64,000 bases of DNA from Actinomadura luteofluorescens (GTDB lineage: Bacteria; Actinomycetota; Actinomycetes; Streptosporangiales; Streptosporangiaceae). The stretch covers positions 9,548,001-9,612,000 of the forward strand of contig NZ_JACCBA010000001.1 of the NCBI RefSeq assembly GCF_013409365.1. Direction: 5' to 3'. Made by a program: the position numbers and the translations under genes. Positions 1-64,000 of this stretch are shown here, piece after piece; positions within the stretch are counted from its first letter, which is position 1, and every line of letters begins with the position of its first letter. A model generated the notes under the pieces. It saw only the letters and a program-made list of their open reading frames with translations, was not told where the DNA came from and made no database searches.

Positions 1-42
1 GTCCGGTGGAGGGCCGGCGGGGTGGTTGAGGTGGGGCGGTTT

Positions 43-1017
43 TCAGCCTTGGCCGATGACGCGCACGGTCGGTGGGGTCAGGCGGCGTGGTTCGGTGGGG
101 AGGGTGTCGCGGGCGTGGTTCCTGATGGTGATCAGTTGGTCGTCCCAGTGGGCGTCGCGGAGTTCGGTGTCCGTCATGCTGAGGCCGTCGGGGTGTTGTC
201 CGATGGCGGCGAGGTGGGCGAGGTGGCCCCAGGCGAGGCGTTCGACTTTCCAGCCGGGCCAGGTGGTTTCCATCTGTGCGATGAGCCCTGGTGGGATGGT
301 GTCGGTGGTCCAGTAGCGCAGGCGGCGGGCGGGTAGGTCGATGACCGCGCCGTCGGTCACGGCGTCTTCGGCGGCCAGGGGGAAGGGTGCGCCGGCGGCC
401 AGGGTGGTGGGGAGGGATTCCCCGTGGTGTGCCAGTAGCGGGGCGATGGTGTTGGTCAGTTGCCAGTGGGTGAGGGTCGCGTCGGCGGTGATGACGCTGA
501 TGAGGCAGGTGGCGTGGGCGAAGGCGTCGGCGATCAGTTCGTCGTGGCGGACTGTGATCTGGTGGGCGTCCGGGTCCCAGTCGACGAACCAGTAGTCGCG
601 TGAGGCAAGGTTCACTTCTACGGCCTCGGTCTTTGCGGGTTCGGTGGGGAGTTCGGGGAAGAGCAGGCGGCGGAGTTCGTCGTCTCCGCCCCAGGCGTGG
701 GCGACGTCCCAGTCCTCCCAGCCCGGCGTCGCCGCCAGGCGCAGGGCCATGCTTTCGCGGTGGCTGACGCCCGCGGACGGCATGTTCAAGGCGCAGCTGT
801 AGAACCGGTACCGGCGTGTGGGCAGGTCGAGGGCGATGCCCTGGCAGGACCGTGCCGTTTTCGGTGCTCCGTCGACGGGTCTGCCGTCGGTCAGGATCCG
901 TTTCACGAGGTCGGCGCGGTCGTCGGCCCCTGTGAGGTGCCACCGGCCGTACTTCTCGTCCATCTCCCGGTGGGAGCCGTCGTCGAGGCGGAGGAGGTAG
1001 GCGGTCCAGCATCCCAT
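43..1017 (-). CDS. Hypothetical protein with internal duplication
   Basis: 324-residue protein that I do not recognise. It has no signal peptide or membrane segment, so it is probably cytosolic. Two stretches resemble each other, residues about 61-110 and 224-264: each starts with a DLPxRR(Y/L)R motif and ends in a PGW...W pattern followed by a hydrophobic stretch and AWG. This suggests an internal duplication. The ATG at 1017 was chosen because TACTGT lies 6 nt upstream, a good leaderless -10. An open frame continues further upstream but only as a shadow of the UvrA-like gene. The gene lies 74 bp after that UvrA-like gene on the same strand and has its own promoter box, so it need not be cotranscribed. 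Confidence 0.8.
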   Translation of the reverse strand: MGCWTAYLLRLDDGSHREMDEKYGRWHLTGADDRADLVKRILTDGRPVDGAPKTARSCQGIALDLPTRRYRFYSCALNMPSAGVSHRESMALRLAATPGWEDWDVAHAWGGDDELRRLLFPELPTEPAKTEAVEVNLASRDYWFVDWDPDAHQITVRHDELIADAFAHATCLISVITADATLTHWQLTNTIAPLLAHHGESLPTTLAAGAPFPLAAEDAVTDGAVIDLPARRLRYWTTDTIPPGLIAQMETTWPGWKVERLAWGHLAHLAAIGQHPDGLSMTDTELRDAHWDDQLITIRNHARDTLPTEPRRLTPPTVRVIGQG

Positions 1018-1023
1018 GCGCGA

Positions 1024-1029
1024 ACAGTA
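1024..1029 (-). promoter_or_regulatory. Leaderless -10 box (TACTGT)
   Basis: TACTGT on the minus strand, 6 nt before the ATG at 1017. The spacing fits a transcript that starts at or next to the start codon. Confidence 0.45.
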
Positions 1030-1091
1030 CTGATCGTGGGCGTACCGGATCTGGTGGGCGCCGGACCGCGCCGCTCCCCCGCCTGTTCGGG

Positions 1092-3482
<2,391 letters not shown>

Positions 3483-3564
3483 CGTGTCGTGTCTCCCTGG
3501 GTGGGGCGCGTGGCGGTGGCACCTGTCTACCCGATCGTGGGTGCGGGCGGGGTGCCGTGGGGTT

Positions 3565-4038
<474 letters not shown>

Positions 4039-4138
4039 GTGGGTGATCGTGCCATGGGTGGCGGGGTCGGGGGTGCGGTGGGGCGGGTCTTGTCGTCCCG
4101 CTCCCCCAGGTCAGCGGCCGGGTGGTGGGGCGGGGTGT

Positions 4139-4777
4139 TCAGGTGGTGTGGAGGGTGCGGGCGAGGGTGTAGGCGGCGTGGAGGTCGGTGCCGCGGTAGT
4201 CGAGGGCGGCGATGCCGGCGAGGTGGTGGTCGGCGTTGACGGCGACGGTGTTGGTGAGGTGGCGGAACAGGGGCGCGTCGGACATGGAGTCGCCGTAGGC
4301 GGTGCACTGGTCGGTGGTGAGCCGGTGGCGGGCGAGGAGGTCGTCGGCGATGCGGACCTTGTCGGCGGGGGTGAGGATTCCGGCGGGGTCGAGGGTGCCG
4401 GTGAAGGGCATTGGGGGGAAGCGGGAGGCTACGACGTCGTCGAAGCCGTGGTCGAGGAGGTGGTGGGCGAAGAAGTCGGGCGACATGGTGATGACGGCGG
4501 AGTGCTCGCCGCGGGCGCGGATGTCGGCGCAGACGTCGGTGATGCGGGTGAGCCAGGTGGCGGCGTGGTAGGCGGCGGCAACGACGGCGGGGGTGAGGTG
4601 GCGCCACAGGCGGTGGATCTCGGTGGAGAAGCCGCGGGTGTCGAGTGTGCCGGCGGCGAAGCGGGCTTCGAGGTCGTGGAGTTCGGGGAGGGTGCCGAGG
4701 TGGCGGGCGATCTCGAGGTTGGCGGTGGTGCCGGTGAGCAGGGTGCCGTCCATGTCGAATATGTGCAGGTGTCCCAC
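4139..4777 (-). CDS. HAD-IB family phosphatase (SerB-like)
   Basis: 212-residue haloacid dehalogenase-type phosphatase. Motif I is DMDGTLL near the N-terminus (nucleophile Asp and general acid Asp), motif II is ITMSP, a Lys follows in TPADKVRIA, and motif III/IV is YGDSMSDAPLF. The order matches the SerB-like HAD-IB subfamily that dephosphorylates phosphoserine or similar small phosphomonoesters. The substrate cannot be told from sequence. GTG at 4777 is chosen because the protein then begins right before the first beta strand; longer upstream reading is low-complexity shadow. Cytosolic. Confidence 0.85.
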   Translation of the reverse strand: MGHLHIFDMDGTLLTGTTANLEIARHLGTLPELHDLEARFAAGTLDTRGFSTEIHRLWRHLTPAVVAAAYHAATWLTRITDVCADIRARGEHSAVITMSPDFFAHHLLDHGFDDVVASRFPPMPFTGTLDPAGILTPADKVRIADDLLARHRLTTDQCTAYGDSMSDAPLFRHLTNTVAVNADHHLAGIAALDYRGTDLHAAYTLARTLHTT

Positions 4778-4946
4778 AGGGTGTGAAGTGTGGTGGAAGC
4801 GGGGCCGGGACGCCAATCGTTTCCTTCGGGCGGGGCCGGGTGCGGGCCGGGTGCGGGGTGTGGCCGGGTGCGAGGTCGGGTGGTGCGGGGGTCGTCCTCG
4901 GGGGTGAGGGCGTGGTGGTCCTTGGCTCCTGTGGGGGTGGGCTCCT

Positions 4947-4966
4947 CCCCTGCCGAAAGTCGGGGG
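4947..4966 (+). promoter_or_regulatory. CGAAAGTC-type operator-like motif upstream of dedA
   Basis: CCCCTGCCGAAAGTCGGGGG is an imperfect palindrome around a GAAA centre. It resembles the CTGACGAAAGTCAG palindrome between the two two-component systems at 9203. It lies about 45 nt upstream of the dedA -10 box, a position suited to an activator. Function is inferred. Confidence 0.35.
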
Positions 4967-5010
4967 TGAACGGGGTCTTTCGCGGGATCCGCCGGGTGGT
5001 GGCGCTTCCT

Positions 5011-5016
5011 TAGCGT
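5011..5016 (+). promoter_or_regulatory. Leaderless -10 box (TAGCGT)
   Basis: TAGCGT followed by 7 nt and the ATG at 5024. It selects 5024 over the in-frame GTG at 5018, which would be too close to the box. Confidence 0.45.
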
Positions 5017-5023
5017 CGTGGCC

Positions 5024-5728
5024 ATGGACGGACTCATGGGTGTGGTGGACACGGCGGTGACGTCGCCGTGGTTCTATCTGGCGCTGTTCGCGGTGGCGTT
5101 TCTCGACGGGTTCTTCCCGGTGGTGCCGAGCGAGAGCATGGTGATCACCGCGGGGGTGTACGCGGCGTCGGGGCGGCCGGAGCTGGTGCCGGTGGTGTCG
5201 CTGGCGGCGGCGGGCGCGTTTCTGGGCGATCATGTGTCGTATCTGGTGGGACGCCGGGCGGGCGGGCGGCTGGTGCGGGGGGCGCGGCCCGGGACGCGGC
5301 GGCACGCGGCGTTCGGATGGGCGCGGCGGACGATGGACGAGCGGGGCGGGCTGATCCTGGTGGTGGCGCGGTACGTGCCGGGCGGGCGGACAGCGGTGAC
5401 GCTGACGATGGGCGCGGTCGGGTACCGGTTGCGGTCGTTCTCGCTGTTCGCGGCGGTGGCGGCGGTGTCGTGGGCGCTGTACGGGGCGCTGCTGGGCTAT
5501 GTGGGCGGGGTGGCGTTCGAGGACGATCCGCTGAAGGGCGTGGCGGTCGGGCTCGGGCTGGCGCTGGGGGTGACGGGGGCGGTGGAGGCCGTGCGGTTCG
5601 CGCGGCGGCGCCGGCGCGGAGCCCGGGATCGCGAGGGTTCCCTGGAGGGGGCCGGGGCGGTGCGGCCGGGGCAGGGGCCGGGTGAGCGGAGGCCGGCCGC
5701 ACGAGTGGGGCCAATGCCCGGCGAGTGA
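5024..5728 (+). CDS. DedA/VTT family membrane protein
   Basis: 234-residue integral membrane protein of the DedA (SNARE-associated/VTT) family. It shows the family's re-entrant start (FFPVVPSESMVITAG) and the later R-Y-V-P-G-G-R segment containing the conserved Arg residues, followed by two membrane helices and a charged, Arg/Gly-rich cytosolic tail. DedA proteins act as lipid scramblases or carriers, including undecaprenyl phosphate recycling, and affect membrane potential and drug tolerance. The next gene is a PAP2 phosphatase, which acts on the same class of lipid phosphates, so a functional pair is plausible. An operator-like palindrome upstream resembles that of the nearby two-component systems. 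Confidence 0.88.
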   Translation: MDGLMGVVDTAVTSPWFYLALFAVAFLDGFFPVVPSESMVITAGVYAASGRPELVPVVSLAAAGAFLGDHVSYLVGRRAGGRLVRGARPGTRRHAAFGWARRTMDERGGLILVVARYVPGGRTAVTLTMGAVGYRLRSFSLFAAVAAVSWALYGALLGYVGGVAFEDDPLKGVAVGLGLALGVTGAVEAVRFARRRRRGARDREGSLEGAGAVRPGQGPGERRPAARVGPMPGE

Positions 5729-5839
5729 TCCCCCTAAGGTGAAAGGGTTGTCCTCCTATGGCCGGAAGGTGAACATCAGCGGGCTTTTCGGTGTCTGACA
5801 GATGACGGGCACGGGGCCGCTGCGAGCGTGAGGGAGAGC

Positions 5840-6601
5840 ATGGGAGCGCCGGATTTCAGCGCCGATCTGTACCGGGAGATCACCGAGTTCGCGCAGGGCA
5901 CGCCCTCGTGGGTGCACGAGGCGGCGGACGTGGGCACGGACGCGGGGCTGCTGCTGTTCGCGGTGCTGTTCGTGGTGGGCTGGTGGCGGGCCCGGGGCCT
6001 GGAGGCGCGGGCGATGGGGCTGGCGCTGGCGGCGCCGTTCGCGGTGGTGTCGGCGTATCTGGTGAGCGAGGTGTCCAAGAGCTTCATCCAGGAGGAGCGG
6101 CCGTGCCGCGCGGTGGCGGGCGCGGTGCACATCGCGGCGTGCCCGGCGCAGGGCGACTGGTCGTTCCCGAGCAACCACGCGACGATCGCGGCGGCGTCGG
6201 CGGCGGCGATCGTGGTGGCGTGGCGGGCGATGGCGCCGCTGGTGCTGCCGCTGGCGGCGCTGATGGCGTTCTCGCGGGTGTTCGTGGGCGTGCACTACCC
6301 GCACGATGTGGCGGCGGGGTTCCTGGTGGGCGTGGTGGTGGCGCCGGCGGCGGCGCTGGTGCTGGTGCTGGCGGCGCGGCCGCTGGTGGAGGCGCTGCGA
6401 GGGTGGACGGCGGGTGCCGTGCTGCTGGGGGCGGGTCCGTCGGCGCCGGAGGGCCCGGGTCTCGGGGTGCCGCTCGGGACGCCGCGGCCCGCGGTCGCGG
6501 GGGCGCCGATGATGGGCGCGTCCGCTCCGCTGGACGACGCGTCGGTGACGATGCCGGACGTGATGGGCGGGGTGCCGCCGCGCCGGGGTCCGCTCCGCTG
6601 A
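5840..6601 (+). CDS. PAP2 superfamily membrane phosphatase
   Basis: 253-residue lipid phosphatase with several membrane helices. All three PAP2 signature motifs are visible: K-x6-RP (KSFIQEERP), PSNH in place of the more usual PSGH, and SR-x5-H-x3-D (SRVFVGVHYPHD). Members hydrolyse phosphatidic acid or undecaprenyl pyrophosphate at the outer membrane face. The tail of about 60 residues after the last helix is Pro/Gly/Ala-rich and probably disordered. ATG at 5840 is preferred over the GTG at 5828 because an AGGGAG ribosome site lies at the right distance. It follows dedA by 111 bp. Confidence 0.87.
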   Translation: MGAPDFSADLYREITEFAQGTPSWVHEAADVGTDAGLLLFAVLFVVGWWRARGLEARAMGLALAAPFAVVSAYLVSEVSKSFIQEERPCRAVAGAVHIAACPAQGDWSFPSNHATIAAASAAAIVVAWRAMAPLVLPLAALMAFSRVFVGVHYPHDVAAGFLVGVVVAPAAALVLVLAARPLVEALRGWTAGAVLLGAGPSAPEGPGLGVPLGTPRPAVAGAPMMGASAPLDDASVTMPDVMGGVPPRRGPLR

Positions 6602-6725
6602 CCGGCCGCAGGGCCGGGGCAGGGTTTCACGGGCCGTCTCGGGTGGTGCTTCGGCGCCGCCTGGGGCGGCCCGTTCGCTTGCGCCGCACGGGTGCGCCAC
6701 CCGGTGGTGCCGGGCGGCCCCGGGG

Positions 6726-7394
6726 TCAGGCGGGGTCCTCGATGCCGTCGACGAGTCCGGCCTGGTAGGCCAGCACGGCGGCCTGTACGCGGTTGCGGAC
6801 GTCCAGGCGGGTCAGGATGGCGCTGACGTAGGCCTTCACGGTGCCCTCGACGACGTGCAGGCGCCCGGCGATCTGGGCGTTGGACAGGCCGGCGCCGAGC
6901 AGCGCGAGCACCTCCCGCTCGCGGGGGGTGAGGGCGGTGATGCGGCGGCGGGCGCGGGCGCGGCCGTCCAGGCGGCCGCCGCCGATCTGGGTGATGACGC
7001 GGTGGGCGACCTTCGGGGACAGGTAGGCGGCGCCGCCGGCGACGGCGCGGACCCCGGCGATCAGCTCGCGGGGGTCGCCGGACTTGAGCAGGAAGCCGCT
7101 GGCGCCGCCGGCCAGGGCGCGGGCGATGTACTCGTCCTCGCCGAAGGTGGTGAGCATGACGACGCCGGTGGCGGGGGCGAGGCGGCGCAGTTCGGCGGCG
7201 GCGGCCAGGCCGTCCAGCCGCGGCATGCGGATGTCCAGGAGGGCGACCGCGGGGCGGTGCCGCAGCGTCAGGTCGACGGCCTCGCGGCCGTCGCCCGCCT
7301 CGGCGACGACCTCGATGCCGGGGTCGGCGGTCAGGATGGCGCGCACGCCCGCGCGGATCATCGCCTCGTCGTCGGCGAGCAGGGCCCGGATCAC
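6726..7394 (-). CDS. NarL/LuxR-type response regulator
   Basis: 222 residues: receiver domain (about 1-120) with acidic pocket DDE at 8-10, phosphoacceptor Asp54 in LLDIRMP and a conserved Lys in FLLKSGD; then a LuxR helix-turn-helix with LTPREREVLALLG...SNAQIA. The GTG start overlaps the TGA of the upstream histidine kinase as GTGA, so the pair is translationally coupled and this is its cognate regulator. A second, similarly built pair faces the other way at 9.3-11.3 kb. Confidence 0.93.
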   Translation of the reverse strand: MIRALLADDEAMIRAGVRAILTADPGIEVVAEAGDGREAVDLTLRHRPAVALLDIRMPRLDGLAAAAELRRLAPATGVVMLTTFGEDEYIARALAGGASGFLLKSGDPRELIAGVRAVAGGAAYLSPKVAHRVITQIGGGRLDGRARARRRITALTPREREVLALLGAGLSNAQIAGRLHVVEGTVKAYVSAILTRLDVRNRVQAAVLAYQAGLVDGIEDPA

Positions 7395-9166
7395 TGGTCC
7401 TCCTGGTCGTGGATGCGCCGGTCGTTCAGCCGGTGGGTGTCGTAGGCGTTCTTGGCGGTGAGGCGCCCGCCGGCGAAGCACAGCCGGTAGATGCGGCCGA
7501 CGCCGAGCACGTTGGCGTCGGGCCGGTAGTAGCGGCAGTCGGCGCCGGCGGGTTCGGGGACGGCGGCGCGGACGGTGCCGGCGTCGGGGGTCTGCATCGG
7601 CGGCAGGGCCCGCTCGACGCGGTCCTGCGGGTCGCCGACGGTCAGGGACCCGTAGTCGGCGGGCCGCAGGACGGAGTTGAGGGTGACGAAGACGTAGTGG
7701 CCGGCCATGATCGTGCCGAGGACCGCCATGAGGGCGGTGGGGGCGGCGATCGCGGTGATCAGGCCGCGGCGGACCTGGCGGCGTTCGCGGGCCAGGTGGC
7801 GGGCCGATTCGGAGGGCCACTCCCCCGCGCCGGCGGGGGTGAGGCCGAGGGCGGTGCGCAGGGCGTCCCGGGCGGTGGGTCTGGCCCGTCCCGGGGCCCG
7901 GCCGGGGGTGGGGTCGGGGGTCGCGGGGACGTCGGCGGTGAGGCGGAAGCCGCCGCCGGGGGTGGGCGCGGCGTGCAGGGTCCCGCCGAGCAGGCGGACG
8001 CGGTCGGTGAGGCCGGCCAGGCCGCGGCCGCCGGAGGGCAGCAGCGGCGGCCCGTCCGGCGGGGGGTCGTTGGCGACCGTGACGGTGATCCCGCGGGTGC
8101 CGGTGCGGGCGAGGGCGACGGTGACCGCGGCGCCCGGGGCGTGCTTGGCGGCGTTGGTGATGGCCTCCTGCACGACGCGGTGCGCGGTGAGCGCGGCCAT
8201 CGTCCCGAGCTCGGCGGGGGCCCGGGCGTCGCCGGTGAGGCGGACGGGGACGCCGGAGGCGCGGGCGCGGTCGACCAGGTCGGGGATGCTCTCGCGTGCG
8301 GGCCGCGCCGGCGGCTCGGGGGCCCCTCCCCCGGCCGCCGCGTCGGCGGGATCGGCGGCGAGGTCGGCGGCGGGGTCGGCGGTGTCGTCGCGCAGGACGC
8401 CGATGATCTCGCGGAGGTGGTCGGTGGCGTCGGCGGCGCCGGTGCGCAGTTGCGCGGCCGCGGCCCGGTGCCGGTCGTCCAGTCCCGGCGCGACCTCCAG
8501 CGCGCCGGCGCGAACGGCGATCAGGGCCAGTTCGTGGCCGAGGGAGTCGTGCATGTCCTGGGCGATGCGGGCGCGCTCGCGGAGCCGTTCGCGTTCGGCG
8601 GCGATGCGCTGCTGCTGTTCGAGGCGTTCGGCGCGTTCCCAGCCGGCGCTCAGCAGCTCCTGGTACTGGCGCCAGTAGCGGCCCACCAGCCAGGGCAGGA
8701 CGCCGAGCAGGACGAGCCAGACGGTGGAGGGGAACCAGGTGGTGACCTGCGTGCCGCGGACCGCCGACAGCAGCGCCCCGCCGACGAACACCCCGGTGAA
8801 GCCCCACAGCAGCGGCCGCGCGCGGGTGCTGCGCAGGCCCGCCAGGTAGGACAGGACGGGCATGGCGAACACGAAGTTGCCGTGGACGAGGGTCAGCGCG
8901 ATCACGGTGAGCAGCGCCGGGGCCGGCCAGGCGCGTCCCGCCGCGATCGCGGCGGCCAGCACGCCGAGCCCGGCCGCCTGCAGCCACCACGACGCCCGCG
9001 CGGGCTGCGGCGGGGAGATCATCCCGACCACGACCGGGAACGCCAGGACCCCGTACAGCAGGACGTCCTTGACCAGCGCGGCGCGGGACGGCCGGCGCAC
9101 GAGCGCCCGCAGCCGGGACGGCGGCGGCGCGGGTGCGGGGGGACCGGGGGCCGCGGAGTCGTTCAC
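7391..9166 (-). CDS. DesK-type sensor histidine kinase with C-terminal transmembrane and external domain
   Basis: 591 residues. N-terminal membrane helices span about 35-165, followed by a coiled linker, HisKA_3 with His206 in DMHDSLGHE, an N box at VVQEAITNAAKH (about 331-342) and a G box GRGLAGL. Unusually for this class, the kinase domain is followed by a further membrane segment (about 468-490) and a tail of about 100 residues predicted outside the cell. The tail has two Cys (544 and 563) in a SmpA/BamE-like pattern (xLTVGDPxxRVE...CxYYR...RLCFxxGRL). It may be a sensor, or a module fused onto the kinase. GTG at 9166 is chosen because TAGCGT lies 7 nt upstream; the alternative GTG at 9175 overlaps that box. 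Confidence 0.9.
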   Translation of the reverse strand: MNDSAAPGPPAPAPPPSRLRALVRRPSRAALVKDVLLYGVLAFPVVVGMISPPQPARASWWLQAAGLGVLAAAIAAGRAWPAPALLTVIALTLVHGNFVFAMPVLSYLAGLRSTRARPLLWGFTGVFVGGALLSAVRGTQVTTWFPSTVWLVLLGVLPWLVGRYWRQYQELLSAGWERAERLEQQQRIAAERERLRERARIAQDMHDSLGHELALIAVRAGALEVAPGLDDRHRAAAAQLRTGAADATDHLREIIGVLRDDTADPAADLAADPADAAAGGGAPEPPARPARESIPDLVDRARASGVPVRLTGDARAPAELGTMAALTAHRVVQEAITNAAKHAPGAAVTVALARTGTRGITVTVANDPPPDGPPLLPSGGRGLAGLTDRVRLLGGTLHAAPTPGGGFRLTADVPATPDPTPGRAPGRARPTARDALRTALGLTPAGAGEWPSESARHLARERRQVRRGLITAIAAPTALMAVLGTIMAGHYVFVTLNSVLRPADYGSLTVGDPQDRVERALPPMQTPDAGTVRAAVPEPAGADCRYYRPDANVLGVGRIYRLCFAGGRLTAKNAYDTHRLNDRRIHDQEDQ

Positions 9167-9173
9167 GGGCCCC

Positions 9174-9179
9174 ACGCTA
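9174..9179 (-). promoter_or_regulatory. Leaderless -10 box (TAGCGT)
   Basis: TAGCGT on the minus strand, 7 nt before the GTG at 9166. It excludes the GTG at 9175 as start. Confidence 0.45.
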
Positions 9180-9202
9180 CTGGCCTGTGAACTGGGCCGT
9201 TA

Positions 9203-9216
9203 CTGACGAAAGTCAG
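9203..9216. promoter_or_regulatory. Palindromic operator between divergent two-component systems
   Basis: CTGACGAAAGTCAG has 5-nt perfect arms around GAAA. It lies in the 129-bp gap between the two divergent kinase genes and about 24 nt upstream of the minus-strand -10 box. It is a likely response regulator site. A variant occurs upstream of dedA at about 4947-4966. Assignment is inferred from position and symmetry. Confidence 0.45.
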
Positions 9217-9283
9217 GGGCGCGCGCGGCCGCGCCCCGACGGGATGATCTCCGGTGGGGGCGCGGGGCGGTGCGGGGCTGAAC

Positions 9284-9289
9284 TACGGT
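9284..9289 (+). promoter_or_regulatory. Leaderless -10 box (TACGGT)
   Basis: TACGGT followed by 6 nt and the GTG at 9296. It supports that start over the longer open frame beginning at 9254. Confidence 0.45.
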
Positions 9290-9295
9290 TGGCGC

Positions 9296-10669
9296 GTGAC
9301 AGCGACCCCGCCCCGCCCCCGGCGCCGGACCGGCGCGTCCGGCGCGGCGGGCCGGGGCGCGGCGGTGGCCGGGGTCTTCGGCAGGATCGCGGGCGGGGCG
9401 TGGTGGCCGCGCGGGCGGGCGGCCGACGCGCTGCTGGCGGCGGCGGTGCTGGCGGTGACGGTCGCGATGAGCGAGGCGGCGGTCAAGCCCGGGGACCGGC
9501 CCCTGTGGCCGGGCGGCCTGGCGCTGATCGTCGCGGCGGCGGCGGCGCTGGCGTGGCGGCGCCGCCACCCGGTGGCGGTCCTGGTGGTCGCCGTGGTGGT
9601 GCCGCCGCTGTACTACCCGCTGGGGTACCCCGACGGGCCCGTCGCGGTCGTGCTGTGGCTGGCGCTGTTCAACGCGGCCGTGGAGTGCCGGGTGGCGGTG
9701 CCGCTGGGCGCGGTCATCGTCGTCAACGCCGGATTCCTGGCGGCGGCGTCGGTGCGCGGCAGCGGCGAGGACCCCGACGCGGTCACCGACGCCCGCGGCG
9801 TGGCGTCGCTGTCGCTGGGGCTGCTGGTCACGGTGGCGGTCGGGCAGTACGTGCGCGGCCGGCGCGCGCTCGCCGAGGCCGCCGAGCGGCGCGCCGCCGC
9901 CGCCGAACGCGACCGCGAGGCCGAGGCGCGGCGCCGCGCGGTCGCCGAGCGGCTGCGCATCGCGCGGGAGCTGCACGACGTGCTCGCCCACCAGATCTCG
10001 CTGATCAACGTGCAGGCGGGGGCGGCGCTGCACCGCCGCGACGACCCGGGCCGCGCCTACACGGCGCTGGAGGCGATCAAGTCGGCGAGCAAGGACACCC
10101 TGCGGGAGCTGCGCGGGATCCTGGGCGTGCTGCGGCAGGTCGACGCCGAGGGGCCGGACGGTCCCGGGGCGGACGGGCCGGTGGCGCCGCCGCCGTCGCT
10201 GGCGCGGGTCGGTGAGCTGCTGGACCAGACCGCCGCGGCCGGGCTGGCGGTCCGCCGCGCCGGTGACCTGCCCGAGCCCGGCTCGCCGGGGACGGCGGCG
10301 CTGGAGGACCTGCCGGCCCCGGTCGGGCTGGCCGGGTACCGGATCGTGCAGGAGGCGCTGACCAACGTCGTGCGGCACTCGGGGGCCGCCGCGGTCACGG
10401 TCGAGGTGCGGCTGTTCCCCGGCGAGGTGATCGTGCGGGTGGACGACGACGGAACCGCCGCGCACGCCGATGGCGCGGCGGGCGGCAACGGGGTGCGGGG
10501 CATGCGCGAGCGGGCGGCGTCGGTCGGCGGGGAGTTGACCGCCGCACCGAATCCGGCGGGCGGTTTCCGGGTGTGGGCGCGGCTGCCGCTGGACGCCGCC
10601 GCCGAACCGCCCGTCGCGGGCGGCACGAGAGACGACAGCGGGCTGGGCGATATGGAGGAGAGCGCGTGA
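9296..10669 (+). CDS. DesK/NarX-type sensor histidine kinase
   Basis: 457 residues. Hydrophobic helices cover roughly residues 35-170, then a long charged Ala/Arg/Glu coiled region, HisKA_3 with His227 in RELHDVLAHQIS, N box IVQEALTNVVRHS and G box GNGVRGMRERAASVGG. This is a membrane sensor kinase of the family that pairs with NarL regulators; the signal is unknown. The start at GTG 9296 follows from a TACGGT box 6 nt upstream. The gene ends in a GTGA overlap with its response regulator. Unlike the divergent kinase it has no C-terminal membrane extension. Confidence 0.92.
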   Translation: MTATPPRPRRRTGASGAAGRGAAVAGVFGRIAGGAWWPRGRAADALLAAAVLAVTVAMSEAAVKPGDRPLWPGGLALIVAAAAALAWRRRHPVAVLVVAVVVPPLYYPLGYPDGPVAVVLWLALFNAAVECRVAVPLGAVIVVNAGFLAAASVRGSGEDPDAVTDARGVASLSLGLLVTVAVGQYVRGRRALAEAAERRAAAAERDREAEARRRAVAERLRIARELHDVLAHQISLINVQAGAALHRRDDPGRAYTALEAIKSASKDTLRELRGILGVLRQVDAEGPDGPGADGPVAPPPSLARVGELLDQTAAAGLAVRRAGDLPEPGSPGTAALEDLPAPVGLAGYRIVQEALTNVVRHSGAAAVTVEVRLFPGEVIVRVDDDGTAAHADGAAGGNGVRGMRERAASVGGELTAAPNPAGGFRVWARLPLDAAAEPPVAGGTRDDSGLGDMEESA

Positions 10670-11331
10670 TCCGGGTGATGCTGGCCGACGACCAGACACT
10701 GGTCCGGGCGGGGTTCCGGTCGATCCTGGAGGGCGAGGACGACATCGAGATCGTCGCCGAGGCCGGGGACGGCGAGCAGGCCGTGGCGCGGGCCCGGGAG
10801 CTGCGGCCCGACGTGGTGCTGATGGACATCCGCATGCCCGTCCTGGACGGGCTGGAGGCCACCCGGCGGATCATCGCCGACCCCCGGCTGGCCGACGTCC
10901 GCGTGGTGATCTTGACGACGTTCGACCTGGACGACTACGTCTACGGCGCGATCAAGGCCGGGGCCAGCGGGTTCCTGGTCAAGGACACCGAACCGACCGA
11001 GCTGATCCACGGGGTGCGGGTGGTGGCGCGCGGCGACGCGCTGCTGGCGCCCACGGTGACGCGGCGGCTCATCGCCGAGTTCGCCTCCCGGATCACCGCG
11101 CCGCCGCCCGCCGCCGAGCTCAACTCGCTGACCGACCGGGAGAGCGAGGTGCTGCGGCTGGTCGCGGCGGGCCTGTCCAACGAGGAGATCGCCGGCCGCC
11201 TGGTGCTGTCGCCCGCCACCGCCAAGACCCACGTCAGCCGTATCCTGGGCAAGGTCGGCGCCCGCGACCGGGCGCAGCTGGTGGTCCTGGCCTACGAGAC
11301 GGGGATGATCCGCCCCGGCTGGCTCGGCTGA
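10666..11331 (+). CDS. NarL/LuxR-type response regulator
   Basis: 221 residues: receiver domain with ADDQ at 7-10, phosphoacceptor Asp54 in LMDIRMP and Lys in FLVKDTEP; then a LuxR helix-turn-helix with LTDRESEVLRLVAAGLSNEEIA. It is translationally coupled to the upstream kinase (GTGA overlap). It has the same layout as the minus-strand regulator at 6.7 kb, so the divergent pairs may descend from one duplication. Likely binds near the CTGACGAAAGTCAG palindrome (inference). Confidence 0.93.
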   Translation: MIRVMLADDQTLVRAGFRSILEGEDDIEIVAEAGDGEQAVARARELRPDVVLMDIRMPVLDGLEATRRIIADPRLADVRVVILTTFDLDDYVYGAIKAGASGFLVKDTEPTELIHGVRVVARGDALLAPTVTRRLIAEFASRITAPPPAAELNSLTDRESEVLRLVAAGLSNEEIAGRLVLSPATAKTHVSRILGKVGARDRAQLVVLAYETGMIRPGWLG

Positions 11332-11361
11332 CCACCCGCCCGGCCCGCCGCTCGCCTGGGC

Positions 11362-11394
11362 ACACCGCCGCAACCGGGCCGGTCGCGGCGGTGT
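11362..11394 (+). terminator. Hairpin after response regulator gene
   Basis: Inverted repeat with 10-nt arms (ACACCGCCGC / GCGGCGGTGT) and a 13-nt loop, 30 bp after the regulator stop and just before the sigma factor start. There is no strong U-tract. It could end the two-component transcript or lie in the leader of the next gene. Confidence 0.45.
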
Positions 11395-11404
11395 TTGAAC
11401 GGAT

Positions 11405-12115
11405 GTGACGGTTACGGACGAAGCCCTCAGCCACGCCCCCGGCGCCGCGGGCGGCGACAGGAGCGGCCCGGGGGGCGACACCGCCGGGGCGCGGGTCGCC
11501 GCCGCCCTCGCCCGCGACCTCGACGAGGGGTTCGCCGCCCTGTACGAGGCGTACCGGGGCGCGGTGTTCTCCACCGCGCTGCGCCTGTGCGGGCGGTGGG
11601 CCGAGGCCGAGGACCTGTCCGCCGAGGCGTTCCTGCGCGCCTACCGCGCCCTGACCGGCTACGAGGAGGCGCGCATCGCCGGGCTGCGGCCGCGGGCCTG
11701 GCTGCTGACGATCCTGACCAACGTGTGGCGCAACAGCCTGCGCTCGGCCGCGCGGCGCCCGCCGCCGGGCCCCATCGAGGACGCCCCCGACCCGCCCGAC
11801 CCGGGCGAGGGCGTCGAGGACGCCGCCGCCCGCCACGAGACCGGCCGCGAACTGGCCGGCCTGCTGGCCCGGCTCCCCCACCAGCAGCGCGCCGCGGTCG
11901 TGCTGCGCCACGTCACCGACCTGCCCGTCGCCGAGATCGCCGCCGTCCTGGACCTGCCCGAGGGCACCGTGAAGTCCCACATCTCCCGCGGCCTGGCCCG
12001 CCTGCGCGCCCTGCGCGCCGCCCCCGGCCCGCCCGAAGCCGACCACGTCCAGCCCGACCGCGTCCAGCCCGACCGTTCCGCGCTCGACCCCGAGCAGAAA
12101 GGGGGCACCCGATGA
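11405..12115 (+). CDS. ECF-type RNA polymerase sigma factor
   Basis: 236-residue sigma-70 family factor. Region 2 spans about 40-110 (LYEAYRGAVFSTALRLCG...AEDLSAEAFLRAYRAL) and region 4 about 145-205 (LPHQQRAAVVLRHVTDLPVAEIAAVLDLPEGTVKSH). The C-terminal tail carries a short VQPDR repeat. GTG start. Its stop overlaps the ATG of an alkyltransferase gene (ATGA), so the two are made together. The place normally taken by an anti-sigma gene is held by that DNA repair protein. A role in the alkylation response is inferred from this coupling. Confidence 0.9.
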   Translation: MTVTDEALSHAPGAAGGDRSGPGGDTAGARVAAALARDLDEGFAALYEAYRGAVFSTALRLCGRWAEAEDLSAEAFLRAYRALTGYEEARIAGLRPRAWLLTILTNVWRNSLRSAARRPPPGPIEDAPDPPDPGEGVEDAAARHETGRELAGLLARLPHQQRAAVVLRHVTDLPVAEIAAVLDLPEGTVKSHISRGLARLRALRAAPGPPEADHVQPDRVQPDRSALDPEQKGGTR

Positions 12116-12891
12116 ACCGCACCGACCCCGCCGGCGGCACTCCCGACCCGCTGGCCGGTGAACTGGCGGGACTGGCCGCCGACGCGCCCCCGGCCCTGCT
12201 GGACCGCATCGCCGCCCGCCGCCTCCACGTCCCCGGCCCCCTGGAGGGCCTGCAGGTCGCCTTCACCGACCACGGCGTCGCCTACCTGCGCGCCGGCATG
12301 GACGACCGGGAGTTCGCGGCGGCGTTCCGCGCCCGGTTCGCGCGGCCGCTGCTGCCCGCCGACCGCCCCCCGGCCGGGCTGCTGTCCGCCCTGCGCACCG
12401 GCCGGCTCGGCCCGCTGCGCCTGGACCTGCGCGGACTCAGCGACTTCGAGGCCGCCGTGCTGCGCGCCGCCGCGCAGATCCCCCGCGGGCAGACCCGCCC
12501 CTACGCGTGGGTGGCCCGGCACGCCGGACGCCCCAAGGCCGTCCGCGCCGCCGGGTCGGCGCTGGGCCGCAACCCCGTCCCGCTGCTCATCCCCTGCCAC
12601 CGCGTGACCCGCTCGGACGGCACCCTGGGCGACTACGTGTTCGGCTCCGAGGCCAAGGAGCGGCTGCTGCGCGCCGAGGACGTCGACGTCGAGGAGGTCA
12701 CCGATCTGGCCCGGCGCGGCGTGCGGCTGGTCGGCTCCGACACCACCGGGATCGTGTGCTACCCGACCTGCGCGGACGCGCGCCGGATCACCCCCGGGCA
12801 CCGGCGCGGGTTCGGGGACCTGGCCGCCGCGCGCGCCGCCGGGTACCGGCCGTGCCTGCACTGCCGCCCCGGCGACGCCCTCCCCGCCTGA
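12112..12891 (+). CDS. O6-alkylguanine-DNA alkyltransferase with C-terminal Ada-type zinc site
   Basis: 259 residues. The alkyltransferase active site PCHRV is at 161-165 (acceptor Cys162), preceded by the DNA-binding helix region around IPRGQTRPYAWVA. The C-terminal 50 residues hold the Ada metal site in the order Cys216-x3-Cys220...Cys248-x2-Cys251 in the context TTGIVCYPTC and GYRPCLHC. In E. coli Ada this zinc module is N-terminal and one Cys accepts methyl groups from phosphotriesters; here it lies at the opposite end and there is no AraC domain. The gene is translationally coupled to the ECF sigma gene, so a methylation-sensing partnership is an attractive inference. Confidence 0.88.
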   Translation: MNRTDPAGGTPDPLAGELAGLAADAPPALLDRIAARRLHVPGPLEGLQVAFTDHGVAYLRAGMDDREFAAAFRARFARPLLPADRPPAGLLSALRTGRLGPLRLDLRGLSDFEAAVLRAAAQIPRGQTRPYAWVARHAGRPKAVRAAGSALGRNPVPLLIPCHRVTRSDGTLGDYVFGSEAKERLLRAEDVDVEEVTDLARRGVRLVGSDTTGIVCYPTCADARRITPGHRRGFGDLAAARAAGYRPCLHCRPGDALPA

Positions 12892-13033
12892 CCCGCGGCC
12901 CCGCCGGCCGAGCCCGGCGGCACGGCCCGGCGGTGGGCGGGGCGGTGGGCATACATCGGCGCGGGACGGGAATGGGGCCGTCCACCTGCGGGGACGAGCC
13001 CGCGGGCGAACCGCCGACGAGGGGGAGATCGCC

Positions 13034-14110
13034 ATGCGCGTCGTCGTCACCGGCGCCACGGGCAACATCGGGACCAGCACCGTCCGCGCGCTCGCCGAGG
13101 ACCCGGCCGTCACCGAGATCACCGGACTGTCCCGCCGCGAACCCGGCCCCGGCGCCGCCCGCGAGGCCGACCCCGGCGGCACCGGCAAGCTTCGGTGGGC
13201 CGAGGCCGACGTCACCGACACCGACCTGGTCCCGCTGATGCGCGGCGCCGACGCCGTCGTCCACCTGGCGTGGCTGTTCCAGCCCACCCACCGGCCCGCG
13301 GTGACCTGGGACTCCAACGCCGTCGGCAGCGCCCGAGTGTTCGACGCCGCCGCCCGCGCGGGCGTGCCCGCGCTGGTGTACTCCTCCTCCGTCGGGGCCT
13401 ACTCTCCCGGCCCCAAGGACCGCGCGGTCGACGAGTCCTGGCCCACCCACGGGTGGCCCGAGGCCGCCTACAGCCGCGAGAAGGCCTACGTCGAGCGGCT
13501 CCTGGACGCCTTCGAGACCGCCAACCCCGACTGCCGCGTCGTGCGGCTGCGGCCCGGTTTCATCTTCGAACGGCAGAGCGCCAGCGAGCAGCGCCGCCTG
13601 TTCGCCGGGCCGCTGCTGCCCGGACGCCTCGCCCGCCCCGGCCTCATCCCGGTCGTGCCGGACCTGCCCGGCCTGCGGCTGCAGGTCCTGCACTCCGCCG
13701 ACGCCGGGCAGGCGTTCCGGCTCGCCGCCACCGGCCAGGCCCGCGGCGCCTTCAACCTCGCCGCCGAACCCGCCCTGGACGCCGCCGAGCTCGCCGACCT
13801 GCTCGGCGCCCGGATCGTGCGGCTGCCCGCGCGGGGCGTGCGGGCCGCGCTCGCCGCCGCCTGGAGCCTGCACCTGGTGCCCGCCTCCCCCGCCCTGCTC
13901 GACCTGGCCCTGCAGGTCCCGCTCATGGACACCGCCCGGGCCCGCGACGAGCTCGGCTGGACGCCCCGGCACACCGCCCGCGAAGCGATCACCGAGTTCC
14001 TGGAGGGGCTGCGCACCGGCGCCGGCCGCGACACCCCGCCGCTGTCCCCCGACACCGGCGGGCGGATGCGCGGCCGCGAGTTCGCCACCGGCGTCGGCCG
14101 CAAACCCTGA
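13034..14110 (+). CDS. NAD-dependent epimerase/dehydratase (extended SDR)
   Basis: 358-residue Rossmann protein. The glycine motif VTGATGNIG is at the N-terminus, a Ser cluster YSSSVGAYS near 117-125, and the catalytic YSREK (Tyr-x3-Lys) near 150. These mark an extended short-chain dehydrogenase of the sugar epimerase class; the substrate is unknown. The last 30 residues are Gly/Arg-rich. GGGGGAGA ribosome site before the ATG. No clear partner is adjacent, and the upstream 143 bp suggest its own promoter. Confidence 0.87.
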   Translation: MRVVVTGATGNIGTSTVRALAEDPAVTEITGLSRREPGPGAAREADPGGTGKLRWAEADVTDTDLVPLMRGADAVVHLAWLFQPTHRPAVTWDSNAVGSARVFDAAARAGVPALVYSSSVGAYSPGPKDRAVDESWPTHGWPEAAYSREKAYVERLLDAFETANPDCRVVRLRPGFIFERQSASEQRRLFAGPLLPGRLARPGLIPVVPDLPGLRLQVLHSADAGQAFRLAATGQARGAFNLAAEPALDAAELADLLGARIVRLPARGVRAALAAAWSLHLVPASPALLDLALQVPLMDTARARDELGWTPRHTAREAITEFLEGLRTGAGRDTPPLSPDTGGRMRGREFATGVGRKP

Positions 14111-14211
14111 CCCCCCGCCGCCACGACATCACCACATCACGATGACCGGCGGCACGGTCCGGCGCGTCCGCCGGGCACCGATCCGCCGACAACCGATCCG
14201 GAGGTCACCCG

Positions 14212-14463
14212 ATGCCGACGATCACAGCCGAGCACCTGCACACCCTGCTGGCCTCCACCGACCGCGGCGCCGCGCTCGTCGTCGTCGAGGGCCGCGCCGC
14301 CGTCGTCCCGTCCGGCCCCGGCCGCGGCGAGGGCCCCGAGGACGCCATGGTGATCACCACGCGGGACGCCGTCATCGCCGAACTCGACACCGGCGCCAAC
14401 GAGGAGCAGCTCGAGGCCCTGGCCCAGCGGCTGGACACCGCCCTGGACAGCCTCGGCGGCTGA
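14212..14463 (+). CDS. Small hypothetical protein
   Basis: 83 residues, acidic, no membrane segment or Cys. It starts MPTITAEHLHTLL and contains a VVVEGRAAVVP strand pair and a C-terminal helix (EEQLEALAQRLDTALDSL). Not recognised. Codon use matches the neighbours and a GGAGGT ribosome site lies at good spacing, so I judge it real. It converges with the CDGSH gene. Confidence 0.65.
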   Translation: MPTITAEHLHTLLASTDRGAALVVVEGRAAVVPSGPGRGEGPEDAMVITTRDAVIAELDTGANEEQLEALAQRLDTALDSLGG

Positions 14464-14529
14464 CCCGCCGCACGCCACACCTCGCGGCCGGGCCGGCAGC
14501 GGATCAGCGGGCCGGGTCAGTGGGCCGGA

Positions 14530-14793
14530 TCAGTCGCGGCGGCGCCGGCGGTGGCTGGTGTCGCAGAACGGGTAGGCGCGGCTGCGGCGGCACGCGCACA
14601 GCGCGACCAGCCAGCGGTCCGACACCGCCGTCGACCCGTCCTCCATCACGACCTCCACCGGGCCCTCCACCAGCACCGGCCCGCCCGGCACCATCCGCAC
14701 CCGCCGCCGCTCCCGGCCACCCGGCCCCTCCCCGGCCGCGCTCTGCGGCCGCGCCGCGGACGGGTTCTCAGGCGGCCTCCCGGTCACGCTCAT
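14530..14793 (-). CDS. CDGSH-type iron-sulfur protein
   Basis: 87 residues. The C-terminal CDGSH motif is complete: Cys66-x-Cys68-x2-Ser-x3-Pro-x-Cys77-Asp-x-Ser-His81, the 3Cys-1His ligand set for a redox-active 2Fe-2S cluster. The first 30 residues are disordered and the last seven are Arg-rich. The start chosen is ATG 14793; an upstream in-frame ATG at 14844 lies deeper in the preceding gene. It overlaps the methyltransferase gene by 26 bp and is the last gene of a four-gene minus-strand cluster with two enzymes that could use reducing equivalents. Confidence 0.88.
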   Translation of the reverse strand: MSVTGRPPENPSAARPQSAAGEGPGGRERRRVRMVPGGPVLVEGPVEVVMEDGSTAVSDRWLVALCACRRSRAYPFCDTSHRRRRRD

Positions 14794-15469
14794 CGCACGC
14801 CTCCTCCCCGATCCGGTCGGCGCGCACCACCACCAGGTCCTCATGCCGCTGCCCGGCCACCAGCAGGCCCCGCGCCCGCAACCCGTCCGCGCGGCCCCGC
14901 ATCACCGGCCCGAACGGCTCGCGGTGCCGCGCCACCACCGACGCCCGCATCCCCGCGCGGCGCAGCCCCACCAGCGTGGACGCCACCCCGTTCAGCGCCG
15001 AATGCACCACCAGCAGCGTCCCCGACGGCGACAGGTGCCGGGGGGCCTGCGCGCAGATCCGGTCCAGCAGCACCCGGCCGTCCAGGCCCGCCTCCCACGC
15101 CCGCGCCCGGCCCCGCACCGACGCCGGGTCGACGTCCCCGGCCACGTACGGGGGGTTGGCGACGATCACGTCGAACTCCAGCCCTGCGACCGGCGCGAAC
15201 ATGTCGCCGCGCAGCACCCGCACCGGCAGCCCCCGCATCCGTGCGTTCACCCGCGCCGCCAGCACCGCCTGCGCCGAGGCGTCCACGGCGACGACCTCGC
15301 AGCCGGCCCGCGCCGCGGCCAGCGCCACCGCGCCCGTCCCGGTGCCGAGCTCCAGGACCCGCGCCCCCGGCGGCGCCCCCGTCCGCGCCAGCGACGCCAG
15401 CAGCGCCCGCGTCAGCAGCGAGGTGTCGGCCTGCGGCCGGTACACGCCCGGCGGCCTGAAAAGCATCAT
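14768..15469 (-). CDS. HemK2/MTQ2-type class I methyltransferase
   Basis: 233 residues. SAM-binding motif LELGTGTGAVAL is at 39-50, acidic motif VVAVDAS at about 59-65, and NPPYVAG from Asn105, the (N/D)PPY motif of enzymes that methylate amide or amine nitrogen (Gln, Asn or adenine N6). It resembles eukaryotic HemK2/MTQ2 more than release-factor methyltransferase PrmC, lacking PrmC's N-terminal helical domain. GGGGAGG ribosome site before ATG 15469. It sits between a diiron oxygenase-like gene and a CDGSH gene; the physiological substrate is unknown. Confidence 0.87.
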   Translation of the reverse strand: MMLFRPPGVYRPQADTSLLTRALLASLARTGAPPGARVLELGTGTGAVALAAARAGCEVVAVDASAQAVLAARVNARMRGLPVRVLRGDMFAPVAGLEFDVIVANPPYVAGDVDPASVRGRARAWEAGLDGRVLLDRICAQAPRHLSPSGTLLVVHSALNGVASTLVGLRRAGMRASVVARHREPFGPVMRGRADGLRARGLLVAGQRHEDLVVVRADRIGEEACDERDREAA

Positions 15470-15486
15470 CGCCCGCCCCTCCCCCT

Positions 15487-16752
15487 TCACCGCGCCACCC
15501 CGGCGACCGTCTGCGCGCCGCCCGAAGCACCGGTCACCGCATCGGTCACCGCATCGCCCGTCTCCGGCGCGAGCGGGCGCCGCAGCGCCGGGCGGCCCGC
15601 CCGCCAGCACTCCAGCAGATGCCCGCCCAACCGGTCCTCCAGCAGGCCCGTCGCGCGCACGCCCAGCACCACGTCCCCGGCCAGGCCCGGCTCGGACTCC
15701 AGCAGCCCGCCGATCACCTCGTGGCGCAGCACCTGCTCGTGGACGGCGTCGGCCTCGATGTGCTCGGTGTGGAACAGCAGCGCGCGCGGCCCGGCGCCCA
15801 GCCGCTCCAGCGCCCGCGCCATCCGCCGCGCCGACGGCGCCGTCGTGATCTCCGCCGCCGCGAAGTGCCCCACCAGCGCGGCCCGCAGCGACCGGTGCAG
15901 CCCGAACAGCGACATCATGTTCACCGTCGCCAGCATCACCGCCGGCGCCGCGTCCACGTACGCGCCGTAGGACGGGTCCAGCCCCAGGTCGTCCAGCAGA
16001 TCGGCGTACAGGCCCTGGTGCGTCATCTCCGGGCGGCCGCCGCCGAACTCGTCGAACTCGACCGCCACCAGGGCCGCCTTGGCCCGCCCCCGCAGCCGCG
16101 GGATCACCCACGCGTGCGGGTCGGCCTCCTTCAGGTGGTACACCGACCGCAGCGCCGCGTACTCGCGCATCTGCCCCCGGGTGCCCTCGTCGAGCAGATG
16201 GTGGGAGACGCCGCGGGCGTCCACGGGCTCGACCAGCAGTTCCTCCAGCGCGCCGTGCACGTCGCGGGCCGCGTCCGCGCCGCCCGCCCGCCCCACGTCG
16301 CGGCGCAGCGCCGCCAGGAACACCGCCTCCATCGCCCCGCGCAGCCGCAGCAGTCCCGTATCCCACTCCCAGTCCGGGTCCACGCCCGCGAATCCCTGGT
16401 AGTGCAGCTCGTAGCAGGTGTGCAGTGCCAGCTGCAGATCCTCGCCGTAGGGGTCGCAGGACCGCACCTCGGCGACGCGGCCGGCGATCCCGGCCGGGCC
16501 CGGCGGGTCGTCGAGGGGGGCGTCGAGTGGGTCCGGGGGCCGGCCCGAGGCCAGGGCGTCCGTCACGGCCCGCGACAGCGGCCCGCGCGGCGCCGGCAGC
16601 ACAGGCGCCCGGTCCGCGCGCGCCCGCACAGGCCCGAGCGTCGACCCGAACGCAGAACCCGTCCCGCGGTCTGACGCGGGGCCCGTCCCGCGGCCGTTCC
16701 CCGGGCCGGGCTCGGGACCGCGGGAGGGCGGCCGGTCCTGGTGAGCGGTCAT
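15487..16752 (-). CDS. Haem-oxygenase-like iron-containing redox enzyme
   Basis: 421 residues, predicted all-helical haem-oxygenase-like fold (iron-containing redox enzyme family). The conserved acid/His patterns VEFDEFGGG (near 232) and FHTEHIEADAVHEQ (near 325) fit the ligand set of haem-oxygenase-like diiron oxidases such as the N-oxygenases and UndA. The first 75 residues are Pro/Gly/Arg-rich and probably disordered. Start at ATG 16752 is fixed by GGAGGAG just upstream. It lies 13 bp after the carboxylate-amine ligase gene and 17 bp before the methyltransferase gene. It likely oxidises a small amine or acid; the substrate is unknown. Confidence 0.83.
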   Translation of the reverse strand: MTAHQDRPPSRGPEPGPGNGRGTGPASDRGTGSAFGSTLGPVRARADRAPVLPAPRGPLSRAVTDALASGRPPDPLDAPLDDPPGPAGIAGRVAEVRSCDPYGEDLQLALHTCYELHYQGFAGVDPDWEWDTGLLRLRGAMEAVFLAALRRDVGRAGGADAARDVHGALEELLVEPVDARGVSHHLLDEGTRGQMREYAALRSVYHLKEADPHAWVIPRLRGRAKAALVAVEFDEFGGGRPEMTHQGLYADLLDDLGLDPSYGAYVDAAPAVMLATVNMMSLFGLHRSLRAALVGHFAAAEITTAPSARRMARALERLGAGPRALLFHTEHIEADAVHEQVLRHEVIGGLLESEPGLAGDVVLGVRATGLLEDRLGGHLLECWRAGRPALRRPLAPETGDAVTDAVTGASGGAQTVAGVAR

Positions 16753-16765
16753 ATCTCCTCCGTCG

Positions 16766-18043
16766 TCAAGGGGCATCCGGCTCCGGTACCCGCTCACCCG
16801 CGTCCCATACGCCCGGTTCTTCCCCTGAAATCCCGTCCGGTGCGTCCGCCGTGCCCCCGTCGGCGCCGCCCACCGGCCCACCCGGCCCCGCACCGGTGTC
16901 CGGCCCGGGGGCCAGGTCGCCGGACTCGGTCTGCCGGGCCAGCATGTCCACCACCGCGCGCGGGCCGCCGCGCCGCGCCGCTCGGCGCTGCCGGTCCGCG
17001 CCCGTCCCCGCGCGGCGCACGCCCTCCACCAGCGTGAGCACCGCGCCCAGGTCACCGGCCTCCTCCAGGGCCGGGGCCGCGCGGGCGACCAGGCCGTCGA
17101 CCAGCCGCCACGCCGGGACGGCCCGCCGCGCCACCGGGTCCACCATCGCGCCGTCCAGCCCGTGCCGGGCCGCGTTCCACAGCGCCGCCGCGCACACCTG
17201 CCCGTCGGCTTGCGGCGCCTCCCGGCCCGCCGCCAGATCCGCCAGCGCGGCGCCGACCAGGCCCCGCACCAGCGCGGCCTGCAGCACCGCCTCGTCCGCG
17301 GTCGCCGCCGCGTCCCCGGCCCGCACCTCCACCGTCGGCCACCGCGGCGACGGCCGCGCCAGCCAGAACGTCATCGCCCCGTCCACCAGCGCGCCCGACT
17401 CCACCAGTGCCGCGACCCGTGCGTCGTAGTCGGCCGCCGACGCCGACCACGGCGGCACGCCCGCGCCCGGGAACCGGGCCATCTCCATCATCCGGCGCGC
17501 CGCGTAGCGGGTGGGGCGCCCGCGGTCGAACGGCGAGTTGGCCGCCAGCGCCACCAGCACCGGCAGCCACGGCCGCAGATGGTTCACCACCGCCACCGCC
17601 GACTCGCGGTCGGTGACGCCGACGTGCACGTGGCAGCCGCAGGCCTGGTAGTCCTCGACCACGTCGCCGTAGGCGGACACGATCGCGGCGAACCGCTCGC
17701 CCCGCGCGGCCGGCGGCGGGCTGCCGCCCAGCACCGGCGTCCCCGACGCCACCAGCAGCGCGCCGTCCTTCCGCGCCGCCTCCGCCAGCCGCGCCCGCCC
17801 GTACCGCAGCTGCGCGCGCAGGCCCGCCAGGTTGTGGCACACCCCCGTCACCGCCTCCACCTGCGACCCCAGCAACTCGGTGTGGAACGATCCACCCGAG
17901 GTCCGCCACCGGTGCGGCCCGGCCCTTTCCAGGACGTCCTCGGCATGCGCGACGCACTCCCCCGACACCGCGTCCACCAGCAGGAACTCCTCCTCCACCC
18001 CGAGACTGACGCCCGGCGCGTGCCCCTTCACGCCTCCGCCCAT
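16766..18043 (-). CDS. YbdK-type carboxylate-amine ligase (GCS2 family)
   Basis: 425-residue ATP-dependent ligase of the glutamate-cysteine ligase 2 family. GVEEEFLLVD at 15-24 is the family start motif, followed by CHVHVGV near 135, a basic/aromatic stretch RPWLPVLVALAANSPF, and VEVRAGD. YbdK proteins join a carboxylate to an amine through an acyl phosphate and have weak glutamate-cysteine ligase activity. The C-terminal 60 residues are acidic and Gly/Pro-rich, not part of the fold. It is the first gene of the cluster with a diiron protein, a methyltransferase and a CDGSH protein. The true substrate is probably specific to this cluster (inference). Confidence 0.87.
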   Translation of the reverse strand: MGGGVKGHAPGVSLGVEEEFLLVDAVSGECVAHAEDVLERAGPHRWRTSGGSFHTELLGSQVEAVTGVCHNLAGLRAQLRYGRARLAEAARKDGALLVASGTPVLGGSPPPAARGERFAAIVSAYGDVVEDYQACGCHVHVGVTDRESAVAVVNHLRPWLPVLVALAANSPFDRGRPTRYAARRMMEMARFPGAGVPPWSASAADYDARVAALVESGALVDGAMTFWLARPSPRWPTVEVRAGDAAATADEAVLQAALVRGLVGAALADLAAGREAPQADGQVCAAALWNAARHGLDGAMVDPVARRAVPAWRLVDGLVARAAPALEEAGDLGAVLTLVEGVRRAGTGADRQRRAARRGGPRAVVDMLARQTESGDLAPGPDTGAGPGGPVGGADGGTADAPDGISGEEPGVWDAGERVPEPDAP

Positions 18044-18224
18044 GCCGAGTCCCCCTCACTCGTACAGACCCCCTCACCCCGGGGGATTCCCGTCCAGAAC
18101 GTCCCCTCCCTCCCCTGCCCGAGATCCTTTACCCCGCCCCGGACGGCCGCCCTGACCGGATCGTTCCGCATCCCGCCGCGATGGTGCCTGCCCGGCGGCG
18201 CCTCGCCCGGCCAGGATCGACACC

Positions 18225-18818
18225 ATGAACCGCGCGCTCCTCGTCATCGACGTCCAGGAATCCTTCCGCCGCCGCCCCAACTGGGAGGCGGTCTCGGCAC
18301 CCGACATCGACGCCCGCGCCGCGCGCCTGGCCGAGGCCGCCCGCGCCGCCGGCGACCTGGTCGTGTGGATCCTGCACGCCGAACCCGGCAGCGGGGGCGC
18401 CTTCGACCCCGAGCTCGGCCACGTCCGGCTCATGGACGGCCTGGCCCCCGCGGCCGGCGAACCCGTCATGACCAAGACCTCACGCAACGCCTTCACCACC
18501 ACCGGCCTGCAGCAGTTCCTCACCGGACGCGGCGTGACCGAGGTCGCCGTCTGCGGCATCCAGACCGAGCAGTGCTGCGAGACCACCGCCCGCCTGGCCG
18601 CCGACCTCGGCTACCGCGTCACCTTCGTCACCGACGCCACCGCCACCTTCCCCATCGAGCACCGCGACGCCCCGCCCGGCCGTCCCCTGGCCGAGATCCT
18701 CGCCGACCCCGCCACCCTGCCCACCGACCAGATCATCGCCCGCACCGAGTACGCCCTGGCCGGGCGGTTCGCCGCCATCGCCTCGCTCGACGACCTCGCG
18801 CCCGTCCCGGTAGGCTGA
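18225..18818 (+). CDS. Isochorismatase-like cysteine hydrolase
   Basis: 197 residues with the catalytic triad of the family: Asp9 in VIDVQESF, Lys84 in MTKTSRNAF, and the nucleophile Cys117 in GIQTEQCCETTA. Members hydrolyse amides or vinyl ethers (nicotinamidase, isochorismatase, N-carbamoylsarcosine amidase). Nothing here fixes the substrate. The gene is divergent from the YbdK-like ligase and 7 bp upstream of a GlxA-type regulator, a very common pairing in which the regulator controls the hydrolase. Confidence 0.9.
   Translation: MNRALLVIDVQESFRRRPNWEAVSAPDIDARAARLAEAARAAGDLVVWILHAEPGSGGAFDPELGHVRLMDGLAPAAGEPVMTKTSRNAFTTTGLQQFLTGRGVTEVAVCGIQTEQCCETTARLAADLGYRVTFVTDATATFPIEHRDAPPGRPLAEILADPATLPTDQIIARTEYALAGRFAAIASLDDLAPVPVG
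18811..18816 (+). promoter_or_regulatory. Possible -10 box (TAGGCT) inside the preceding gene end
   Basis: TAGGCT, 9 nt before the GTG at 18826, overlapping the last codons of the hydrolase gene. It could give the regulator its own transcript. Spacing is slightly longer than at the other boxes. Confidence 0.3.
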
Positions 18819-18825
18819 CCGGATC

Positions 18826-19776
18826 GTGACCCGCGTCGTCTTCCTGCTCGTCCCCGGCCTGCACCTGCTCGACCTGGCCGGGCCCGCCCAGGTGTTCGGG
18901 ACGGCCGCCGACGCCGGCCTGCCCTACCGGCTCGCCTACGTCGCCGACCACCCCGCACCCGGGGACCCGCAGGAGACCCCGCACCCCTCCCCCGCGACCG
19001 TGCCCACCGCGCAGGGCGTCCCCCTCCAGGCGCCCACCGCCTGGCCCGACCTCACCGCGGGCGACATCCTCCTGGTCCCCGGATGGCGCTGGGGCCGCGG
19101 CGAACCCCACGCCCCGCCCGTCTCCGACCACGCCGCCCGCCGCCTGGCCGGCCACCACGCCGCGGGCGGCACCGTCGCCAGCGTCTGCGCCGGCGCGTTC
19201 GCCCTCGCCCACGCCGGGCTCCTGGACGGGCGCCGCTGCACCACCCACCACCAGCTCCAGGACGACCTCGCCCGCCGCCACCCCCGCGCCACCGTCGTCC
19301 GCGACGTCCTGTACGTCACCGACGGCCGCGTCATCACCTCCGCCGGCATCGCCTCCGGCATCGACCTCGCCCTGCACCTGGTCGCCTCCCGGCACGGGCC
19401 CGGCGCCGCCGCCCGCACTGCCCGCGCCATGGTCGTGTACGCGCGCCGCAACGGCGACGAACCCCAGGCCAGCGCCCTGCTGCGGCACCGCGCCCACGTC
19501 AGCGACGCCGTCCACCGCGCCCAGGACCTCATCGACGCCCGCTACGCCCGCCCCCTGCCCCTGCACGTCCTGGCCGCCGAGGCCGGCGTCAGCGAACGCA
19601 CCCTCACCCGCCGCTTCACCGCCGTCACCGGCCTGACCCCGCTGCGCTACCAGCAGGAACTGCGGCTGGAACGCGCCGAGCACCTCATCGGGCAGGGCGC
19701 CACCGCCGAGGCCGCCGCCCACGCCGTCGGATTCACCGACGCCCGCATGCTGCGCCGCCTGCGCGCCCGCACCTGA
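18826..19776 (+). CDS. GlxA-family transcriptional regulator (DJ-1/PfpI + AraC)
   Basis: 316 residues. The N-terminal DJ-1/PfpI-like domain (about 1-190) has the elbow Cys121 in SVCAGAFALAHAGLL, and the C-terminal AraC domain (about 220-312) ends in GFTDARMLRRLRART. GlxA-type regulators sense small metabolites such as amides or nitrogen compounds and activate adjacent hydrolase genes. It follows the isochorismatase-like gene by 7 bp, which it probably controls. GTG start. It converges with the TauE-like gene with a 9-bp gap. Confidence 0.9.
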   Translation: MTRVVFLLVPGLHLLDLAGPAQVFGTAADAGLPYRLAYVADHPAPGDPQETPHPSPATVPTAQGVPLQAPTAWPDLTAGDILLVPGWRWGRGEPHAPPVSDHAARRLAGHHAAGGTVASVCAGAFALAHAGLLDGRRCTTHHQLQDDLARRHPRATVVRDVLYVTDGRVITSAGIASGIDLALHLVASRHGPGAAARTARAMVVYARRNGDEPQASALLRHRAHVSDAVHRAQDLIDARYARPLPLHVLAAEAGVSERTLTRRFTAVTGLTPLRYQQELRLERAEHLIGQGATAEAAAHAVGFTDARMLRRLRART

Positions 19777-19785
19777 CCGGGCCGC

Positions 19786-20565
19786 TCAGCCGCGCAACGC
19801 CACGTACGGGGCCAGCGCCAGCAGGCTCACCACCAGCGCCCCCCTGAGCGCCCCCGCCGGCACCGCCCGGGCGATCACCCACCCCGCCAGGACCCCCGCC
19901 AGCTCCGGGACGCCCACCAGCGCCGCCAGCGGCCAGTCGACCGCCCCCGCCGCGACGTACCCGACCGTCCCGGCACCGGCGATCACCACCGACTGGGCCT
20001 GCGCCGCCGCCAGCGCCGACAGCACCGGCACCCCCAGCGCCACCAGCAGCGGAACGCACAGCATCGGCCCCCCGACCCCGAACATCGCGCCCGCCGCCGC
20101 CACCCCCGCGCCCACCGCCGCGGTCACCCGCCAGCCCGGACCGCCCTCCCCCGAACCGTCCGCGCCCGGCCCCCGCGCGCCCGGACGCCGGGCGAGGACC
20201 AGCACCGCCGTCGCCGCGACCAGCGCCCCCAGCAGCACCCCGAACACCCGGCCCGTCACCAGCCCGTTCAGCAGCACCCCCACCGGCGTCCCGGCGACCG
20301 CGCCCCCGCACAGCAGCACCGCCGTCCGCCGCGCCGGCGGCTCGCGCAGCTGCCCCGACCGCCAGTACACCGCCGTGCCCAGCACGCCCGTCGCGACGTT
20401 GGTGACCAGCGCCGTGCCCGCCACCTGCGCCGGGTCCAGCGGCGTCAGCGCGAACAGTCCCGCGGTGATCAGCACCCCGCCCGGCCCGACCGCCGTGATC
20501 CCGATGCCCGCCGCCACCGCCAGCAGCACCAGCCCCGCCACCACGCCCGGCTCCAGCCCCGTCAC
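19786..20565 (-). CDS. TauE/SafE family permease
   Basis: 259 residues with about eight hydrophobic segments and the TauE/SafE pattern of two repeated halves (VGPGGVLITAGLFALTPLDPAQVAGTA near the start; GVGGPMLCVPLLVALGVP in the second half). The family exports sulfonates, sulfite or other organic anions, or takes up sulfate-related compounds, at the cytoplasmic membrane. GTG start. No sulfur metabolism genes are adjacent, so the cargo is unknown. Confidence 0.85.
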   Translation of the reverse strand: MTGLEPGVVAGLVLLAVAAGIGITAVGPGGVLITAGLFALTPLDPAQVAGTALVTNVATGVLGTAVYWRSGQLREPPARRTAVLLCGGAVAGTPVGVLLNGLVTGRVFGVLLGALVAATAVLVLARRPGARGPGADGSGEGGPGWRVTAAVGAGVAAAGAMFGVGGPMLCVPLLVALGVPVLSALAAAQAQSVVIAGAGTVGYVAAGAVDWPLAALVGVPELAGVLAGWVIARAVPAGALRGALVVSLLALAPYVALRG

Positions 20566-20908
20566 CGGCCCGGCCGCCCTGTGCGCGGCCCCTCATCCCG
20601 CGGCGGCGTGCCACCGCACGCCCTCAACCGGTGTGGAGTACCCATTCTCGACATTGTGCGAGCTTCCCCTCCCCGGTCAACGGCGTCCGGGAAGCCCGAG
20701 GCCCGACCCGGCGACAAGCCCGAACCCGGCCGCTGGATGGGCCTCGGCGAAGGGTCCGAACTCCCCTACGACGTCGGCGTCATCGGCCAGGGGGGAGATG
20801 GAGGGACGCGCCCGCGGCGCGGCCCAGGCCCTCGCGTCGTCGCGGGTCTGGGATGCTGCTGTGCGGACGGGCCCCCGTCCCCCAGGACACCCGGTCAGCG
20901 GAGGAACC
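20566..20908. other. Gene-free intergenic region (343 bp)
   Basis: Lies between the divergent TauE and DGPF genes. Open frames cross it but none has a ribosome site with a recognisable protein. It presumably holds both promoters. A GGAGG site at its right end serves the DGPF gene. I see no RNA fold or repeat in it. Confidence 0.5.
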
Positions 20909-21259
20909 GTGCGCTACGTGCTGATGATCTGCAGCGACGAGACCGCCGGCACCGACCCCGAGCAGGCCGCCGCCACCGGCTGCGGCGGCTGGTCGCGGGA
21001 GATGGAGCGGCGCGGCGTCATCCGCGGCGGCGCCGGGCTCGCGCCCAGCGACCGGGCCACCACCGTCAAGGTCCGCGGCGACGAGGTGCTGCTCACCGAC
21101 GGGCCCTTCGCCGAGACCAAGGACCAGATCGGCGGGTTCACCGTCATCGAGTGCGGCGGGCTGCGGGAGGCCGTCGAGATCGCCGCCCGGCACCCCTGGG
21201 CCGCCCTCGGCCAGATCGAGATCCGCCCGGTCGAGGAACCGGGCCCCGCGACCGCGTGA
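20909..21259 (+). CDS. YciI-like DGPF-domain protein
   Basis: 116 residues of the YCII-related fold with the DGPF signature LTDGPFAETKDQIGGF. These small proteins are encoded next to ECF42 sigma factors in many actinomycetes and proteobacteria; their biochemical role is unsettled and they are not classical anti-sigma factors. GTG start with GGAGGA upstream. Its TGA overlaps the GTG of the sigma gene remnant (GTGA), preserving the expected coupling even though that sigma gene is damaged. Confidence 0.88.
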   Translation: MRYVLMICSDETAGTDPEQAAATGCGGWSREMERRGVIRGGAGLAPSDRATTVKVRGDEVLLTDGPFAETKDQIGGFTVIECGGLREAVEIAARHPWAALGQIEIRPVEEPGPATA

Positions 21260-22349
21260 CCACCCCGCCCGCGGGCGCCGCCGACGCCGTCGCGCGGGCC
21301 TTCCGCGCCGAATGGGGTCAGGTCGTGGCCACCCCGCCCGCAAGCTCGCCCAGGCCGCCCGCACCGCCGGGACGCCCCCGCCGCCCGAACCGGACGCCTT
21401 CGGCGACGACCGGCTGCGGCTGATGTTCACCTGCTGCCATCCCGCGCTGCGCCTCGACGCCCGCGTCGCCCTCACCCTGCGCACCCTCGCCGGCCTCACC
21501 ACCGGCGAGATCGCCCGCGCGTTCCTGGTCGAGGAGGCCGCGATGTCCAAACGGATCACCCGCGCCAAACGCAGGATCCGCGACGCCGGCATCCCCTACC
21601 GCGTCCCGCCGCCCGACCTGCTGCCCGAACGCACCACCGCCGTCCTCGGCGTGCTGTACCTGCTGTTCAACGAGGGCTACAACGCCGCCGGCGGGCAACC
21701 GCGGCGCCGCGCGCTGTGCGGGGAGGCGATCGGCCTCGCCCGGCTGCTGGTCTCGCTGCTGCCCGGCGAGCCCGAGGCGCGCGGCCTGCTGGCCCTGATG
21801 CTGCTGCACGACGCCCGCGCCGGCACCCGCACCGACGCCCGCGGCGCGCTGGTCACCCTGGAGCACCAGGACCGCTCCCGGTGGGACGCCGCCGAGATCG
21901 CCGAGGGCGTCGCCCTGCTGGAGGACGCCCTGCGCCCCGCGCCCGGCAGGCCGCCGCCCGGCCCCTACCAGGTGCAGGCCGCCATCGCCGCCTGCCACGC
22001 CACCGCACCCGACGCCGCCGCCACCGACTGGCCCCAGATCGCCGTCCTGTACGGGCGGCTCGCGGAGCTGGTCCCCTCGCCGGTGGTGCGGCTGAACCGG
22101 GCGGTCGCGGTCGCCATGGCCGACGGTCCCGCCGCCGGCCTGGAACTGGTGCGGGACCTGGAGCGCTCCGGCGCCCTGGACGGCTACCACCTGCTGCCCG
22201 CCACCCGCGCCGACCTGCTGCGCCGCATGGGCCGCGACGGCGAGGCCGCCGCCGCCTACCGCGCCGCCCTGGCCCTGGTCGCCGACGACGCCGAGCGTCG
22301 CTACCTCGCCCGCCGCCTCGCCGAGACCGCCCCGCACGATTTCCGCTGA
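21256..22349 (+). pseudogene. ECF42-like sigma factor lacking region 2 (deletion plus frameshift)
   Basis: The gene begins as expected (GTG 21256; reading AVARAFRAEWGQVVAT), but the frame then continues into nonsense. The rest of the sigma factor is found in another frame from about 21330: KLAQAARTAG, then DRLRLMFTCCHPALRLDARVALTLRTLAGLTTGEIARAF (shown here in parts of region 4) and the C-terminal TPR-like extension of ECF42 factors. Against the family, about 60-70 residues are missing between VVAT and KLAQAA, which is most of sigma region 2, the core-RNA-polymerase and -10 binding part. A shorter product could start at ATG 21312 with region 4 and the extension only. It is either a true pseudogene or an assembly error. 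Confidence 0.75.
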
Positions 22350-22442
22350 AAAAGGCCGTCCCGAGGTGTCCGTCGCGGCGCGTCGCGTTCGTCGGTGGGA
22401 CGAACGGCCGCACAAAGCCGGCCACCTGGGAAGGAACCCCTC

Positions 22443-23234
22443 ATGGACACCACGCACTCCAAGGACGGCACCCGCATCGCCCTCGACCGGACCGGCGAGG
22501 GTCCCGCCCTGATCCATGTCGGCGGCGCCCTCAACGACCGCGGCTCCGGCGCCGCGCTCGCCGGGCTGCTGGCGCCGCACCGCACCGTCGTGACCTACGA
22601 CCGCAGGGGACGCGGCGACAGCGGCGACACCCCGCCCTACGCCGTCGAGCGCGAGATCGAGGATCTGGCCGCCGTCATCGAGGCCGCCGGCGGGTCCGCC
22701 GCGGTGTACGGGATGTCGTCCGGCGCGGTCCTGGCGCTGCGCGCCGCCGCGCACGGCCTGCCCATCACCCGGCTCGCGCTGTTCGAGCCGCCCTTCAACC
22801 CCGCCCACGACGACCGCCTCACCCGCGCCCGCGCCTACAGCACCGAGCTGACCGGCATACTGGCCGACGGGCGCCGCGGGGACGCCCTCGCCCTGTTCAT
22901 GACCGCCGTCGGGATGCCGGAGGAGATGGTCGGCCAGATGCGGGGCGCGCCGATGTGGCCCGCGCTGGAGGCGCTCGCGCCCACCCTCGCCTACGACTCG
23001 GCGGTCATGGACGACGCCGCCACGGGCGCCGAGCTGCCGGAGGACCTGCTCGCGAGCGTCACCGTCCCGGCCCTGGTGCTGGACGGCGGCGACAGCCCCG
23101 CCTGGATGCGCGACATCGCGCGCCGCACCGCGGCGCTCCTGCCCGCCGGGACGCACCGCACCCTGGACGGCCAGACCCACGACGTCGACCCCGCCGTGCT
23201 GGCCCCCGCCCTGGAGCGGTTCCTCACCGGCTGA
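22443..23234 (+). CDS. Alpha/beta hydrolase
   Basis: 263 residues, alpha/beta hydrolase fold. Strand-turn motif YDRRGRGDSGDT near 50-62, nucleophile elbow YGMSSGAVLALRAA near 90, acid in VLDGGDSP near 218 and His in DGQTHDVDP near 242. It is probably a cytosolic esterase, lactonase or amidase; the sequence does not say which. AAGGAA precedes ATG 22443. It lies 93 bp after the broken sigma gene and may belong to the same transcript. Confidence 0.88.
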   Translation: MDTTHSKDGTRIALDRTGEGPALIHVGGALNDRGSGAALAGLLAPHRTVVTYDRRGRGDSGDTPPYAVEREIEDLAAVIEAAGGSAAVYGMSSGAVLALRAAAHGLPITRLALFEPPFNPAHDDRLTRARAYSTELTGILADGRRGDALALFMTAVGMPEEMVGQMRGAPMWPALEALAPTLAYDSAVMDDAATGAELPEDLLASVTVPALVLDGGDSPAWMRDIARRTAALLPAGTHRTLDGQTHDVDPAVLAPALERFLTG

Positions 23235-23256
23235 GCCGCCCGCACGGCGGGAACGG

Positions 23257-23880
23257 TCAGGGGACGGGCACCTCGATGTGGCCGGGCGCGCCGCGCCGCG
23301 TCCAGGCGCGGCCGGCCGTGACCTCCGCGGCCCACGCCTCGAACGCCTCCAGCTCCGGGACGGGCACCGCCACGTCGGCCTGCACGCCCGTCCCGTAGCG
23401 GACGTCGCCGGGCTGGTGGCCGCGGGCGTGCAGGTCGCCCAGGAATCGTCCCGCCAGGGCGTGGTCCACGCCGACGGTGACCGTCACCACCGGGCGCAGC
23501 TCCACGACCCCGACGGCGTCGAGGGCGGCGGAGACCGCCTGCCCGTAGGCGCGCACCAGGCCGCCCGCGCCGAGCTTCACCCCGCCGAAGTAGCGGGTGA
23601 CGACCGCGGCGGTGCCGGTCAGCCCGCGCCGCACCAGCACCTCCAGCATCGGGATCCCGGCCGTCCCGGCCGGCTCGCCGTCGTCGCTGCTCTTGGTGAT
23701 CTCGCCGTGCTCGCCGACGACGTAGGCGGTGCAGTTGTGGGTGGCGTCGCGGTGCGCCCGCCGGTGCGCGGCGATGAACGCCGTCGCCTCGGCCTCGTCT
23801 GCGGCGCGGGCGAGCGTGCAGGCGAACCGGGACCTGCGGACTTCCAGCTCCACCGAGCCGCCGTGTCTGATCGTGCGCAT
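23257..23880 (-). CDS. YigZ/IMPACT family protein
   Basis: 207 residues. The N-terminal IMPACT domain has the SRFACTLA and HNCTAYVVG motifs and the SDDGEPAGTAG loop; a smaller DUF1949 domain follows. Bacterial YigZ proteins are thought to bind nucleic acid or ribosome-linked factors, but their exact role is open. A TAGACT box lies 10 nt before the ATG (minus strand, 23891-23896). Upstream is a structured intergenic repeat separating it from the NagD-like gene. Confidence 0.88.
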   Translation of the reverse strand: MRTIRHGGSVELEVRRSRFACTLARAADEAEATAFIAAHRRAHRDATHNCTAYVVGEHGEITKSSDDGEPAGTAGIPMLEVLVRRGLTGTAAVVTRYFGGVKLGAGGLVRAYGQAVSAALDAVGVVELRPVVTVTVGVDHALAGRFLGDLHARGHQPGDVRYGTGVQADVAVPVPELEAFEAWAAEVTAGRAWTRRGAPGHIEVPVP

Positions 23881-23953
23881 GGCGGCTGCGAGTCTACGGC
23901 CGCGCCGCCCGGGCGCGGGCTAGGACCTGTCGCAAGGTGGCCCCGGCCATGCC

Positions 23954-24141
23954 GCGCGAACGCGTGACCTGGCCGGTGGAGCGAAGCCGGAGGCGAGCGG
24001 AGCCGGCCAGATCGCGAAGCGATGCCGCGTTCGCCCAGTGCCGGTCACGTAGCGAGCCGCAAGGCGAGCGAAGTGGGCCGGGACTGAATCAACACAGCCG
24101 CAAGGCGAGCGAAGTGGGCCGGGGCTTTGAAACACAACCTA
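23954..24141 (-). repeat. Structured intergenic repeat, copy A
   Basis: Shares most of its length with 44031-44166. Nested inverted repeats: outer GCGAACGCG (23956-23964) with CGCGTTCGC (24026-24034), inner CTGGCCGG (23969-23976) with CCGGCCAG (24003-24010). Copy A has an extra small hairpin (ATCGC-GAA-GCGAT) and a tandem duplication of a 28-nt unit (about 24055-24082 and 24096-24123). The conserved sequence runs exactly into the stop codon of the NagD-like gene. It may be a transcript-end or mRNA-stability element, or a MITE-like repeat. Confidence 0.75.
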
Positions 24142-24918
24142 GACCAGGTCGACGAGGTCGGCGATGGACGCCACGACGCGGTGCGGGCGGAACGGGAAGC
24201 GGGCGATCTCGTCCTTGCGGGTGACGCCGGTCAGCACCAGGATCGTCTCCAGCCCGGCCTCGACGCCGGCGACGATGTCGGTGTCCATGCGGTCGCCGAT
24301 CATCGCGGTGCTCTCGCTGTGCCCGCCGACCACGTTCAGCGCCGTGCGCATCATCAGCGGGTTCGGCTTGCCGACGAAGTAGGGGTCCACCCCCGTCGCC
24401 CGGGTGATCATCGCGGCGACGGCGCCGCACGCCGGCAGCGAGCCCTCCGGGGACGGGCCGATCGGGTCGGGGTTGGTCGCCACGAACCGGGCGCCGCCCT
24501 CGATCAGCCGGATCGCGCGGGTGATCTGGGAGAAGCTGTAGGTGCGGGTCTCGCCGAGCACCACGTAGTCGGGGTCGATGTCGGTGAGGACGAAGTCGGC
24601 CTCGTGCAGCGCCGTCGTCAGGCCCGCCTCCCCGATCACGTACGCCGACCCCTCGGGGCGCTGGTCGGCCAGGAAACGGGCGGTGGCCAGCGCGGAGGTC
24701 CAGATCGACTCGGCCGGGACGGCCAGCCCCGCCGCCGCCAGGCGGGCCGACAGGTCCCGCCGGGTGTAGATCGAGTTGTTGGTCAGGATGAGGAACGGCT
24801 TTCCGGACGCCGCCAGGCGGCGGACGAACTCCTCGGCGCCGGGGACGGGCCGGCCCTCGTGCACGAGGACGCCGTCCATGTCCGACAGCCAGTACTCGAT
24901 CGGCTTGCGCTCGGTCAT
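24139..24918 (-). CDS. HAD-IIA family phosphatase (NagD-like)
   Basis: 259 residues with the HAD motifs in order: [10 protein letters not shown] near 13, TNNS near 45, Lys in GKPNPLMM near 180 and GDRMDTDI near 206. The cap type and motif II TNNS place it in subclass IIA with NagD and p-nitrophenyl phosphatases, which dephosphorylate nucleoside monophosphates or phosphoglycolate. GACAAT lies 6 nt before ATG 24918 and may be a leaderless -10 box. Its stop codon coincides with the end of the intergenic repeat. Confidence 0.9.
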
Positions 24919-24999
24919 GCCCCCATTGTCGCAGGCAGGGATCTTCCCTGGGACCGTCCGCCGGGACCGTTCTCCCCCGGGCCCGGCGGCGCGGGGGCG

Positions 25000-25029
25000 T
25001 TGACCCGCGTGTGACGTGGACCATACATT
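25000..25029 (+). promoter_or_regulatory. Sigma-70-type promoter for acyl-CoA synthetase
   Basis: TTGACC (25000-25005) and TACATT (25024-25029) separated by 18 nt, in a locally AT-richer stretch. A start site near 25036 leaves a leader of about 70 nt to GTG 25106 and argues against the in-frame ATG at 25016, which would lie inside the promoter. Confidence 0.5.
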
Positions 25030-25105
25030 CTCGGACACGGCGCACCGAATCATGTTCGGCGGACGGGTCGCCCGGCGGTGCGCCCCACCCCGCGGGAGGC
25101 GCGAC

Positions 25106-26902
25106 GTGCAGGATCGGGACGTGCAGGACACCGGGCGGCCGGCGGGCACCGGAATGGCCGGCAACGGGATGGCGGGCCCCAGACTGGCGAGCATCGCCGA
25201 GGTCAGGGCCGCGATGACGGCGCCGGGGCAGCCGTTCGAGATGGACGAGGCCCGGATCCGCGGCGTCCGGACCCGGGTGTGGAAGAACGCCCCGCCCACG
25301 CTGCGCGACGTCCTGGAGATCTCCCGCCTCCACGGCGACAAGGACTTCCTGGTCTACGGGGACGACCGGCTCACCTTCGCCGAGCACCGCGCGCGGGCGG
25401 CCGCGTTCGCGCGGCGGCTCGTCGACCGGTACGGGATCGCCAAGGGCGACCGGGTCGCGATCGCCATGCGCAACTACCCCGAGTGGTCGGTGGCCTTCTT
25501 CGGCGCCGCGGTCGCCGGGGCCGTCGTGGTCCCGCTGAACGCCTGGTGGAGCGCCGCGGAACTGGAGTACGGGCTGGCCGACAGCGGCGCCAAGGTCCTG
25601 GTCGCCGACGCCGAGCGCGCCGAGCGGCTCGCCGGGGTGCTGCCGGGCCTGGGCGTGGCGTGCCTGGTCGCGAGGGCGGACGGCGCCGTGCCCGCGGGAG
25701 CGGAGGCGTTCGAGGACGCCGCCGGCGCCGCCGGAGACCCGGCCGACGCGACCCTGCCCGACATGACTCTGCCCGACGTGCCGCTCGGTCCCGAGGACGA
25801 TGCCACGATCTTCTACACCTCCGGCACCACCGGACGGCCCAAGGGCGCCCTCGGAACGCACCGCAACATCGCCGGCAACCCCATCAGCCTCGCCTACGGG
25901 ATCATGTCGGCGGGGGTGCGCGCCGGCCGCACGGTCGAGGAGCTCGCGACGCCGCAGCCGCGCGTGACGCTGCTGAGCGTCCCGTTCTTCCACGCCACCG
26001 GCTGCCACTCGGTGCTGGTGTCCAGCGCCCTGCAGGGCGGCACCGTGGTGCTGATGTACAAGTGGGACGTCCGCCGGGCGCTGGAGCTGATCGAGCGGGA
26101 GAGGGTCACCGGGTTCGGCGGCGTGCCGACGATGGCGTGGCAGGTGCTGACCTCCCCCGAGTTCGGCGAGTTCGACACCTCCAGCCTCACCGGCGTCAGC
26201 TACGGCGGCGCGCCCGCCGCGCCCGCCCTCGTCGACAAGATCAGGGAGCGGCTGCCCGAGCGGATGCCCGGCAACGGCTACGGCCTCACCGAGACCTCCT
26301 CGGTCACCACCTACAACGGCGGCGTGAACTACCTGGAGCGGCCCGAGAGCGTCGGCCCGCCCGTCGCGGTCTGCGACGTCCGGGTCGTGGGGCCCGCCGG
26401 GGAGGAGCTGCCGGCCGGCGAGGTCGGCGAGCTGCTCATCAAGGGGCCCAACGTCATCAAGGGCTACTGGAACAAGCCCGAGGCGACCGCCGCGGCGTTC
26501 GTGGACGGCTGGTTCCACAGCGGCGACCTGGCCCGCCTGGACGCCGACGGGTTCGTCTACATCGTCGACCGGGCCAAGGACATGCTGATCCGCGGCGGCG
26601 AGAACATCTACTGCGCCGAGGTCGAGGCCGCCCTCTACGAGCATCCCGCCGTCGCCGACTGCGCCGTGATCGGCGTCCCGCACCAGGTGCTCGGCGAGGA
26701 GGTCGGCGCGGTGATCGTGCCGCGCCCCGGCGCCGCGGTGTCCGAGCGCGAGCTCCGGGAGTTCCTGGGCGGGCGGATCGCGGCGTTCAAGGTGCCCGTG
26801 CACGTGTGGTTCCGGGAGGAGGGCCTGCCCCGCAACCCCGGCGGCAAGATCCTCAAGACGCGGCTGCGGGAGGAGCTGCTCGCCCGCCCGCCGGTATCGT
26901 GA
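25106..26902 (+). CDS. Acyl-CoA synthetase / class I adenylate-forming enzyme
   Basis: 598 residues. P-loop [11 protein letters not shown] near 238, A5 motif YGLTETSS near 392, A7/A8 segment [18 protein letters not shown] followed by [10 protein letters not shown], and the A10 catalytic Lys in NPGGKILK near 575. It activates a carboxylic acid with ATP and transfers it to CoA; it resembles fatty acid or aromatic acid-CoA ligases. GTG 25106 with GGGAGG upstream is preferred; ATG 25154 has no good ribosome site. It is followed almost directly by RidA, which has its own promoter box. Confidence 0.88.
26895..26900 (+). promoter_or_regulatory. Leaderless -10 box (TATCGT)
   Basis: TATCGT, 6 nt before GTG 26907, overlapping the end of the acyl-CoA synthetase gene. 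Confidence 0.4.
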
Positions 26903-26906
26903 TCTT

Positions 26907-27329
26907 GTGATGAGCGACGAGCCGGGCCCCGCCCACCGCCAGATCGACGCGCCGGGCCTTCCGCCCGGCCCCGGGTACAGCCATGCCGTCTCCGTCGACG
27001 TGCCGGGCCGGCTGGTGGTGATCAGCGGGCAGATCCCGCTGGACTCGGACGGGAACCTGGTCGGCCCCGGCGACCTGGAGGCCCAGACCCGGCAGGTGTT
27101 CGCCAACCTGGAGACCGCGCTCACCGCCGCGGGCGCCCGCTGGGAGCACGTCGTGCGGCTCGGCTACTTCCTGCGGGACGCCGGCGGCGCCCCGGTCGTG
27201 CGCGCCGTGCGCGCCGAGTTCGTCCCCGCGGGCGTCGCGCCCGCCGCGTCGCTGGTCGAGGTGTCGCGCCTGGTCCGCGACGACCTGCTGGTGGAGATCG
27301 AGGCCCTCGCCGTCGTCCCCGCGGGCTGA
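26907..27329 (+). CDS. RidA family protein (enamine/imine deaminase-like)
   Basis: 140 residues of the YjgF/YER057c/UK114 fold, trimeric in characterised members. RidA hydrolyses reactive 2-aminoacrylate and related imines; family branches do other hydrolytic jobs. Features include GYSHAVSVDV near the start, VISGQIPLDSDGN and the C-terminal VEIEALAVVP strand. The conserved Arg that binds the carboxylate in canonical RidA is not obvious (VSRLVRDDLLVEIE), so activity may differ. The gene ends at a perfect palindrome that separates it from convergent terD. Confidence 0.85.
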   Translation: MMSDEPGPAHRQIDAPGLPPGPGYSHAVSVDVPGRLVVISGQIPLDSDGNLVGPGDLEAQTRQVFANLETALTAAGARWEHVVRLGYFLRDAGGAPVVRAVRAEFVPAGVAPAASLVEVSRLVRDDLLVEIEALAVVPAG

Positions 27330-27351
27330 CGGGCGCCCGGGCCGGACGCGC

Positions 27352-27385
27352 GACGGGGCGCCCCCACCGGTGGGGGCGCCCCGTC
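27352..27385. terminator. Perfect 34-bp palindrome, bidirectional terminator
   Basis: Two perfectly complementary 17-nt arms (27352-27368 and 27369-27385), starting GACGGGGCGC and centred on CACCGGTG. It lies between convergent ridA and terD, 22 bp from one stop and 15 bp from the other. It would fold to a very stable hairpin from either strand, fitting a shared terminator without a U-tract. Confidence 0.8.
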
Positions 27386-27400
27386 CACGTGCGGAGAGGG

Positions 27401-27976
27401 TCAGACGTTCACCCCGAAGTCGGAGGCGATGCCCGACAGGCCCGAGGCGTAGCCCTGGCCCACCGCGCGGAACTTCCACTCGGCGCCGTTGCGGTAGAGC
27501 TCGCCGAACACCATCGCGGTCTCGGTCGAGGCGTCCTCCGACAGGTCGTAGCGCGCGATCTCGCTGTTGTCGGCCTGGTTCACCACGCGGATGAAGGCGT
27601 TGCGGACCTGCCCGAAGCTCTGCTGGCGCTTGTCGGCGTCGTAGATCGACACCGGGAACACGATCTTGGCGATCTCGGCGGGGACGGTGTTCAGGTTCAC
27701 CTTGATCGCCTCGTCGTCGCCCTCGCCCTCACCGGTGAGGTTGTCGCCGGTGTGCTCGACCGAACCGTCGGGGCTCTTGAGGTTGTTGAAGAACACGAAG
27801 TGCTGGTCCGACAGGACCTTGTTCTCCGCCGAGCACAGCAGGGCGCTGGCGTCCAGGTCGAAGTCGGTTCCGGTCGTGGTCCGCACGTCCCACCCCAGAC
27901 CAACCACGACGGCGGTCAGTCCGGGGGCCTCCTTGGTCAGCGAGACGTTGCCGCCCTTGCTCAGACTGACTCCCAC
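27401..27976 (-). CDS. TerD-family stress protein
   Basis: 191 residues, complete TerD domain: start [19 protein letters not shown], the calcium-binding acidic patches DLDASALLC and [10 protein letters not shown], and C-terminal [20 protein letters not shown]. TerD proteins bind calcium and take part in tellurite, phage and general stress responses; single copies are common in actinomycetes and affect development. GTG 27976 is chosen by GGAGGT 8 nt upstream. It ends facing ridA across the palindrome. Confidence 0.93.
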
Positions 27977-28118
27977 TGTGTCTACCTCCGTATCGGCTGC
28001 GGGTGACACCACCCGCGTGCGGTATGTCTAACGAGAACGGTAGCCACCTTGCGCTGGTTCCCCCGCCTCCTTGGCGAATTCGCGGCGTGGCGTGCCCTTT
28101 CTTCCCGCGCGCGGGCCC

Positions 28119-29927
28119 TCAGGCCAGGAACGCGGCGGGCGCGGTGACGGGGGCGGGAAGGTCGAACGCGGCGGCCAGCTCCGCCGCGCGGGGGGCCAGC
28201 TCGTCGCACGTGCGGCGCCGCGCGTCGCCCAGCTCGTCCAGGATCCCCGGCGGGACGACCCCCTCGTCGAGCAGGACGGCGGCGCGGCGCTCCAGCCGGT
28301 CCAGCGCGTGCAGGCGCAGGACGGGCCCGAGCGCCTTCGGCCCGGTGCCGGAGGCCGCGGCGAGGATCTCCAGGATGATCCGGTCGGCGCAGGCGGTGGC
28401 GGTCCGCCGGGCCAGCGCCAGGTTGCCGTTCCAGGCGGTGAAGGCGTCCTGCCCGTCGCGCAGGGCGGCCTCGACCCGTCCGGCGAGCCGGTCGCGCGTG
28501 CGGCGCTCGGCGTCGCGCGCCAGGAACAGCCACACGCGCGGGGAGTCCAGGTCGCCGTCGTCAGGCGGACCGAGCTCCGGCTCGGGCGGGACGTAGCGGT
28601 CGCGGTCGGCCATCGCGCGGGCGGTGTCGTAGAGGATGAGCTCGTTGTCGCCGCCGGCGTTCTGGTAGGCGTGCGTCAGGCCCCGGTAGGCGTTGAGGCG
28701 CTCGACGGCGGCGAAGCCGGGGGCGCCGCTGTGCACCCGGCACGCCGACACCGTCTCCTGCGCCTGGGCGGTGGCGGCGGCCTTCAGCAGCGCCAGGTCC
28801 CGGTCGACCGCCGACCACGGCGCCCACGCGGTCGCCGGCCCGCCCGTATCGCCGGCGCCCTCGCCGTCGCCCGCCGTCTCGCCCGGGGGGCGGGGGGTGG
28901 TGACGTGCGCGGCGACGGCGGTGAGGGCGTAGGCCGACGCCAGCGCGCCCAGCACCGCCTCCTGCTGGTTGCGGTAGTCGGTCAGCGGGCGGCGCGGCGC
29001 CAGCCGGCCGAGGGTGGTGCGGCCCGCCGAGTGAGCGAGCAGCATCCCGGCGGACGCCCGGGTGATCGCGGCGGAGGCCGACACGACCGCCCGCCACACC
29101 GGCGGGGCGATGCCCATCGAGCGGGTGAGCCGCGCCGCCGCGGGCCCGTGCGGGTCGTGGAAGGCCCCGTCGGCGCCGATGGCGGCGCCGTCGCGCAGCC
29201 ACGCCTCGTAGGGGACGCGGACGTCCTCCAGCAGGACGGCGGCGTAGTCGATCTGCAGCCCGGTGGTCTCGGGGGCCGCGACGATCCGCACGCCGGGCGG
29301 GACGGCGCCGCCGGGGCCGCGCAGCGGCACCGCGAACACGAACACGCCGCGCTCCTGGCCGCCGTGGACGAGGGTGGCGTAGACGGCGGCGGTCTTGGGC
29401 AGGTCCGGGTGGCCGGTGTTGGTGGGGAACTTGGCGGCCTGGGTGTCGGGGGTGCTGAGCACGAACCCGCCCGTGGCGGGGTCGTGGCGGGCGACGGTGC
29501 GGGGCGACAGGTGGCTGTTGCTGCGTCCCACCTCGGTCATCAGCAGCGTGCCGAACGAGTCCATCGACTCCAGGGAATCGCGCAGCGGCCGCGTCTCCTC
29601 CTGCCCGGCGCCGAACCGCACGATGGGGCCGAGCGCGAGCGTGTAGTGCAGCAGCATCATGTGGAACAGGGGCGGGTCGGCGATCGCGGCGCGCTCCAGC
29701 AGCGCGCACAGCGCCGGCGGGTCGGCCAGCAGCTCGCCCGCGGGCGGCGCGGCCAGCCCGGCGCGGCGCAGCCGCTCGTAGGTGAGGGCGTGCCGGTCGG
29801 GCGCGGTGAGCCCGCCGGGGACGGTGAAGAACTCCTCGGGGACGGCCTCCTCCAGCCGCGCGCGCGTCTTGGCGTCGGGTAGGGGGCCGTGCACGAACTG
29901 CCGCAGACCGTCGGCGTCGGTGGTCAC
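28119..29927 (-). CDS. Acyl-CoA oxidase/dehydrogenase-like flavoprotein
   Basis: 602 residues with the layout of peroxisomal-type acyl-CoA oxidases: an N-terminal helical domain, an FAD/acyl-binding middle with TEVGRSNSHLSPRTVARHDP and AAKFPTNTGH, and a C-terminal helical domain containing QNAGGDNELILYDTAR (compare the EGDN motif of oxidases). It probably introduces a 2,3 double bond into an acyl-CoA using FAD. GTG 29927 overlaps the stop of the upstream acyltransferase (GTGA). With the acyltransferase and the divergent KAS III it forms a small acyl-processing set. Confidence 0.82.
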   Translation of the reverse strand: MTTDADGLRQFVHGPLPDAKTRARLEEAVPEEFFTVPGGLTAPDRHALTYERLRRAGLAAPPAGELLADPPALCALLERAAIADPPLFHMMLLHYTLALGPIVRFGAGQEETRPLRDSLESMDSFGTLLMTEVGRSNSHLSPRTVARHDPATGGFVLSTPDTQAAKFPTNTGHPDLPKTAAVYATLVHGGQERGVFVFAVPLRGPGGAVPPGVRIVAAPETTGLQIDYAAVLLEDVRVPYEAWLRDGAAIGADGAFHDPHGPAAARLTRSMGIAPPVWRAVVSASAAITRASAGMLLAHSAGRTTLGRLAPRRPLTDYRNQQEAVLGALASAYALTAVAAHVTTPRPPGETAGDGEGAGDTGGPATAWAPWSAVDRDLALLKAAATAQAQETVSACRVHSGAPGFAAVERLNAYRGLTHAYQNAGGDNELILYDTARAMADRDRYVPPEPELGPPDDGDLDSPRVWLFLARDAERRTRDRLAGRVEAALRDGQDAFTAWNGNLALARRTATACADRIILEILAAASGTGPKALGPVLRLHALDRLERRAAVLLDEGVVPPGILDELGDARRRTCDELAPRAAELAAAFDLPAPVTAPAAFLA

Positions 29928-30955
29928 GAGGGGTCCTTTCGTTCGCCGGAGGGGGTGACGCCGGGGGCGGCCTTGCCGGTGAGCCCGTGGCGGGGGCGGT
30001 CGCGCAGCGGCGCCATCGTCCGCACGCCCGGCAGGGTCAGCCGGGCGCACTGGCACAGCGCGTTGCCCGCGCCGGCCTCGGTGAACACCGTCGCGCCCGC
30101 CGCGTGCACGGCGCGCAGGGCCTCCGGCAGCCGGACGGGTCTGACGATGCAGTCGGCCATGGCGCGGTGCAGGTCGTCGTCGTCGCGGTAGGCGCGGCCG
30201 CGGACGGGCGAGTGGACGGTCAGCTCCAGGGGCCGCTGCGGGAAGCCGCGGATCATGGCGTACCACTCCTCGTCGGCGCCGGCCATCGCGGGATGGTGGG
30301 ACAGGTAGGGCACCGCGAGCCGCACCGCGTTCACTCCCTCCCCGCGCGCGGCGTCCAGGACGGCGTCCAGGGGCCCGTCGGGACCGGACACGACCGTGAC
30401 CTGCGGGGCGTTCAGGCACGCGACGACCACCTCGGGGGCGCCGGCGGCCTCGATGCAGGCGAGGGTGCGGTCCTCCCCGGCCTCCAGCAGCCCCATGCCG
30501 CCGCCCCCGCCGTGCCGGGCCAGGACGCCGACGGCGGCCACGCCCATGCGGGCGCCGTCGGCGATGGAGAACGCGCCCGCGCACACCAGCGCGGCGATCT
30601 CCCCGAAGCTCTGCCCGACGGCGAAGCGGGGGTGGACGCCGTGCGCGCGCAGGGCGCGGTCGACGGCGACGGACGCGGCGTAGCCGGCTAGCTGGGCGAC
30701 GCCGGGGGTGCGGGCGGCCTCCCGGTAGCCGCCCGGGTCGTCCATGAGGATCGAGCGCAGGCGCGGCCATCCGTTGGGGGGCAGTCCCTCCTGCACGGCG
30801 TCCAGGACGTCGGCGACGGCGCGGGCGGCGCCGGGCCCGGTGCGGGCGAGGGCAGGCAGGTCGGGGACCCCGGCGGAGCCGGTGCCGGGGAACAGGAAGG
30901 CGCAGTTGTCGTCGGGTTGGAGCTCTTCGGCCGGGCGGAATCGGGGTGCGGGCAC
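29924..30955 (-). CDS. Acyltransferase, FabD/AT-domain like
   Basis: 343-residue stand-alone acyltransferase. It begins AFLFPGTGS, has the nucleophile Ser116 in GQSFGE and the catalytic His220 in LSHHPAM. Known relatives load malonyl or other acyl groups from CoA onto an acyl carrier protein. The usual Arg after the GxSxG region (malonate carboxylate binding) is not clear here, so a non-malonyl substrate is possible. GTG start with AAGGAG at 7 nt. No carrier protein is encoded nearby. It is divergent from KAS III. Confidence 0.82.
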   Translation of the reverse strand: MPAPRFRPAEELQPDDNCAFLFPGTGSAGVPDLPALARTGPGAARAVADVLDAVQEGLPPNGWPRLRSILMDDPGGYREAARTPGVAQLAGYAASVAVDRALRAHGVHPRFAVGQSFGEIAALVCAGAFSIADGARMGVAAVGVLARHGGGGGMGLLEAGEDRTLACIEAAGAPEVVVACLNAPQVTVVSGPDGPLDAVLDAARGEGVNAVRLAVPYLSHHPAMAGADEEWYAMIRGFPQRPLELTVHSPVRGRAYRDDDDLHRAMADCIVRPVRLPEALRAVHAAGATVFTEAGAGNALCQCARLTLPGVRTMAPLRDRPRHGLTGKAAPGVTPSGERKDPS

Positions 30956-31106
30956 GCGGGGTCTCCTTACCTGGAGGGAAGGCTGCCTTTTCCTTTACGA
31001 CAACGGCCGCTTAGCTTTCAGTTATGGACCAAAACCCTGAAATGGGATTATTCACTTATGGGATGGGACTGACAACCGCCAGTCCGGTGATGGGGAGAGG
31101 ACCCGC
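30956..31106. promoter_or_regulatory. AT-rich divergent promoter region
   Basis: 151 bp between the acyltransferase and KAS III starts. About 100 bp of it (near 30975-31075) is far less GC-rich than anything around, with runs such as CCTTTTCCTTTACG and GGGATTATTCACTTATGGG. I could not assign -35/-10 pairs with confidence. The composition suggests a regulated divergent promoter. Confidence 0.45.
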
Positions 31107-32165
31107 ATGACCGTGCCCGACACGCACCGGCCTGCCCGGGCGGACGACAGCGGAGCGGCGCGGGACGGCGGGCGGGGGTGGGCCATCCGCGGAACCGGCG
31201 CCCACCTGCCCCGCGACGTCGCGCACAGCGCCGACCTGTCCCGCTCGCTGGGCCTGGAACCGGACTGGATCGAGGGCCGCACCGGGATCAGGAAGCGGCA
31301 CGTCGTCGCGCCGGGCGAGGCCGCCTCCGACCTGGCCGCGGCCGCCGCCGGGCGGGCGCTGGAGGCCGCCGGGCTGGACGCCGCCGACCTCGGCCTGATC
31401 GTGCTCGGCACCTCCACGCCCGACGTGATCGCCCCGTCCACCGCCTGCCGCGTGCAGACGATGCTGGGCGCCCACCGCGCCGCCGCGTTCGACATCTCCG
31501 CCGCCTGCACCGGGTTCGTGTTCGGGCTGCAGACCGCGGTCGGCTGGCTGGCCACCCAGCGCGGCGCGCCGCCCTACACGCTGGTCATCGGCGTCGAGGT
31601 GTACTCGCGGTTCCTCAATCCCGCCGACCGCGCCACCGCCGCCCTGTTCGGCGACGGCGCCGCCGCCGTGGTCGTCGGGCCCGCCCCGCCCGGGCACGGC
31701 ATCGGCCCGATCACCCTCGGGTCGGACGGCTCGGGCGCGGACGACGTGCTGATCCCCGCGGGCGGCAGCCGCCTGCCCGCCAGCGCCGAGACCCTCGCGG
31801 GGCTCGGCCACACCATCCACATGGACGGCCGCGCCGTCCGCGACTTCATCACCGCGATCTTCCCGCGGCTGGTCGCCGAGGCGACCGAGGCCGCCGGGAT
31901 CAAGCCCGCCGACCTGGCGCTGGTCGTCCCGCACCAGCCCAACCCGAAGCTGGTCGCCGCGCTGGCCGGGGACGCCGGGCTGGACCCGGGGCAGCTGGCG
32001 ATCGTCGGGGACGAGGTCGGCAACATCGGCGCCGCCAGCATCCCCTACGCGCTCGACCGCGCCGTGCGGACGCGGCGGATCGGCCCCGGCGACCTGGTGC
32101 TGCTCGCCGGGTTCGGCGCGGGCCTGACCTGGGGGCACACCCTCATCACCTGGCCCCCGCCCTGA
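31107..32165 (+). CDS. Beta-ketoacyl-ACP synthase III-like protein
   Basis: 352-residue thiolase-fold enzyme with the KAS III triad: Cys134 in SAACTGF, His276 in VPHQPNPK and Asn306 in GNIGAAS. FabH and relatives condense an acyl-CoA starter with malonyl-ACP; others make pathway starter units or esters. This copy differs from housekeeping FabH in the Asn region (GNIGAAS, not GNTSAAS). A 30-residue disordered N-terminus precedes WAIRGTGAHLP. It is divergent from a stand-alone AT and an acyl-CoA oxidase, so a dedicated acyl pathway is likely. Confidence 0.87.
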   Translation: MTVPDTHRPARADDSGAARDGGRGWAIRGTGAHLPRDVAHSADLSRSLGLEPDWIEGRTGIRKRHVVAPGEAASDLAAAAAGRALEAAGLDAADLGLIVLGTSTPDVIAPSTACRVQTMLGAHRAAAFDISAACTGFVFGLQTAVGWLATQRGAPPYTLVIGVEVYSRFLNPADRATAALFGDGAAAVVVGPAPPGHGIGPITLGSDGSGADDVLIPAGGSRLPASAETLAGLGHTIHMDGRAVRDFITAIFPRLVAEATEAAGIKPADLALVVPHQPNPKLVAALAGDAGLDPGQLAIVGDEVGNIGAASIPYALDRAVRTRRIGPGDLVLLAGFGAGLTWGHTLITWPPP

Positions 32166-32190
32166 CCGTCCGCCGCGGGGGGGCGTCCGG

Positions 32191-32643
32191 TCAGCGCGTC
32201 AGCCGGCGCAGCACCTGCCGGGTCTCGGCGCGGCGGTCCCAGGCGACGGCGGCGAACACGACCGCGAACCCCAGGGGCAGCAGCGCCCACGCCGGCTCCA
32301 GCACCAGCAGCTGGGTGAGGGCGGCCCCGCCCATCAGCCCGATCAGCCCGGCCGCGGCGAGCCCCGCCAGCCGCGGGACGACCAGCCCGATCGCGCCCGC
32401 GGCCTCGACGGCGCCGGTCACGTAGCGCAGCCACTGGCCCCAGCCGATCTCCTCGAAGGTCCTGACGGCGTCGGCCTGGCCGGCGAACTTCGGCAGCGCC
32501 GAGGCGACGAGCAGGAACGCGGCGAGCAGGATCTGCGCGCCCCACAGCACCTTGCGCAGCGTGCGTCGGTCCCCGGCGGAGGCGCGGGCGTTGGTCTTGC
32601 GGGGGGTGGTGACGGGGGTGGTGGTGTGGGTCTGGGCGCTCAT
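32191..32643 (-). CDS. DoxX-like membrane protein
   Basis: 150 residues, four membrane helices: LLAAFLLVASALPKFAG, GAVEAAGAIGLVVP, GLIGLMGGAALTQLLV and LLPLGFAVVFAAVAW. The SALPKFAGQADAV segment and the ETAG-like VTGAVEAAG match the DoxX family, linked to redox homeostasis or quinone handling in the membrane. GGAAGGACC precedes ATG 32643. The first 28 residues are polar. Confidence 0.85.
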   Translation of the reverse strand: MSAQTHTTTPVTTPRKTNARASAGDRRTLRKVLWGAQILLAAFLLVASALPKFAGQADAVRTFEEIGWGQWLRYVTGAVEAAGAIGLVVPRLAGLAAAGLIGLMGGAALTQLLVLEPAWALLPLGFAVVFAAVAWDRRAETRQVLRRLTR

Positions 32644-32785
32644 GGCGGTGGTCCTTCCGTGCGCTGTCTCATCGGCCTTCACAGACGCGTCGCACGGACC
32701 CCCGCCGGATCGACATCCGGCCCAGGATTTCTCCAGATAATTTTCTGCGGCGGTATCAGTGCAGGTGAGAGCCGGTGGACGTGGC

Positions 32786-32890
32786 ATGACCACGCTGATC
32801 GGAGCCCGCGACACCGGCCGGGGCGAGAAGGCGGCCGCGGCGCCGCGCGAGGCCGGGCACGACGCCCCGGCTCGCCGCTCTGGGCGGTGA
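32786..32890 (+). pseudogene. Possible decayed N-terminus of an NmrA/SDR-type gene
   Basis: A 34-codon open frame whose product begins MTTLIGARDTGRGEK and ends in EAGHDAPARRSGR. The spacing resembles the first 32 residues of NAD(P)-binding NmrA-type proteins (MTxLVTGATGxVGR...LREAGHDVRALSR), with the glycine motif ruined. Nothing downstream continues it. It may be a remnant left by deletion; chance similarity cannot be excluded. Confidence 0.3.
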
Positions 32891-32921
32891 CGGCTTCCCC
32901 GGCGGGACGGGGGGCGGGGGT

Positions 32922-33524
32922 TTACTCCTTGCGCGGATGGCGGGCGCGGACGGCGTCGATGCAGCGGTCCCGCGACACCGGGCCTGCGAACCGCAGCCGG
33001 TCGTAGGCGGTGAACGGCGGCTCCAGCGCGTCGAGCTCGTCGACCAGCGCGTGCAGGCGCCGCGTCCACGCCGGCGTCCCGGCGTCCGGCTCCGCGGGCG
33101 CCGCCTCGATCGCGGTGACCAGGGCGTCCTTGTACCGGATGTTGCGGGGCGTCACCGAGCGCAGGCACACGTACTGCCCGTCCAGGTAGGCGGCCCACTC
33201 CCCCTCGGCGGTGGCCGGGTCGTCCCAGTGCGCGAGGAACCAGCCCTCCATCGCGTCCAGGCCCCCTGCCTGCTCGGCGAGGTCGAACAGGTCCCGCGGC
33301 ACCATCTGCGCGCCGTCGGAGCGCAGGTAGCCGGGCAGGGGCAGCCTGCCCGCCAGCATCAGCCGCCGCACCTGGTCGGTGTCGCGGCCGGCGGCGCGGC
33401 ACAGGTCCTCCAGGTCGGTGAACCAGGCGGTGACGTAGGCGTCGTCGGCGGCGGTCATCGGATGGTCGCCGTTGACCTCCCGGAACCGTGCCGCCAGCCG
33501 CGCCTTCAACTCGGGGTCGCTCAT
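32922..33524 (-). CDS. DUF6058-type protein
   Basis: 200-residue soluble protein of a widespread actinobacterial family without assigned chemistry (DUF6058, sometimes labelled natural-product associated). Recognisable blocks: NGDHPMTAADDAYVT at the start, LMLAGRLPLPGYLRSDGAQMV in the middle, GQYVCLRSVTP and ALEPPFTAYDRLRFAGPVSRD near the end. TAGCGT lies 6 nt before ATG 33524, so the transcript is probably leaderless and the gene stands alone. Confidence 0.8.
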   Translation of the reverse strand: MSDPELKARLAARFREVNGDHPMTAADDAYVTAWFTDLEDLCRAAGRDTDQVRRLMLAGRLPLPGYLRSDGAQMVPRDLFDLAEQAGGLDAMEGWFLAHWDDPATAEGEWAAYLDGQYVCLRSVTPRNIRYKDALVTAIEAAPAEPDAGTPAWTRRLHALVDELDALEPPFTAYDRLRFAGPVSRDRCIDAVRARHPRKE

Positions 33525-33530
33525 GCGCGC

Positions 33531-33536
33531 ACGCTA
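33531..33536 (-). promoter_or_regulatory. Leaderless -10 box (TAGCGT)
   Basis: TAGCGT on the minus strand, 6 nt before ATG 33524. Confidence 0.45.
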
Positions 33537-33581
33537 GCCCGGGGTCGTTTCGGCATCCGCCGAAACGTCACCGCGCGGCGC

Positions 33582-34988
33582 TCACCAGGGGGACAGCACG
33601 AGCGCCTGGACGGCCAGCGCGGTCACCGCCTGCGCCGCCAGCCACGCCCGCACCCGGGGGCGGTCGACGGCGGCGGCGGCCGTCAGCCAGGCGGCGAACG
33701 GCACCCAGATCCGCTCGACCTCCCCGCGCGTGACGCCGGACGCGTCCAGGACCAGCACGCCGATCAGCGCCGCACCCGCCAGCGCCGCCACCGCCGCCGC
33801 GGGAGCGGCCGAACGGGCCCGCGCCCCCCGTCCCAGCACGCCCCGCCAGAGGGCGCCCCGGCACAGCTCGGCCAGCGTGCGCGGCAGCGCGTGCGCCACC
33901 GCCGGGCCCGTCAGCAGGCCCAGCACCGCCAGGTTCGCGAACAGGAAGTAGGCGTAGGAGCGCTGCGCCGACCCGCGGCTGACCAGGTAGGTGTCCAGGG
34001 TGGCGCGGACGCCGTCGGGCCACCAGAACCCCAGCAGCGTGAACGCGGCCGGGACCACCGCCAGCGCGACGCCTGCGGCCGCGAGGACCCGGAGCCGGGG
34101 ACGGCCGAGCACCACGACCGCGAGCGGCACCGCGAACAGAGGCAGCAGCCCGTAGCTCAGATACGGCAGGCACCCCAGCAGCAGCCCGCCCGCCGCGGCC
34201 GGGACGAGCGCCCGTCTTCGCGCGCCGCGCGCGGCGAGCGCCAGCAGGGCCGTGCCCCAGGCCCCGACGGCCAGGAAGAACGCGTCCATCGCCGTGGCGA
34301 TCCACACCGCCAGCGGCGCCAGCGCCAGGAACGGCACCGCGGCCCGCGCCGCCCGCTCCCCCGCCAGGCACCGCACCGTCACCGCGATCGCCGCCGCCGC
34401 CGACGTCCCCGCCGCGACGATCAGCGCCGCCGCCCACCCGGTGCCGCCGAGGCCGGCCTTCTCCAGCGCCCACAGCACCAGCATCGGCAGCGGCGGATGC
34501 CCCCGCACGTGGGTGGTGTAGCCGCCGAGCCGCTCGGTGAAGGTCCGCAGCCAGGCCGACGGGTCGGGGCGCAGCTGCGCCAGGCCCGCCGGGTACTCGG
34601 TCGGGGCGTCCAGCGGCCGGGCGAGCGCGTCCCATCCGTCGCAGGCGGCCAGGGCCACCGTCCACGCGGCGGAGGCCGCCCACGCGGCCGGCGGCAGCGC
34701 CCGCCACGGCAGCCGGGCCGCGAGCGCGGGCAGCGCCGCCACGGCCAGGGCCGCGACGGCGGCCGCGGGCAGGAGCCGCCGGACCGGCGGCGGCCACCCC
34801 CGCGCCCGGGCGTGCAGCGGGGGCAGCGGGTCCTCGGTGGCCAGGCCCGCGCGCCGCAGGTACCAGCCCACGGCGAACGCCGCCGCGATCCCGGCCGCCC
34901 ACACCGCGACGGCGACCCACCCCGGCCATCGGCGCCCCGCCCGCCTCTCGGCCGTCTTCGCGGGGCCGTGCGCCTCGGTGAGCGTCAT
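33582..34988 (-). CDS. Polytopic membrane protein, GT-C glycosyltransferase-like
   Basis: 468 residues with about eleven hydrophobic segments. The loop after the early helices reads GGYTTHVRGHPPLPML, a pattern seen in actinobacterial GT-C type membrane glycosyltransferases that use polyprenyl-phosphate sugars. No clear DxD is seen beyond acidic residues in the first loop (TEDPLPP). Last gene of the seven-gene operon, coupled to the previous one by ATGA. Its place after an epimerase and a GT2 enzyme supports a role in transferring a sugar outside the membrane (inference). Confidence 0.75.
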   Translation of the reverse strand: MTLTEAHGPAKTAERRAGRRWPGWVAVAVWAAGIAAAFAVGWYLRRAGLATEDPLPPLHARARGWPPPVRRLLPAAAVAALAVAALPALAARLPWRALPPAAWAASAAWTVALAACDGWDALARPLDAPTEYPAGLAQLRPDPSAWLRTFTERLGGYTTHVRGHPPLPMLVLWALEKAGLGGTGWAAALIVAAGTSAAAAIAVTVRCLAGERAARAAVPFLALAPLAVWIATAMDAFFLAVGAWGTALLALAARGARRRALVPAAAGGLLLGCLPYLSYGLLPLFAVPLAVVVLGRPRLRVLAAAGVALAVVPAAFTLLGFWWPDGVRATLDTYLVSRGSAQRSYAYFLFANLAVLGLLTGPAVAHALPRTLAELCRGALWRGVLGRGARARSAAPAAAVAALAGAALIGVLVLDASGVTRGEVERIWVPFAAWLTAAAAVDRPRVRAWLAAQAVTALAVQALVLSPW

Positions 34989-35464
34989 CGCCGCGCCCCT
35001 TTCCGGGAGGGGCGCGGGGCGCGCGTCGCTCCGCCGCGCCCGCCGGCGCGCCCGGCCCTGCGGCGTGCGGCGACCGCGCGGGCCGCCATGACGCAGGCCG
35101 CCGCGGCGGCGATGACGCCCAGCACGATCGCCAGGTTGCGGCCGTAGGGCAGCGGAAGGCGGGACGGCTCGTCGGGGCGGCGCCCGTACCCCAGCACGAC
35201 GGGGATGGCGACCGCGGTCACGCAGGCGCCGATGACCAGCGCTGCGCGCGCGACGCGGCGCTGGCCCGCGGGCACCAGGCCGGTGAGCGCGCCCGCGGCG
35301 AGCACCGCCGGGACCAGGACGGCGTCGTGCAGGACGGCCGCGCCGGCGAACCACTTCGCCCACCCGGCGAGGGGAACTTCGTCCACGATCCCGCGCAGCC
35401 CGAGGCCGATGAGCGCCAGGCCCGCCGCGTACGCCGCCGCCTTGGTGAGGGTCCCCGCGTTCAC
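34985..35464 (-). CDS. Small hypothetical membrane protein
   Basis: 159 residues, four predicted membrane helices (AAAYAAGLALIGLGL, LHDAVLVPAVLAAGALTG, AALVIGACVTAVAIPVV, LAIVLGVIAAAAACVMAA) and an Arg-rich tail. There is a conserved-looking HDAV in the second helix. I do not recognise a function. GTG start overlaps the molybdopterin enzyme stop (GTGA) and its own stop overlaps the next ATG, so it is made together with both and may be a subunit or partner of the molybdenum enzyme. Confidence 0.75.
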   Translation of the reverse strand: MNAGTLTKAAAYAAGLALIGLGLRGIVDEVPLAGWAKWFAGAAVLHDAVLVPAVLAAGALTGLVPAGQRRVARAALVIGACVTAVAIPVVLGYGRRPDEPSRLPLPYGRNLAIVLGVIAAAAACVMAARAVAARRRAGRAGGRGGATRAPRPSRKGARR

Positions 35465-36615
35465 GACACCACCAGCCGGTGGATCCATTTGGTCTGCATG
35501 ACTCCGGGCCGGTTCGGGGCGATGAGGCGGCAGGGGTAGCCGTGGTCGAGGGCCAGGGGCGCGCCGTTCAGGCCGAGGGCCAGCAGCGTCAGCGGGTCGC
35601 GCCAGTGCGGCGGGGCGACCATGGAGGTGCGGTAGAGGCCCTGGCGCTGCAGCGACTCGACCCGCACCTGCGCGTCGTCGGCGACGCCGGCCAGGCGCAG
35701 GACGTCCCGCAGCCGCACGCCCCGCCAGTCCGCCTCCACGCTCCACCCCTCCACGCAGGAGATGGGCAGCCGCGCGGTGTGCTGGGGCAACGCGGCCAGG
35801 TCGGCCAGGGACAGGGTGACCTCTCGCGCGACCCGGCCGGTGACGGTGAGGCGCCAGCGGGGGTCCCGGGCCTCGGCGGTGACGCCGGTCGCGGCGGCCG
35901 ACTTGTTGACCGGGACGTCCTGCGGCCCGGTGCCGGGGCGGCGGGGCGCCAGCACCGCCAGCGGCGCCAGCGGCGTGACCGCCTCCCCCACCGTGGTCAG
36001 CGCGACGACGCCGCTCGCGCCGGCGACGGTGAGCAGGAAGCCGCGGCGGCCGACGCCGTCCTCGGGGCGGGTCATCACGGTGCGGCGCGCCTTGGCCCAC
36101 TGGTCGGCGATGTGGATGACCAGCGCGCCGACCAGGATGTAGGCCGTCCAGTAGTGCGCGGTGGTGAAGTAGAACCGGAACGCGTACCAGTACGCGACGT
36201 TCAGGACACCGGTGACGAACTGGAACAGCGCGGCGGCGACGAGGACGAACACCAGCAGCCGCTGCGCGCCGTGGACGAGCGAGCGGACCGGCGGCCACTG
36301 CCACAGCCGCGGGTAGACCGTCCACAGCTTGGCCAGCAGCAGCGGGACGGTCGCCAGCCCGCCGATGACGTGCACGCCCTGGGTGACCCGGTACAGGTTC
36401 ACCGGCCGCGAGGGCCACAGCATCCATCCGGCGGGATGCTGCATGAAGTGGCTGACCAGCCCGGTCCCGAAGGAGACCAGGACGCTGGCGCCCAGGGCGA
36501 TGCCGAGCCAGGAGGCGACCCGCTCGTCGTGCAGGCGGCTGGTGAACCGTCCCGGGACACCGCGCAGCACGGCGGTGGGCGCGGGCGGCCTGTACCTGTC
36601 GAGTGGAGGTCTCAT
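35461..36615 (-). CDS. Membrane-anchored molybdopterin-dependent oxidoreductase
   Basis: 384 residues. Residues about 40-175 form a cytochrome b561-like four-helix unit with His in several helices (SHFMQHPAG, GVHVIGG, AHYWTAY, ALVIHIAD). A loop with RRGFLLTVAGASG follows and resembles a twin-arginine/hydrophobic segment. The C-terminal sulfite-oxidase-fold domain (about 245-384) has the probable Mo ligand in LPISCVEGWSVEADWRGV and the end GYPCRLIAPNRPGVMQTKW. It probably moves electrons between a periplasmic substrate and the quinone pool; the substrate is unknown. Coupled upstream and downstream by 4-bp overlaps. Confidence 0.86.
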   Translation of the reverse strand: MRPPLDRYRPPAPTAVLRGVPGRFTSRLHDERVASWLGIALGASVLVSFGTGLVSHFMQHPAGWMLWPSRPVNLYRVTQGVHVIGGLATVPLLLAKLWTVYPRLWQWPPVRSLVHGAQRLLVFVLVAAALFQFVTGVLNVAYWYAFRFYFTTAHYWTAYILVGALVIHIADQWAKARRTVMTRPEDGVGRRGFLLTVAGASGVVALTTVGEAVTPLAPLAVLAPRRPGTGPQDVPVNKSAAATGVTAEARDPRWRLTVTGRVAREVTLSLADLAALPQHTARLPISCVEGWSVEADWRGVRLRDVLRLAGVADDAQVRVESLQRQGLYRTSMVAPPHWRDPLTLLALGLNGAPLALDHGYPCRLIAPNRPGVMQTKWIHRLVVS

Positions 36616-37220
36616 GGGCGCTCGTCCCTGGAGCGCAGGGTGACGAACCACCGGTCCGCGTCCTCCCAGGATTCGGTCACGGTCGCGGCGCACGCGGCGG
36701 CCAGCGCGGCGACGGCGTCGGCGGACACGTGCGCCCAGGGGAACCATTCGCCGACCGACCGGTCCGAGCGCAGCCGCAGCGGCTCGACCCGGGACGCCGT
36801 GCCGGGCGGGCCGACCTCCAGGAGCGCCAGGACGCGGCGCAGCAGCGCGGCGGGGTCGCCGCCGATGCCGATGTTGCCGTCGGCGAGCAGCGCGGTGCGC
36901 CACCGCCCGGCGCCGGGCACGCGGCCGAACACGTCGCGGCACAGGGCGGGGCCGCCCGCCGCGACAGTCAGCGCGACGGCGGAGGGGGCCAGGTCGATGC
37001 CCAGCACCGGCAGGCCGCGGCGGGCCAGCGCCACCGTCAGCCGTCCCGGCCCGGATCCGACGTCCAGGGTGGCGCCCGCGCAGCGGCGCAGCAGCCCGCC
37101 GTCGCCGGGCCGCACGGCGAGCCAGTCGTGCACCGGCAGCGGCCGGCGGCGCCCGTCGGCGTGCTCGATCTCCACGGGGGCGCGGCCCCGCAGCGCCTCC
37201 TCGTACAGTTCGCCGATCAT
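36612..37220 (-). CDS. Class I SAM-dependent methyltransferase
   Basis: 202 residues. SAM motif LDVGSGPGRLTVALARRG near 53-70, acidic residue in VLGIDLAPS, and a later LLADGNIGIGGDP that matches the post-II region. The acceptor is unknown. The C-terminal half keeps a WFPWAHVSADAV segment. Start ATG 37220 and stop 36612 both form ATGA overlaps with neighbours, so it is a fixed member of the seven-gene operon. Confidence 0.85.
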   Translation of the reverse strand: MIGELYEEALRGRAPVEIEHADGRRRPLPVHDWLAVRPGDGGLLRRCAGATLDVGSGPGRLTVALARRGLPVLGIDLAPSAVALTVAAGGPALCRDVFGRVPGAGRWRTALLADGNIGIGGDPAALLRRVLALLEVGPPGTASRVEPLRLRSDRSVGEWFPWAHVSADAVAALAAACAATVTESWEDADRWFVTLRSRDERP

Positions 37221-37891
37221 GCCGGGACGGTCCGGTGGCCGAGGGCCGCGACGGCGGCGGCGAACCGGCCGCCCGGCGCGGCGGCGGCGACGGCCGCGGC
37301 GTCGGCGGGGGTGTCGACGTCGGTGAGCTCGGGCAGCGTCGCGGTCCGCAGGCCGGCGGCGCGCAGCCGCGCGAGCTGGACCGCGCCGGTGTCGGGGCGC
37401 GACATCGGGACACCGCGCAGCAGCGCCGCGGCGGGCCGGCGCAGCCCGAGCAGCCAGAACCCGCCGTCGCGGGCGGGGCCGAACACCGCGTCGGCGCGGC
37501 CGAGCGCGCGGCGGGCGCGGTCGAGCAGCGCGGGGGTGACCTGGGGGGTGTCCATGCCGATCAGCACCAGCGGCCGGCCGGCGTAGGCGTCGGCGAAGGC
37601 GTGGGCGAGGCGCTCGTCCAGGCCGCCGCCGCGCTGGGCGATGACGGTGAAGCCATCCGGCAGCCACGGCCCAGGGTCGCCGGCGAGCGCGAGGACCCGG
37701 CGGCCGGCCGGTGCGGCGGCGACGGCGGCGAGGGTGTCGCGCAGGGACGCCTCAGCGAGCGCGGCGGCCTCGGCGGGAGTGTAGGCGGGGGTCAGGCGCG
37801 TCTTGACCCGGCCGGGGACAGGCTGCTTGGCGATGACGAGGAGGTCGGCGCCGCCGGTTCCGGGTGCGCCGGTCGCGGGTGCGCCGGTCAT
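37217..37891 (-). CDS. DUF2064/TIGR04282-type glycosyltransferase-like protein
   Basis: 224 residues with a nucleotide-diphospho-sugar transferase-like fold: VIAKQPVPGRVKTRLTP at the start (PGRVKTRL is the family hallmark), LIGMDTPQVTP near 112 and FGPARDGGFWLLGL near 140. Relatives were named for the arsenosugar pathway but are widespread; they resemble nucleotidyltransferases that activate sugars. The first 15 residues are an Ala/Gly/Pro repeat. ATGA overlaps on both sides. Confidence 0.85.
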   Translation of the reverse strand: MTGAPATGAPGTGGADLLVIAKQPVPGRVKTRLTPAYTPAEAAALAEASLRDTLAAVAAAPAGRRVLALAGDPGPWLPDGFTVIAQRGGGLDERLAHAFADAYAGRPLVLIGMDTPQVTPALLDRARRALGRADAVFGPARDGGFWLLGLRRPAAALLRGVPMSRPDTGAVQLARLRAAGLRTATLPELTDVDTPADAAAVAAAAPGGRFAAAVAALGHRTVPA

Positions 37892-38595
37892 CGGGCGACC
37901 TCCGCCAGGACGCGGCGCATGTCGCGGACGGCGCGGACCGTCCCGCCGAGCGTCCCGGTCACCTTCGAGGCGCCGGTGCGGGGCCGGTAGGGGACGTCGA
38001 TCTCGCCGATGCGCCATCCGGCGCGGGCGGCGTGCAGCACCATCTCCAGGGGGTAGCCGAAGCGGCGGTCCCTCAGGCCGAGGGCGAGCAGGGCGTCGCG
38101 GCGGGCGGCGCGCATCGGCCCGAGGTCGCGCAGCCGGGTCCCGGCGCGCCGGTTCAGCGACCGGGCGAGCACGGCGTTGCCCAGGCGGGCGTGCGGCGGC
38201 CACGCGCCCGGCCCGGTCGGCCTCCGCCGCCCCAGCACCAGGCCGGGGGGCGGCGGGCTGGACGGCAGCGCGCGGCCACCGGGCTCCAGGCCGCCGGATT
38301 CCAGGTCGTCGAGTGCGGCGACCAGGCGGGGCAGGTCGGCGGGGTCCAGCGAGGCGTCGGCGTCCATCACGCACACGACCTCGGTCCGGGCGGCCCGCAG
38401 CCCGGCGTGGCAGGCGGCGCCGAAGCCGCGCTGCGGCGCCGCGACGACGCGGGCGCCGTGGTCGGCGGCGACGCGCGCGGAGTCGTCGGTGGAGGCGTTG
38501 TCGACCACCAGGGCCTGGAAACCCTCGGGCATCCGGTCCAGTACCCAGGGCAACGCCTCGGCCTCGTTGAGACAGGGGAGAACCACATCGATCAC
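37888..38595 (-). CDS. Family 2 glycosyltransferase
   Basis: 235-residue GT2 enzyme. [16 protein letters not shown] at the N-terminus, [11 protein letters not shown], the DxD-type DADASLDP near 78-85, and C-terminal [28 protein letters not shown] typical of dolichyl-phosphate mannose synthase-like transferases. No membrane helices, so it works at the inner membrane face. It could charge a polyprenyl phosphate with a sugar for the GT-C-like protein at the end of the operon (inference). GTG start; 37 bp after the epimerase gene. Confidence 0.88.
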
Positions 38596-38632
38596 GGCTC
38601 AGACGCTACTTTCGGTGATGGGGCGGCGACCC

Positions 38633-39658
38633 TTACGAACTGGTGACGTGCGGGCGGGCGAACTCGGCCATGCCCTCGGCGAACGGGACCGCCGGCCGGA
38701 AGCCGAGCTCGCGGCGGGCGCGGTCGGGCCGGGCGACGATGTGGCGGACGTCCCCGAGCCGGTAGTCCCCGGTGACACGGGGCCGGGGGCCGCCGAACGC
38801 GTCGGCGAGGGCGCCGGCCATGGCACCGACGCTGCGGGGGTCGCCGCTGGCGATGTTGTAGGCGCGCAGGCCGCCGGGCTCGGGCGGCGCGGCCGCGGCC
38901 CGCTCCAGCGCCAGCACGCCGGCGCGGGCGACGTCGCGGACGTGGACGAAGTCGCGGCGCTGCGCGCCGTCCTCGAACACCAGCGGCGCCAGGCCGTCCA
39001 TCAGCCGCGACCGGAAGAGCGCCGCGACGCCGGCGTAGGGGGTGTCGCGCGGCATCCGCGGCCCGTAGACGTTGTGGTAGCGCAGCGCGGCGACGGTACC
39101 GCCGGTCGCGCGGGCCCAGGACGCGGCCAGGTGCTCCTGGGCGAGCTTGGTGTCGGCGTAGACGTTGCGGGGGCCGGGCGGGGTCTCCTCGCCGACGGCG
39201 CCGGGGGTGAGCGGTTCCCCGCACGCCGGGCACGGCGGCTCGAACCGGCCGGCGCGCAGCGCGTCCTCGGGGCGGGGCCCGGGGCGGACGAGGCCGTGCA
39301 CGGTGCAGGTGTAGGCGCCCTCCCCGTAGACGACCATCGAGGAGGCCAGCACGAGGGCGCCGACGCCGGCGCGCGCCATCTCGGCCAGCAGCACGGCGGT
39401 GCCCTGCACGTTGACGGAGGTGTAGTCGGGCAGGTCGGACACGTCCACGCCGAGGCCGACCTTGGCGGCCTGGTGGCAGACGGCGTCGACGTCCTCCAGC
39501 CGCCGCGCGACCGCGGCGGCGTCGCGGACGTCGGCGGGCGGGTCGCCGAGCCCGTCGGGGCGCGTGTCGAGCCCGCGGACGCGGTGGCCGGCGGCGGTCA
39601 GCGCCTCGGCGATGTGCGAGCCGATGAATCCGGCCGACCCGGTGAGCAGTACGTTCAT
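38633..39658 (-). CDS. NAD-dependent sugar epimerase/dehydratase
   Basis: 341 residues of the extended SDR family. Rossmann motif [17 protein letters not shown], catalytic YxxxK in [12 protein letters not shown] near 160, and an inserted [13 protein letters not shown] segment with a CxxC pair, a feature of dTDP-L-rhamnose 4-epimerase-like members. It likely makes the nucleotide sugar used by the operon's glycosyltransferases. ATG 39658 is favoured by TACGTT 7 nt upstream; the in-frame GTG at 39664 is too near that box. First gene of the seven-gene operon. Confidence 0.88.
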
Positions 39659-39665
39659 GCGCACG

Positions 39666-39671
39666 AACGTA
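39666..39671 (-). promoter_or_regulatory. Leaderless -10 box (TACGTT) for the seven-gene operon
   Basis: TACGTT on the minus strand, 7 nt before ATG 39658. Confidence 0.4.
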
Positions 39672-39741
39672 GGGCGCGGGGCGCGTCCGGGACCGCCGGG
39701 ACGGGCCGGTCAAGGCACCTTGTTCGAACCTTGTAAGAACT

Positions 39742-40800
39742 TCACCCGGCGGCGGGGACGAGGGGGGCGAGCAGCCCGGCGGCCTTGTCGACGTCGGCCT
39801 CGGTGGTGCTGAGGTGGAACGCGCAGCGCAGCCGCCCGGCGCGCACGGCGGCGATGACGCCGTTGCGTCGCAGCAGGTCGGCGGTGCCGTCCGGGACGGG
39901 CAGCGACACGATCGCCGAGTCGCCCGGCGGGAGGCCGAGGCCGGCGGCGAACCGGCGCGCGAGCGCGACGTCGTGGTCGTGGATCGCGGGGATCCCGACC
40001 CGTTCCAGCAGTTCCAGTGCGGGGGCCTGCCCGGCCCAGCACTGCCACGCCGGGGACAGGTCCAGGCGGCGGGCGTCGCCGGCCAGGCGCAGCGGCAGCC
40101 CGTAGACGGAGTCCCAGATGTCGGCGCCGGCGTACCATCCGGCGCCGATGGCGGGCAGGGCGTCCAGGGCCTCGCGGGTGCCGGTCAGGAAGCAGGTTCC
40201 GCGCGGGCCGAGCAGCCACTTGTAGCCGCCGGCGACCAGCCAGTCGACGCGGCCGGCGGGAAGCGGGAGCCATCCGGCGGCCTGGGTGGCGTCCAGCAGG
40301 ACGCGGGCGCCGTGCGCGCGGGCGGCCTCGATGATCTCGTCCATGGGGGCGATGCGGCCGTCGGCGGACTGCACCGCCGACACCGCGACCAGGCCGGTGC
40401 CCGCGCCGACGTGCTCGGCGATGCGCTCCAGCGGGACCGGCCGGACGCTCAGGTCCGGGCGGGCGGCGAACGGGAACAGCAGCGAGGTGAAGTCGCCGTC
40501 GGCGACGACGACCTCGGCGCCGGCGGGCAGGGACGCCGCGACGAGCCCGGTGAAGTAGGAGACCTGCGGGCCGCACGCGACGCGATCGGCCGGGACGCCG
40601 AGCAGCCGCGCGAACGCCTCCCTGGACCGGGTGACCGCCTCGTCCAGCGCGCCGGGCTCCAGGATCCCGGCGGCGCGGTCGCGCTCGGCGGCGAGCATGG
40701 TCTCGTGCGCGGCGCGCGGCGGAAGCCCGTAGGTGGCGGTGTTGAGGAAGGCTACGCCGGCGCCGAACTCGCGCTGCGCCTCCGGCAGGGAAAGGGTCAT
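39742..40800 (-). CDS. Class V PLP-dependent aminotransferase
   Basis: 352 residues. The PLP-binding Lys lies in [12 protein letters not shown] near 201, with the preceding Asp/Gln in [10 protein letters not shown]. Start [13 protein letters not shown] is typical of the class V group with cysteine desulfurases, isopenicillin N epimerase-like proteins and kynureninase-like enzymes. A desulfurase active-site Cys loop is not evident, so it is more likely an epimerase, lyase or transaminase. It is divergent from a LysR regulator 84 bp away that probably controls it. Confidence 0.87.
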
Positions 40801-40872
40801 GTCCCGATCGTGGGACACCGGTGCGCCATAGCGCAAAGTACGGTTTTCTTGGCGTCCCATCAATGGCGTTGA

Positions 40873-40878
40873 TACCTT
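40873..40878 (+). promoter_or_regulatory. Leaderless -10 box (TACCTT)
   Basis: TACCTT, 6 nt before ATG 40885. Confidence 0.45.
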
Positions 40879-40884
40879 GCGGCG

Positions 40885-41790
40885 ATGCTGGACCTGCATC
40901 GGGGCCGGATCCTGCGCGAGGTGGCGCGGCTCGGGTCGATGACCGCCGCCGCGCGGTCCCTGGCCTACACCCAGCCCGCGGTGTCGCACCACATCGCCCG
41001 CCTGGAGGCCGAGGTCGGCACCCCGCTGGTGGTCCGGCACGGCCGGGGCGTGCGGCTGACCGAGGCGGGCCGGGTCCTGGTCGAGCACGTCGAGGACGTG
41101 CTGGCCCGCATGAGCGACGCCGAGGAGCGGATCGCGGCGATCGCCGGGCTGCGCGCCGGGCGGGTGCGGGCCGCGGTGTTCCCCACGGCGGCGGGCGGGC
41201 TGATGCCCGGCGCCCTGGCCCGGCTGCGGGCCCGCGCGCCGGGGGTGTCGGTGACGCTGGTGGACGCCGAGCCGCCCGAGGCGCTGGCGCTGCTGCGCGC
41301 CGGGGAGGCCGACGTCGCGGTGGTGTTCCGGCACGTGTCCATGCCGCCCGAGACCGACGCGCGGTTCCGGGAGGTGGTGCTGTGCGAGGACCCGCTGCGG
41401 CTGCTGGTCCCGGCCGCGCATCCGCTGGCGTCGGCGCGGCGGCCGCGGCTGGAGGACCTGGCCGGGGAGACGTGGGCGTCGGGCTGCGCGCGGTGCCGCG
41501 ACCATCTCCGGTGGGCGTGCGCCAGGGCGGGGTTCGTCCCCGACATCGCGTTCGCCACCGAGGATCATGTCGCGATCCAGCGGCTGGTCGCGCAAGGCCT
41601 GGCCGTGACGACGCTGCCGGGGCTGGCGCTCGGCCTGCACTCCGAGCCGGGCGTGGCGCTGCCCGACGTGCCCGGTGTCGGCAGCCGCCGCGTCAGCGCG
41701 GTCGTCGCGGCAGGCCCGCGTCCTCCCGCGGTGGCGGCGCTGCTGGACGAACTGGCCGCCGCCGGCACGGCCGGGGCGGGCGACGGCTAG
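40885..41790 (+). CDS. LysR-family transcriptional regulator
   Basis: 301 residues: N-terminal winged helix ([31 protein letters not shown]) and a type 2 periplasmic-binding-like effector domain from about 90. A CARCRDH motif at about 204-210 adds two Cys in the effector domain, perhaps redox or metal sensitive. It probably regulates the divergent aminotransferase. The stop codon lies in a CTAG shared with the convergent IclR gene. Confidence 0.9.
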
Positions 41791-42563
41791 GACAGGTGGC
41801 GGTGCAGGTCGGTGAGGCGGCTCGCGGCCGCCATCACCGCCGCGGCCAGGGCGGGCATCGCGTCGTCGCCGAACCGCACCGAGGGGCCCTGCAGCGCGAC
41901 GGCCGCGAACACGCGCCCGCCGCCGTCGCGGACCGGCGCGGCCACGGCGCGGACCCCGGCCAGCCGCTCCTCGTCGTTGACGGCGTAGCCGCGCTCGCGG
42001 ACGGCCCGCAGGTCGGCCTCCAGACCGGCGCGGGTGGTGAGGGTCGCGGGGGTGTGGCGGGCGTACGGCTCGTCCATCGCGACGGGGTCGCCGTCGAAGG
42101 CCAGCAGCGCCTTGCCCATCGCGCACGCGTGGACCGGGTTGCGGTCGCCGGGCGGCTGGTCGTAGCGCAGCGGGTGGACCGACGGCAGGTGCAGCAGCAC
42201 CGCGACCTCGTCACCGGCGCGCACGCCGAGGCTGACCGACTCGCCCGTCCCGTCGCGCAGCGCGGTCAGCTCGGGCTGCAGCAGGGTCGCGCCCATCCGC
42301 TCCAGCGCGAGGCGGCCGAGGATGGCGGTGGTGGGGCCGAGGAAGTACCGCTCGGTCGCGGGGTCCTGCGCGAGCATCCCGGTGGCGTGCAGGGCGCGGA
42401 CGATGCGGTGCGCGGTGCTGACCGACAGGCCGAGGCGGTGCGCGATCTGGGTGGGGGTCTGCCGGGCGGCGCCCTCGAAGGAGCGGAGCACCGCCACGGA
42501 GCGGTCCACCGTCTGCGTGCCCGGCTTGGGCTGCTGCGTCCCTTCCGCTCGGTCGTCCGTCAC
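41787..42563 (-). CDS. IclR-family transcriptional regulator
   Basis: 258 residues. Winged helix at about 15-75 ([29 protein letters not shown]), then the IclR effector domain ending in [22 protein letters not shown]. IclR proteins bind small organic acids and often repress adjacent catabolic genes. GTG 42563 is preferred over ATG 42572 because GGGAGG then has normal spacing. It is divergent from a P450 gene 62 bp away, a likely target. Overlaps the convergent LysR gene by four bases. Confidence 0.88.
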
Positions 42564-42612
42564 GGATCCCATCCTCCCACCGCTCCCGGCGCGGGGACGG
42601 CGGGGGGCGTGC

Positions 42613-42618
42613 GATAGT
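42613..42618 (+). promoter_or_regulatory. Leaderless -10-like box (GATAGT)
   Basis: GATAGT, 7 nt before GTG 42626. It favours this start over GTG 42617, which overlaps the box. Confidence 0.35.
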
Positions 42619-42625
42619 GGGGCGC

Positions 42626-44002
42626 GTGGCACCCGACACCCCGGTACGCGCGCCCCGTTCCCGCAAGGCCCGCACGGCGGGCGGGAGGGCGCGGGGCCCC
42701 TCGCCGTCGCTGACGGTCCGGCACGGGATCGGGTTCACGCGCAACCCGTGCGCGAGCCTGCTGCGCCTGCACGCCGAGGCGGGCCCGGTCGCGGTCGTCG
42801 GGACGCGCCGGATGCCGTTCGTGCACCTGTTCGGCCCCGACGCCAACGCGTTCGTGTTCGCCAACTCGGGCCTGTTCCGGTGGCGGGAGGCGTTCGACCT
42901 GCTGGTGCCGGTGAACGGGGAGACCGCGCTGATCGTCAGCGACGGCGCCGACCACCGGCGGCGGCGCCGGCTCGTCCAGCCGGCCTTCCACCACCGGCGC
43001 GTCGCCGGGTACGTGGCGCGGATCGCGGCCAACACCGACGTGGCGCTGGAGTCCTGGCGCCCGGGCCGGACGCTGGACGCCTACGCCGAGCTGCGCGCGG
43101 TGATCCGCCGCAGCACGGTGGAGGTGCTGTTCGGCGACGGGCTCGCCGCCGACAGCGAGGTGATCGGGCGGCGCCTCCAGGTCGCGCTCGCGGCGGTCGA
43201 CCGCAACTTCGTGCTGCAGATGGTGCTGCGGTCGGTGCCCAACCCCTACATGCGGCGCGTCGCGGCGTCGCGGGCGCTGGTCGCCGCGCGGGTGGACGAG
43301 GAGATCGAGCGGCGGCTGCGCGAGGGCGGCGAGTACGACGACGTGCTGGGCATGCTGCTGGCCTCGCGCGACGAGGACGGCGCGGGCCTGACCCGCCAGG
43401 AGCTCCAGGACCAGGTCATCAGCCTCATCTCGGCCGGCTACGACACCACCAGCGCCGCGATGGCGTGGGCGGTGCACGCGCTGCTGGCCCATCCGGAGGC
43501 CGAGGAGCGGGCGCGGCGGGAGGTGGCCGAGGTGGTCGGCGACCGGCCGGTCGAGGCCGCAGACCTGCCCGCGCTGGAGTACCTGGACGGGGTGGTGAAC
43601 GAGACGCTGCGGCTGTTCCCGCCCGCCGTGCTCAGCGCCCGCGTCCCGGTCGAGGACTTCTCCTACGGCGGGCACCGGGTCCCGGCGGGGGCGATGGTGT
43701 TCTACTCCCCGTTCGTCACCCACCGGATGCCGGAGGCGTGGCCGCAGGCGGGACGGTTCCGGCCCGAGCGGTGGGACCGTTCCTCGGAGCTGTACCGTCC
43801 CACCACCCCGGCGACGTACCTGCCGTTCGGCGGCGGCCCGCACCGCTGCATCGGCTCGACGCTGGCGACGGTGGAGATCAAGACGATGCTGGCGTGCCTG
43901 CTGCGCCGCACGCGGCTGTCGCTGGTCTCCACCGCCGCCACGCCGACGAGCGTGACCGCGATGCGCCCCCGCGGCGGCGTACCGGTGCGAGTGCTCGGCT
44001 AG
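42626..44002 (+). CDS. Cytochrome P450
   Basis: 458 residues with all P450 landmarks: I-helix SAGYDTTS near 268-275, ExxR in NETLRL near 324, PERW, and the haem loop FGGGPHRCIG with the axial Cys408. The first 30 residues are basic and not a membrane anchor, so it is soluble. Substrate unknown; the PAVLSARVPVEDF and CYP110/CYP1xx-like length suggest a fatty or terpenoid substrate, but this is weak. Probably controlled by the divergent IclR gene. A redox partner is not encoded nearby. Confidence 0.92.
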   Translation: MAPDTPVRAPRSRKARTAGGRARGPSPSLTVRHGIGFTRNPCASLLRLHAEAGPVAVVGTRRMPFVHLFGPDANAFVFANSGLFRWREAFDLLVPVNGETALIVSDGADHRRRRRLVQPAFHHRRVAGYVARIAANTDVALESWRPGRTLDAYAELRAVIRRSTVEVLFGDGLAADSEVIGRRLQVALAAVDRNFVLQMVLRSVPNPYMRRVAASRALVAARVDEEIERRLREGGEYDDVLGMLLASRDEDGAGLTRQELQDQVISLISAGYDTTSAAMAWAVHALLAHPEAEERARREVAEVVGDRPVEAADLPALEYLDGVVNETLRLFPPAVLSARVPVEDFSYGGHRVPAGAMVFYSPFVTHRMPEAWPQAGRFRPERWDRSSELYRPTTPATYLPFGGGPHRCIGSTLATVEIKTMLACLLRRTRLSLVSTAATPTSVTAMRPRGGVPVRVLG

Positions 44003-44030
44003 CTAGCGCCTGGGATGTGACCTCGTCCAC

Positions 44031-44166
44031 GCGCGCGAACGCGTGACCTGCCCGGTGCCGCGAAGCCGGAGGCGAGCGGAACCGGGCAGATCGCGTTCGC
44101 CCAGGCACGGTCACGTAGCGAGCCGCCAGGCGAGCGGAGTGGGCCGGGACTGCGAAACGCAACCTA
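44031..44166 (-). repeat. Structured intergenic repeat, copy B
   Basis: Copy of the element at 23954-24141, without the extra small hairpin and tandem unit. Outer arms GCGAACGCG (44035-44043) and CGCGTTCGC (44092-44100) are identical to copy A. Inner arms CTGCCCGGT (44048-44056) and ACCGGGCAG (44081-44089) differ from copy A by a G-C to C-G change on both sides, so pairing is kept. It ends exactly with the stop codon of the VOC gene, as copy A does with the NagD-like gene. Confidence 0.75.
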
Positions 44167-44535
44167 GTTCTGGCGGAGGCAGACGCAGAAGGGGTGCCCG
44201 GCCGGGTCGGTCAGGACGCGCCAGCGGTCGCCGCCGGGCTGGAAGCCGGGCCTGGCGCCGCCGAGGCCGGTGACGGTCTCCTCGGCCTTGTCCAGGTCGT
44301 CGACGTAGAAGTCGAGGTGGAACTGCTGGGGGCGGTCCCCCTCGGGCCAGGTGGGCGGCCGGTGCCCGGCGACGCCCTGGAAGTAGACGTCCATGCCGCC
44401 CGGCAGCTTGACGGCGGAGGCCTCGGGGGTGTCGTAGGTGACCTCGCCTCCGGTCACCGCCGCGTAGAACGCGGCGAGCACGGGCGGCTCCGGGCAGTCG
44501 AGGGTGACGGCGACGAATTCGGCGATACCAGGCAT
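44164..44535 (-). CDS. VOC/glyoxalase-like protein
   Basis: 123 residues, one vicinal-oxygen-chelate unit of two beta-alpha-beta-beta-beta modules: VTLDCPEPPVLAAFYAAVTG at the start, FHLDFYVDDLDKAEETV in the middle and DPAGHPFCVCL at the end. His and Glu positions that bind metal in glyoxalase are only partly kept, so it may be a binding or resistance protein. AAGGAG precedes ATG 44535. Followed by repeat copy B. Confidence 0.87.
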   Translation of the reverse strand: MPGIAEFVAVTLDCPEPPVLAAFYAAVTGGEVTYDTPEASAVKLPGGMDVYFQGVAGHRPPTWPEGDRPQQFHLDFYVDDLDKAEETVTGLGGARPGFQPGGDRWRVLTDPAGHPFCVCLRQN

Positions 44536-44657
44536 CTATGGGCTCCTTCGTGGTCGGTGTGTTCCCAGGCTCCCAGGGGAAGCTGACATCTTCTGTCAGG
44601 TACCGGGAACGCTCTCGCGGCGTTCGCGTACCGGTCGAGGCGGCCCGGCCGGCTCGC

Positions 44658-45611
44658 TCACCGGGCGGCGCGGGCCAGGCGCTCGGCCATGGCCGCCACG
44701 CGGTCGCGCAGCCCGGCCGGTTCGCGGATCTCGAAGTCGATGTCGAGGTAGGCGATGCGCAGCGCCGTCCACTCCAGGGAGTCGGCGGAGGTGCGCAGCA
44801 CGCAGGTGCGGTCGTCGACCGGCTCGACCTCGCCCTCGGTCACGCGGAACCGGTCGGCCAGTTCCCGCGCGGACGCGTGCACGAGCAGCACCGCCCGCGT
44901 CGCCGGGTGCGTCCCGGCCATGAAGCGGGTGACGAACTCGGCCGTGCCGGCGGCGGGCAGCTCGCGCGGCGCGACCCGCACGCCGGTCGGCAGCGGGCCG
45001 GACACGCGGTCGACGCGGAAGATCCGCCAGTCGTCGCGGCCGGCGTCGAACGCGACCAGGTACCAGCGCCGCCCCGCCGACACCAGCCCGTGCGGCTCGA
45101 CCAGGCGCCGGGTCTCCCGGTCGTCGGCGCCGCGGTAGGCGAAGCGGACGCGCTCGTGGTCGCGGCACGCCGCGGCCAGCACCGTCAGGGTCTCGGGGGC
45201 GGCGACCGGCCCGGCGGGCGGGGAGCCCAGCGTGGTGGTGGCGGCGTGCAGGGCGGTGACGCGGCGCCGCAGCCGCGCGGGCAGGACCTGTTCGAGCTTG
45301 GCCAGGGCCCGCACGGACGCCTCGGCGATGCCCTCGACCGCTCCCCCGGTGGCGGCGCGCAGCCCGACGGCGATCGCGACGGCCTCCTCGTCGTCCAGCA
45401 GCAGCGGCGGCATCGCGGCGCCGGCCTCCAGCACGTAGCCGCCGGCCGCGCCGAGCGTGGCGTGCACCGGGTAGCCGAGGCCGCGCAGCCGCTCGATGTC
45501 GCGGCGCACGGTCCGGGGGCTGACCGACAGGCGCTCGCACAGCTCGGGCCCGCTCCACTCCCGGCGGGTCTGCAGCAGCGACAGCAGCCGCAGCAAACGT
45601 TCGGACGACAT
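44658..45611 (-). CDS. WYL-domain transcriptional regulator
   Basis: 317 residues: N-terminal HTH_11 winged helix (LSLLQTRREWSGPELCERLSVSPRTVRRDIERL), a central WYL domain with WYLVAFDAGRDDWRIFRVDRV near 150, and a C-terminal extension (WCX) with LGDx-type residues. WYL regulators bind nucleotides or single-stranded DNA and often respond to DNA damage. It is divergent from the UvrA-like gene only 61 bp away, so it likely controls that gene, a fitting pair. Confidence 0.9.
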   Translation of the reverse strand: MSSERLLRLLSLLQTRREWSGPELCERLSVSPRTVRRDIERLRGLGYPVHATLGAAGGYVLEAGAAMPPLLLDDEEAVAIAVGLRAATGGAVEGIAEASVRALAKLEQVLPARLRRRVTALHAATTTLGSPPAGPVAAPETLTVLAAACRDHERVRFAYRGADDRETRRLVEPHGLVSAGRRWYLVAFDAGRDDWRIFRVDRVSGPLPTGVRVAPRELPAAGTAEFVTRFMAGTHPATRAVLLVHASARELADRFRVTEGEVEPVDDRTCVLRTSADSLEWTALRIAYLDIDFEIREPAGLRDRVAAMAERLARAAR

Positions 45612-45659
45612 ACCCCCAGTATGCGGCGAATGCGGTCAGGTTCTGGCCTCTTTGCCGCC

Positions 45660-45665
45660 TAGCGT
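45660..45665 (+). promoter_or_regulatory. Leaderless -10 box (TAGCGT)
   Basis: TAGCGT, 7 nt before ATG 45673, the same box and spacing as at dedA. It rules out longer upstream starts. Confidence 0.45.
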
Positions 45666-45672
45666 GGCGGCC

Positions 45673-47990
<2,318 letters not shown>

Positions 47991-47994
<4 letters not shown>

Positions 47995-48461
47995 TTGTCG
48001 GGGACCAGGCGGGCGGGGAAGCCGCCGGTCGCGATCGGCCCCCACCGCTCGATGGTGACGCGGATCAGGGACTTGTCCTGGCGGCGCATCGCCTCCCGGT
48101 ACTCGTCCCAGTCGGGGTGCTCCCCGGCGATGCAGCGGTAGTAGTCGACGAGCGCGTCGGCGGCCTCGGGCATGTCGATGACCTCGGCGGTGCCGTCGAC
48201 CTGCACGTAGGGGCCGTTGAAGTCGTCGGACAGCACGCACACCGACACGCGCGCGTCACGGCGGGCGTTGCGGGCCTTGGCCCGCTCGGGGTAGGTGGAG
48301 ACGACGACGCGGCCCTGGCCGTCGACGCCGCACGTCACCGGCGACATCTGGGGCCGCCCGTCGGCGCGGGCGGTGGACAGCAGCGCGTGGTGGCGGGGAC
48401 GCAGGAACTCCAGCAGTTCGGAGCGGTCCACGCGGTTCGCGGTGGCGATCGAAGGAGCCAT
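47991..48461 (-). CDS. PPOX-class F420/flavin-dependent protein
   Basis: 156 residues, split-barrel fold of the pyridoxamine phosphate oxidase-like/F420 group: HHALLSTARADGRPQMSPVTCGVD at the N-terminus, VVVSTYPERAKARNARRDARVSVCVL in the middle and a C-terminal helix with DWDEYREAMRRQD. The pattern matches TIGR03618-type F420-dependent enzymes that reduce quinones or biliverdin-like compounds. TAGAGT lies 7 nt before ATG 48461. Overlaps the convergent UvrA-like gene by CTAG. Confidence 0.87.
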
Positions 48462-48468
48462 GCACGCA

Positions 48469-48474
48469 ACTCTA
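48469..48474 (-). promoter_or_regulatory. Leaderless -10 box (TAGAGT)
   Basis: TAGAGT on the minus strand, 7 nt before ATG 48461. Confidence 0.45.
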
Positions 48475-48561
48475 GGAACCCGGCACCGATGAGTTCCCCT
48501 CCGCCCCGCCGTCTACCTCTTCGAAGGCTCCAGGCAGGCCGCTTCCCAAGGGAGGACGACG

Positions 48562-49086
48562 ATGAGCGACCGCGATCCCGTCGAGGCGCGCGACCTCGAC
48601 ATCTACGGCGCCGGAGAGCTGGCGTGGGACGGCGTGCGGGAGGCGCTGGAGGCGGCGCTGCCGAAGGCCGAGACGCCGGTGTTCCTCGGCACGGTCCGCC
48701 CGGACGGGCGCCCGCACTCGGCGGGCGTCGGCGCGCTGTGGCACGACGGGGACCTGTACGTCGTCAGCGGGCCCGGCACGCGCAAGTCCCGGAACCTGAT
48801 GGCGAACCCGGCGTGCACGGTCTCGGTCCGCACCCCTGTCGGGGACGTGGTGCTGGAGGGCGAGGCGGAGCGCGTCACCGACCCGGCCGTCCTGGAGGCG
48901 GTCGCGGCCGGCTACCGGGACGGCGGATGGCCGGCGCGGGTGGAGGGCGAGGCGTTCACCGCGCCCTACAGCGCGCAGAGCGCGGGCCGGCCGCCGTGGC
49001 ACCTCTACCGGATCGCCTTCCACACGGTGTTCACGGTGGGGACGGTGGAGCCGTTCGGCGCGATGCGGTGGACGTTCGCGCGCTGA
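48562..49086 (+). CDS. Pyridoxamine 5'-phosphate oxidase-like protein
   Basis: 174 residues of the split-barrel flavin/F420 fold: VFLGTVRPDGRPHSAGVGALWHDGDLYVVSG, then TRKSRNLMANPACTVSV and AERVTDP. It probably binds FMN or F420; the reaction is unknown. GGGAGGAC precedes ATG 48562. It is divergent from the other PPOX gene (101 bp gap), making a side-by-side pair of related but distinct proteins. Confidence 0.87.
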   Translation: MSDRDPVEARDLDIYGAGELAWDGVREALEAALPKAETPVFLGTVRPDGRPHSAGVGALWHDGDLYVVSGPGTRKSRNLMANPACTVSVRTPVGDVVLEGEAERVTDPAVLEAVAAGYRDGGWPARVEGEAFTAPYSAQSAGRPPWHLYRIAFHTVFTVGTVEPFGAMRWTFAR

Positions 49087-49131
49087 CCCCGCTGACCACG
49101 GCGCCGACCGGCGGGCATGCCGGCTCGGCGG

Positions 49132-50445
49132 TCAGCCGCTCAGCAGGGCGAACAGGCCGGCGCAGGTGAGCGCGACCATGACGGCCGCGACGGGCAGCTG
49201 CGCCCGCGCGGCCGGGCCGGGGCCGCGCAGGGCGAGGTCGTGCGCGGCGATGGTGCCACAGATGTGGCCGAGGACGATGGCGTTGACCTGGACCTGCGCG
49301 ATGAGGGTGGGTCCGGCGAGGTCGTAGTCGACGCGGTTGCCGGTGGAGCCGAGCAGGTTCAGGCCCGTCCCGAAGGGGTCGCCGGCGAGGATGAACGTGG
49401 TCTGGCCCTCCAGGACGAAGAACGAGAAGTAGTGGGCGAGGGTGTAGCCGAGGGCGATCGGCAGCAGGGTGGCGGCGAACCGCGCGGGCCAGGACCGGGT
49501 GTGCGGGAGGGCGGGGTCGTGGCGGGTCAGCCGTTCGCTGAGCGTCAGCGCCGCGACGTACAGCAGCGCGACGGCGCCGACGGCGGCGGCGAGCCCCAGG
49601 GTGCCGGCGGGAACGCTGGCGGGGTCGACGTTGTCGCGCCAGTAGGTGGTGCGGGTGATGCCGTCGAATCCGGTCGAGCCGATCAGCACGCAGGCGGTCG
49701 CGGTGAGGCCGGGTTCGGGGTCGCCCTTCATCAGTCCGGTGAGCGGGGTGCGCAGGACGAGGGCGCCGTCGCCGCGCCGCCCGATCGGGCACAGGCGGGC
49801 CAGCAGGCTGGAGTAGGCCTCGAACCCGTCGCCGCGGGTGAACCAGTCGCGGCCGAACCACCAGGCGGGGGTCAGGTTCCCGGCGGCGTAGGCGAGGATG
49901 AGGGCGCCGACCAGGCGCGGGTCGGAGCGGTGCGGGGCGACCAGTTCCAGCCAGACGAATCCGGTGAGCCAGGCGGCCGCGGGCCAGTAGCCGAGCCGGG
50001 CGGGCAGGGGGCGCCGCCCCGACGGCGGGGTGCGGGTGGCGCGGCACAGCGCGGCGTGCAGGGTCCGCAGCGGGTTGACGCGCCGCCACACGGGTCCGAG
50101 CAGGACGCTGGCGGGGACCAGGCCGACCCAGAACGTGACGAACAGCGCCCACGGTGCGAGGTTGCGGGCGTCGGAGGGGGGTCCGGCGAACGCGACGGCG
50201 ACGACCAGGGCGGCCGCGGCCAGGGCGAGAGCGCGTCCGGCCGCGGTGAGGGCGGTCGAGTCCAGCGCGCGGGCGAGGGCGGGCGGCAGCGGGCGTCCGG
50301 CGCCGGGGTGGAGGCGGGGCCGCTTCCACGCGGCGGTGAGGGCGAGGAAGGAGGCCGCGACGGCCAGGCCGCCGCCGGCGATGGCGGCGACGGCGTCCAG
50401 CGGCAGGTCGGTGCGGCCGCCGAGCCCGTGGGCGAGCACGTGCAC
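49132..50445 (-). CDS. Polytopic membrane protein of unknown function
   Basis: 437 residues with about ten hydrophobic segments and few charged loops. Conserved-looking elements include WALFVTFWVGLVPASVLLGPVWRRVNPLRTLH, GRDWFTRGDGFEAYSSLLARLCPIGR, and a His-bearing late helix pair GYTLAHYFSFFVLEGQ and NAIVLGHICG. Not recognised as a transporter. It starts 3 bp after the stop of the cupredoxin-like lipoprotein gene, so the two are cotranscribed. The His-rich helices hint at metal or haem binding (inference). Confidence 0.75.
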   Translation of the reverse strand: MHVLAHGLGGRTDLPLDAVAAIAGGGLAVAASFLALTAAWKRPRLHPGAGRPLPPALARALDSTALTAAGRALALAAAALVVAVAFAGPPSDARNLAPWALFVTFWVGLVPASVLLGPVWRRVNPLRTLHAALCRATRTPPSGRRPLPARLGYWPAAAWLTGFVWLELVAPHRSDPRLVGALILAYAAGNLTPAWWFGRDWFTRGDGFEAYSSLLARLCPIGRRGDGALVLRTPLTGLMKGDPEPGLTATACVLIGSTGFDGITRTTYWRDNVDPASVPAGTLGLAAAVGAVALLYVAALTLSERLTRHDPALPHTRSWPARFAATLLPIALGYTLAHYFSFFVLEGQTTFILAGDPFGTGLNLLGSTGNRVDYDLAGPTLIAQVQVNAIVLGHICGTIAAHDLALRGPGPAARAQLPVAAVMVALTCAGLFALLSG

Positions 50446-50448
50446 GGG

Positions 50449-50874
50449 TCACCCGACCTGGAGTTCGAGGACGCGGGCGCCGGAGTGGTGCAGTTCGGCC
50501 TCGAAGACGCCCGGGGTGCCGGCGGTGAACCGCAGGGTGGCCGCCCGTCCGGGGCGCAGTTCGAGCTCGCGGTCGTAGCCGTGCAGGTGGAACTCGTCGG
50601 CGGTGTCGCCGGTGACGGTGATCTCGACGGTGGCGCCGCGCGGGACCTTCACGCGGCGCCGCGCGGTGTGGGCCTTCCCGCCGGTCACGGTCACGGTGAT
50701 CCGGACGGCGGACGGCCCGGACGCGGCCGGGGCGCTTCCCGGCGCGGCGGGTGAGCCGGACCGCGCGGCCGGCGGGGTCCGGGGCGCGGGCTCGCCGCAG
50801 GCGGCCGCGGCCGCCAACGCCGCCGCGGCCGCGATCAGCGCCGTGGTCGCTCTGGTTCGTGTCCGCCGCCGCAT
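50449..50874 (-). CDS. Secreted lipoprotein with cupredoxin-like domain
   Basis: 141 residues. N-terminal signal with Arg residues, hydrophobic core and a lipobox-like AAAACG at the cleavage site, so a membrane lipoprotein. After an Ala/Pro-rich linker, residues about 57-141 form a beta-sandwich of cupredoxin type: VTVTGGKAHTARRRVKVPRG, DEFHLHGYDRELEL (HLHGYD is the key motif), and GVFEAELHHSGARVLELQVG. His residues at these places could bind copper, though the usual Cys ligand is absent. GGAAGGGG precedes ATG 50874. Divergent from the 622-residue membrane protein across an operator. Confidence 0.83.
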   Translation of the reverse strand: MRRRTRTRATTALIAAAAALAAAAACGEPAPRTPPAARSGSPAAPGSAPAASGPSAVRITVTVTGGKAHTARRRVKVPRGATVEITVTGDTADEFHLHGYDRELELRPGRAATLRFTAGTPGVFEAELHHSGARVLELQVG

Positions 50875-50908
50875 GTGTCCCCTTCCGTTCCGGTGTCGCA
50901 CACCACAA

Positions 50909-50926
50909 ATTGTGACACTAGACAAT
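50909..50926. promoter_or_regulatory. Inverted repeat in the divergent promoter of the membrane/cupredoxin locus
   Basis: ATTGT (50909-50913) and ACAAT (50922-50926) with an 8-nt spacer, inside an AT-rich patch of about 60 bp with further TGACAC elements. It is the only such patch in this locus and lies between the divergent genes, so it probably binds a dimeric repressor. No regulator gene is adjacent, so the factor is encoded elsewhere. Confidence 0.55.
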
Positions 50927-51012
50927 GACACATTGGGAAGTGGCATACTCCGGCCAGGGGTTCGTCCTGTTCGGTTGAGGGACGTCCCGGTTCGCGCGTC
51001 GAGGGAGCAGCG

Positions 51013-52881
51013 GTGTTGGAGCACGTGACGGGCATGAGCGCGACGATCGGCGGCGCGGGCGCGCGGCTCGCCGCGGCACCGGCCAAGCCGGCGGGCGGCG
51101 CCGCCCTCGACCAGATCCTCATCGCCTCCGGCGCCGCGGCCGCGCTGACGGCGGCGCTGCTGGTGCTCGGCTGGGGGCATCGCAGCGGCCGCATCACCGT
51201 CCTGGCGAGGGCGGCCGACCTCGCGACGCGCGGCCCGGGCCGCGGCACCCCGGGGTGGGCGGCGCTGCCGATCCCGGTCGCGATGGTGTCGCTGATGGTC
51301 GCGCTCCTCGGAATGTACTGGGACATCTCCCTGCACATCTCGCACGGCCGGGACGAGGGGCCGCTGGCCAACATCGCCCACTACCCCATCCTGGTCGGAC
51401 TGTTCGGCATCTTCACCGCCGGTGTCCTGGCCGTCGTGCTGCCCAGGGGCGAGCGCCCCGGGGCCGCGTCGCTGCGGATCACGCGGGACTGGCACGCCCC
51501 CGCGGGCGGCGTGCTGCTGGCCGGCGCCGGCTTCTACGCGCTGCTGGGGTTCCCCCTCGACGACGTGTGGCACCGCATCTTCGGCCAGGACGTCACTCTG
51601 TGGGGGCCCACGCACCTGATGCTGATCGGCGGGGCGGGCCTGTCGCTGGTGGCGATGATGGTGCTGGAGCGGGAGGGCCGCCGGGCCTGCGGCGACACCG
51701 GCCGGCCGCCGGGATGGCTGCGGTACGCGCGGCGCTGCATGCACGCGGGCGGGCTGCTGATCGGGCTGTCGGTGTTCCAGGCCGAGTACGACTTCGGGGT
51801 GCCGCAGTTCCGGCTCGTCCACCAGCCGCTGCTGATCGCGCTGGCGGCGGGCTGCGCGCTGGTCGCCGCGCGGCTGTGGGCCGGGCGCGGCGGCGCCGTG
51901 TTCGCCGTGCTGTTCTACATGGTGGTGCGCGGCGGGGTGTCGGTCCTGGTCGGCGGGGTGATCGGGGAGCTGTGGGCGGCGGTGCCGCTGTACTTCGCCG
52001 AGGCGCTGTGCGTGGAGATCGCGGCGCTGGTGCTGGCGCGGCGGCCGCTGGCGCTGGGCGCGGTGTCGGGCGTGCTGATCGGCACCGCCGGGTTCGGCGC
52101 CGAGTACGCCTACGGGCAGGTGGCGTTCCGGCTGCCGTGGACGCCGGACATCGTGGCCGAGGGCATGGCGATGGCCGTGGCCGGCGGTGTCGCGGGCGGC
52201 GTGTGCGGGGCGCTGCTGGCCGAGGGGCTGCACGGCAGGTCGTCGCGGCCGGCGGTGGCGCGCGGGCTGTTCGCGGCGGCGATCCTCGCGGTGGCGGCGG
52301 CGGTCGCCAACGGCCTGGTCGTCTCGGTCCCGCAGGGCCGCACGGCCACCGTCACCCTCACCGGCGTCCGCGGCGACGCCGCGCACCGCACCGCCGAGGC
52401 CCGCGTCGAGTTCTCCCCCGCCGACGCCGTCGACGGCCCGGCCTGGGTGACGGTCACGGGCTGGCAGGGGCAGGGCCTGCACGTCGACCGCCTGGTGAAG
52501 GTGCGCGAGGGCGTCTACCGCACGAGCGGGCCGATGCCGCTGCACGGCGAGTGGAAGACGCTGGTGCGCGTCCACGACGGGCGGACGCTGGCGGGCGTCC
52601 CCGTCTACCTGCCCGACGACCCGGCGATCGGCGCGAAGGAGCTGCCCGCTCCGCCGCGCTTCACCCGGGACCTGCAGGGCGAGCGGACCATCCTGCAGCG
52701 GGAGCTGAAGACCGACGTGCCGGGCTGGCTGTGGGCGGCGTGCTCGGCGGTGGTGCTGCTGTGCACCCTGGCGCTGGTGCTGTCGCTGGGCTGGGGCGTG
52801 GCGCGGATCGCGCGGCGGCTGCCGGACCGTCCCGGGCCCGCCGCCGGACGGGACGGGGAGCGCGCGGGGGCGGGCGCGTGA
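51013..52881 (+). CDS. Large membrane protein with conserved His/Asp helices and a C-terminal beta domain
   Basis: 622 residues. About twelve membrane helices to about 450, with family-like conserved blocks GMYWDISLHISHGRDEGPLANIAHY (shown up to 20 residues at a time: WDISLHISHGRDEGPLAN), FPLDDVWHRIFGQDVTLWG and GPTHLMLIGG. After them is a predicted outside domain of about 120 residues (VTVTGWQGQGLHVDRLVKV, PMPLHGEWKTLVRVHDG), FixH/Ig-like, then a final helix. The repeated Asp/His pairs in helices suggest a metal or haem site. I know the family only as an uncharacterised actinobacterial protein. GAGGGAG precedes GTG 51013; it is coupled to the next small gene. Confidence 0.78.
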   Translation: MLEHVTGMSATIGGAGARLAAAPAKPAGGAALDQILIASGAAAALTAALLVLGWGHRSGRITVLARAADLATRGPGRGTPGWAALPIPVAMVSLMVALLGMYWDISLHISHGRDEGPLANIAHYPILVGLFGIFTAGVLAVVLPRGERPGAASLRITRDWHAPAGGVLLAGAGFYALLGFPLDDVWHRIFGQDVTLWGPTHLMLIGGAGLSLVAMMVLEREGRRACGDTGRPPGWLRYARRCMHAGGLLIGLSVFQAEYDFGVPQFRLVHQPLLIALAAGCALVAARLWAGRGGAVFAVLFYMVVRGGVSVLVGGVIGELWAAVPLYFAEALCVEIAALVLARRPLALGAVSGVLIGTAGFGAEYAYGQVAFRLPWTPDIVAEGMAMAVAGGVAGGVCGALLAEGLHGRSSRPAVARGLFAAAILAVAAAVANGLVVSVPQGRTATVTLTGVRGDAAHRTAEARVEFSPADAVDGPAWVTVTGWQGQGLHVDRLVKVREGVYRTSGPMPLHGEWKTLVRVHDGRTLAGVPVYLPDDPAIGAKELPAPPRFTRDLQGERTILQRELKTDVPGWLWAACSAVVLLCTLALVLSLGWGVARIARRLPDRPGPAAGRDGERAGAGA

Positions 52882-53027
52882 CGGCGCCGGACGGGGTGCT
52901 GGCGTCCCATCCGATCATCACGGCGGTGCCGTTCTTCGTGCCGACCTTCGTGGTCGTCGCGGTGATCGTGTTCGTGGTGTGGCGGGACCGCCGCCGCGGC
53001 GACGACGACCCGCCGGACGCCCCGTAG
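52878..53027 (+). CDS. Single-span membrane micro-protein
   Basis: 49 residues: short outside part (VTAPDGVLASHPIITAVP), one hydrophobic helix (FFVPTFVVVAVIVFVVW) and a basic/acidic tail (RDRRRGDDDPPDAP), probably cytosolic. GTG 52878 overlaps the stop of the large membrane protein (GTGA). It looks like a small accessory subunit. Its stop codon TAG is also the start of the -10 box of the next gene. Confidence 0.75.
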   Translation: MTAPDGVLASHPIITAVPFFVPTFVVVAVIVFVVWRDRRRGDDDPPDAP

Positions 53028-53030
53028 ACT
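53025..53030 (+). promoter_or_regulatory. Leaderless -10 box (TAGACT) overlapping a stop codon
   Basis: TAGACT, 8 nt before ATG 53039. The first three bases are the stop codon of the preceding micro-protein. Confidence 0.4.
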
Positions 53031-53038
53031 CTGCGGTC

Positions 53039-53830
53039 ATGAACGACCGGCCGTCTCCCGTCCCGTACCTGTCCGAGCTGTTCTCGCTGGAGGGCAGGGT
53101 CGCGGTGGTGACGGGCGGCAGCTCAGGGATCGGCCGGGCGATCGCCGGAGCGCTCGCGCGGGCCGGGGCCTCGGTGGTGGTCGTGGCGCGGCGGGAGGCC
53201 GAGCTGGCGGCGACCGTCCGTGAGCTGGAGGGGCACGGCTGCCGGGCGGCGGCGGTGAGCGCCGACCTGGGGTCGCGCGACGCGGTCGCCGAGGCCGCCG
53301 ATGCCGCGGCGGCGGCGTTCGGCGAGCCCGACATCCTGGTCAACGCGGCGGGGGTGAACCTGCGGCCGCCGATGGACGAGCTCGGCACCGACGTGTGGGA
53401 CGCCACGATGGCGGTGAACCTGGAGGCGCCGTTCCTGCTCGGGCAGCGGTTCGGGCCGGGGATGGCCGAGCGCGGCTTCGGGCGGCTCATCCACATCGCC
53501 TCGCAGCAGGCGTTCCGGGCGTCGGTGACCAGCGGCGCCTACGGGGTGTCCAAGGCGGGGCTGGTGGCGCTGGCCCGGTCGCAGGCCGAGGCGTGGTCGC
53601 CCCGCGGCGTCACCGCCAACGCCCTGGTCCCGGGTTTCGTGATGACGCCGCTGAACGCGCGCCTGTCGTCGGACCCGGCGAAGGTCCGGGCGCTCGCCGA
53701 GCGGACGATGACCGGCCGCAACGGCCTGGCGGACGACTTCGCCGGCGCGGCGGTGTTCCTGGCCTCGCCGTCGGCCGCCTACGTCACCGGCCAGTCGATC
53801 TTCGTCGACGGCGGCTTCTCCGCCCACTAG
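53039..53830 (+). CDS. Short-chain dehydrogenase/reductase
   Basis: 263 residues, classical SDR: TGGSSGIG cofactor motif near 24, NAAG near 98, catalytic Ser in HIASQQAF near 150 and YGVSK near 163. The Tyr-x3-Lys pair is intact, so it is an active NAD(P) oxidoreductase, similar to gluconate 5-dehydrogenase/3-ketoacyl reductase types. The substrate is unknown. It stands 26 bp from the convergent GH13 gene. Confidence 0.9.
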   Translation: MNDRPSPVPYLSELFSLEGRVAVVTGGSSGIGRAIAGALARAGASVVVVARREAELAATVRELEGHGCRAAAVSADLGSRDAVAEAADAAAAAFGEPDILVNAAGVNLRPPMDELGTDVWDATMAVNLEAPFLLGQRFGPGMAERGFGRLIHIASQQAFRASVTSGAYGVSKAGLVALARSQAEAWSPRGVTANALVPGFVMTPLNARLSSDPAKVRALAERTMTGRNGLADDFAGAAVFLASPSAAYVTGQSIFVDGGFSAH

Positions 53831-53856
53831 AGCACCCCCCGGAACGGGCCGGGCGG

Positions 53857-55545
53857 CTACTGCGACCCTGGCCGTGGCTTCAGGTGTTCTGGGTCTTGCA
53901 TGAGGACGCTGACCCCGAAGGGCGGCACCGTCATGCGCAGCGGGCCGTCCCCTGGTCCGCCGACCGGCGCGGGGAGGCCGGGATCGAGGATGTCCACCAG
54001 CGGACCCCCTGGTTCCACGTCCGTCGAAAGGTCCAGCGCTGAGAGGTCCAGGCGGCGGGCCCGGTCGGCGGTGTTGAGGACGACCAGCGCCGACCCCTCG
54101 CGGTGGCGGCGCACGAAGGCGTAGATCCCGGGCCCGCCGGGATCGGAGAAGACCACCTCCTGCTCCCCGAAGCGCAGCGCGGCATGCCGCCGGCGGATCT
54201 CGATCAGCCGCCGCGTCCAACCGAACGCCGGCGACGACCGGTCGAACCCGTCGCCGGCGGAACTCGCCGAGACGAATTTCCCCGCCGCGAACATGTCCTC
54301 CCGATTTCCCGGATCGGCGGGATCTGCGAGATTCTCCGGATCGAGCCTTCCGGACGCCTGCCGAAATCCCCTCTCGGTACCGTAGTAGAGCATGGGAATG
54401 CCGAGCGAGAAGAGAACGAAGGCCAGGCCGACGCGGAGTCGTTCCAGTGGTTCGCCGTCCCTGAGGAACCGGTAGAGGTCGTGGTTGTCGATGAACCTGA
54501 CGGTGGATCCGTGGTCGCCGCCGAACGCCTTCGCCGCGATCTCGAAGCTGTGCTCCAGTAGGCGGGCGGGCCCGCACCCGTGAAGTGCCCGGTTCTGCCG
54601 CCGGTATTCGCCGTAGTTGTACATGGCGCTCACCCCGGACTCGAAGCAGGAGGCGATGAGCGTGTCATCACTGCTGGCGTGTTCTCCGATGACCGCGAAA
54701 TTCGATTTCCCCAGCGAACGCGCATAGTTCTTGACGGCCGAGCTGAGATCTTGGATGAAAGTGCGGTCCATGTGCCGGATCGCGTCCAGGCGCACACCGT
54801 CGATGTCGGTTTCTTTGATCCACCAGCAGGCGATGTACTGGAGCAGTTCCCGGGTCCGGGGATTTTCCGTGGCGAGCCTGCGGTAGTCCGGCGGGAAGTC
54901 GCCTTGCGTCTCCTGGTCGGTGTCCTCCCAGTCGTCGATGACGCCGCGCCGGGAGAAATGCTGAGGTGAGGCGAGTTCGATCGGCAGGACCGCGATGCCG
55001 TTCGCCGCGACGTCGGCCGCCTCCCGGGTGCCCTTCCATGCGTTGCTGCCGTCCGCGTAGTCGAAGACGGGTCCGGCGTGGTTGAGGACGAGGTCGAGGA
55101 CGACCCGGAGGCCGAGGCGGTGGGCGGTGTCGACGAGGCGGCGGAGCTCGGCGAGCTCGCCCAGCCTCGGGTCCACGGCCATGAAGTGCACGGGGGCGTA
55201 GCCGTGGTAGGCGCCGGATCCGTTGAGCGCCACCGGCGACAGCTGGACGGTGGTGGCGCCGAGATCGTGAACGTAGCCGAGCCGGGACGTCAGTCCGCGC
55301 AGGTCTCCGCCGTGGCGCGAGGTCCCGTCCGCGCGGTCTCCTTCGGCCGCGATCGGTTCGGTGGCCTGAAAGCGGTCCGTGACGATCGAATAGAAGATCT
55401 CCGCTCGCCAGTCCTCCGGTGAGGGGTGATAACGGCGCCCCGCCGGTTTCTCAAGTGAGGTGGCGGCGATGGACTCTGGTGCGCCGGCCTCGGGGGCGGG
55501 CACGGACGGACCGGCGTTCCGGGAGGGGTCCGGAGACTCGATCAT
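53857..55545 (-). CDS. GH13 alpha-amylase-family enzyme
   Basis: 562 residues, GH13 (beta/alpha)8 barrel. Region I LRVVLDLVLNHAG, region II GVRLDAIRH with nucleophile Asp254, region III VIGEHASSD with acid/base Glu288, and region IV FIDNHD with Asp356. No signal peptide, so it is probably cytosolic and acts on glucans, trehalose-type sugars or glycosides inside the cell. Base use in the central part (54.2-55.0 kb) is clearly less GC-extreme than in neighbours, a sign of transfer. Start is ATG 55545; ATG 55563 is possible. Divergent from a carbamoyltransferase gene. Confidence 0.87.
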   Translation of the reverse strand: MIESPDPSRNAGPSVPAPEAGAPESIAATSLEKPAGRRYHPSPEDWRAEIFYSIVTDRFQATEPIAAEGDRADGTSRHGGDLRGLTSRLGYVHDLGATTVQLSPVALNGSGAYHGYAPVHFMAVDPRLGELAELRRLVDTAHRLGLRVVLDLVLNHAGPVFDYADGSNAWKGTREAADVAANGIAVLPIELASPQHFSRRGVIDDWEDTDQETQGDFPPDYRRLATENPRTRELLQYIACWWIKETDIDGVRLDAIRHMDRTFIQDLSSAVKNYARSLGKSNFAVIGEHASSDDTLIASCFESGVSAMYNYGEYRRQNRALHGCGPARLLEHSFEIAAKAFGGDHGSTVRFIDNHDLYRFLRDGEPLERLRVGLAFVLFSLGIPMLYYGTERGFRQASGRLDPENLADPADPGNREDMFAAGKFVSASSAGDGFDRSSPAFGWTRRLIEIRRRHAALRFGEQEVVFSDPGGPGIYAFVRRHREGSALVVLNTADRARRLDLSALDLSTDVEPGGPLVDILDPGLPAPVGGPGDGPLRMTVPPFGVSVLMQDPEHLKPRPGSQ

Positions 55546-55814
55546 GGTGATGACTATAGGCATGCGAGAGCTCGCCGGACCAGTCCCGCCCGCCCTACTT
55601 GTCACTGCCCGAAGATGAATGATTCACTGCAGGTGATCGCCGCCTTGACGGTCCGGCGGCCAGGCTTCGAACAGAAGGAGGGCCCGTGTCAGGCCGGGGC
55701 AGGGGCGCCGTGTCACATGCCGCCCGGAATCTCGTTCACCGCATCCGGTGGTTCTTGAAAAGAAGGCGGCTGCGGAATGACGATCCATTCATGTACAAGT
55801 GAGCGGGGAAACCC

Positions 55815-57281
55815 GTGATCACCTGGGGGATCTCCGCGCTCTCGCATGACGCGGCCCTGGCCGTCGTCCAAGACGACCGGCTGCTCTTCGCGGCGCATTC
55901 AGAGCGCTATTCCCGCGCGAAGAACGACGCGCTGCTCCATTCCGAACTGCTGAGCGAGGCCCGGGCCTTCGGCCCTCCGGACCAGGTGGTCTGGTACGAA
56001 CGGCCCCTGGTGAAGAAACTCCGGCATCTGAGAGCCGGGCAGTGGGAGCACGCCCTGGCGCGATCGGACCTGCCGAGCCGCTACCTGCGCTCGATCGGCC
56101 TGCGGCGCAACATCCCGGTCGCGTACGCGAGTCACCACGAGTCGCACGCCTGGGCCGGGATCGCCACGAGCGGATTCGACTCCGCGGCCGTCGTGGTCGC
56201 CGACGCGATCGGCGAGTTCGACTGCTTCAGCATCTTCGGCTACACCGCCCGCGACGGCCTCCGCCCGCGCTACCGGTGCCGCTACCCCCACAGCCTCGGC
56301 CTGCTCTACAGTGCGTTCACCCGGCGCTGCGGCTTCAAGCCGAACGAGGACGAGTACATCCTCATGGGGATGGCCGCGTTCGGAGAGCCCCGGCATGTCG
56401 ACGACATCCTGGACGCCTGGATCCGCCTCGACGGGCCGGGTTACGCCCTCAGGGCCAACGTGCACCGCGGCATCGGCGACTGGCTCCCCGACGCGCGGCC
56501 GGAGGACCTCGCCGCCAGCATCCAGGAGATCACCGAGCGGGTCATGCTCAGGGCGGCGGTCTGGGCCCGGGAGGAGACCGGCTCCCCGAACCTGATCCTC
56601 ATGGGAGGGGTGGCGCTGAACTGCGTCTCCAACGCCGTCGTCGCCCGGGACGCGGGCTTCTCCGAGGTGTGGATCTTTCCCAACCCCGGGGACGCGGGGT
56701 CCAGCGTCGGCGCGGTGGCCGCGCACCTGGAGCGGCCGCTGCACTGGCCGGGCCCCTACCTCGGGACCCGCATCGACCGCGAGCTCGACATCGCCGCCGT
56801 GGTCCGCAGCCTCACCACGGAGGGCATCGCCGCGGTCGCCAACGGCCCCGCCGAGTTCGGGCCGCGCGCCCTGGGCAACCGGTCGCTGCTGGCCGATCCG
56901 CGGCCGGCCGACATGAAGGACCGCGTCAACCGGGTCAAGGGGCGCGAGCGGTTCCGGCCCTTCGCCCCGATGATCCGGGAGGAGCTACTTCACCGGCACT
57001 TCGACGTGCCCGTGCGGCACACCCCGTACATGCAGTTCACCGCGCTGTGCCGGAACCCCGGGGAACACCCCGCGGTCGTGCACGTCGACGGCAGCAGCCG
57101 CGTCCAGAGCGTCTCCCGCGACCAGCACCCGGCCCTGCACGACCTGCTCACCGCGTGGGAGGACGCCTCGGGCTGTCCGATGCTGCTCAACACCAGCCTC
57201 AACTCTCGCGGAGAACCCCTGGTGAACTCCTGGCGGGACGCCGAGCGGTTCGGCGAGCGGGAAGGAGTCCGGGTCCATTGA
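55815..57281 (+). CDS. NodU/CmcH-type carbamoyltransferase
   Basis: 488 residues. N-terminal Kae1-like domain starting WGISALSHDAALAVVQDD, with HHESHAWAG (metal-binding His) and VVVADAIGEFD, PHSLGLLYSAFTRRCGFKPNEDEY, then the C-terminal NodU domain with EFGPRALGNRSLLADPR. Such enzymes make carbamoyl-AMP from carbamoyl phosphate and ATP and move the carbamoyl group to a hydroxyl, as in tobramycin, cephamycin and nod factor. The N-terminal wording and short C-terminus are closer to copies found in phage genomes than to antibiotic clusters. GTG start. Followed by an overlapping GCSYTRG gene. Confidence 0.86.
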   Translation: MITWGISALSHDAALAVVQDDRLLFAAHSERYSRAKNDALLHSELLSEARAFGPPDQVVWYERPLVKKLRHLRAGQWEHALARSDLPSRYLRSIGLRRNIPVAYASHHESHAWAGIATSGFDSAAVVVADAIGEFDCFSIFGYTARDGLRPRYRCRYPHSLGLLYSAFTRRCGFKPNEDEYILMGMAAFGEPRHVDDILDAWIRLDGPGYALRANVHRGIGDWLPDARPEDLAASIQEITERVMLRAAVWAREETGSPNLILMGGVALNCVSNAVVARDAGFSEVWIFPNPGDAGSSVGAVAAHLERPLHWPGPYLGTRIDRELDIAAVVRSLTTEGIAAVANGPAEFGPRALGNRSLLADPRPADMKDRVNRVKGRERFRPFAPMIREELLHRHFDVPVRHTPYMQFTALCRNPGEHPAVVHVDGSSRVQSVSRDQHPALHDLLTAWEDASGCPMLLNTSLNSRGEPLVNSWRDAERFGEREGVRVH

Positions 57282-58018
57282 CGTCACGACCGGTACGTCT
57301 GCTCGTCGCCAACGGATGCAGCTACACCCGGGGTGCGGAACTCGGGCGGGCGGAGGACGCCTGGCCTGCCCTGGTCGCCGACGCCCTCGGAATCCCGTGG
57401 GTGAACCTGGGCTGCGACGGCGGCTCCAATCGGCGCGTCGTCCGCACGACGGTGGGCAACCTCGACCGCCTCGCCGCCGAGCACCATGTGCGGGTCGAGG
57501 ACGTCTTGGTGATCTGCATGTGGACGGGTCTGTCCCGCCACGAGTGCTTCACCCGGGCCCGCGACAAGGGCCACGGGTTCCGTCCCGCCCTGCCCGACGA
57601 ACTCCACTGGCACCGGCTGGGGAAATGGCGGATCCAGATGAAGGACCGTCTGGCGGAGGCCTACTACCGGCATCTGTGGAGTGAGCGGGCTTCCCTGACC
57701 AACTTCGCGCTGGACTGGCTGATGCTCGACGGCTACCTGCGCTCCCGCGGAGCGTGCGCCCGCTACGTCTTCGCCTGGGACGTGCTGAGGTTCGACCAGG
57801 ACGACCAGAGCAGGGCCCTCCTCGCGAGCCTGGACCCCGCCGCCGTCTACGGCGGGACGGCGACGCACTCCCGGACCTCCTTCAACGACGAGATCACCGG
57901 CAGGTTCCCCCTCGGTGACATGCAGCACCCCTTGGAGGAGGCCCACGCGGCCTTCGGCGCCTCCATGACCCGCTGGCTCCGCACCCAGGGCATCGACACC
58001 ACGCCCAACCGCTGCTGA
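57278..58018 (+). CDS. SGNH-like hypothetical protein with GCSYTRG motif
   Basis: 246 residues. It begins RLLVANGCSYTRGAELG (Ser15 in the GCSxTxG turn), then VNLGCDGGSNRRVVRTTVGNL, resembling blocks I and II of SGNH/GDSL hydrolases. The late block HPLEEAHAAFG may supply the His. I know this type from phage and bacterial genomes as a protein of unknown role (DUF6071-like). The only start is TTG 57278, whose TGA overlap with the carbamoyltransferase and GGAAGGAG about 10 nt upstream imply coupling. It may act on the carbamoylated product. Confidence 0.75.
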   Translation: MTSRPVRLLVANGCSYTRGAELGRAEDAWPALVADALGIPWVNLGCDGGSNRRVVRTTVGNLDRLAAEHHVRVEDVLVICMWTGLSRHECFTRARDKGHGFRPALPDELHWHRLGKWRIQMKDRLAEAYYRHLWSERASLTNFALDWLMLDGYLRSRGACARYVFAWDVLRFDQDDQSRALLASLDPAAVYGGTATHSRTSFNDEITGRFPLGDMQHPLEEAHAAFGASMTRWLRTQGIDTTPNRC

Positions 58019-58111
58019 TCACGGCCGCCCCCGACCGCCGGCCTGGCCACCGGGGCATGCGCGGGCACGAGGGCCGCATCGGCCGCCTGCAAGCGCGTGC
58101 CGGGGCACGGG

Positions 58112-58585
58112 TCAGGGCCACAGGCCGGTGGCGTCGACGGCGGCGGCGGGGTCGGCGGCGTGGACGATGCCGCCGACGGGGCGCCCGTCCTCGTCGTGGA
58201 CGCGCCAGCCGCCGAGCTGGACGACGGGGATGCGCCCGGCGCGCATGGCCAGGGCGATCTCCGACAGCGTCCCCCAGGACCCGCCGACGGCGATGACGGC
58301 GTCGGCGGTGTTGACGATGACGTTGTTGCGGGCCTGGCCGAGGCCGGTGGGGACGGCGACGGTGAGGTCGGGTCCGGCGGCGGCGCGGTCGGCGGCGGGC
58401 AGGATCCCGACCACGAGGCCGCCGGCGGTCCGGGCTCCCGCGGCCGCGGCGGCCATCACCCCGCCGTGCCCGCCGCACACGACCACGGCGCCGCGGCCGG
58501 CGAGGATGCGGCCGGTCTCGTAGGCGTGGTCCCACTGCCGCTCGGTGCACTCGCCCGGCCCGCACACCGCCACCTGCACGGCCAT
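58112..58585 (-). CDS. LOG-like/TIGR00725 protein
   Basis: 157 residues with a Rossmann-like LOG/MoCo carrier-like fold: VAVCGPGECTE at the start, VVVCGGHGGVMAAAAAGAR and the PGGxGTxxE-like VGGSWGTLSEIALAM. Relatives include cytokinin-activating phosphoribohydrolases and Mco carrier proteins. The lysine-decarboxylase-like label used for such proteins is misleading. ATG 58585; the longer ATG at 58603 lies inside the preceding gene. It follows the pterin dehydratase by 7 bp on the same strand. Confidence 0.83.
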   Translation of the reverse strand: MAVQVAVCGPGECTERQWDHAYETGRILAGRGAVVVCGGHGGVMAAAAAGARTAGGLVVGILPAADRAAAGPDLTVAVPTGLGQARNNVIVNTADAVIAVGGSWGTLSEIALAMRAGRIPVVQLGGWRVHDEDGRPVGGIVHAADPAAAVDATGLWP

Positions 58586-58592
58586 CGCGGCG

Positions 58593-58892
58593 CTACCCGG
58601 CACCGTGCCGGGCGGCGATCTGGTCGATCACCGCGGCGAGGGCGAAGTCCTTGCCGGTGAGGCCGCCGGCGCTGTGGGTGGACAGGGCGAAGGTCAGGGT
58701 GCGCCAGCGGATGTCGATGTCGGGGTGGTGGTCGGCGTCCTCGGCGGCGCGGGCGACGTCGGCGACCACCTCGATCCCGGCCGGGAACGAGGGCGCGGTG
58801 ACCTGCCTGCGGATCTGGTCGCCGTCCCGGCTCCAGGCGGGCAGGCCGCGCAGGCGGTCGGCGACTTCGGCGGCGTCGAGCGTGTCGGCCAT
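58593..58892 (-). CDS. Pterin-4a-carbinolamine dehydratase
   Basis: 99 residues, complete PCD/DCoH fold with the active-site block DADHHPDIDIRWRTLTFAL (two His plus Asp) and THSAGGLTGKDFALA. It dehydrates 4a-hydroxytetrahydrobiopterin formed by aromatic amino acid hydroxylases, though in many bacteria the true role is unclear or linked to molybdopterin. No hydroxylase is adjacent. GGGAG precedes ATG 58892. It ends 7 bp before the LOG-like gene. Confidence 0.92.
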   Translation of the reverse strand: MADTLDAAEVADRLRGLPAWSRDGDQIRRQVTAPSFPAGIEVVADVARAAEDADHHPDIDIRWRTLTFALSTHSAGGLTGKDFALAAVIDQIAARHGAG

Positions 58893-58954
58893 CGGGTCAC
58901 TCCCTGTTCGCTGATGCCGTTCTCCTGTCTCCCTTCCCGCTGCGGGACGCCCGG

Positions 58955-61009
58955 TCACCCCGCGCCGGGGGTCAGGTCGTACAGGACGGTGCCGCCGACC
59001 CTGGCGGGGGTGTAGTTCGCGGCGACCCAGGCGCTGATCCGCTGGGCGGCGTCGCTGCCGGTGCCGGTGCCGCGCGTCCGGGCGCCTGCCTGGCCGCGGT
59101 CTCCGCCGACGAAGTAGTGGATCCTGCCTTGGCGGGCGAGGCGCTGGAACTCGGCGAGGGTGGGGGCGGGGTCGGTGCCGTTGAACCCGCCGACGGCCAT
59201 CACGGGCCTGCCGGTGGCGAGCTGGTAGCCGGCGGCGGTATTGGAGCCGACGGCGGCGGCGACCCAGGTGTAGGAGGCGGCGCCGGCGTTGAGGGCGGAG
59301 GTGACGGCGGCGTCCGGGGTCCCGGCGTTCAGGAGCCCGCCCGGTCCCCCGCCCGGTCCCCCGCCCGGTCCTGCCGCGCCGGGGCGGCCGGTGCGGGGGC
59401 CCGCGGGCATGCGCCCGGTGGTTCCGGGGCCCTGGGGCGGGGGCCCGCCGGGGCCGCGGGCCCAGCCGCCGGGTCCGGCGCGTCCGGGGCGCCCGCCCCG
59501 GGCGCCGCGTCCTGGGCCGAACCCGGTGGAGGTGGCGGGGCCGGCGGTGACGATGGCGCCGGTGTGCGGGGTGCGGACGGTTTCGGCGGCGTAGGCGGCG
59601 GGTCCGGCGAGGCCGGCCAGGACCGCCAGTGCGGCGGCCGCGGTCAGGACGGGCCCGCGCAGCAGCCGCACGGCCGCCAGCCCGGCGGCGGCGAGCAGGC
59701 CCGCGGCGGCGACGGCGGGCGCGAGCCAGGGGTGCCAGTCCGGTGACCGGTCCAGCAGGACGTAGGCCCACAGGGCGGTGAGGGCGACGGTCGCCGACAG
59801 GACCGCGGCGGCCCCTGGGGTGCGGCGGCGTTCCCACAGCAGCGCGGCGCCCATGCCGGTGAGCGCGGCGATCGCGGGGGCGAGCGCGACGGTGTAGTAC
59901 TCGTGGAAGATGCCCTGCATCCAGCTGAAGACCGCGGCGGTGAGCAGGAGCCATCCGCCCCACAGCGCCAGCGCGGCGCGGGCGGGGTCGGTGCGGGGCG
60001 CGCGTCGCGTCGCCCACAGCCCGGCGGCGAGCAGGAGCAGCGCGGCGGGCAGCAGCCAGGAGATCTGGCCGCCGATGACGGGCCCGAACATGCGGCCCCA
60101 TCCGGCGTCCTGGTCGAGGTTGCCGAGCCCGCCGGTCTCCTCGCCGTTGAGGCGTCCGAGGCCGTTGTAGCCGAGGGCAAGTTCCAGGACGGAGTCGTGC
60201 TGCGACCCGCCGATGTAGGGGCGGGCGGAGGCGGGCACCAGCGCGACGGCCACGACCCACCACCCGGCCGAGGCCAGCAGCACTCCCCCGGCGGCGGCCA
60301 GCTGCCACAGCCGCCGCCGCAGGGGCGCGGGCGCGGCGAGCAGGTAGACCAGCGCGAACACCGGGACGACCAGGAACGCCTGGAGCATCTTGGCCAGGAA
60401 CCCGGTCCCGGTGAGCGCGGCGGCGAGCAGCAGCCAGCGGGTGCTCGCGCTCTCCTGGGCGCGCAGCGCCGCGTAGGCGCCGAGGGTCAGCAGCAGCACC
60501 AGCAGCGCGTCGGGGTTGTTGAAACGGAACATCAGCGCGGCCACCGGCGTCACCGCGAGCGCGGCGCCGGCGAGCAGCGCCGCCCAGGCGGGGAAGCGGC
60601 GCCGGACGGCCGCGTGCAGGGCCGCGACGGTCGCCACGCCCATGAGCGCCTGCGGGACGAGGATGCTCCAGGTGTTGACGCCGAACACGCGGGCGGTCAG
60701 GGCCATCGGCCACAGCGCGGCGGGCGGCTTGTCGACGGTGATGGCGCCGGCGGCGTCGGAGGAGCCGAAGAAGAACGCCTTCCAGCTGGTGGCGCCGGCC
60801 TGGACGGCGGCGGAGTAGAACGCGTTGGCCCATCCGGACGCGCCGAGTCCCCAGAGGTAGGCGACGCCGGTGGCGGTGAGCAGGGCCAGCAGCGCGGGCC
60901 GGGCCCAGGCGGGGTCGGCGGCGGGGCCGCGCAGCAGCCGCCGCGGGAGGCCGCCCCGCCCGCGCGGGGTGCGGGGCGCGGGCGGGGCGGCCGGGATCGT
61001 GGTGGTCAT
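58955..61009 (-). CDS. GT39-family membrane glycosyltransferase (first)
   Basis: 684 residues. ArnT/PMT-like membrane glycosyltransferase: the first loop after helix 1 holds FYSAAVQAGATSWKAFFFGSSDAAG and VDKPPAALW, the family's substrate loop, and about eleven helices follow to near 470. Then a Gly/Pro/Arg-rich linker (about 500-575) of low complexity and a C-terminal domain of about 100 residues with VGGFNGTDPAPTLAEFQRLARQG. Such enzymes use polyprenyl-phosphate sugars to modify proteins or lipids outside the membrane. The second copy lies 15 bp upstream and is similar throughout. Confidence 0.86.
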   Translation of the reverse strand: MTTTIPAAPPAPRTPRGRGGLPRRLLRGPAADPAWARPALLALLTATGVAYLWGLGASGWANAFYSAAVQAGATSWKAFFFGSSDAAGAITVDKPPAALWPMALTARVFGVNTWSILVPQALMGVATVAALHAAVRRRFPAWAALLAGAALAVTPVAALMFRFNNPDALLVLLLTLGAYAALRAQESASTRWLLLAAALTGTGFLAKMLQAFLVVPVFALVYLLAAPAPLRRRLWQLAAAGGVLLASAGWWVVAVALVPASARPYIGGSQHDSVLELALGYNGLGRLNGEETGGLGNLDQDAGWGRMFGPVIGGQISWLLPAALLLLAAGLWATRRAPRTDPARAALALWGGWLLLTAAVFSWMQGIFHEYYTVALAPAIAALTGMGAALLWERRRTPGAAAVLSATVALTALWAYVLLDRSPDWHPWLAPAVAAAGLLAAAGLAAVRLLRGPVLTAAAALAVLAGLAGPAAYAAETVRTPHTGAIVTAGPATSTGFGPGRGARGGRPGRAGPGGWARGPGGPPPQGPGTTGRMPAGPRTGRPGAAGPGGGPGGGPGGLLNAGTPDAAVTSALNAGAASYTWVAAAVGSNTAAGYQLATGRPVMAVGGFNGTDPAPTLAEFQRLARQGRIHYFVGGDRGQAGARTRGTGTGSDAAQRISAWVAANYTPARVGGTVLYDLTPGAG

Positions 61010-61024
61010 CGTCGTCTTCCCTGT

Positions 61025-63133
61025 TCAGCCGAGCTTGTACAGCCGGGCGCCGGTCGAGCCGCCGGCGGTGCCGCCGTAGGCGGTCGCGTCGACGGGGGTG
61101 GCGTTCTTCTGGACCCAGGCGGTGACGGCGGTGTCGCCGCCGCCGGGGCCCATGCGGCCGCCGAGCAGGATGAAGCGGAGCTCGCCGTCCTTGACGTACT
61201 GCTGGAGCTTGGCGACGGTCATGGCGGGGTCGCTGCCGGTGAAGCCGCCCATGGCGATGGCGGGGCGCCCGGTCCGAAGGATGATCGAGGAGGCCTCCTG
61301 GGCGCTGGAGACGGCGACGAGCCAGGTGGCGCCGCCCTGGTTCCTCTCCAGGTAGGCGAGCATCCGGGTGTCGACGCCGCCGCCGGGCCCGCCGCCGAAG
61401 CCGCCGCGTCCGCCGGTTCCGCCGGGGCGCTGCCCGCGCCCGTCGGCGGCCCGTCCGTTGGCGGCCTGTCCGTCGGGTCCCTGCCCGTTCTGGCCGCCGG
61501 CCTGCCACGGGGGCGTCTGCCCGCCGGGCGGCCTGCCGCCGGGCATGGCGGGGGGCGCGCCGCCGCCGGGGAAGGCCCCGGACCGGCCGGGTCCGGCTCC
61601 GGGCCCGCCGCCGAGGCCGCCGCCGGAGGCGGGTCCGGCCAGGGGGTTGGTGCCGTTGGAGGTGGTGGAGGCGGCCGCGACGGCGTAGGCGCCCGGGCCC
61701 GCCAGGCCCGCGGCCGCGGCGAGGGCGAGACCGGCGACGGTGGCGCGGGTCCCGGCGCGGCCGGAGACCCGTCCGGCGATCAGGGCGGCGACGGCCAGGG
61801 CGGTGGCGGCGGCGACGGCCCACCGCAGCCACGGGTTCCAGGACGGGGTGCGGTCCAGCAGGACGAACGCCCACGCGCCGGTGACGGCGACGCCCGAGGG
61901 CAGGACCCACGCCCAGGCCCGCGACGTGCGGTGGGCGCGGGCCAGCAGGACGGCTCCGGCGCCGGTGAGCGCGGCGATCGCGGGGGCCATGGCGGTGGAG
62001 TAGTAGGGGTGGAAGGTGCCCTGCGCGAAGCTGAACACGACGTAGTGGACGGCGAGCCATCCGCCCCACAGCAGCAGCGCGGCGCGGGCGGGGTCGGTGC
62101 GGGGGCGGCGGCGCAGCAGGACCAGGCCGGCGGCCAGGGCGAGGACGGCGAAGGGGATGAGCCAGGAGATCTGGCCGCCGAGGATGTCGTTGAACAGCCG
62201 CCCGGCGCCGGACTGGCCGCCGAAGCCGCCGCCTCCTCCGGGGCCGCCGCGACCGCCCGGGCCGCCGCCCTGGCCGAGGATGCGGCCGAGGCCGTTGTAG
62301 CCGATGACCAGGTCCCACGCGGTGCCGTCGGTGCTGCCGCCGATGTAGGGGCGGGAGCGGGCGGGGACGGCGTCGACCAGCAGCGTCCACCACAGCGAGG
62401 ACGCGGCCAGGACGGCGCCGGTGGCGAGCAGGTGCGCGACGCGGCGCGCCGGGCGGGGCCGGGCGGCGACCAGGTAGGCCAGGGCCAGTGCGGGGACGAC
62501 CAGGAACGCCTGCAGCATCTTGGTGTTGAAGCCGCATCCGACGAGGAACGCGGCGAGCAGCAGGGGCCGCAGCCGTCCGGTGTCGACGGCGCGCTGGCAG
62601 GCCCAGGCGGCGGCGACCAGGAACAGCACCAGGAGGGTGTCGGGGTTGTTGTCGCGGTTGATCGCGACGGTGATCGGGGTGAGGGCCAGGACGGCGGCGG
62701 CGGTGAGCGCGGCGGCGTGGCCGAACGCGCGGCGGACCGTGGTGTACAGGACGGCGACGGCGGCGACGCCGGCGGCGACCTGCGGGAGCAGCAGGCTCCA
62801 GGTCCCGAATCCGAGGACGCGGGCGGTGAGTCCCATGGCCCACAGGGCCATGGGGGGTTTGTCGACGGTGATGTAGGAGCCGGCGTCCAGGGAGCCGAAG
62901 AAGAACGCCTTCCAGCTCTGGGTGCCGCTCTTGACGGCGGCGGAGTAGTAGGAGTTGGCGTCGCCCGCGGCCGTCAGGCCCCACGCGTACAGGGCGGTGG
63001 CGGCGATGAGGACGGCCCACAGGGCGGGCCGCGCCCAGCGGGGGTCGCCGCCGGGGCCGAGGAGGAGGCGGCGGGCGCGGCTGCGGGGCGCGGTGTGCCC
63101 GGCGGCGGGCGGCGGGGTGAGGGTGGAGGTCAT
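61025..63133 (-). CDS. GT39-family membrane glycosyltransferase (second)
   Basis: 702 residues, same architecture as the downstream copy: SYYSAAVKSGTQSWKAFFFG and VDKPPMALWAMG in the first loop, polytopic domain to about 450, then a Gly/Pro/Gln-rich linker (about 480-585) and a C-terminal domain with MGGFTGSDPAMTVAKLQQYVKDGE. A Gly-rich insert also occurs in a periplasmic loop (GQGGGPGGRGGPGG near 275). Both domains are alike between the copies, so they are tandem duplicates. ATG 63133 overlaps the GT2/GtrA gene (ATGA). Confidence 0.86.
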   Translation of the reverse strand: MTSTLTPPPAAGHTAPRSRARRLLLGPGGDPRWARPALWAVLIAATALYAWGLTAAGDANSYYSAAVKSGTQSWKAFFFGSLDAGSYITVDKPPMALWAMGLTARVLGFGTWSLLLPQVAAGVAAVAVLYTTVRRAFGHAAALTAAAVLALTPITVAINRDNNPDTLLVLFLVAAAWACQRAVDTGRLRPLLLAAFLVGCGFNTKMLQAFLVVPALALAYLVAARPRPARRVAHLLATGAVLAASSLWWTLLVDAVPARSRPYIGGSTDGTAWDLVIGYNGLGRILGQGGGPGGRGGPGGGGGFGGQSGAGRLFNDILGGQISWLIPFAVLALAAGLVLLRRRPRTDPARAALLLWGGWLAVHYVVFSFAQGTFHPYYSTAMAPAIAALTGAGAVLLARAHRTSRAWAWVLPSGVAVTGAWAFVLLDRTPSWNPWLRWAVAAATALAVAALIAGRVSGRAGTRATVAGLALAAAAGLAGPGAYAVAAASTTSNGTNPLAGPASGGGLGGGPGAGPGRSGAFPGGGAPPAMPGGRPPGGQTPPWQAGGQNGQGPDGQAANGRAADGRGQRPGGTGGRGGFGGGPGGGVDTRMLAYLERNQGGATWLVAVSSAQEASSIILRTGRPAIAMGGFTGSDPAMTVAKLQQYVKDGELRFILLGGRMGPGGGDTAVTAWVQKNATPVDATAYGGTAGGSTGARLYKLG

Positions 63134-64000
63134 GCCGTGGTCCCCCCGGTGTTGTCGTGGGCGGGCGCGGCGACGGTCCCCGCGGCGGGTGCGGCGGGTG
63201 CGGTGGGGTGGTGGCCGAGGCGGCGGGGGTGGAAGATCCAGGCGCGCATGAGCAGGAAACGCGCGAGGGTGGCCAGGGCGTTGGCGGTGACGAGCGCGGC
63301 GACCTCGACGGCGCGTCCGGCGCCGGGCGCGGCGGCGTGCAGCAGGGCCAGGCCGCCGGTGGACAGGGCCAGGCCGAGCAGGAACGCGGCGCCGCCCTCG
63401 AGTTGCTGGCGCAGCGCGCGGCGGTGGCCGGTGACGCCGAAGGTGAAGCGGCGGTTGGCGGCGGTGTTGCCGACGGTGGTGATCACCAGGGAGAGCGCGT
63501 TGGCCCACAGCGGCCCGAGGAACAGGCGCAGCAGGACGAACAGGATCAGCTGGGCGAGGGTGCTGAGGACGCCGATGGCGGCGAAGGCGGGCAGCTGGCG
63601 GGCCATGCCGGCGGGGAGCGCGTCGGTGGCCCGGCCCGCGGCGGGGCCGGGGCGGCCGCCGACGGGGGCGCGGAACGCGCCGGTGAGCATGCGGTGGGCG
63701 ACGCGGGCCATGCCGCGCAGGTCGTCGCGGGCGGTGCGCAGGACGTCGACGCGGCTGTCGGGGTCGTCGACCCAGTCGACGGGGACCTCGTGGATGCGCA
63801 GCCCGTTGCGTTCGGCGAGCAGCAGCAGCTCGGTGTCGAAGAACCATTCCTCGTCCTCGACCGAGGGCAGCAGCGCCTGCACGATCTCGGTGCGGGCGGC
63901 CTTGAAGCCGCACTGGGCGTCGGTGAAGCGGGCGGCCAGTGCGGTGCGCAGCAGCAGGTTGTAGCAGCGGGAGATGATCTCGCGGCGGGGGCCGCGCACG
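63130..64000 (-). CDS. GT2 + GtrA fusion glycosyltransferase (N-terminus outside window)
   Basis: The visible 289 residues are the C-terminal part of a longer protein that continues past the right edge. They hold the last part of a dolichyl-phosphate-mannose-synthase-like GT2 domain (TDAQCGFKAART, WFFDTELLLLAERNGLRIHEVPVDW) followed by a GtrA domain of four helices (LPAFAAIGVLSTLAQLILFV, ALSLVITTVGNTAANRRFTF). GtrA-type parts anchor or flip the polyprenyl-phosphate sugar made by the GT2 part. It is coupled by ATGA to two GT39 enzymes, which would use that sugar. The start codon is not in the window. Confidence 0.87.
   Translation of the reverse strand, partial: VRGPRREIISRCYNLLLRTALAARFTDAQCGFKAARTEIVQALLPSVEDEEWFFDTELLLLAERNGLRIHEVPVDWVDDPDSRVDVLRTARDDLRGMARVAHRMLTGAFRAPVGGRPGPAAGRATDALPAGMARQLPAFAAIGVLSTLAQLILFVLLRLFLGPLWANALSLVITTVGNTAANRRFTFGVTGHRRALRQQLEGGAAFLLGLALSTGGLALLHAAAPGAGRAVEVAALVTANALATLARFLLMRAWIFHPRRLGHHPTAPAAPAAGTVAAPAHDNTGGTTA

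Follow-up and report, generated by a model that had tools for sequence, protein, structure and literature searches.

MITEs such as ERIC, NEMIS, RUP and similar transcribed elements are small and intergenic, and they fold once transcribed. The fold of ERIC, NEMIS and RUP arises mainly from their terminal repeats. RUP and NEMIS are named as MITEs in the available text of PMC3733652, and the available text of PMC4596501 describes IS5-derived MITEs with an inner tandem unit (BrickBuilt and others) in Porphyromonas gingivalis. The repeat family analysed here was found in Actinomadura luteofluorescens, in a window of 64,000 nt (the whole stretch of DNA analysed, positions 9548001-9612000 of the 9.62-Mb single-contig genome). 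An earlier note on this window had described two copies of a structured repeat with outer and inner arms. Both copies and both sets of arms matched the sequence as described, but the true element is longer than the note had it: each copy is bounded by CTAG, at 23924-24138 and 44007-44163. The parts of the two copies are as follows.

23920..23923, no strand: left CTAG of copy 1, target duplication
23924..24138, plus strand: element copy 1, 215 bp; the site is empty in the relative G079
23924..23939, plus strand: left end of copy 1, an IS5-like terminal repeat
23956..24085, plus strand: structured core of copy 1 (P1, P2, P3, P4), model match G000:C1:9571956-9572085, RNA fold
24055..24136, plus strand: head-to-tail pair of 41-bp units, right end of copy 1, family D18
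24139..24142, no strand: right CTAG of copy 1; its CTA forms the TAG stop codon of minus-strand gene 24139-24930
44003..44006, no strand: left CTAG of copy 2, immediately after the CTAG at 43999-44002
44007..44163, plus strand: element copy 2, 157 bp; the site is empty in G079
44035..44151, plus strand: structured core of copy 2, hairpin P3 deleted, model match G000:C1:9592035-9592151
44164..44167, no strand: right CTAG of copy 2; its CTA forms the TAG stop codon of minus-strand gene 44164-44526

As had been claimed, the shared sequence ends on the TAG stop of a minus-strand gene (CTA on the plus strand), at 24139-24141 in copy 1 and 44164-44166 in copy 2. The gene setting was correctly described for this right-hand neighbour, but the settings of the two copies differ: according to a crude codon-score caller trained on the window, copy 1 is flanked by two minus-strand genes and copy 2 by convergent genes, the TAG of the CTAG at 43999-44002 being the stop of the plus-strand gene 42710-44002. 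Compared with the family consensus over 20 bases, CTAG counted in, the left end of copy 1 has 4 mismatches. A 19-base core occurred twice in the window (up to 3 mismatches allowed) versus 0.11 times expected in shuffles. No known structured RNA family was recognised in the repeat: Rfam 15 models gave no match at gathering scores over the window, and at three relatives' loci only a miRNA model was returned, far under the cut-off and outside the core.

A genome-wide covariance search, which the earlier note had proposed as a check, revealed further copies, with 102 matches in the 9.6-Mb A. luteofluorescens genome (E<=0.001; 150 candidates scored). An earlier DNA search of the same genome had given at least 45 places, with 40 of 187 candidates scored. 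The left end reads CTAG-GGCCTGTCTCGAAGTGGCC and the right end TTTGAAACACAGC-CTAG, or nearly so. The left-end pattern was found at 57 places in this genome (up to 2 mismatches) and the right-end pattern at 44 (up to 3 mismatches); the reversed controls were found at none. A left end with at most 4 mismatches, leaving C/T and G/A differences in one direction uncounted, was present in 78 of the 102 copies. A first set of 76 rows from this genome over-represents left-end copies, since 39 of the fetched sites were located through the left end, and it treats the tandem copies in L019 and L030 as separate; the 102-copy set is free of the left-end bias. Among the 76 rows, 46 have a single right-hand 41-bp unit, 28 have two, 1 has three and 1 has four. 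The proposal that the element evolves by duplication is borne out for this unit but not for the hairpin. The "extra hairpin" thought to have been gained by one copy is ancestral, found in 70 of the 76 copies, and it is copy 2 that carries a deletion. The sequence absent from copy 2, GATCGCGAAGCGATG, was found in 20 of the 20 rows of the cross-species alignment described below, once with one base changed.

A complete IS5-family element was found at 2 of the 57 left-end places (L085 and L086). It is 1024 bp long including both CTAGs, its ends are CTAGGGCGTGTTTCGAAGTGG and CTTCGAAACACGGCCTAG, and its transposase gene stops on the TAG within the terminal CTAG. Pfam identified the transposase domains as DUF4096 and DDE_Tnp_1. 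IS5-family transposase matches were found in 6 of the 8 genomes searched; the other two, G034 and G066, were without a match at the threshold used, yet both contain the short element. Ends were inspected at 22 of the 30 transposase loci found. Similar ends were present at transposase loci of G082, G033, G028 and G079, and ends of the MITE kind were not found at the examined locus of G029. Two partial transposase loci of G033 (L373 and L394) contain CTAGGGCCTGTTTCGAAGT; two short elements from that genome, L032 and L102, have these same 19 bases at their left ends. We infer that the IS5-family transposase mobilises the short element in trans.

A different mobile origin, in which a Y1 (RAYT) transposase would move the repeat as a REP-type element, has in its favour that the repeat is palindromic and intergenic with termini that give a TAG stop, as described for GTAG REPs in the available text of PMC3733652. 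The Y1 transposase model PF01797, which matched in 10 of 59 genomes searched, gave no match in A. luteofluorescens, G028, G029, G033 or G035, the five genomes with most element matches in the first model survey. The duplicated CTAG and the inverted ends fit a DDE transposase; REPs are not known to duplicate a target. The RAYT origin is disfavoured to the point of being barely credible, and on the sequences compared the repeat is very probably an IS5-type MITE with CTAG as its target.

Both window copies were absent from G079, whose blocks beside them are 94.7-97.1% identical to the window. The copy 1 locus reads GCCGG-TCAG-ACCAG in G079 versus GCGGG-CTAG-element-CTAG-ACCAG in the window. At the copy 2 locus, G079 has GCTCGG-CTAG-TCCGGCGCCCGG-CTAG-TTCTGG and the window has GCTCGG-CTAG-CTAG-element-CTAG-TTCTGG; the twelve bases between the two CTAGs of G079 are missing from the window. 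Among 30 loci carrying relatives of the copy 1 gene, only the window's own has the element (one of them, L192, stops at a contig edge). In total, 11 of the 76 copies, including both window copies, could be placed by both flanks in 436 kb of G079, and all 11 sites were without the element there. One site (L013) was uninformative. At 8 of the 10 informative sites G079 has one CTAG fewer, compared with CTAG-element-CTAG or a decayed form of it in A. luteofluorescens, and at the remaining 2 it has TCAG or CTAC in place of CTAG. At L058 and L088 the CTAG of G079 is the common stop of two convergent genes, so that its duplication provides a separate stop for each. Model matches numbered 12 in G079, 3 in G078, 8 in G082 and 16 in G064 versus 102 in A. 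luteofluorescens, a difference that points to a recent burst of the element in this genome, and both window copies look like recent insertions. These results bear on the idea of a non-mobile host RNA element (a terminator or decay signal) fixed at stops by selection. In many species, copies without transposon ends do lie at the ends of genes, and some occupy orthologous loci, as this idea would have it; the empty sites, the CTAG duplication and the recent burst count against it. For the two window copies it is refuted, and overall it is highly improbable, though end-less copies in other species may be of such a kind.

The target sequence is strongly depleted: 93 CTAGs were found in 436 kb of G079 versus 1002 expected from base composition, a ten-fold difference. 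Of these, 39 were at called stops (10 of them serving two genes), 47 were intergenic and 7 were within genes. Whether other copies also abut stop codons, a check raised with the original two, was examined in the 102 copies: 21 abut a stop at both ends, 53 at the right end only and 11 at the left end only; 17 copies abut none, and none of the 102 was inside a called gene. Since CTAG is rare and often a stop codon, the target largely accounts for this abutment. It does not account for the orientation bias, because CTAG is self-complementary. The excess of right-only over left-only copies among the 102 (53 versus 11, p=1e-7) is overstated, the tolerance being 31 positions at the right and 9 at the left; with near-equal tolerances (11 right, 9 left), the 76 rows gave 35 versus 13 (p=0.002). 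The strands of the genes to the left and right of the 102 copies were plus/minus in 61, minus/minus in 24, plus/plus in 12, minus/plus in 4 and unknown/minus in 1. We read the orientation bias as selection among insertions; a transposase preference is possible.

The importance of the folded form had been argued from the inner arms, where the two window copies differ by a seemingly compensatory change. This change was not upheld in a larger sample. Both bases of the pair were readable in 96 of the 102 copies and were C-G in 41, G-G in 47, G-C in 7 and C-C in 1; the pair was formed in 48 of 96 (Fisher p=0.076), and an earlier set of copies from the same genome gave 33 of 70 (p=0.23). In 58 end-bearing copies of this genome, pairing was close to that predicted from column composition (0.45 vs 0.39 for the inner-arm pair). 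Midway along P2, three pairs were formed in only 10-12% of copies. The inner-arm change acts as an uncorrelated polymorphism in A. luteofluorescens and the match between the two window copies is compatible with chance; a matching stem change seen in two copies is little proof.

The claim that the fold matters nevertheless has support, from cross-species covariation and not from the inner-arm pair first pointed to. The core is 130 nt long and consists of a three-way junction P1/P2/P3 followed by hairpin P4. Model searches found it in 27 of 36 genomes of the genus (A. luteofluorescens included), in none of 23 genomes from other genera and in 21 of 24 further genomes of the genus, that is in 48 of 60 Actinomadura genomes at E<=1e-4, where G002 and G071 are counted on a single weak match each (E about 1e-5). 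For several genomes the best 58 or 143 candidates per genome were scored, and copy counts there are at least those given. One DNA match in another genus (G049, E 3e-4) found no confirmation in the model search.

Alignment A1 combined 17 sequences from other genomes with 3 from A. luteofluorescens, 20 in all. L041, L044 and L066 (anchor not found), L017 (end not found) and L059 were excluded, and L037 was entered with hand-set ends. The copies from other species were chosen because they scored best in DNA or model searches or had an exact P3/P1 pattern, and they are not a random sample. With a structure made of P1, P2 with its mini-stem, P3 and P4, 89.7% of cells were paired (82.6 in shuffles), 21 pairs had double changes (11.7 in shuffles; 4-11 in slid controls) and the covariation score was 0.208 (0.091 in shuffles). 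None of 500 shuffles, which ignore relatedness, reached the A1 value in any of five measures. RNAalifold on its own recovered the main helices, with 39 pairs versus 51 in our structure. Both hairpins have a C-GA...GA-G internal loop, which we take to be readable as tandem G-A pairs, and a GCC/GGC mini-stem, and these columns are nearly invariant. At the level of compared sequences, the covariation shows the core to be under structural constraint across species. From the length of 157-215 bp and the base-paired covariation, we infer that the element is without coding capacity. The suggestion that the repeat is a MITE-like family particular to this lineage is borne out by the CTAG duplications at sites that are empty in the relative, the IS5-like ends, the 102 copies and the restriction to the genus among the genomes searched.

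The core is also found apart from the transposon ends. Among 182 copies from other species, the left end had at most 4 mismatches in 57, at least 7 (background-like) in 110 and a number between these in 15. In the end-less copies, conservation is confined to the stretch between about CCTCAGCCGTCA, ahead of P1, and an A/T-rich tail, TTGCAATAAACA, that follows P4; these copies show covariation in P2 and P4. For right neighbours on the minus strand, the distance between the start of P3 and the stop of the neighbour was 70-135 nt in 70 of 89 cases, and the examples show that this stop is often within the A/T-rich tail. In a tree of 230 distinct cores, which excludes copies with intermediate end scores, there were 30 changes of end state versus a mean of 77 in shuffles. 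Eight pairs of copies from different genomes match on both flanks. Their pair changes are listed as double compensated / single kept / broken or unpaired.

L104-L118: 4/0/2
L118-L119: 5/0/4
L104-L119: 1/0/3
L106-L109: 4/1/4 (5/1/2 in another alignment)
L039-L044: 0/1/3
L112-L325: 5/2/9 (aligns poorly; kept in the sums)
L165-L008: 5/1/10 (one copy old, the other young, which probably inserted independently; kept in the sums)
L227-L020: 0/0/4

Summed over the eight pairs, 24 changes were double compensated, 5 were single kept and 39 were broken or unpaired. Many double changes with few single ones fit compensation, but the unpaired cells outnumber the double compensated ones, which weakens the case. 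The orthologous loci give support, not proof, for selection on the fold at fixed loci. The fold could instead be kept only for movement of the element, as single-stranded DNA, a cruciform or a transposase-bound form, with no host role. In line with this, the end-bearing copies of other species covary too, and copies within one genome are near relatives of one another. Such a role is at odds with the persistence of the core beyond the left end (110 of the 182 copies elsewhere being background-like there) and with the paired changes in some left-end-less copies at orthologous loci. Furthermore, P2 is partly unpaired in the recent burst of A. luteofluorescens (paired in 10-12% at three pairs), so that movement does not require an intact P2. 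We regard a fold serving movement only as rather unlikely.

The two strands of the core differ. On the left-to-right strand, G-T cells outnumbered A-C cells 121:80 in the 110 end-less copies elsewhere, 60:26 in the 57 end-bearing copies elsewhere and 61:17 in the 58 A. luteofluorescens copies; this count omits one pair, at which 19 of the 20 aligned sequences have U-G. When each kind was counted once per class, the lead was smaller (49:35, 26:17 and 17:7, in the same order). Folding of both strands was compared for two cores. The L109 core folded at -90.4 kcal/mol (z -7.45) and its complement at -78.8 (z -4.93); the copy 1 core folded at -73.3 kcal/mol (z -4.68) and its complement at -58.8 (z -1.58). 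Given the G-T excess and the deeper fold, the constrained strand is probably the left-to-right one, which would continue a plus-strand left gene and run antisense into a minus-strand right gene. This signal points to RNA or single-stranded DNA over a cruciform. The strand bias also argues against covariation as a by-product of DNA copying in hairpins, in which template switching from arm onto arm would restore pairing with no selection on the fold. Long perfect hairpins are substrates for such copying, and pairing within A. luteofluorescens matches what column composition predicts, as a copying origin would allow. The loop and junction columns are almost invariant, however, and the multi-helix core is retained where the end sequences are gone; we consider a copying origin improbable.

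Collectively, the likely explanation is an IS5-type MITE carrying an RNA-like core used at transcript 3' ends. An IS5-family transposase would move the non-autonomous element in trans, and insertion at CTAG, rare and often a stop codon, places it at gene ends. The core RNA may then end, trim or protect transcripts that reach it, a little before the stop of the neighbouring gene, and old copies that lack the transposon ends may have been kept for this 3'-end role. Taken separately, the proposal that the left-to-right strand of the core is a putative RNA element at transcript 3' ends has an even chance of being correct. The left gene is on the plus strand in 73 of the 102 A. luteofluorescens copies, which fits a 3'-end role; in 28 it is on the minus strand and its transcript would not cross the core on the constrained strand, and in 1 the strand is unknown. 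A scan of 23800-24300, around copy 1, found no intrinsic T-run terminator, so that any transcript ending at this copy would occur by a stem lacking a T-run, by processing or by 3'-end protection. A more far-reaching version is offered tentatively: a genus-wide RNA element would ride on the IS5-type MITE, whose CTAG target brings it to stops, new insertions would install transcript ends, and old ones would lose the transposon ends and persist, domesticated, as 3'-end elements whose evolution at fixed loci proceeds through paired changes.

If the fold acts as RNA, a mobile element would be spreading 3'-end signals genome-wide by aiming at stop codons. The recent insertions and the empty sites in a close relative make a before/after comparison possible on the same gene pairs, and the old copies at orthologous loci open domestication to test. 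Even as a plain MITE, the element explains a conspicuous repeat of Actinomadura genomes. The literature search, from which most subscription journals were outside coverage, returned no description of this repeat family and no paper joining Actinomadura with miniature inverted-repeat elements.

Unlike ERIC, NEMIS and RUP, whose fold comes mainly from the terminal repeats, the Actinomadura element has an internal fold that is apart from its ends. Similarly to the P. gingivalis MITEs, it is short and non-autonomous, with terminal repeats like those of a resident IS5 and an inner tandem unit (available text of PMC4596501). According to the same text, the duplications of the P. gingivalis MITEs vary in length and sequence, whereas that of the Actinomadura element is CTAG and often a stop codon; the genus-wide covarying core is a further difference from those MITEs as described there. 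GTAG REPs and BIMEs are, like this element, palindromic, intergenic and abundant, and their termini often supply a TAG stop to the ORFs beside them, but in the available text of PMC3733652 they are 20-40 bp long, compared with 157-215 bp here, and are tied to RAYT transposases, which the five element-richest genomes of the first model survey lack. Intergenic repeats of Borrelia plasmids also lie just downstream of stops and show compensatory stem changes; unlike the Actinomadura element, they are simple stem-loops on plasmids, and no IS-like ends are described for them in the available text of PMC2674063. Compared with these systems, the combination of CTAG-target delivery to stop codons with a covarying core that is shared across the genus and persists once the transposon ends are lost seems to be new.

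At copy 2 of the element, two CTAGs were found directly adjacent to each other (window 43999-44006). Comparison of this stretch with locus L230 indicated that twelve bases, present between two CTAG stops in G079 (a close relative devoid of both window copies), are missing from the window at copy 2. The CTAGs lie side by side because these intervening bases are absent there. Elsewhere in the window, 59666-60135 and 61769-62241 share approximately 72% identity; these stretches are perhaps neighbouring paralogous genes.

The same intergenic place is occupied in two species, by an old copy without a recognisable left end in G006 (L165), whereas the A. luteofluorescens copy (L008) is young and carries this end. 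The two copies are probably separate insertions at a single hot site.

Several loci displayed head-to-tail arrays, made of four elements with a spacing of 151 bp at L134 (G028:C12:77034-79164), of partial units of 62 bp each at L030, and of several 41-bp right-hand units at L012. At L076, the core is gone and the left end is joined straight to the right end, with a CTAG on either side. A complete IS5-family element of 1024 bp was also found in A. luteofluorescens as two nearly identical copies.

2329002-2329047, A. luteofluorescens genome: 46-bp miniature form (L076, near position 2000)
near 8304.9 kb, A. luteofluorescens genome: complete IS5-family element (L085)
near 8451.8 kb, A. luteofluorescens genome: complete IS5-family element (L086)

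The transposase stop codon of this IS5-family element is the TAG within its terminal CTAG.
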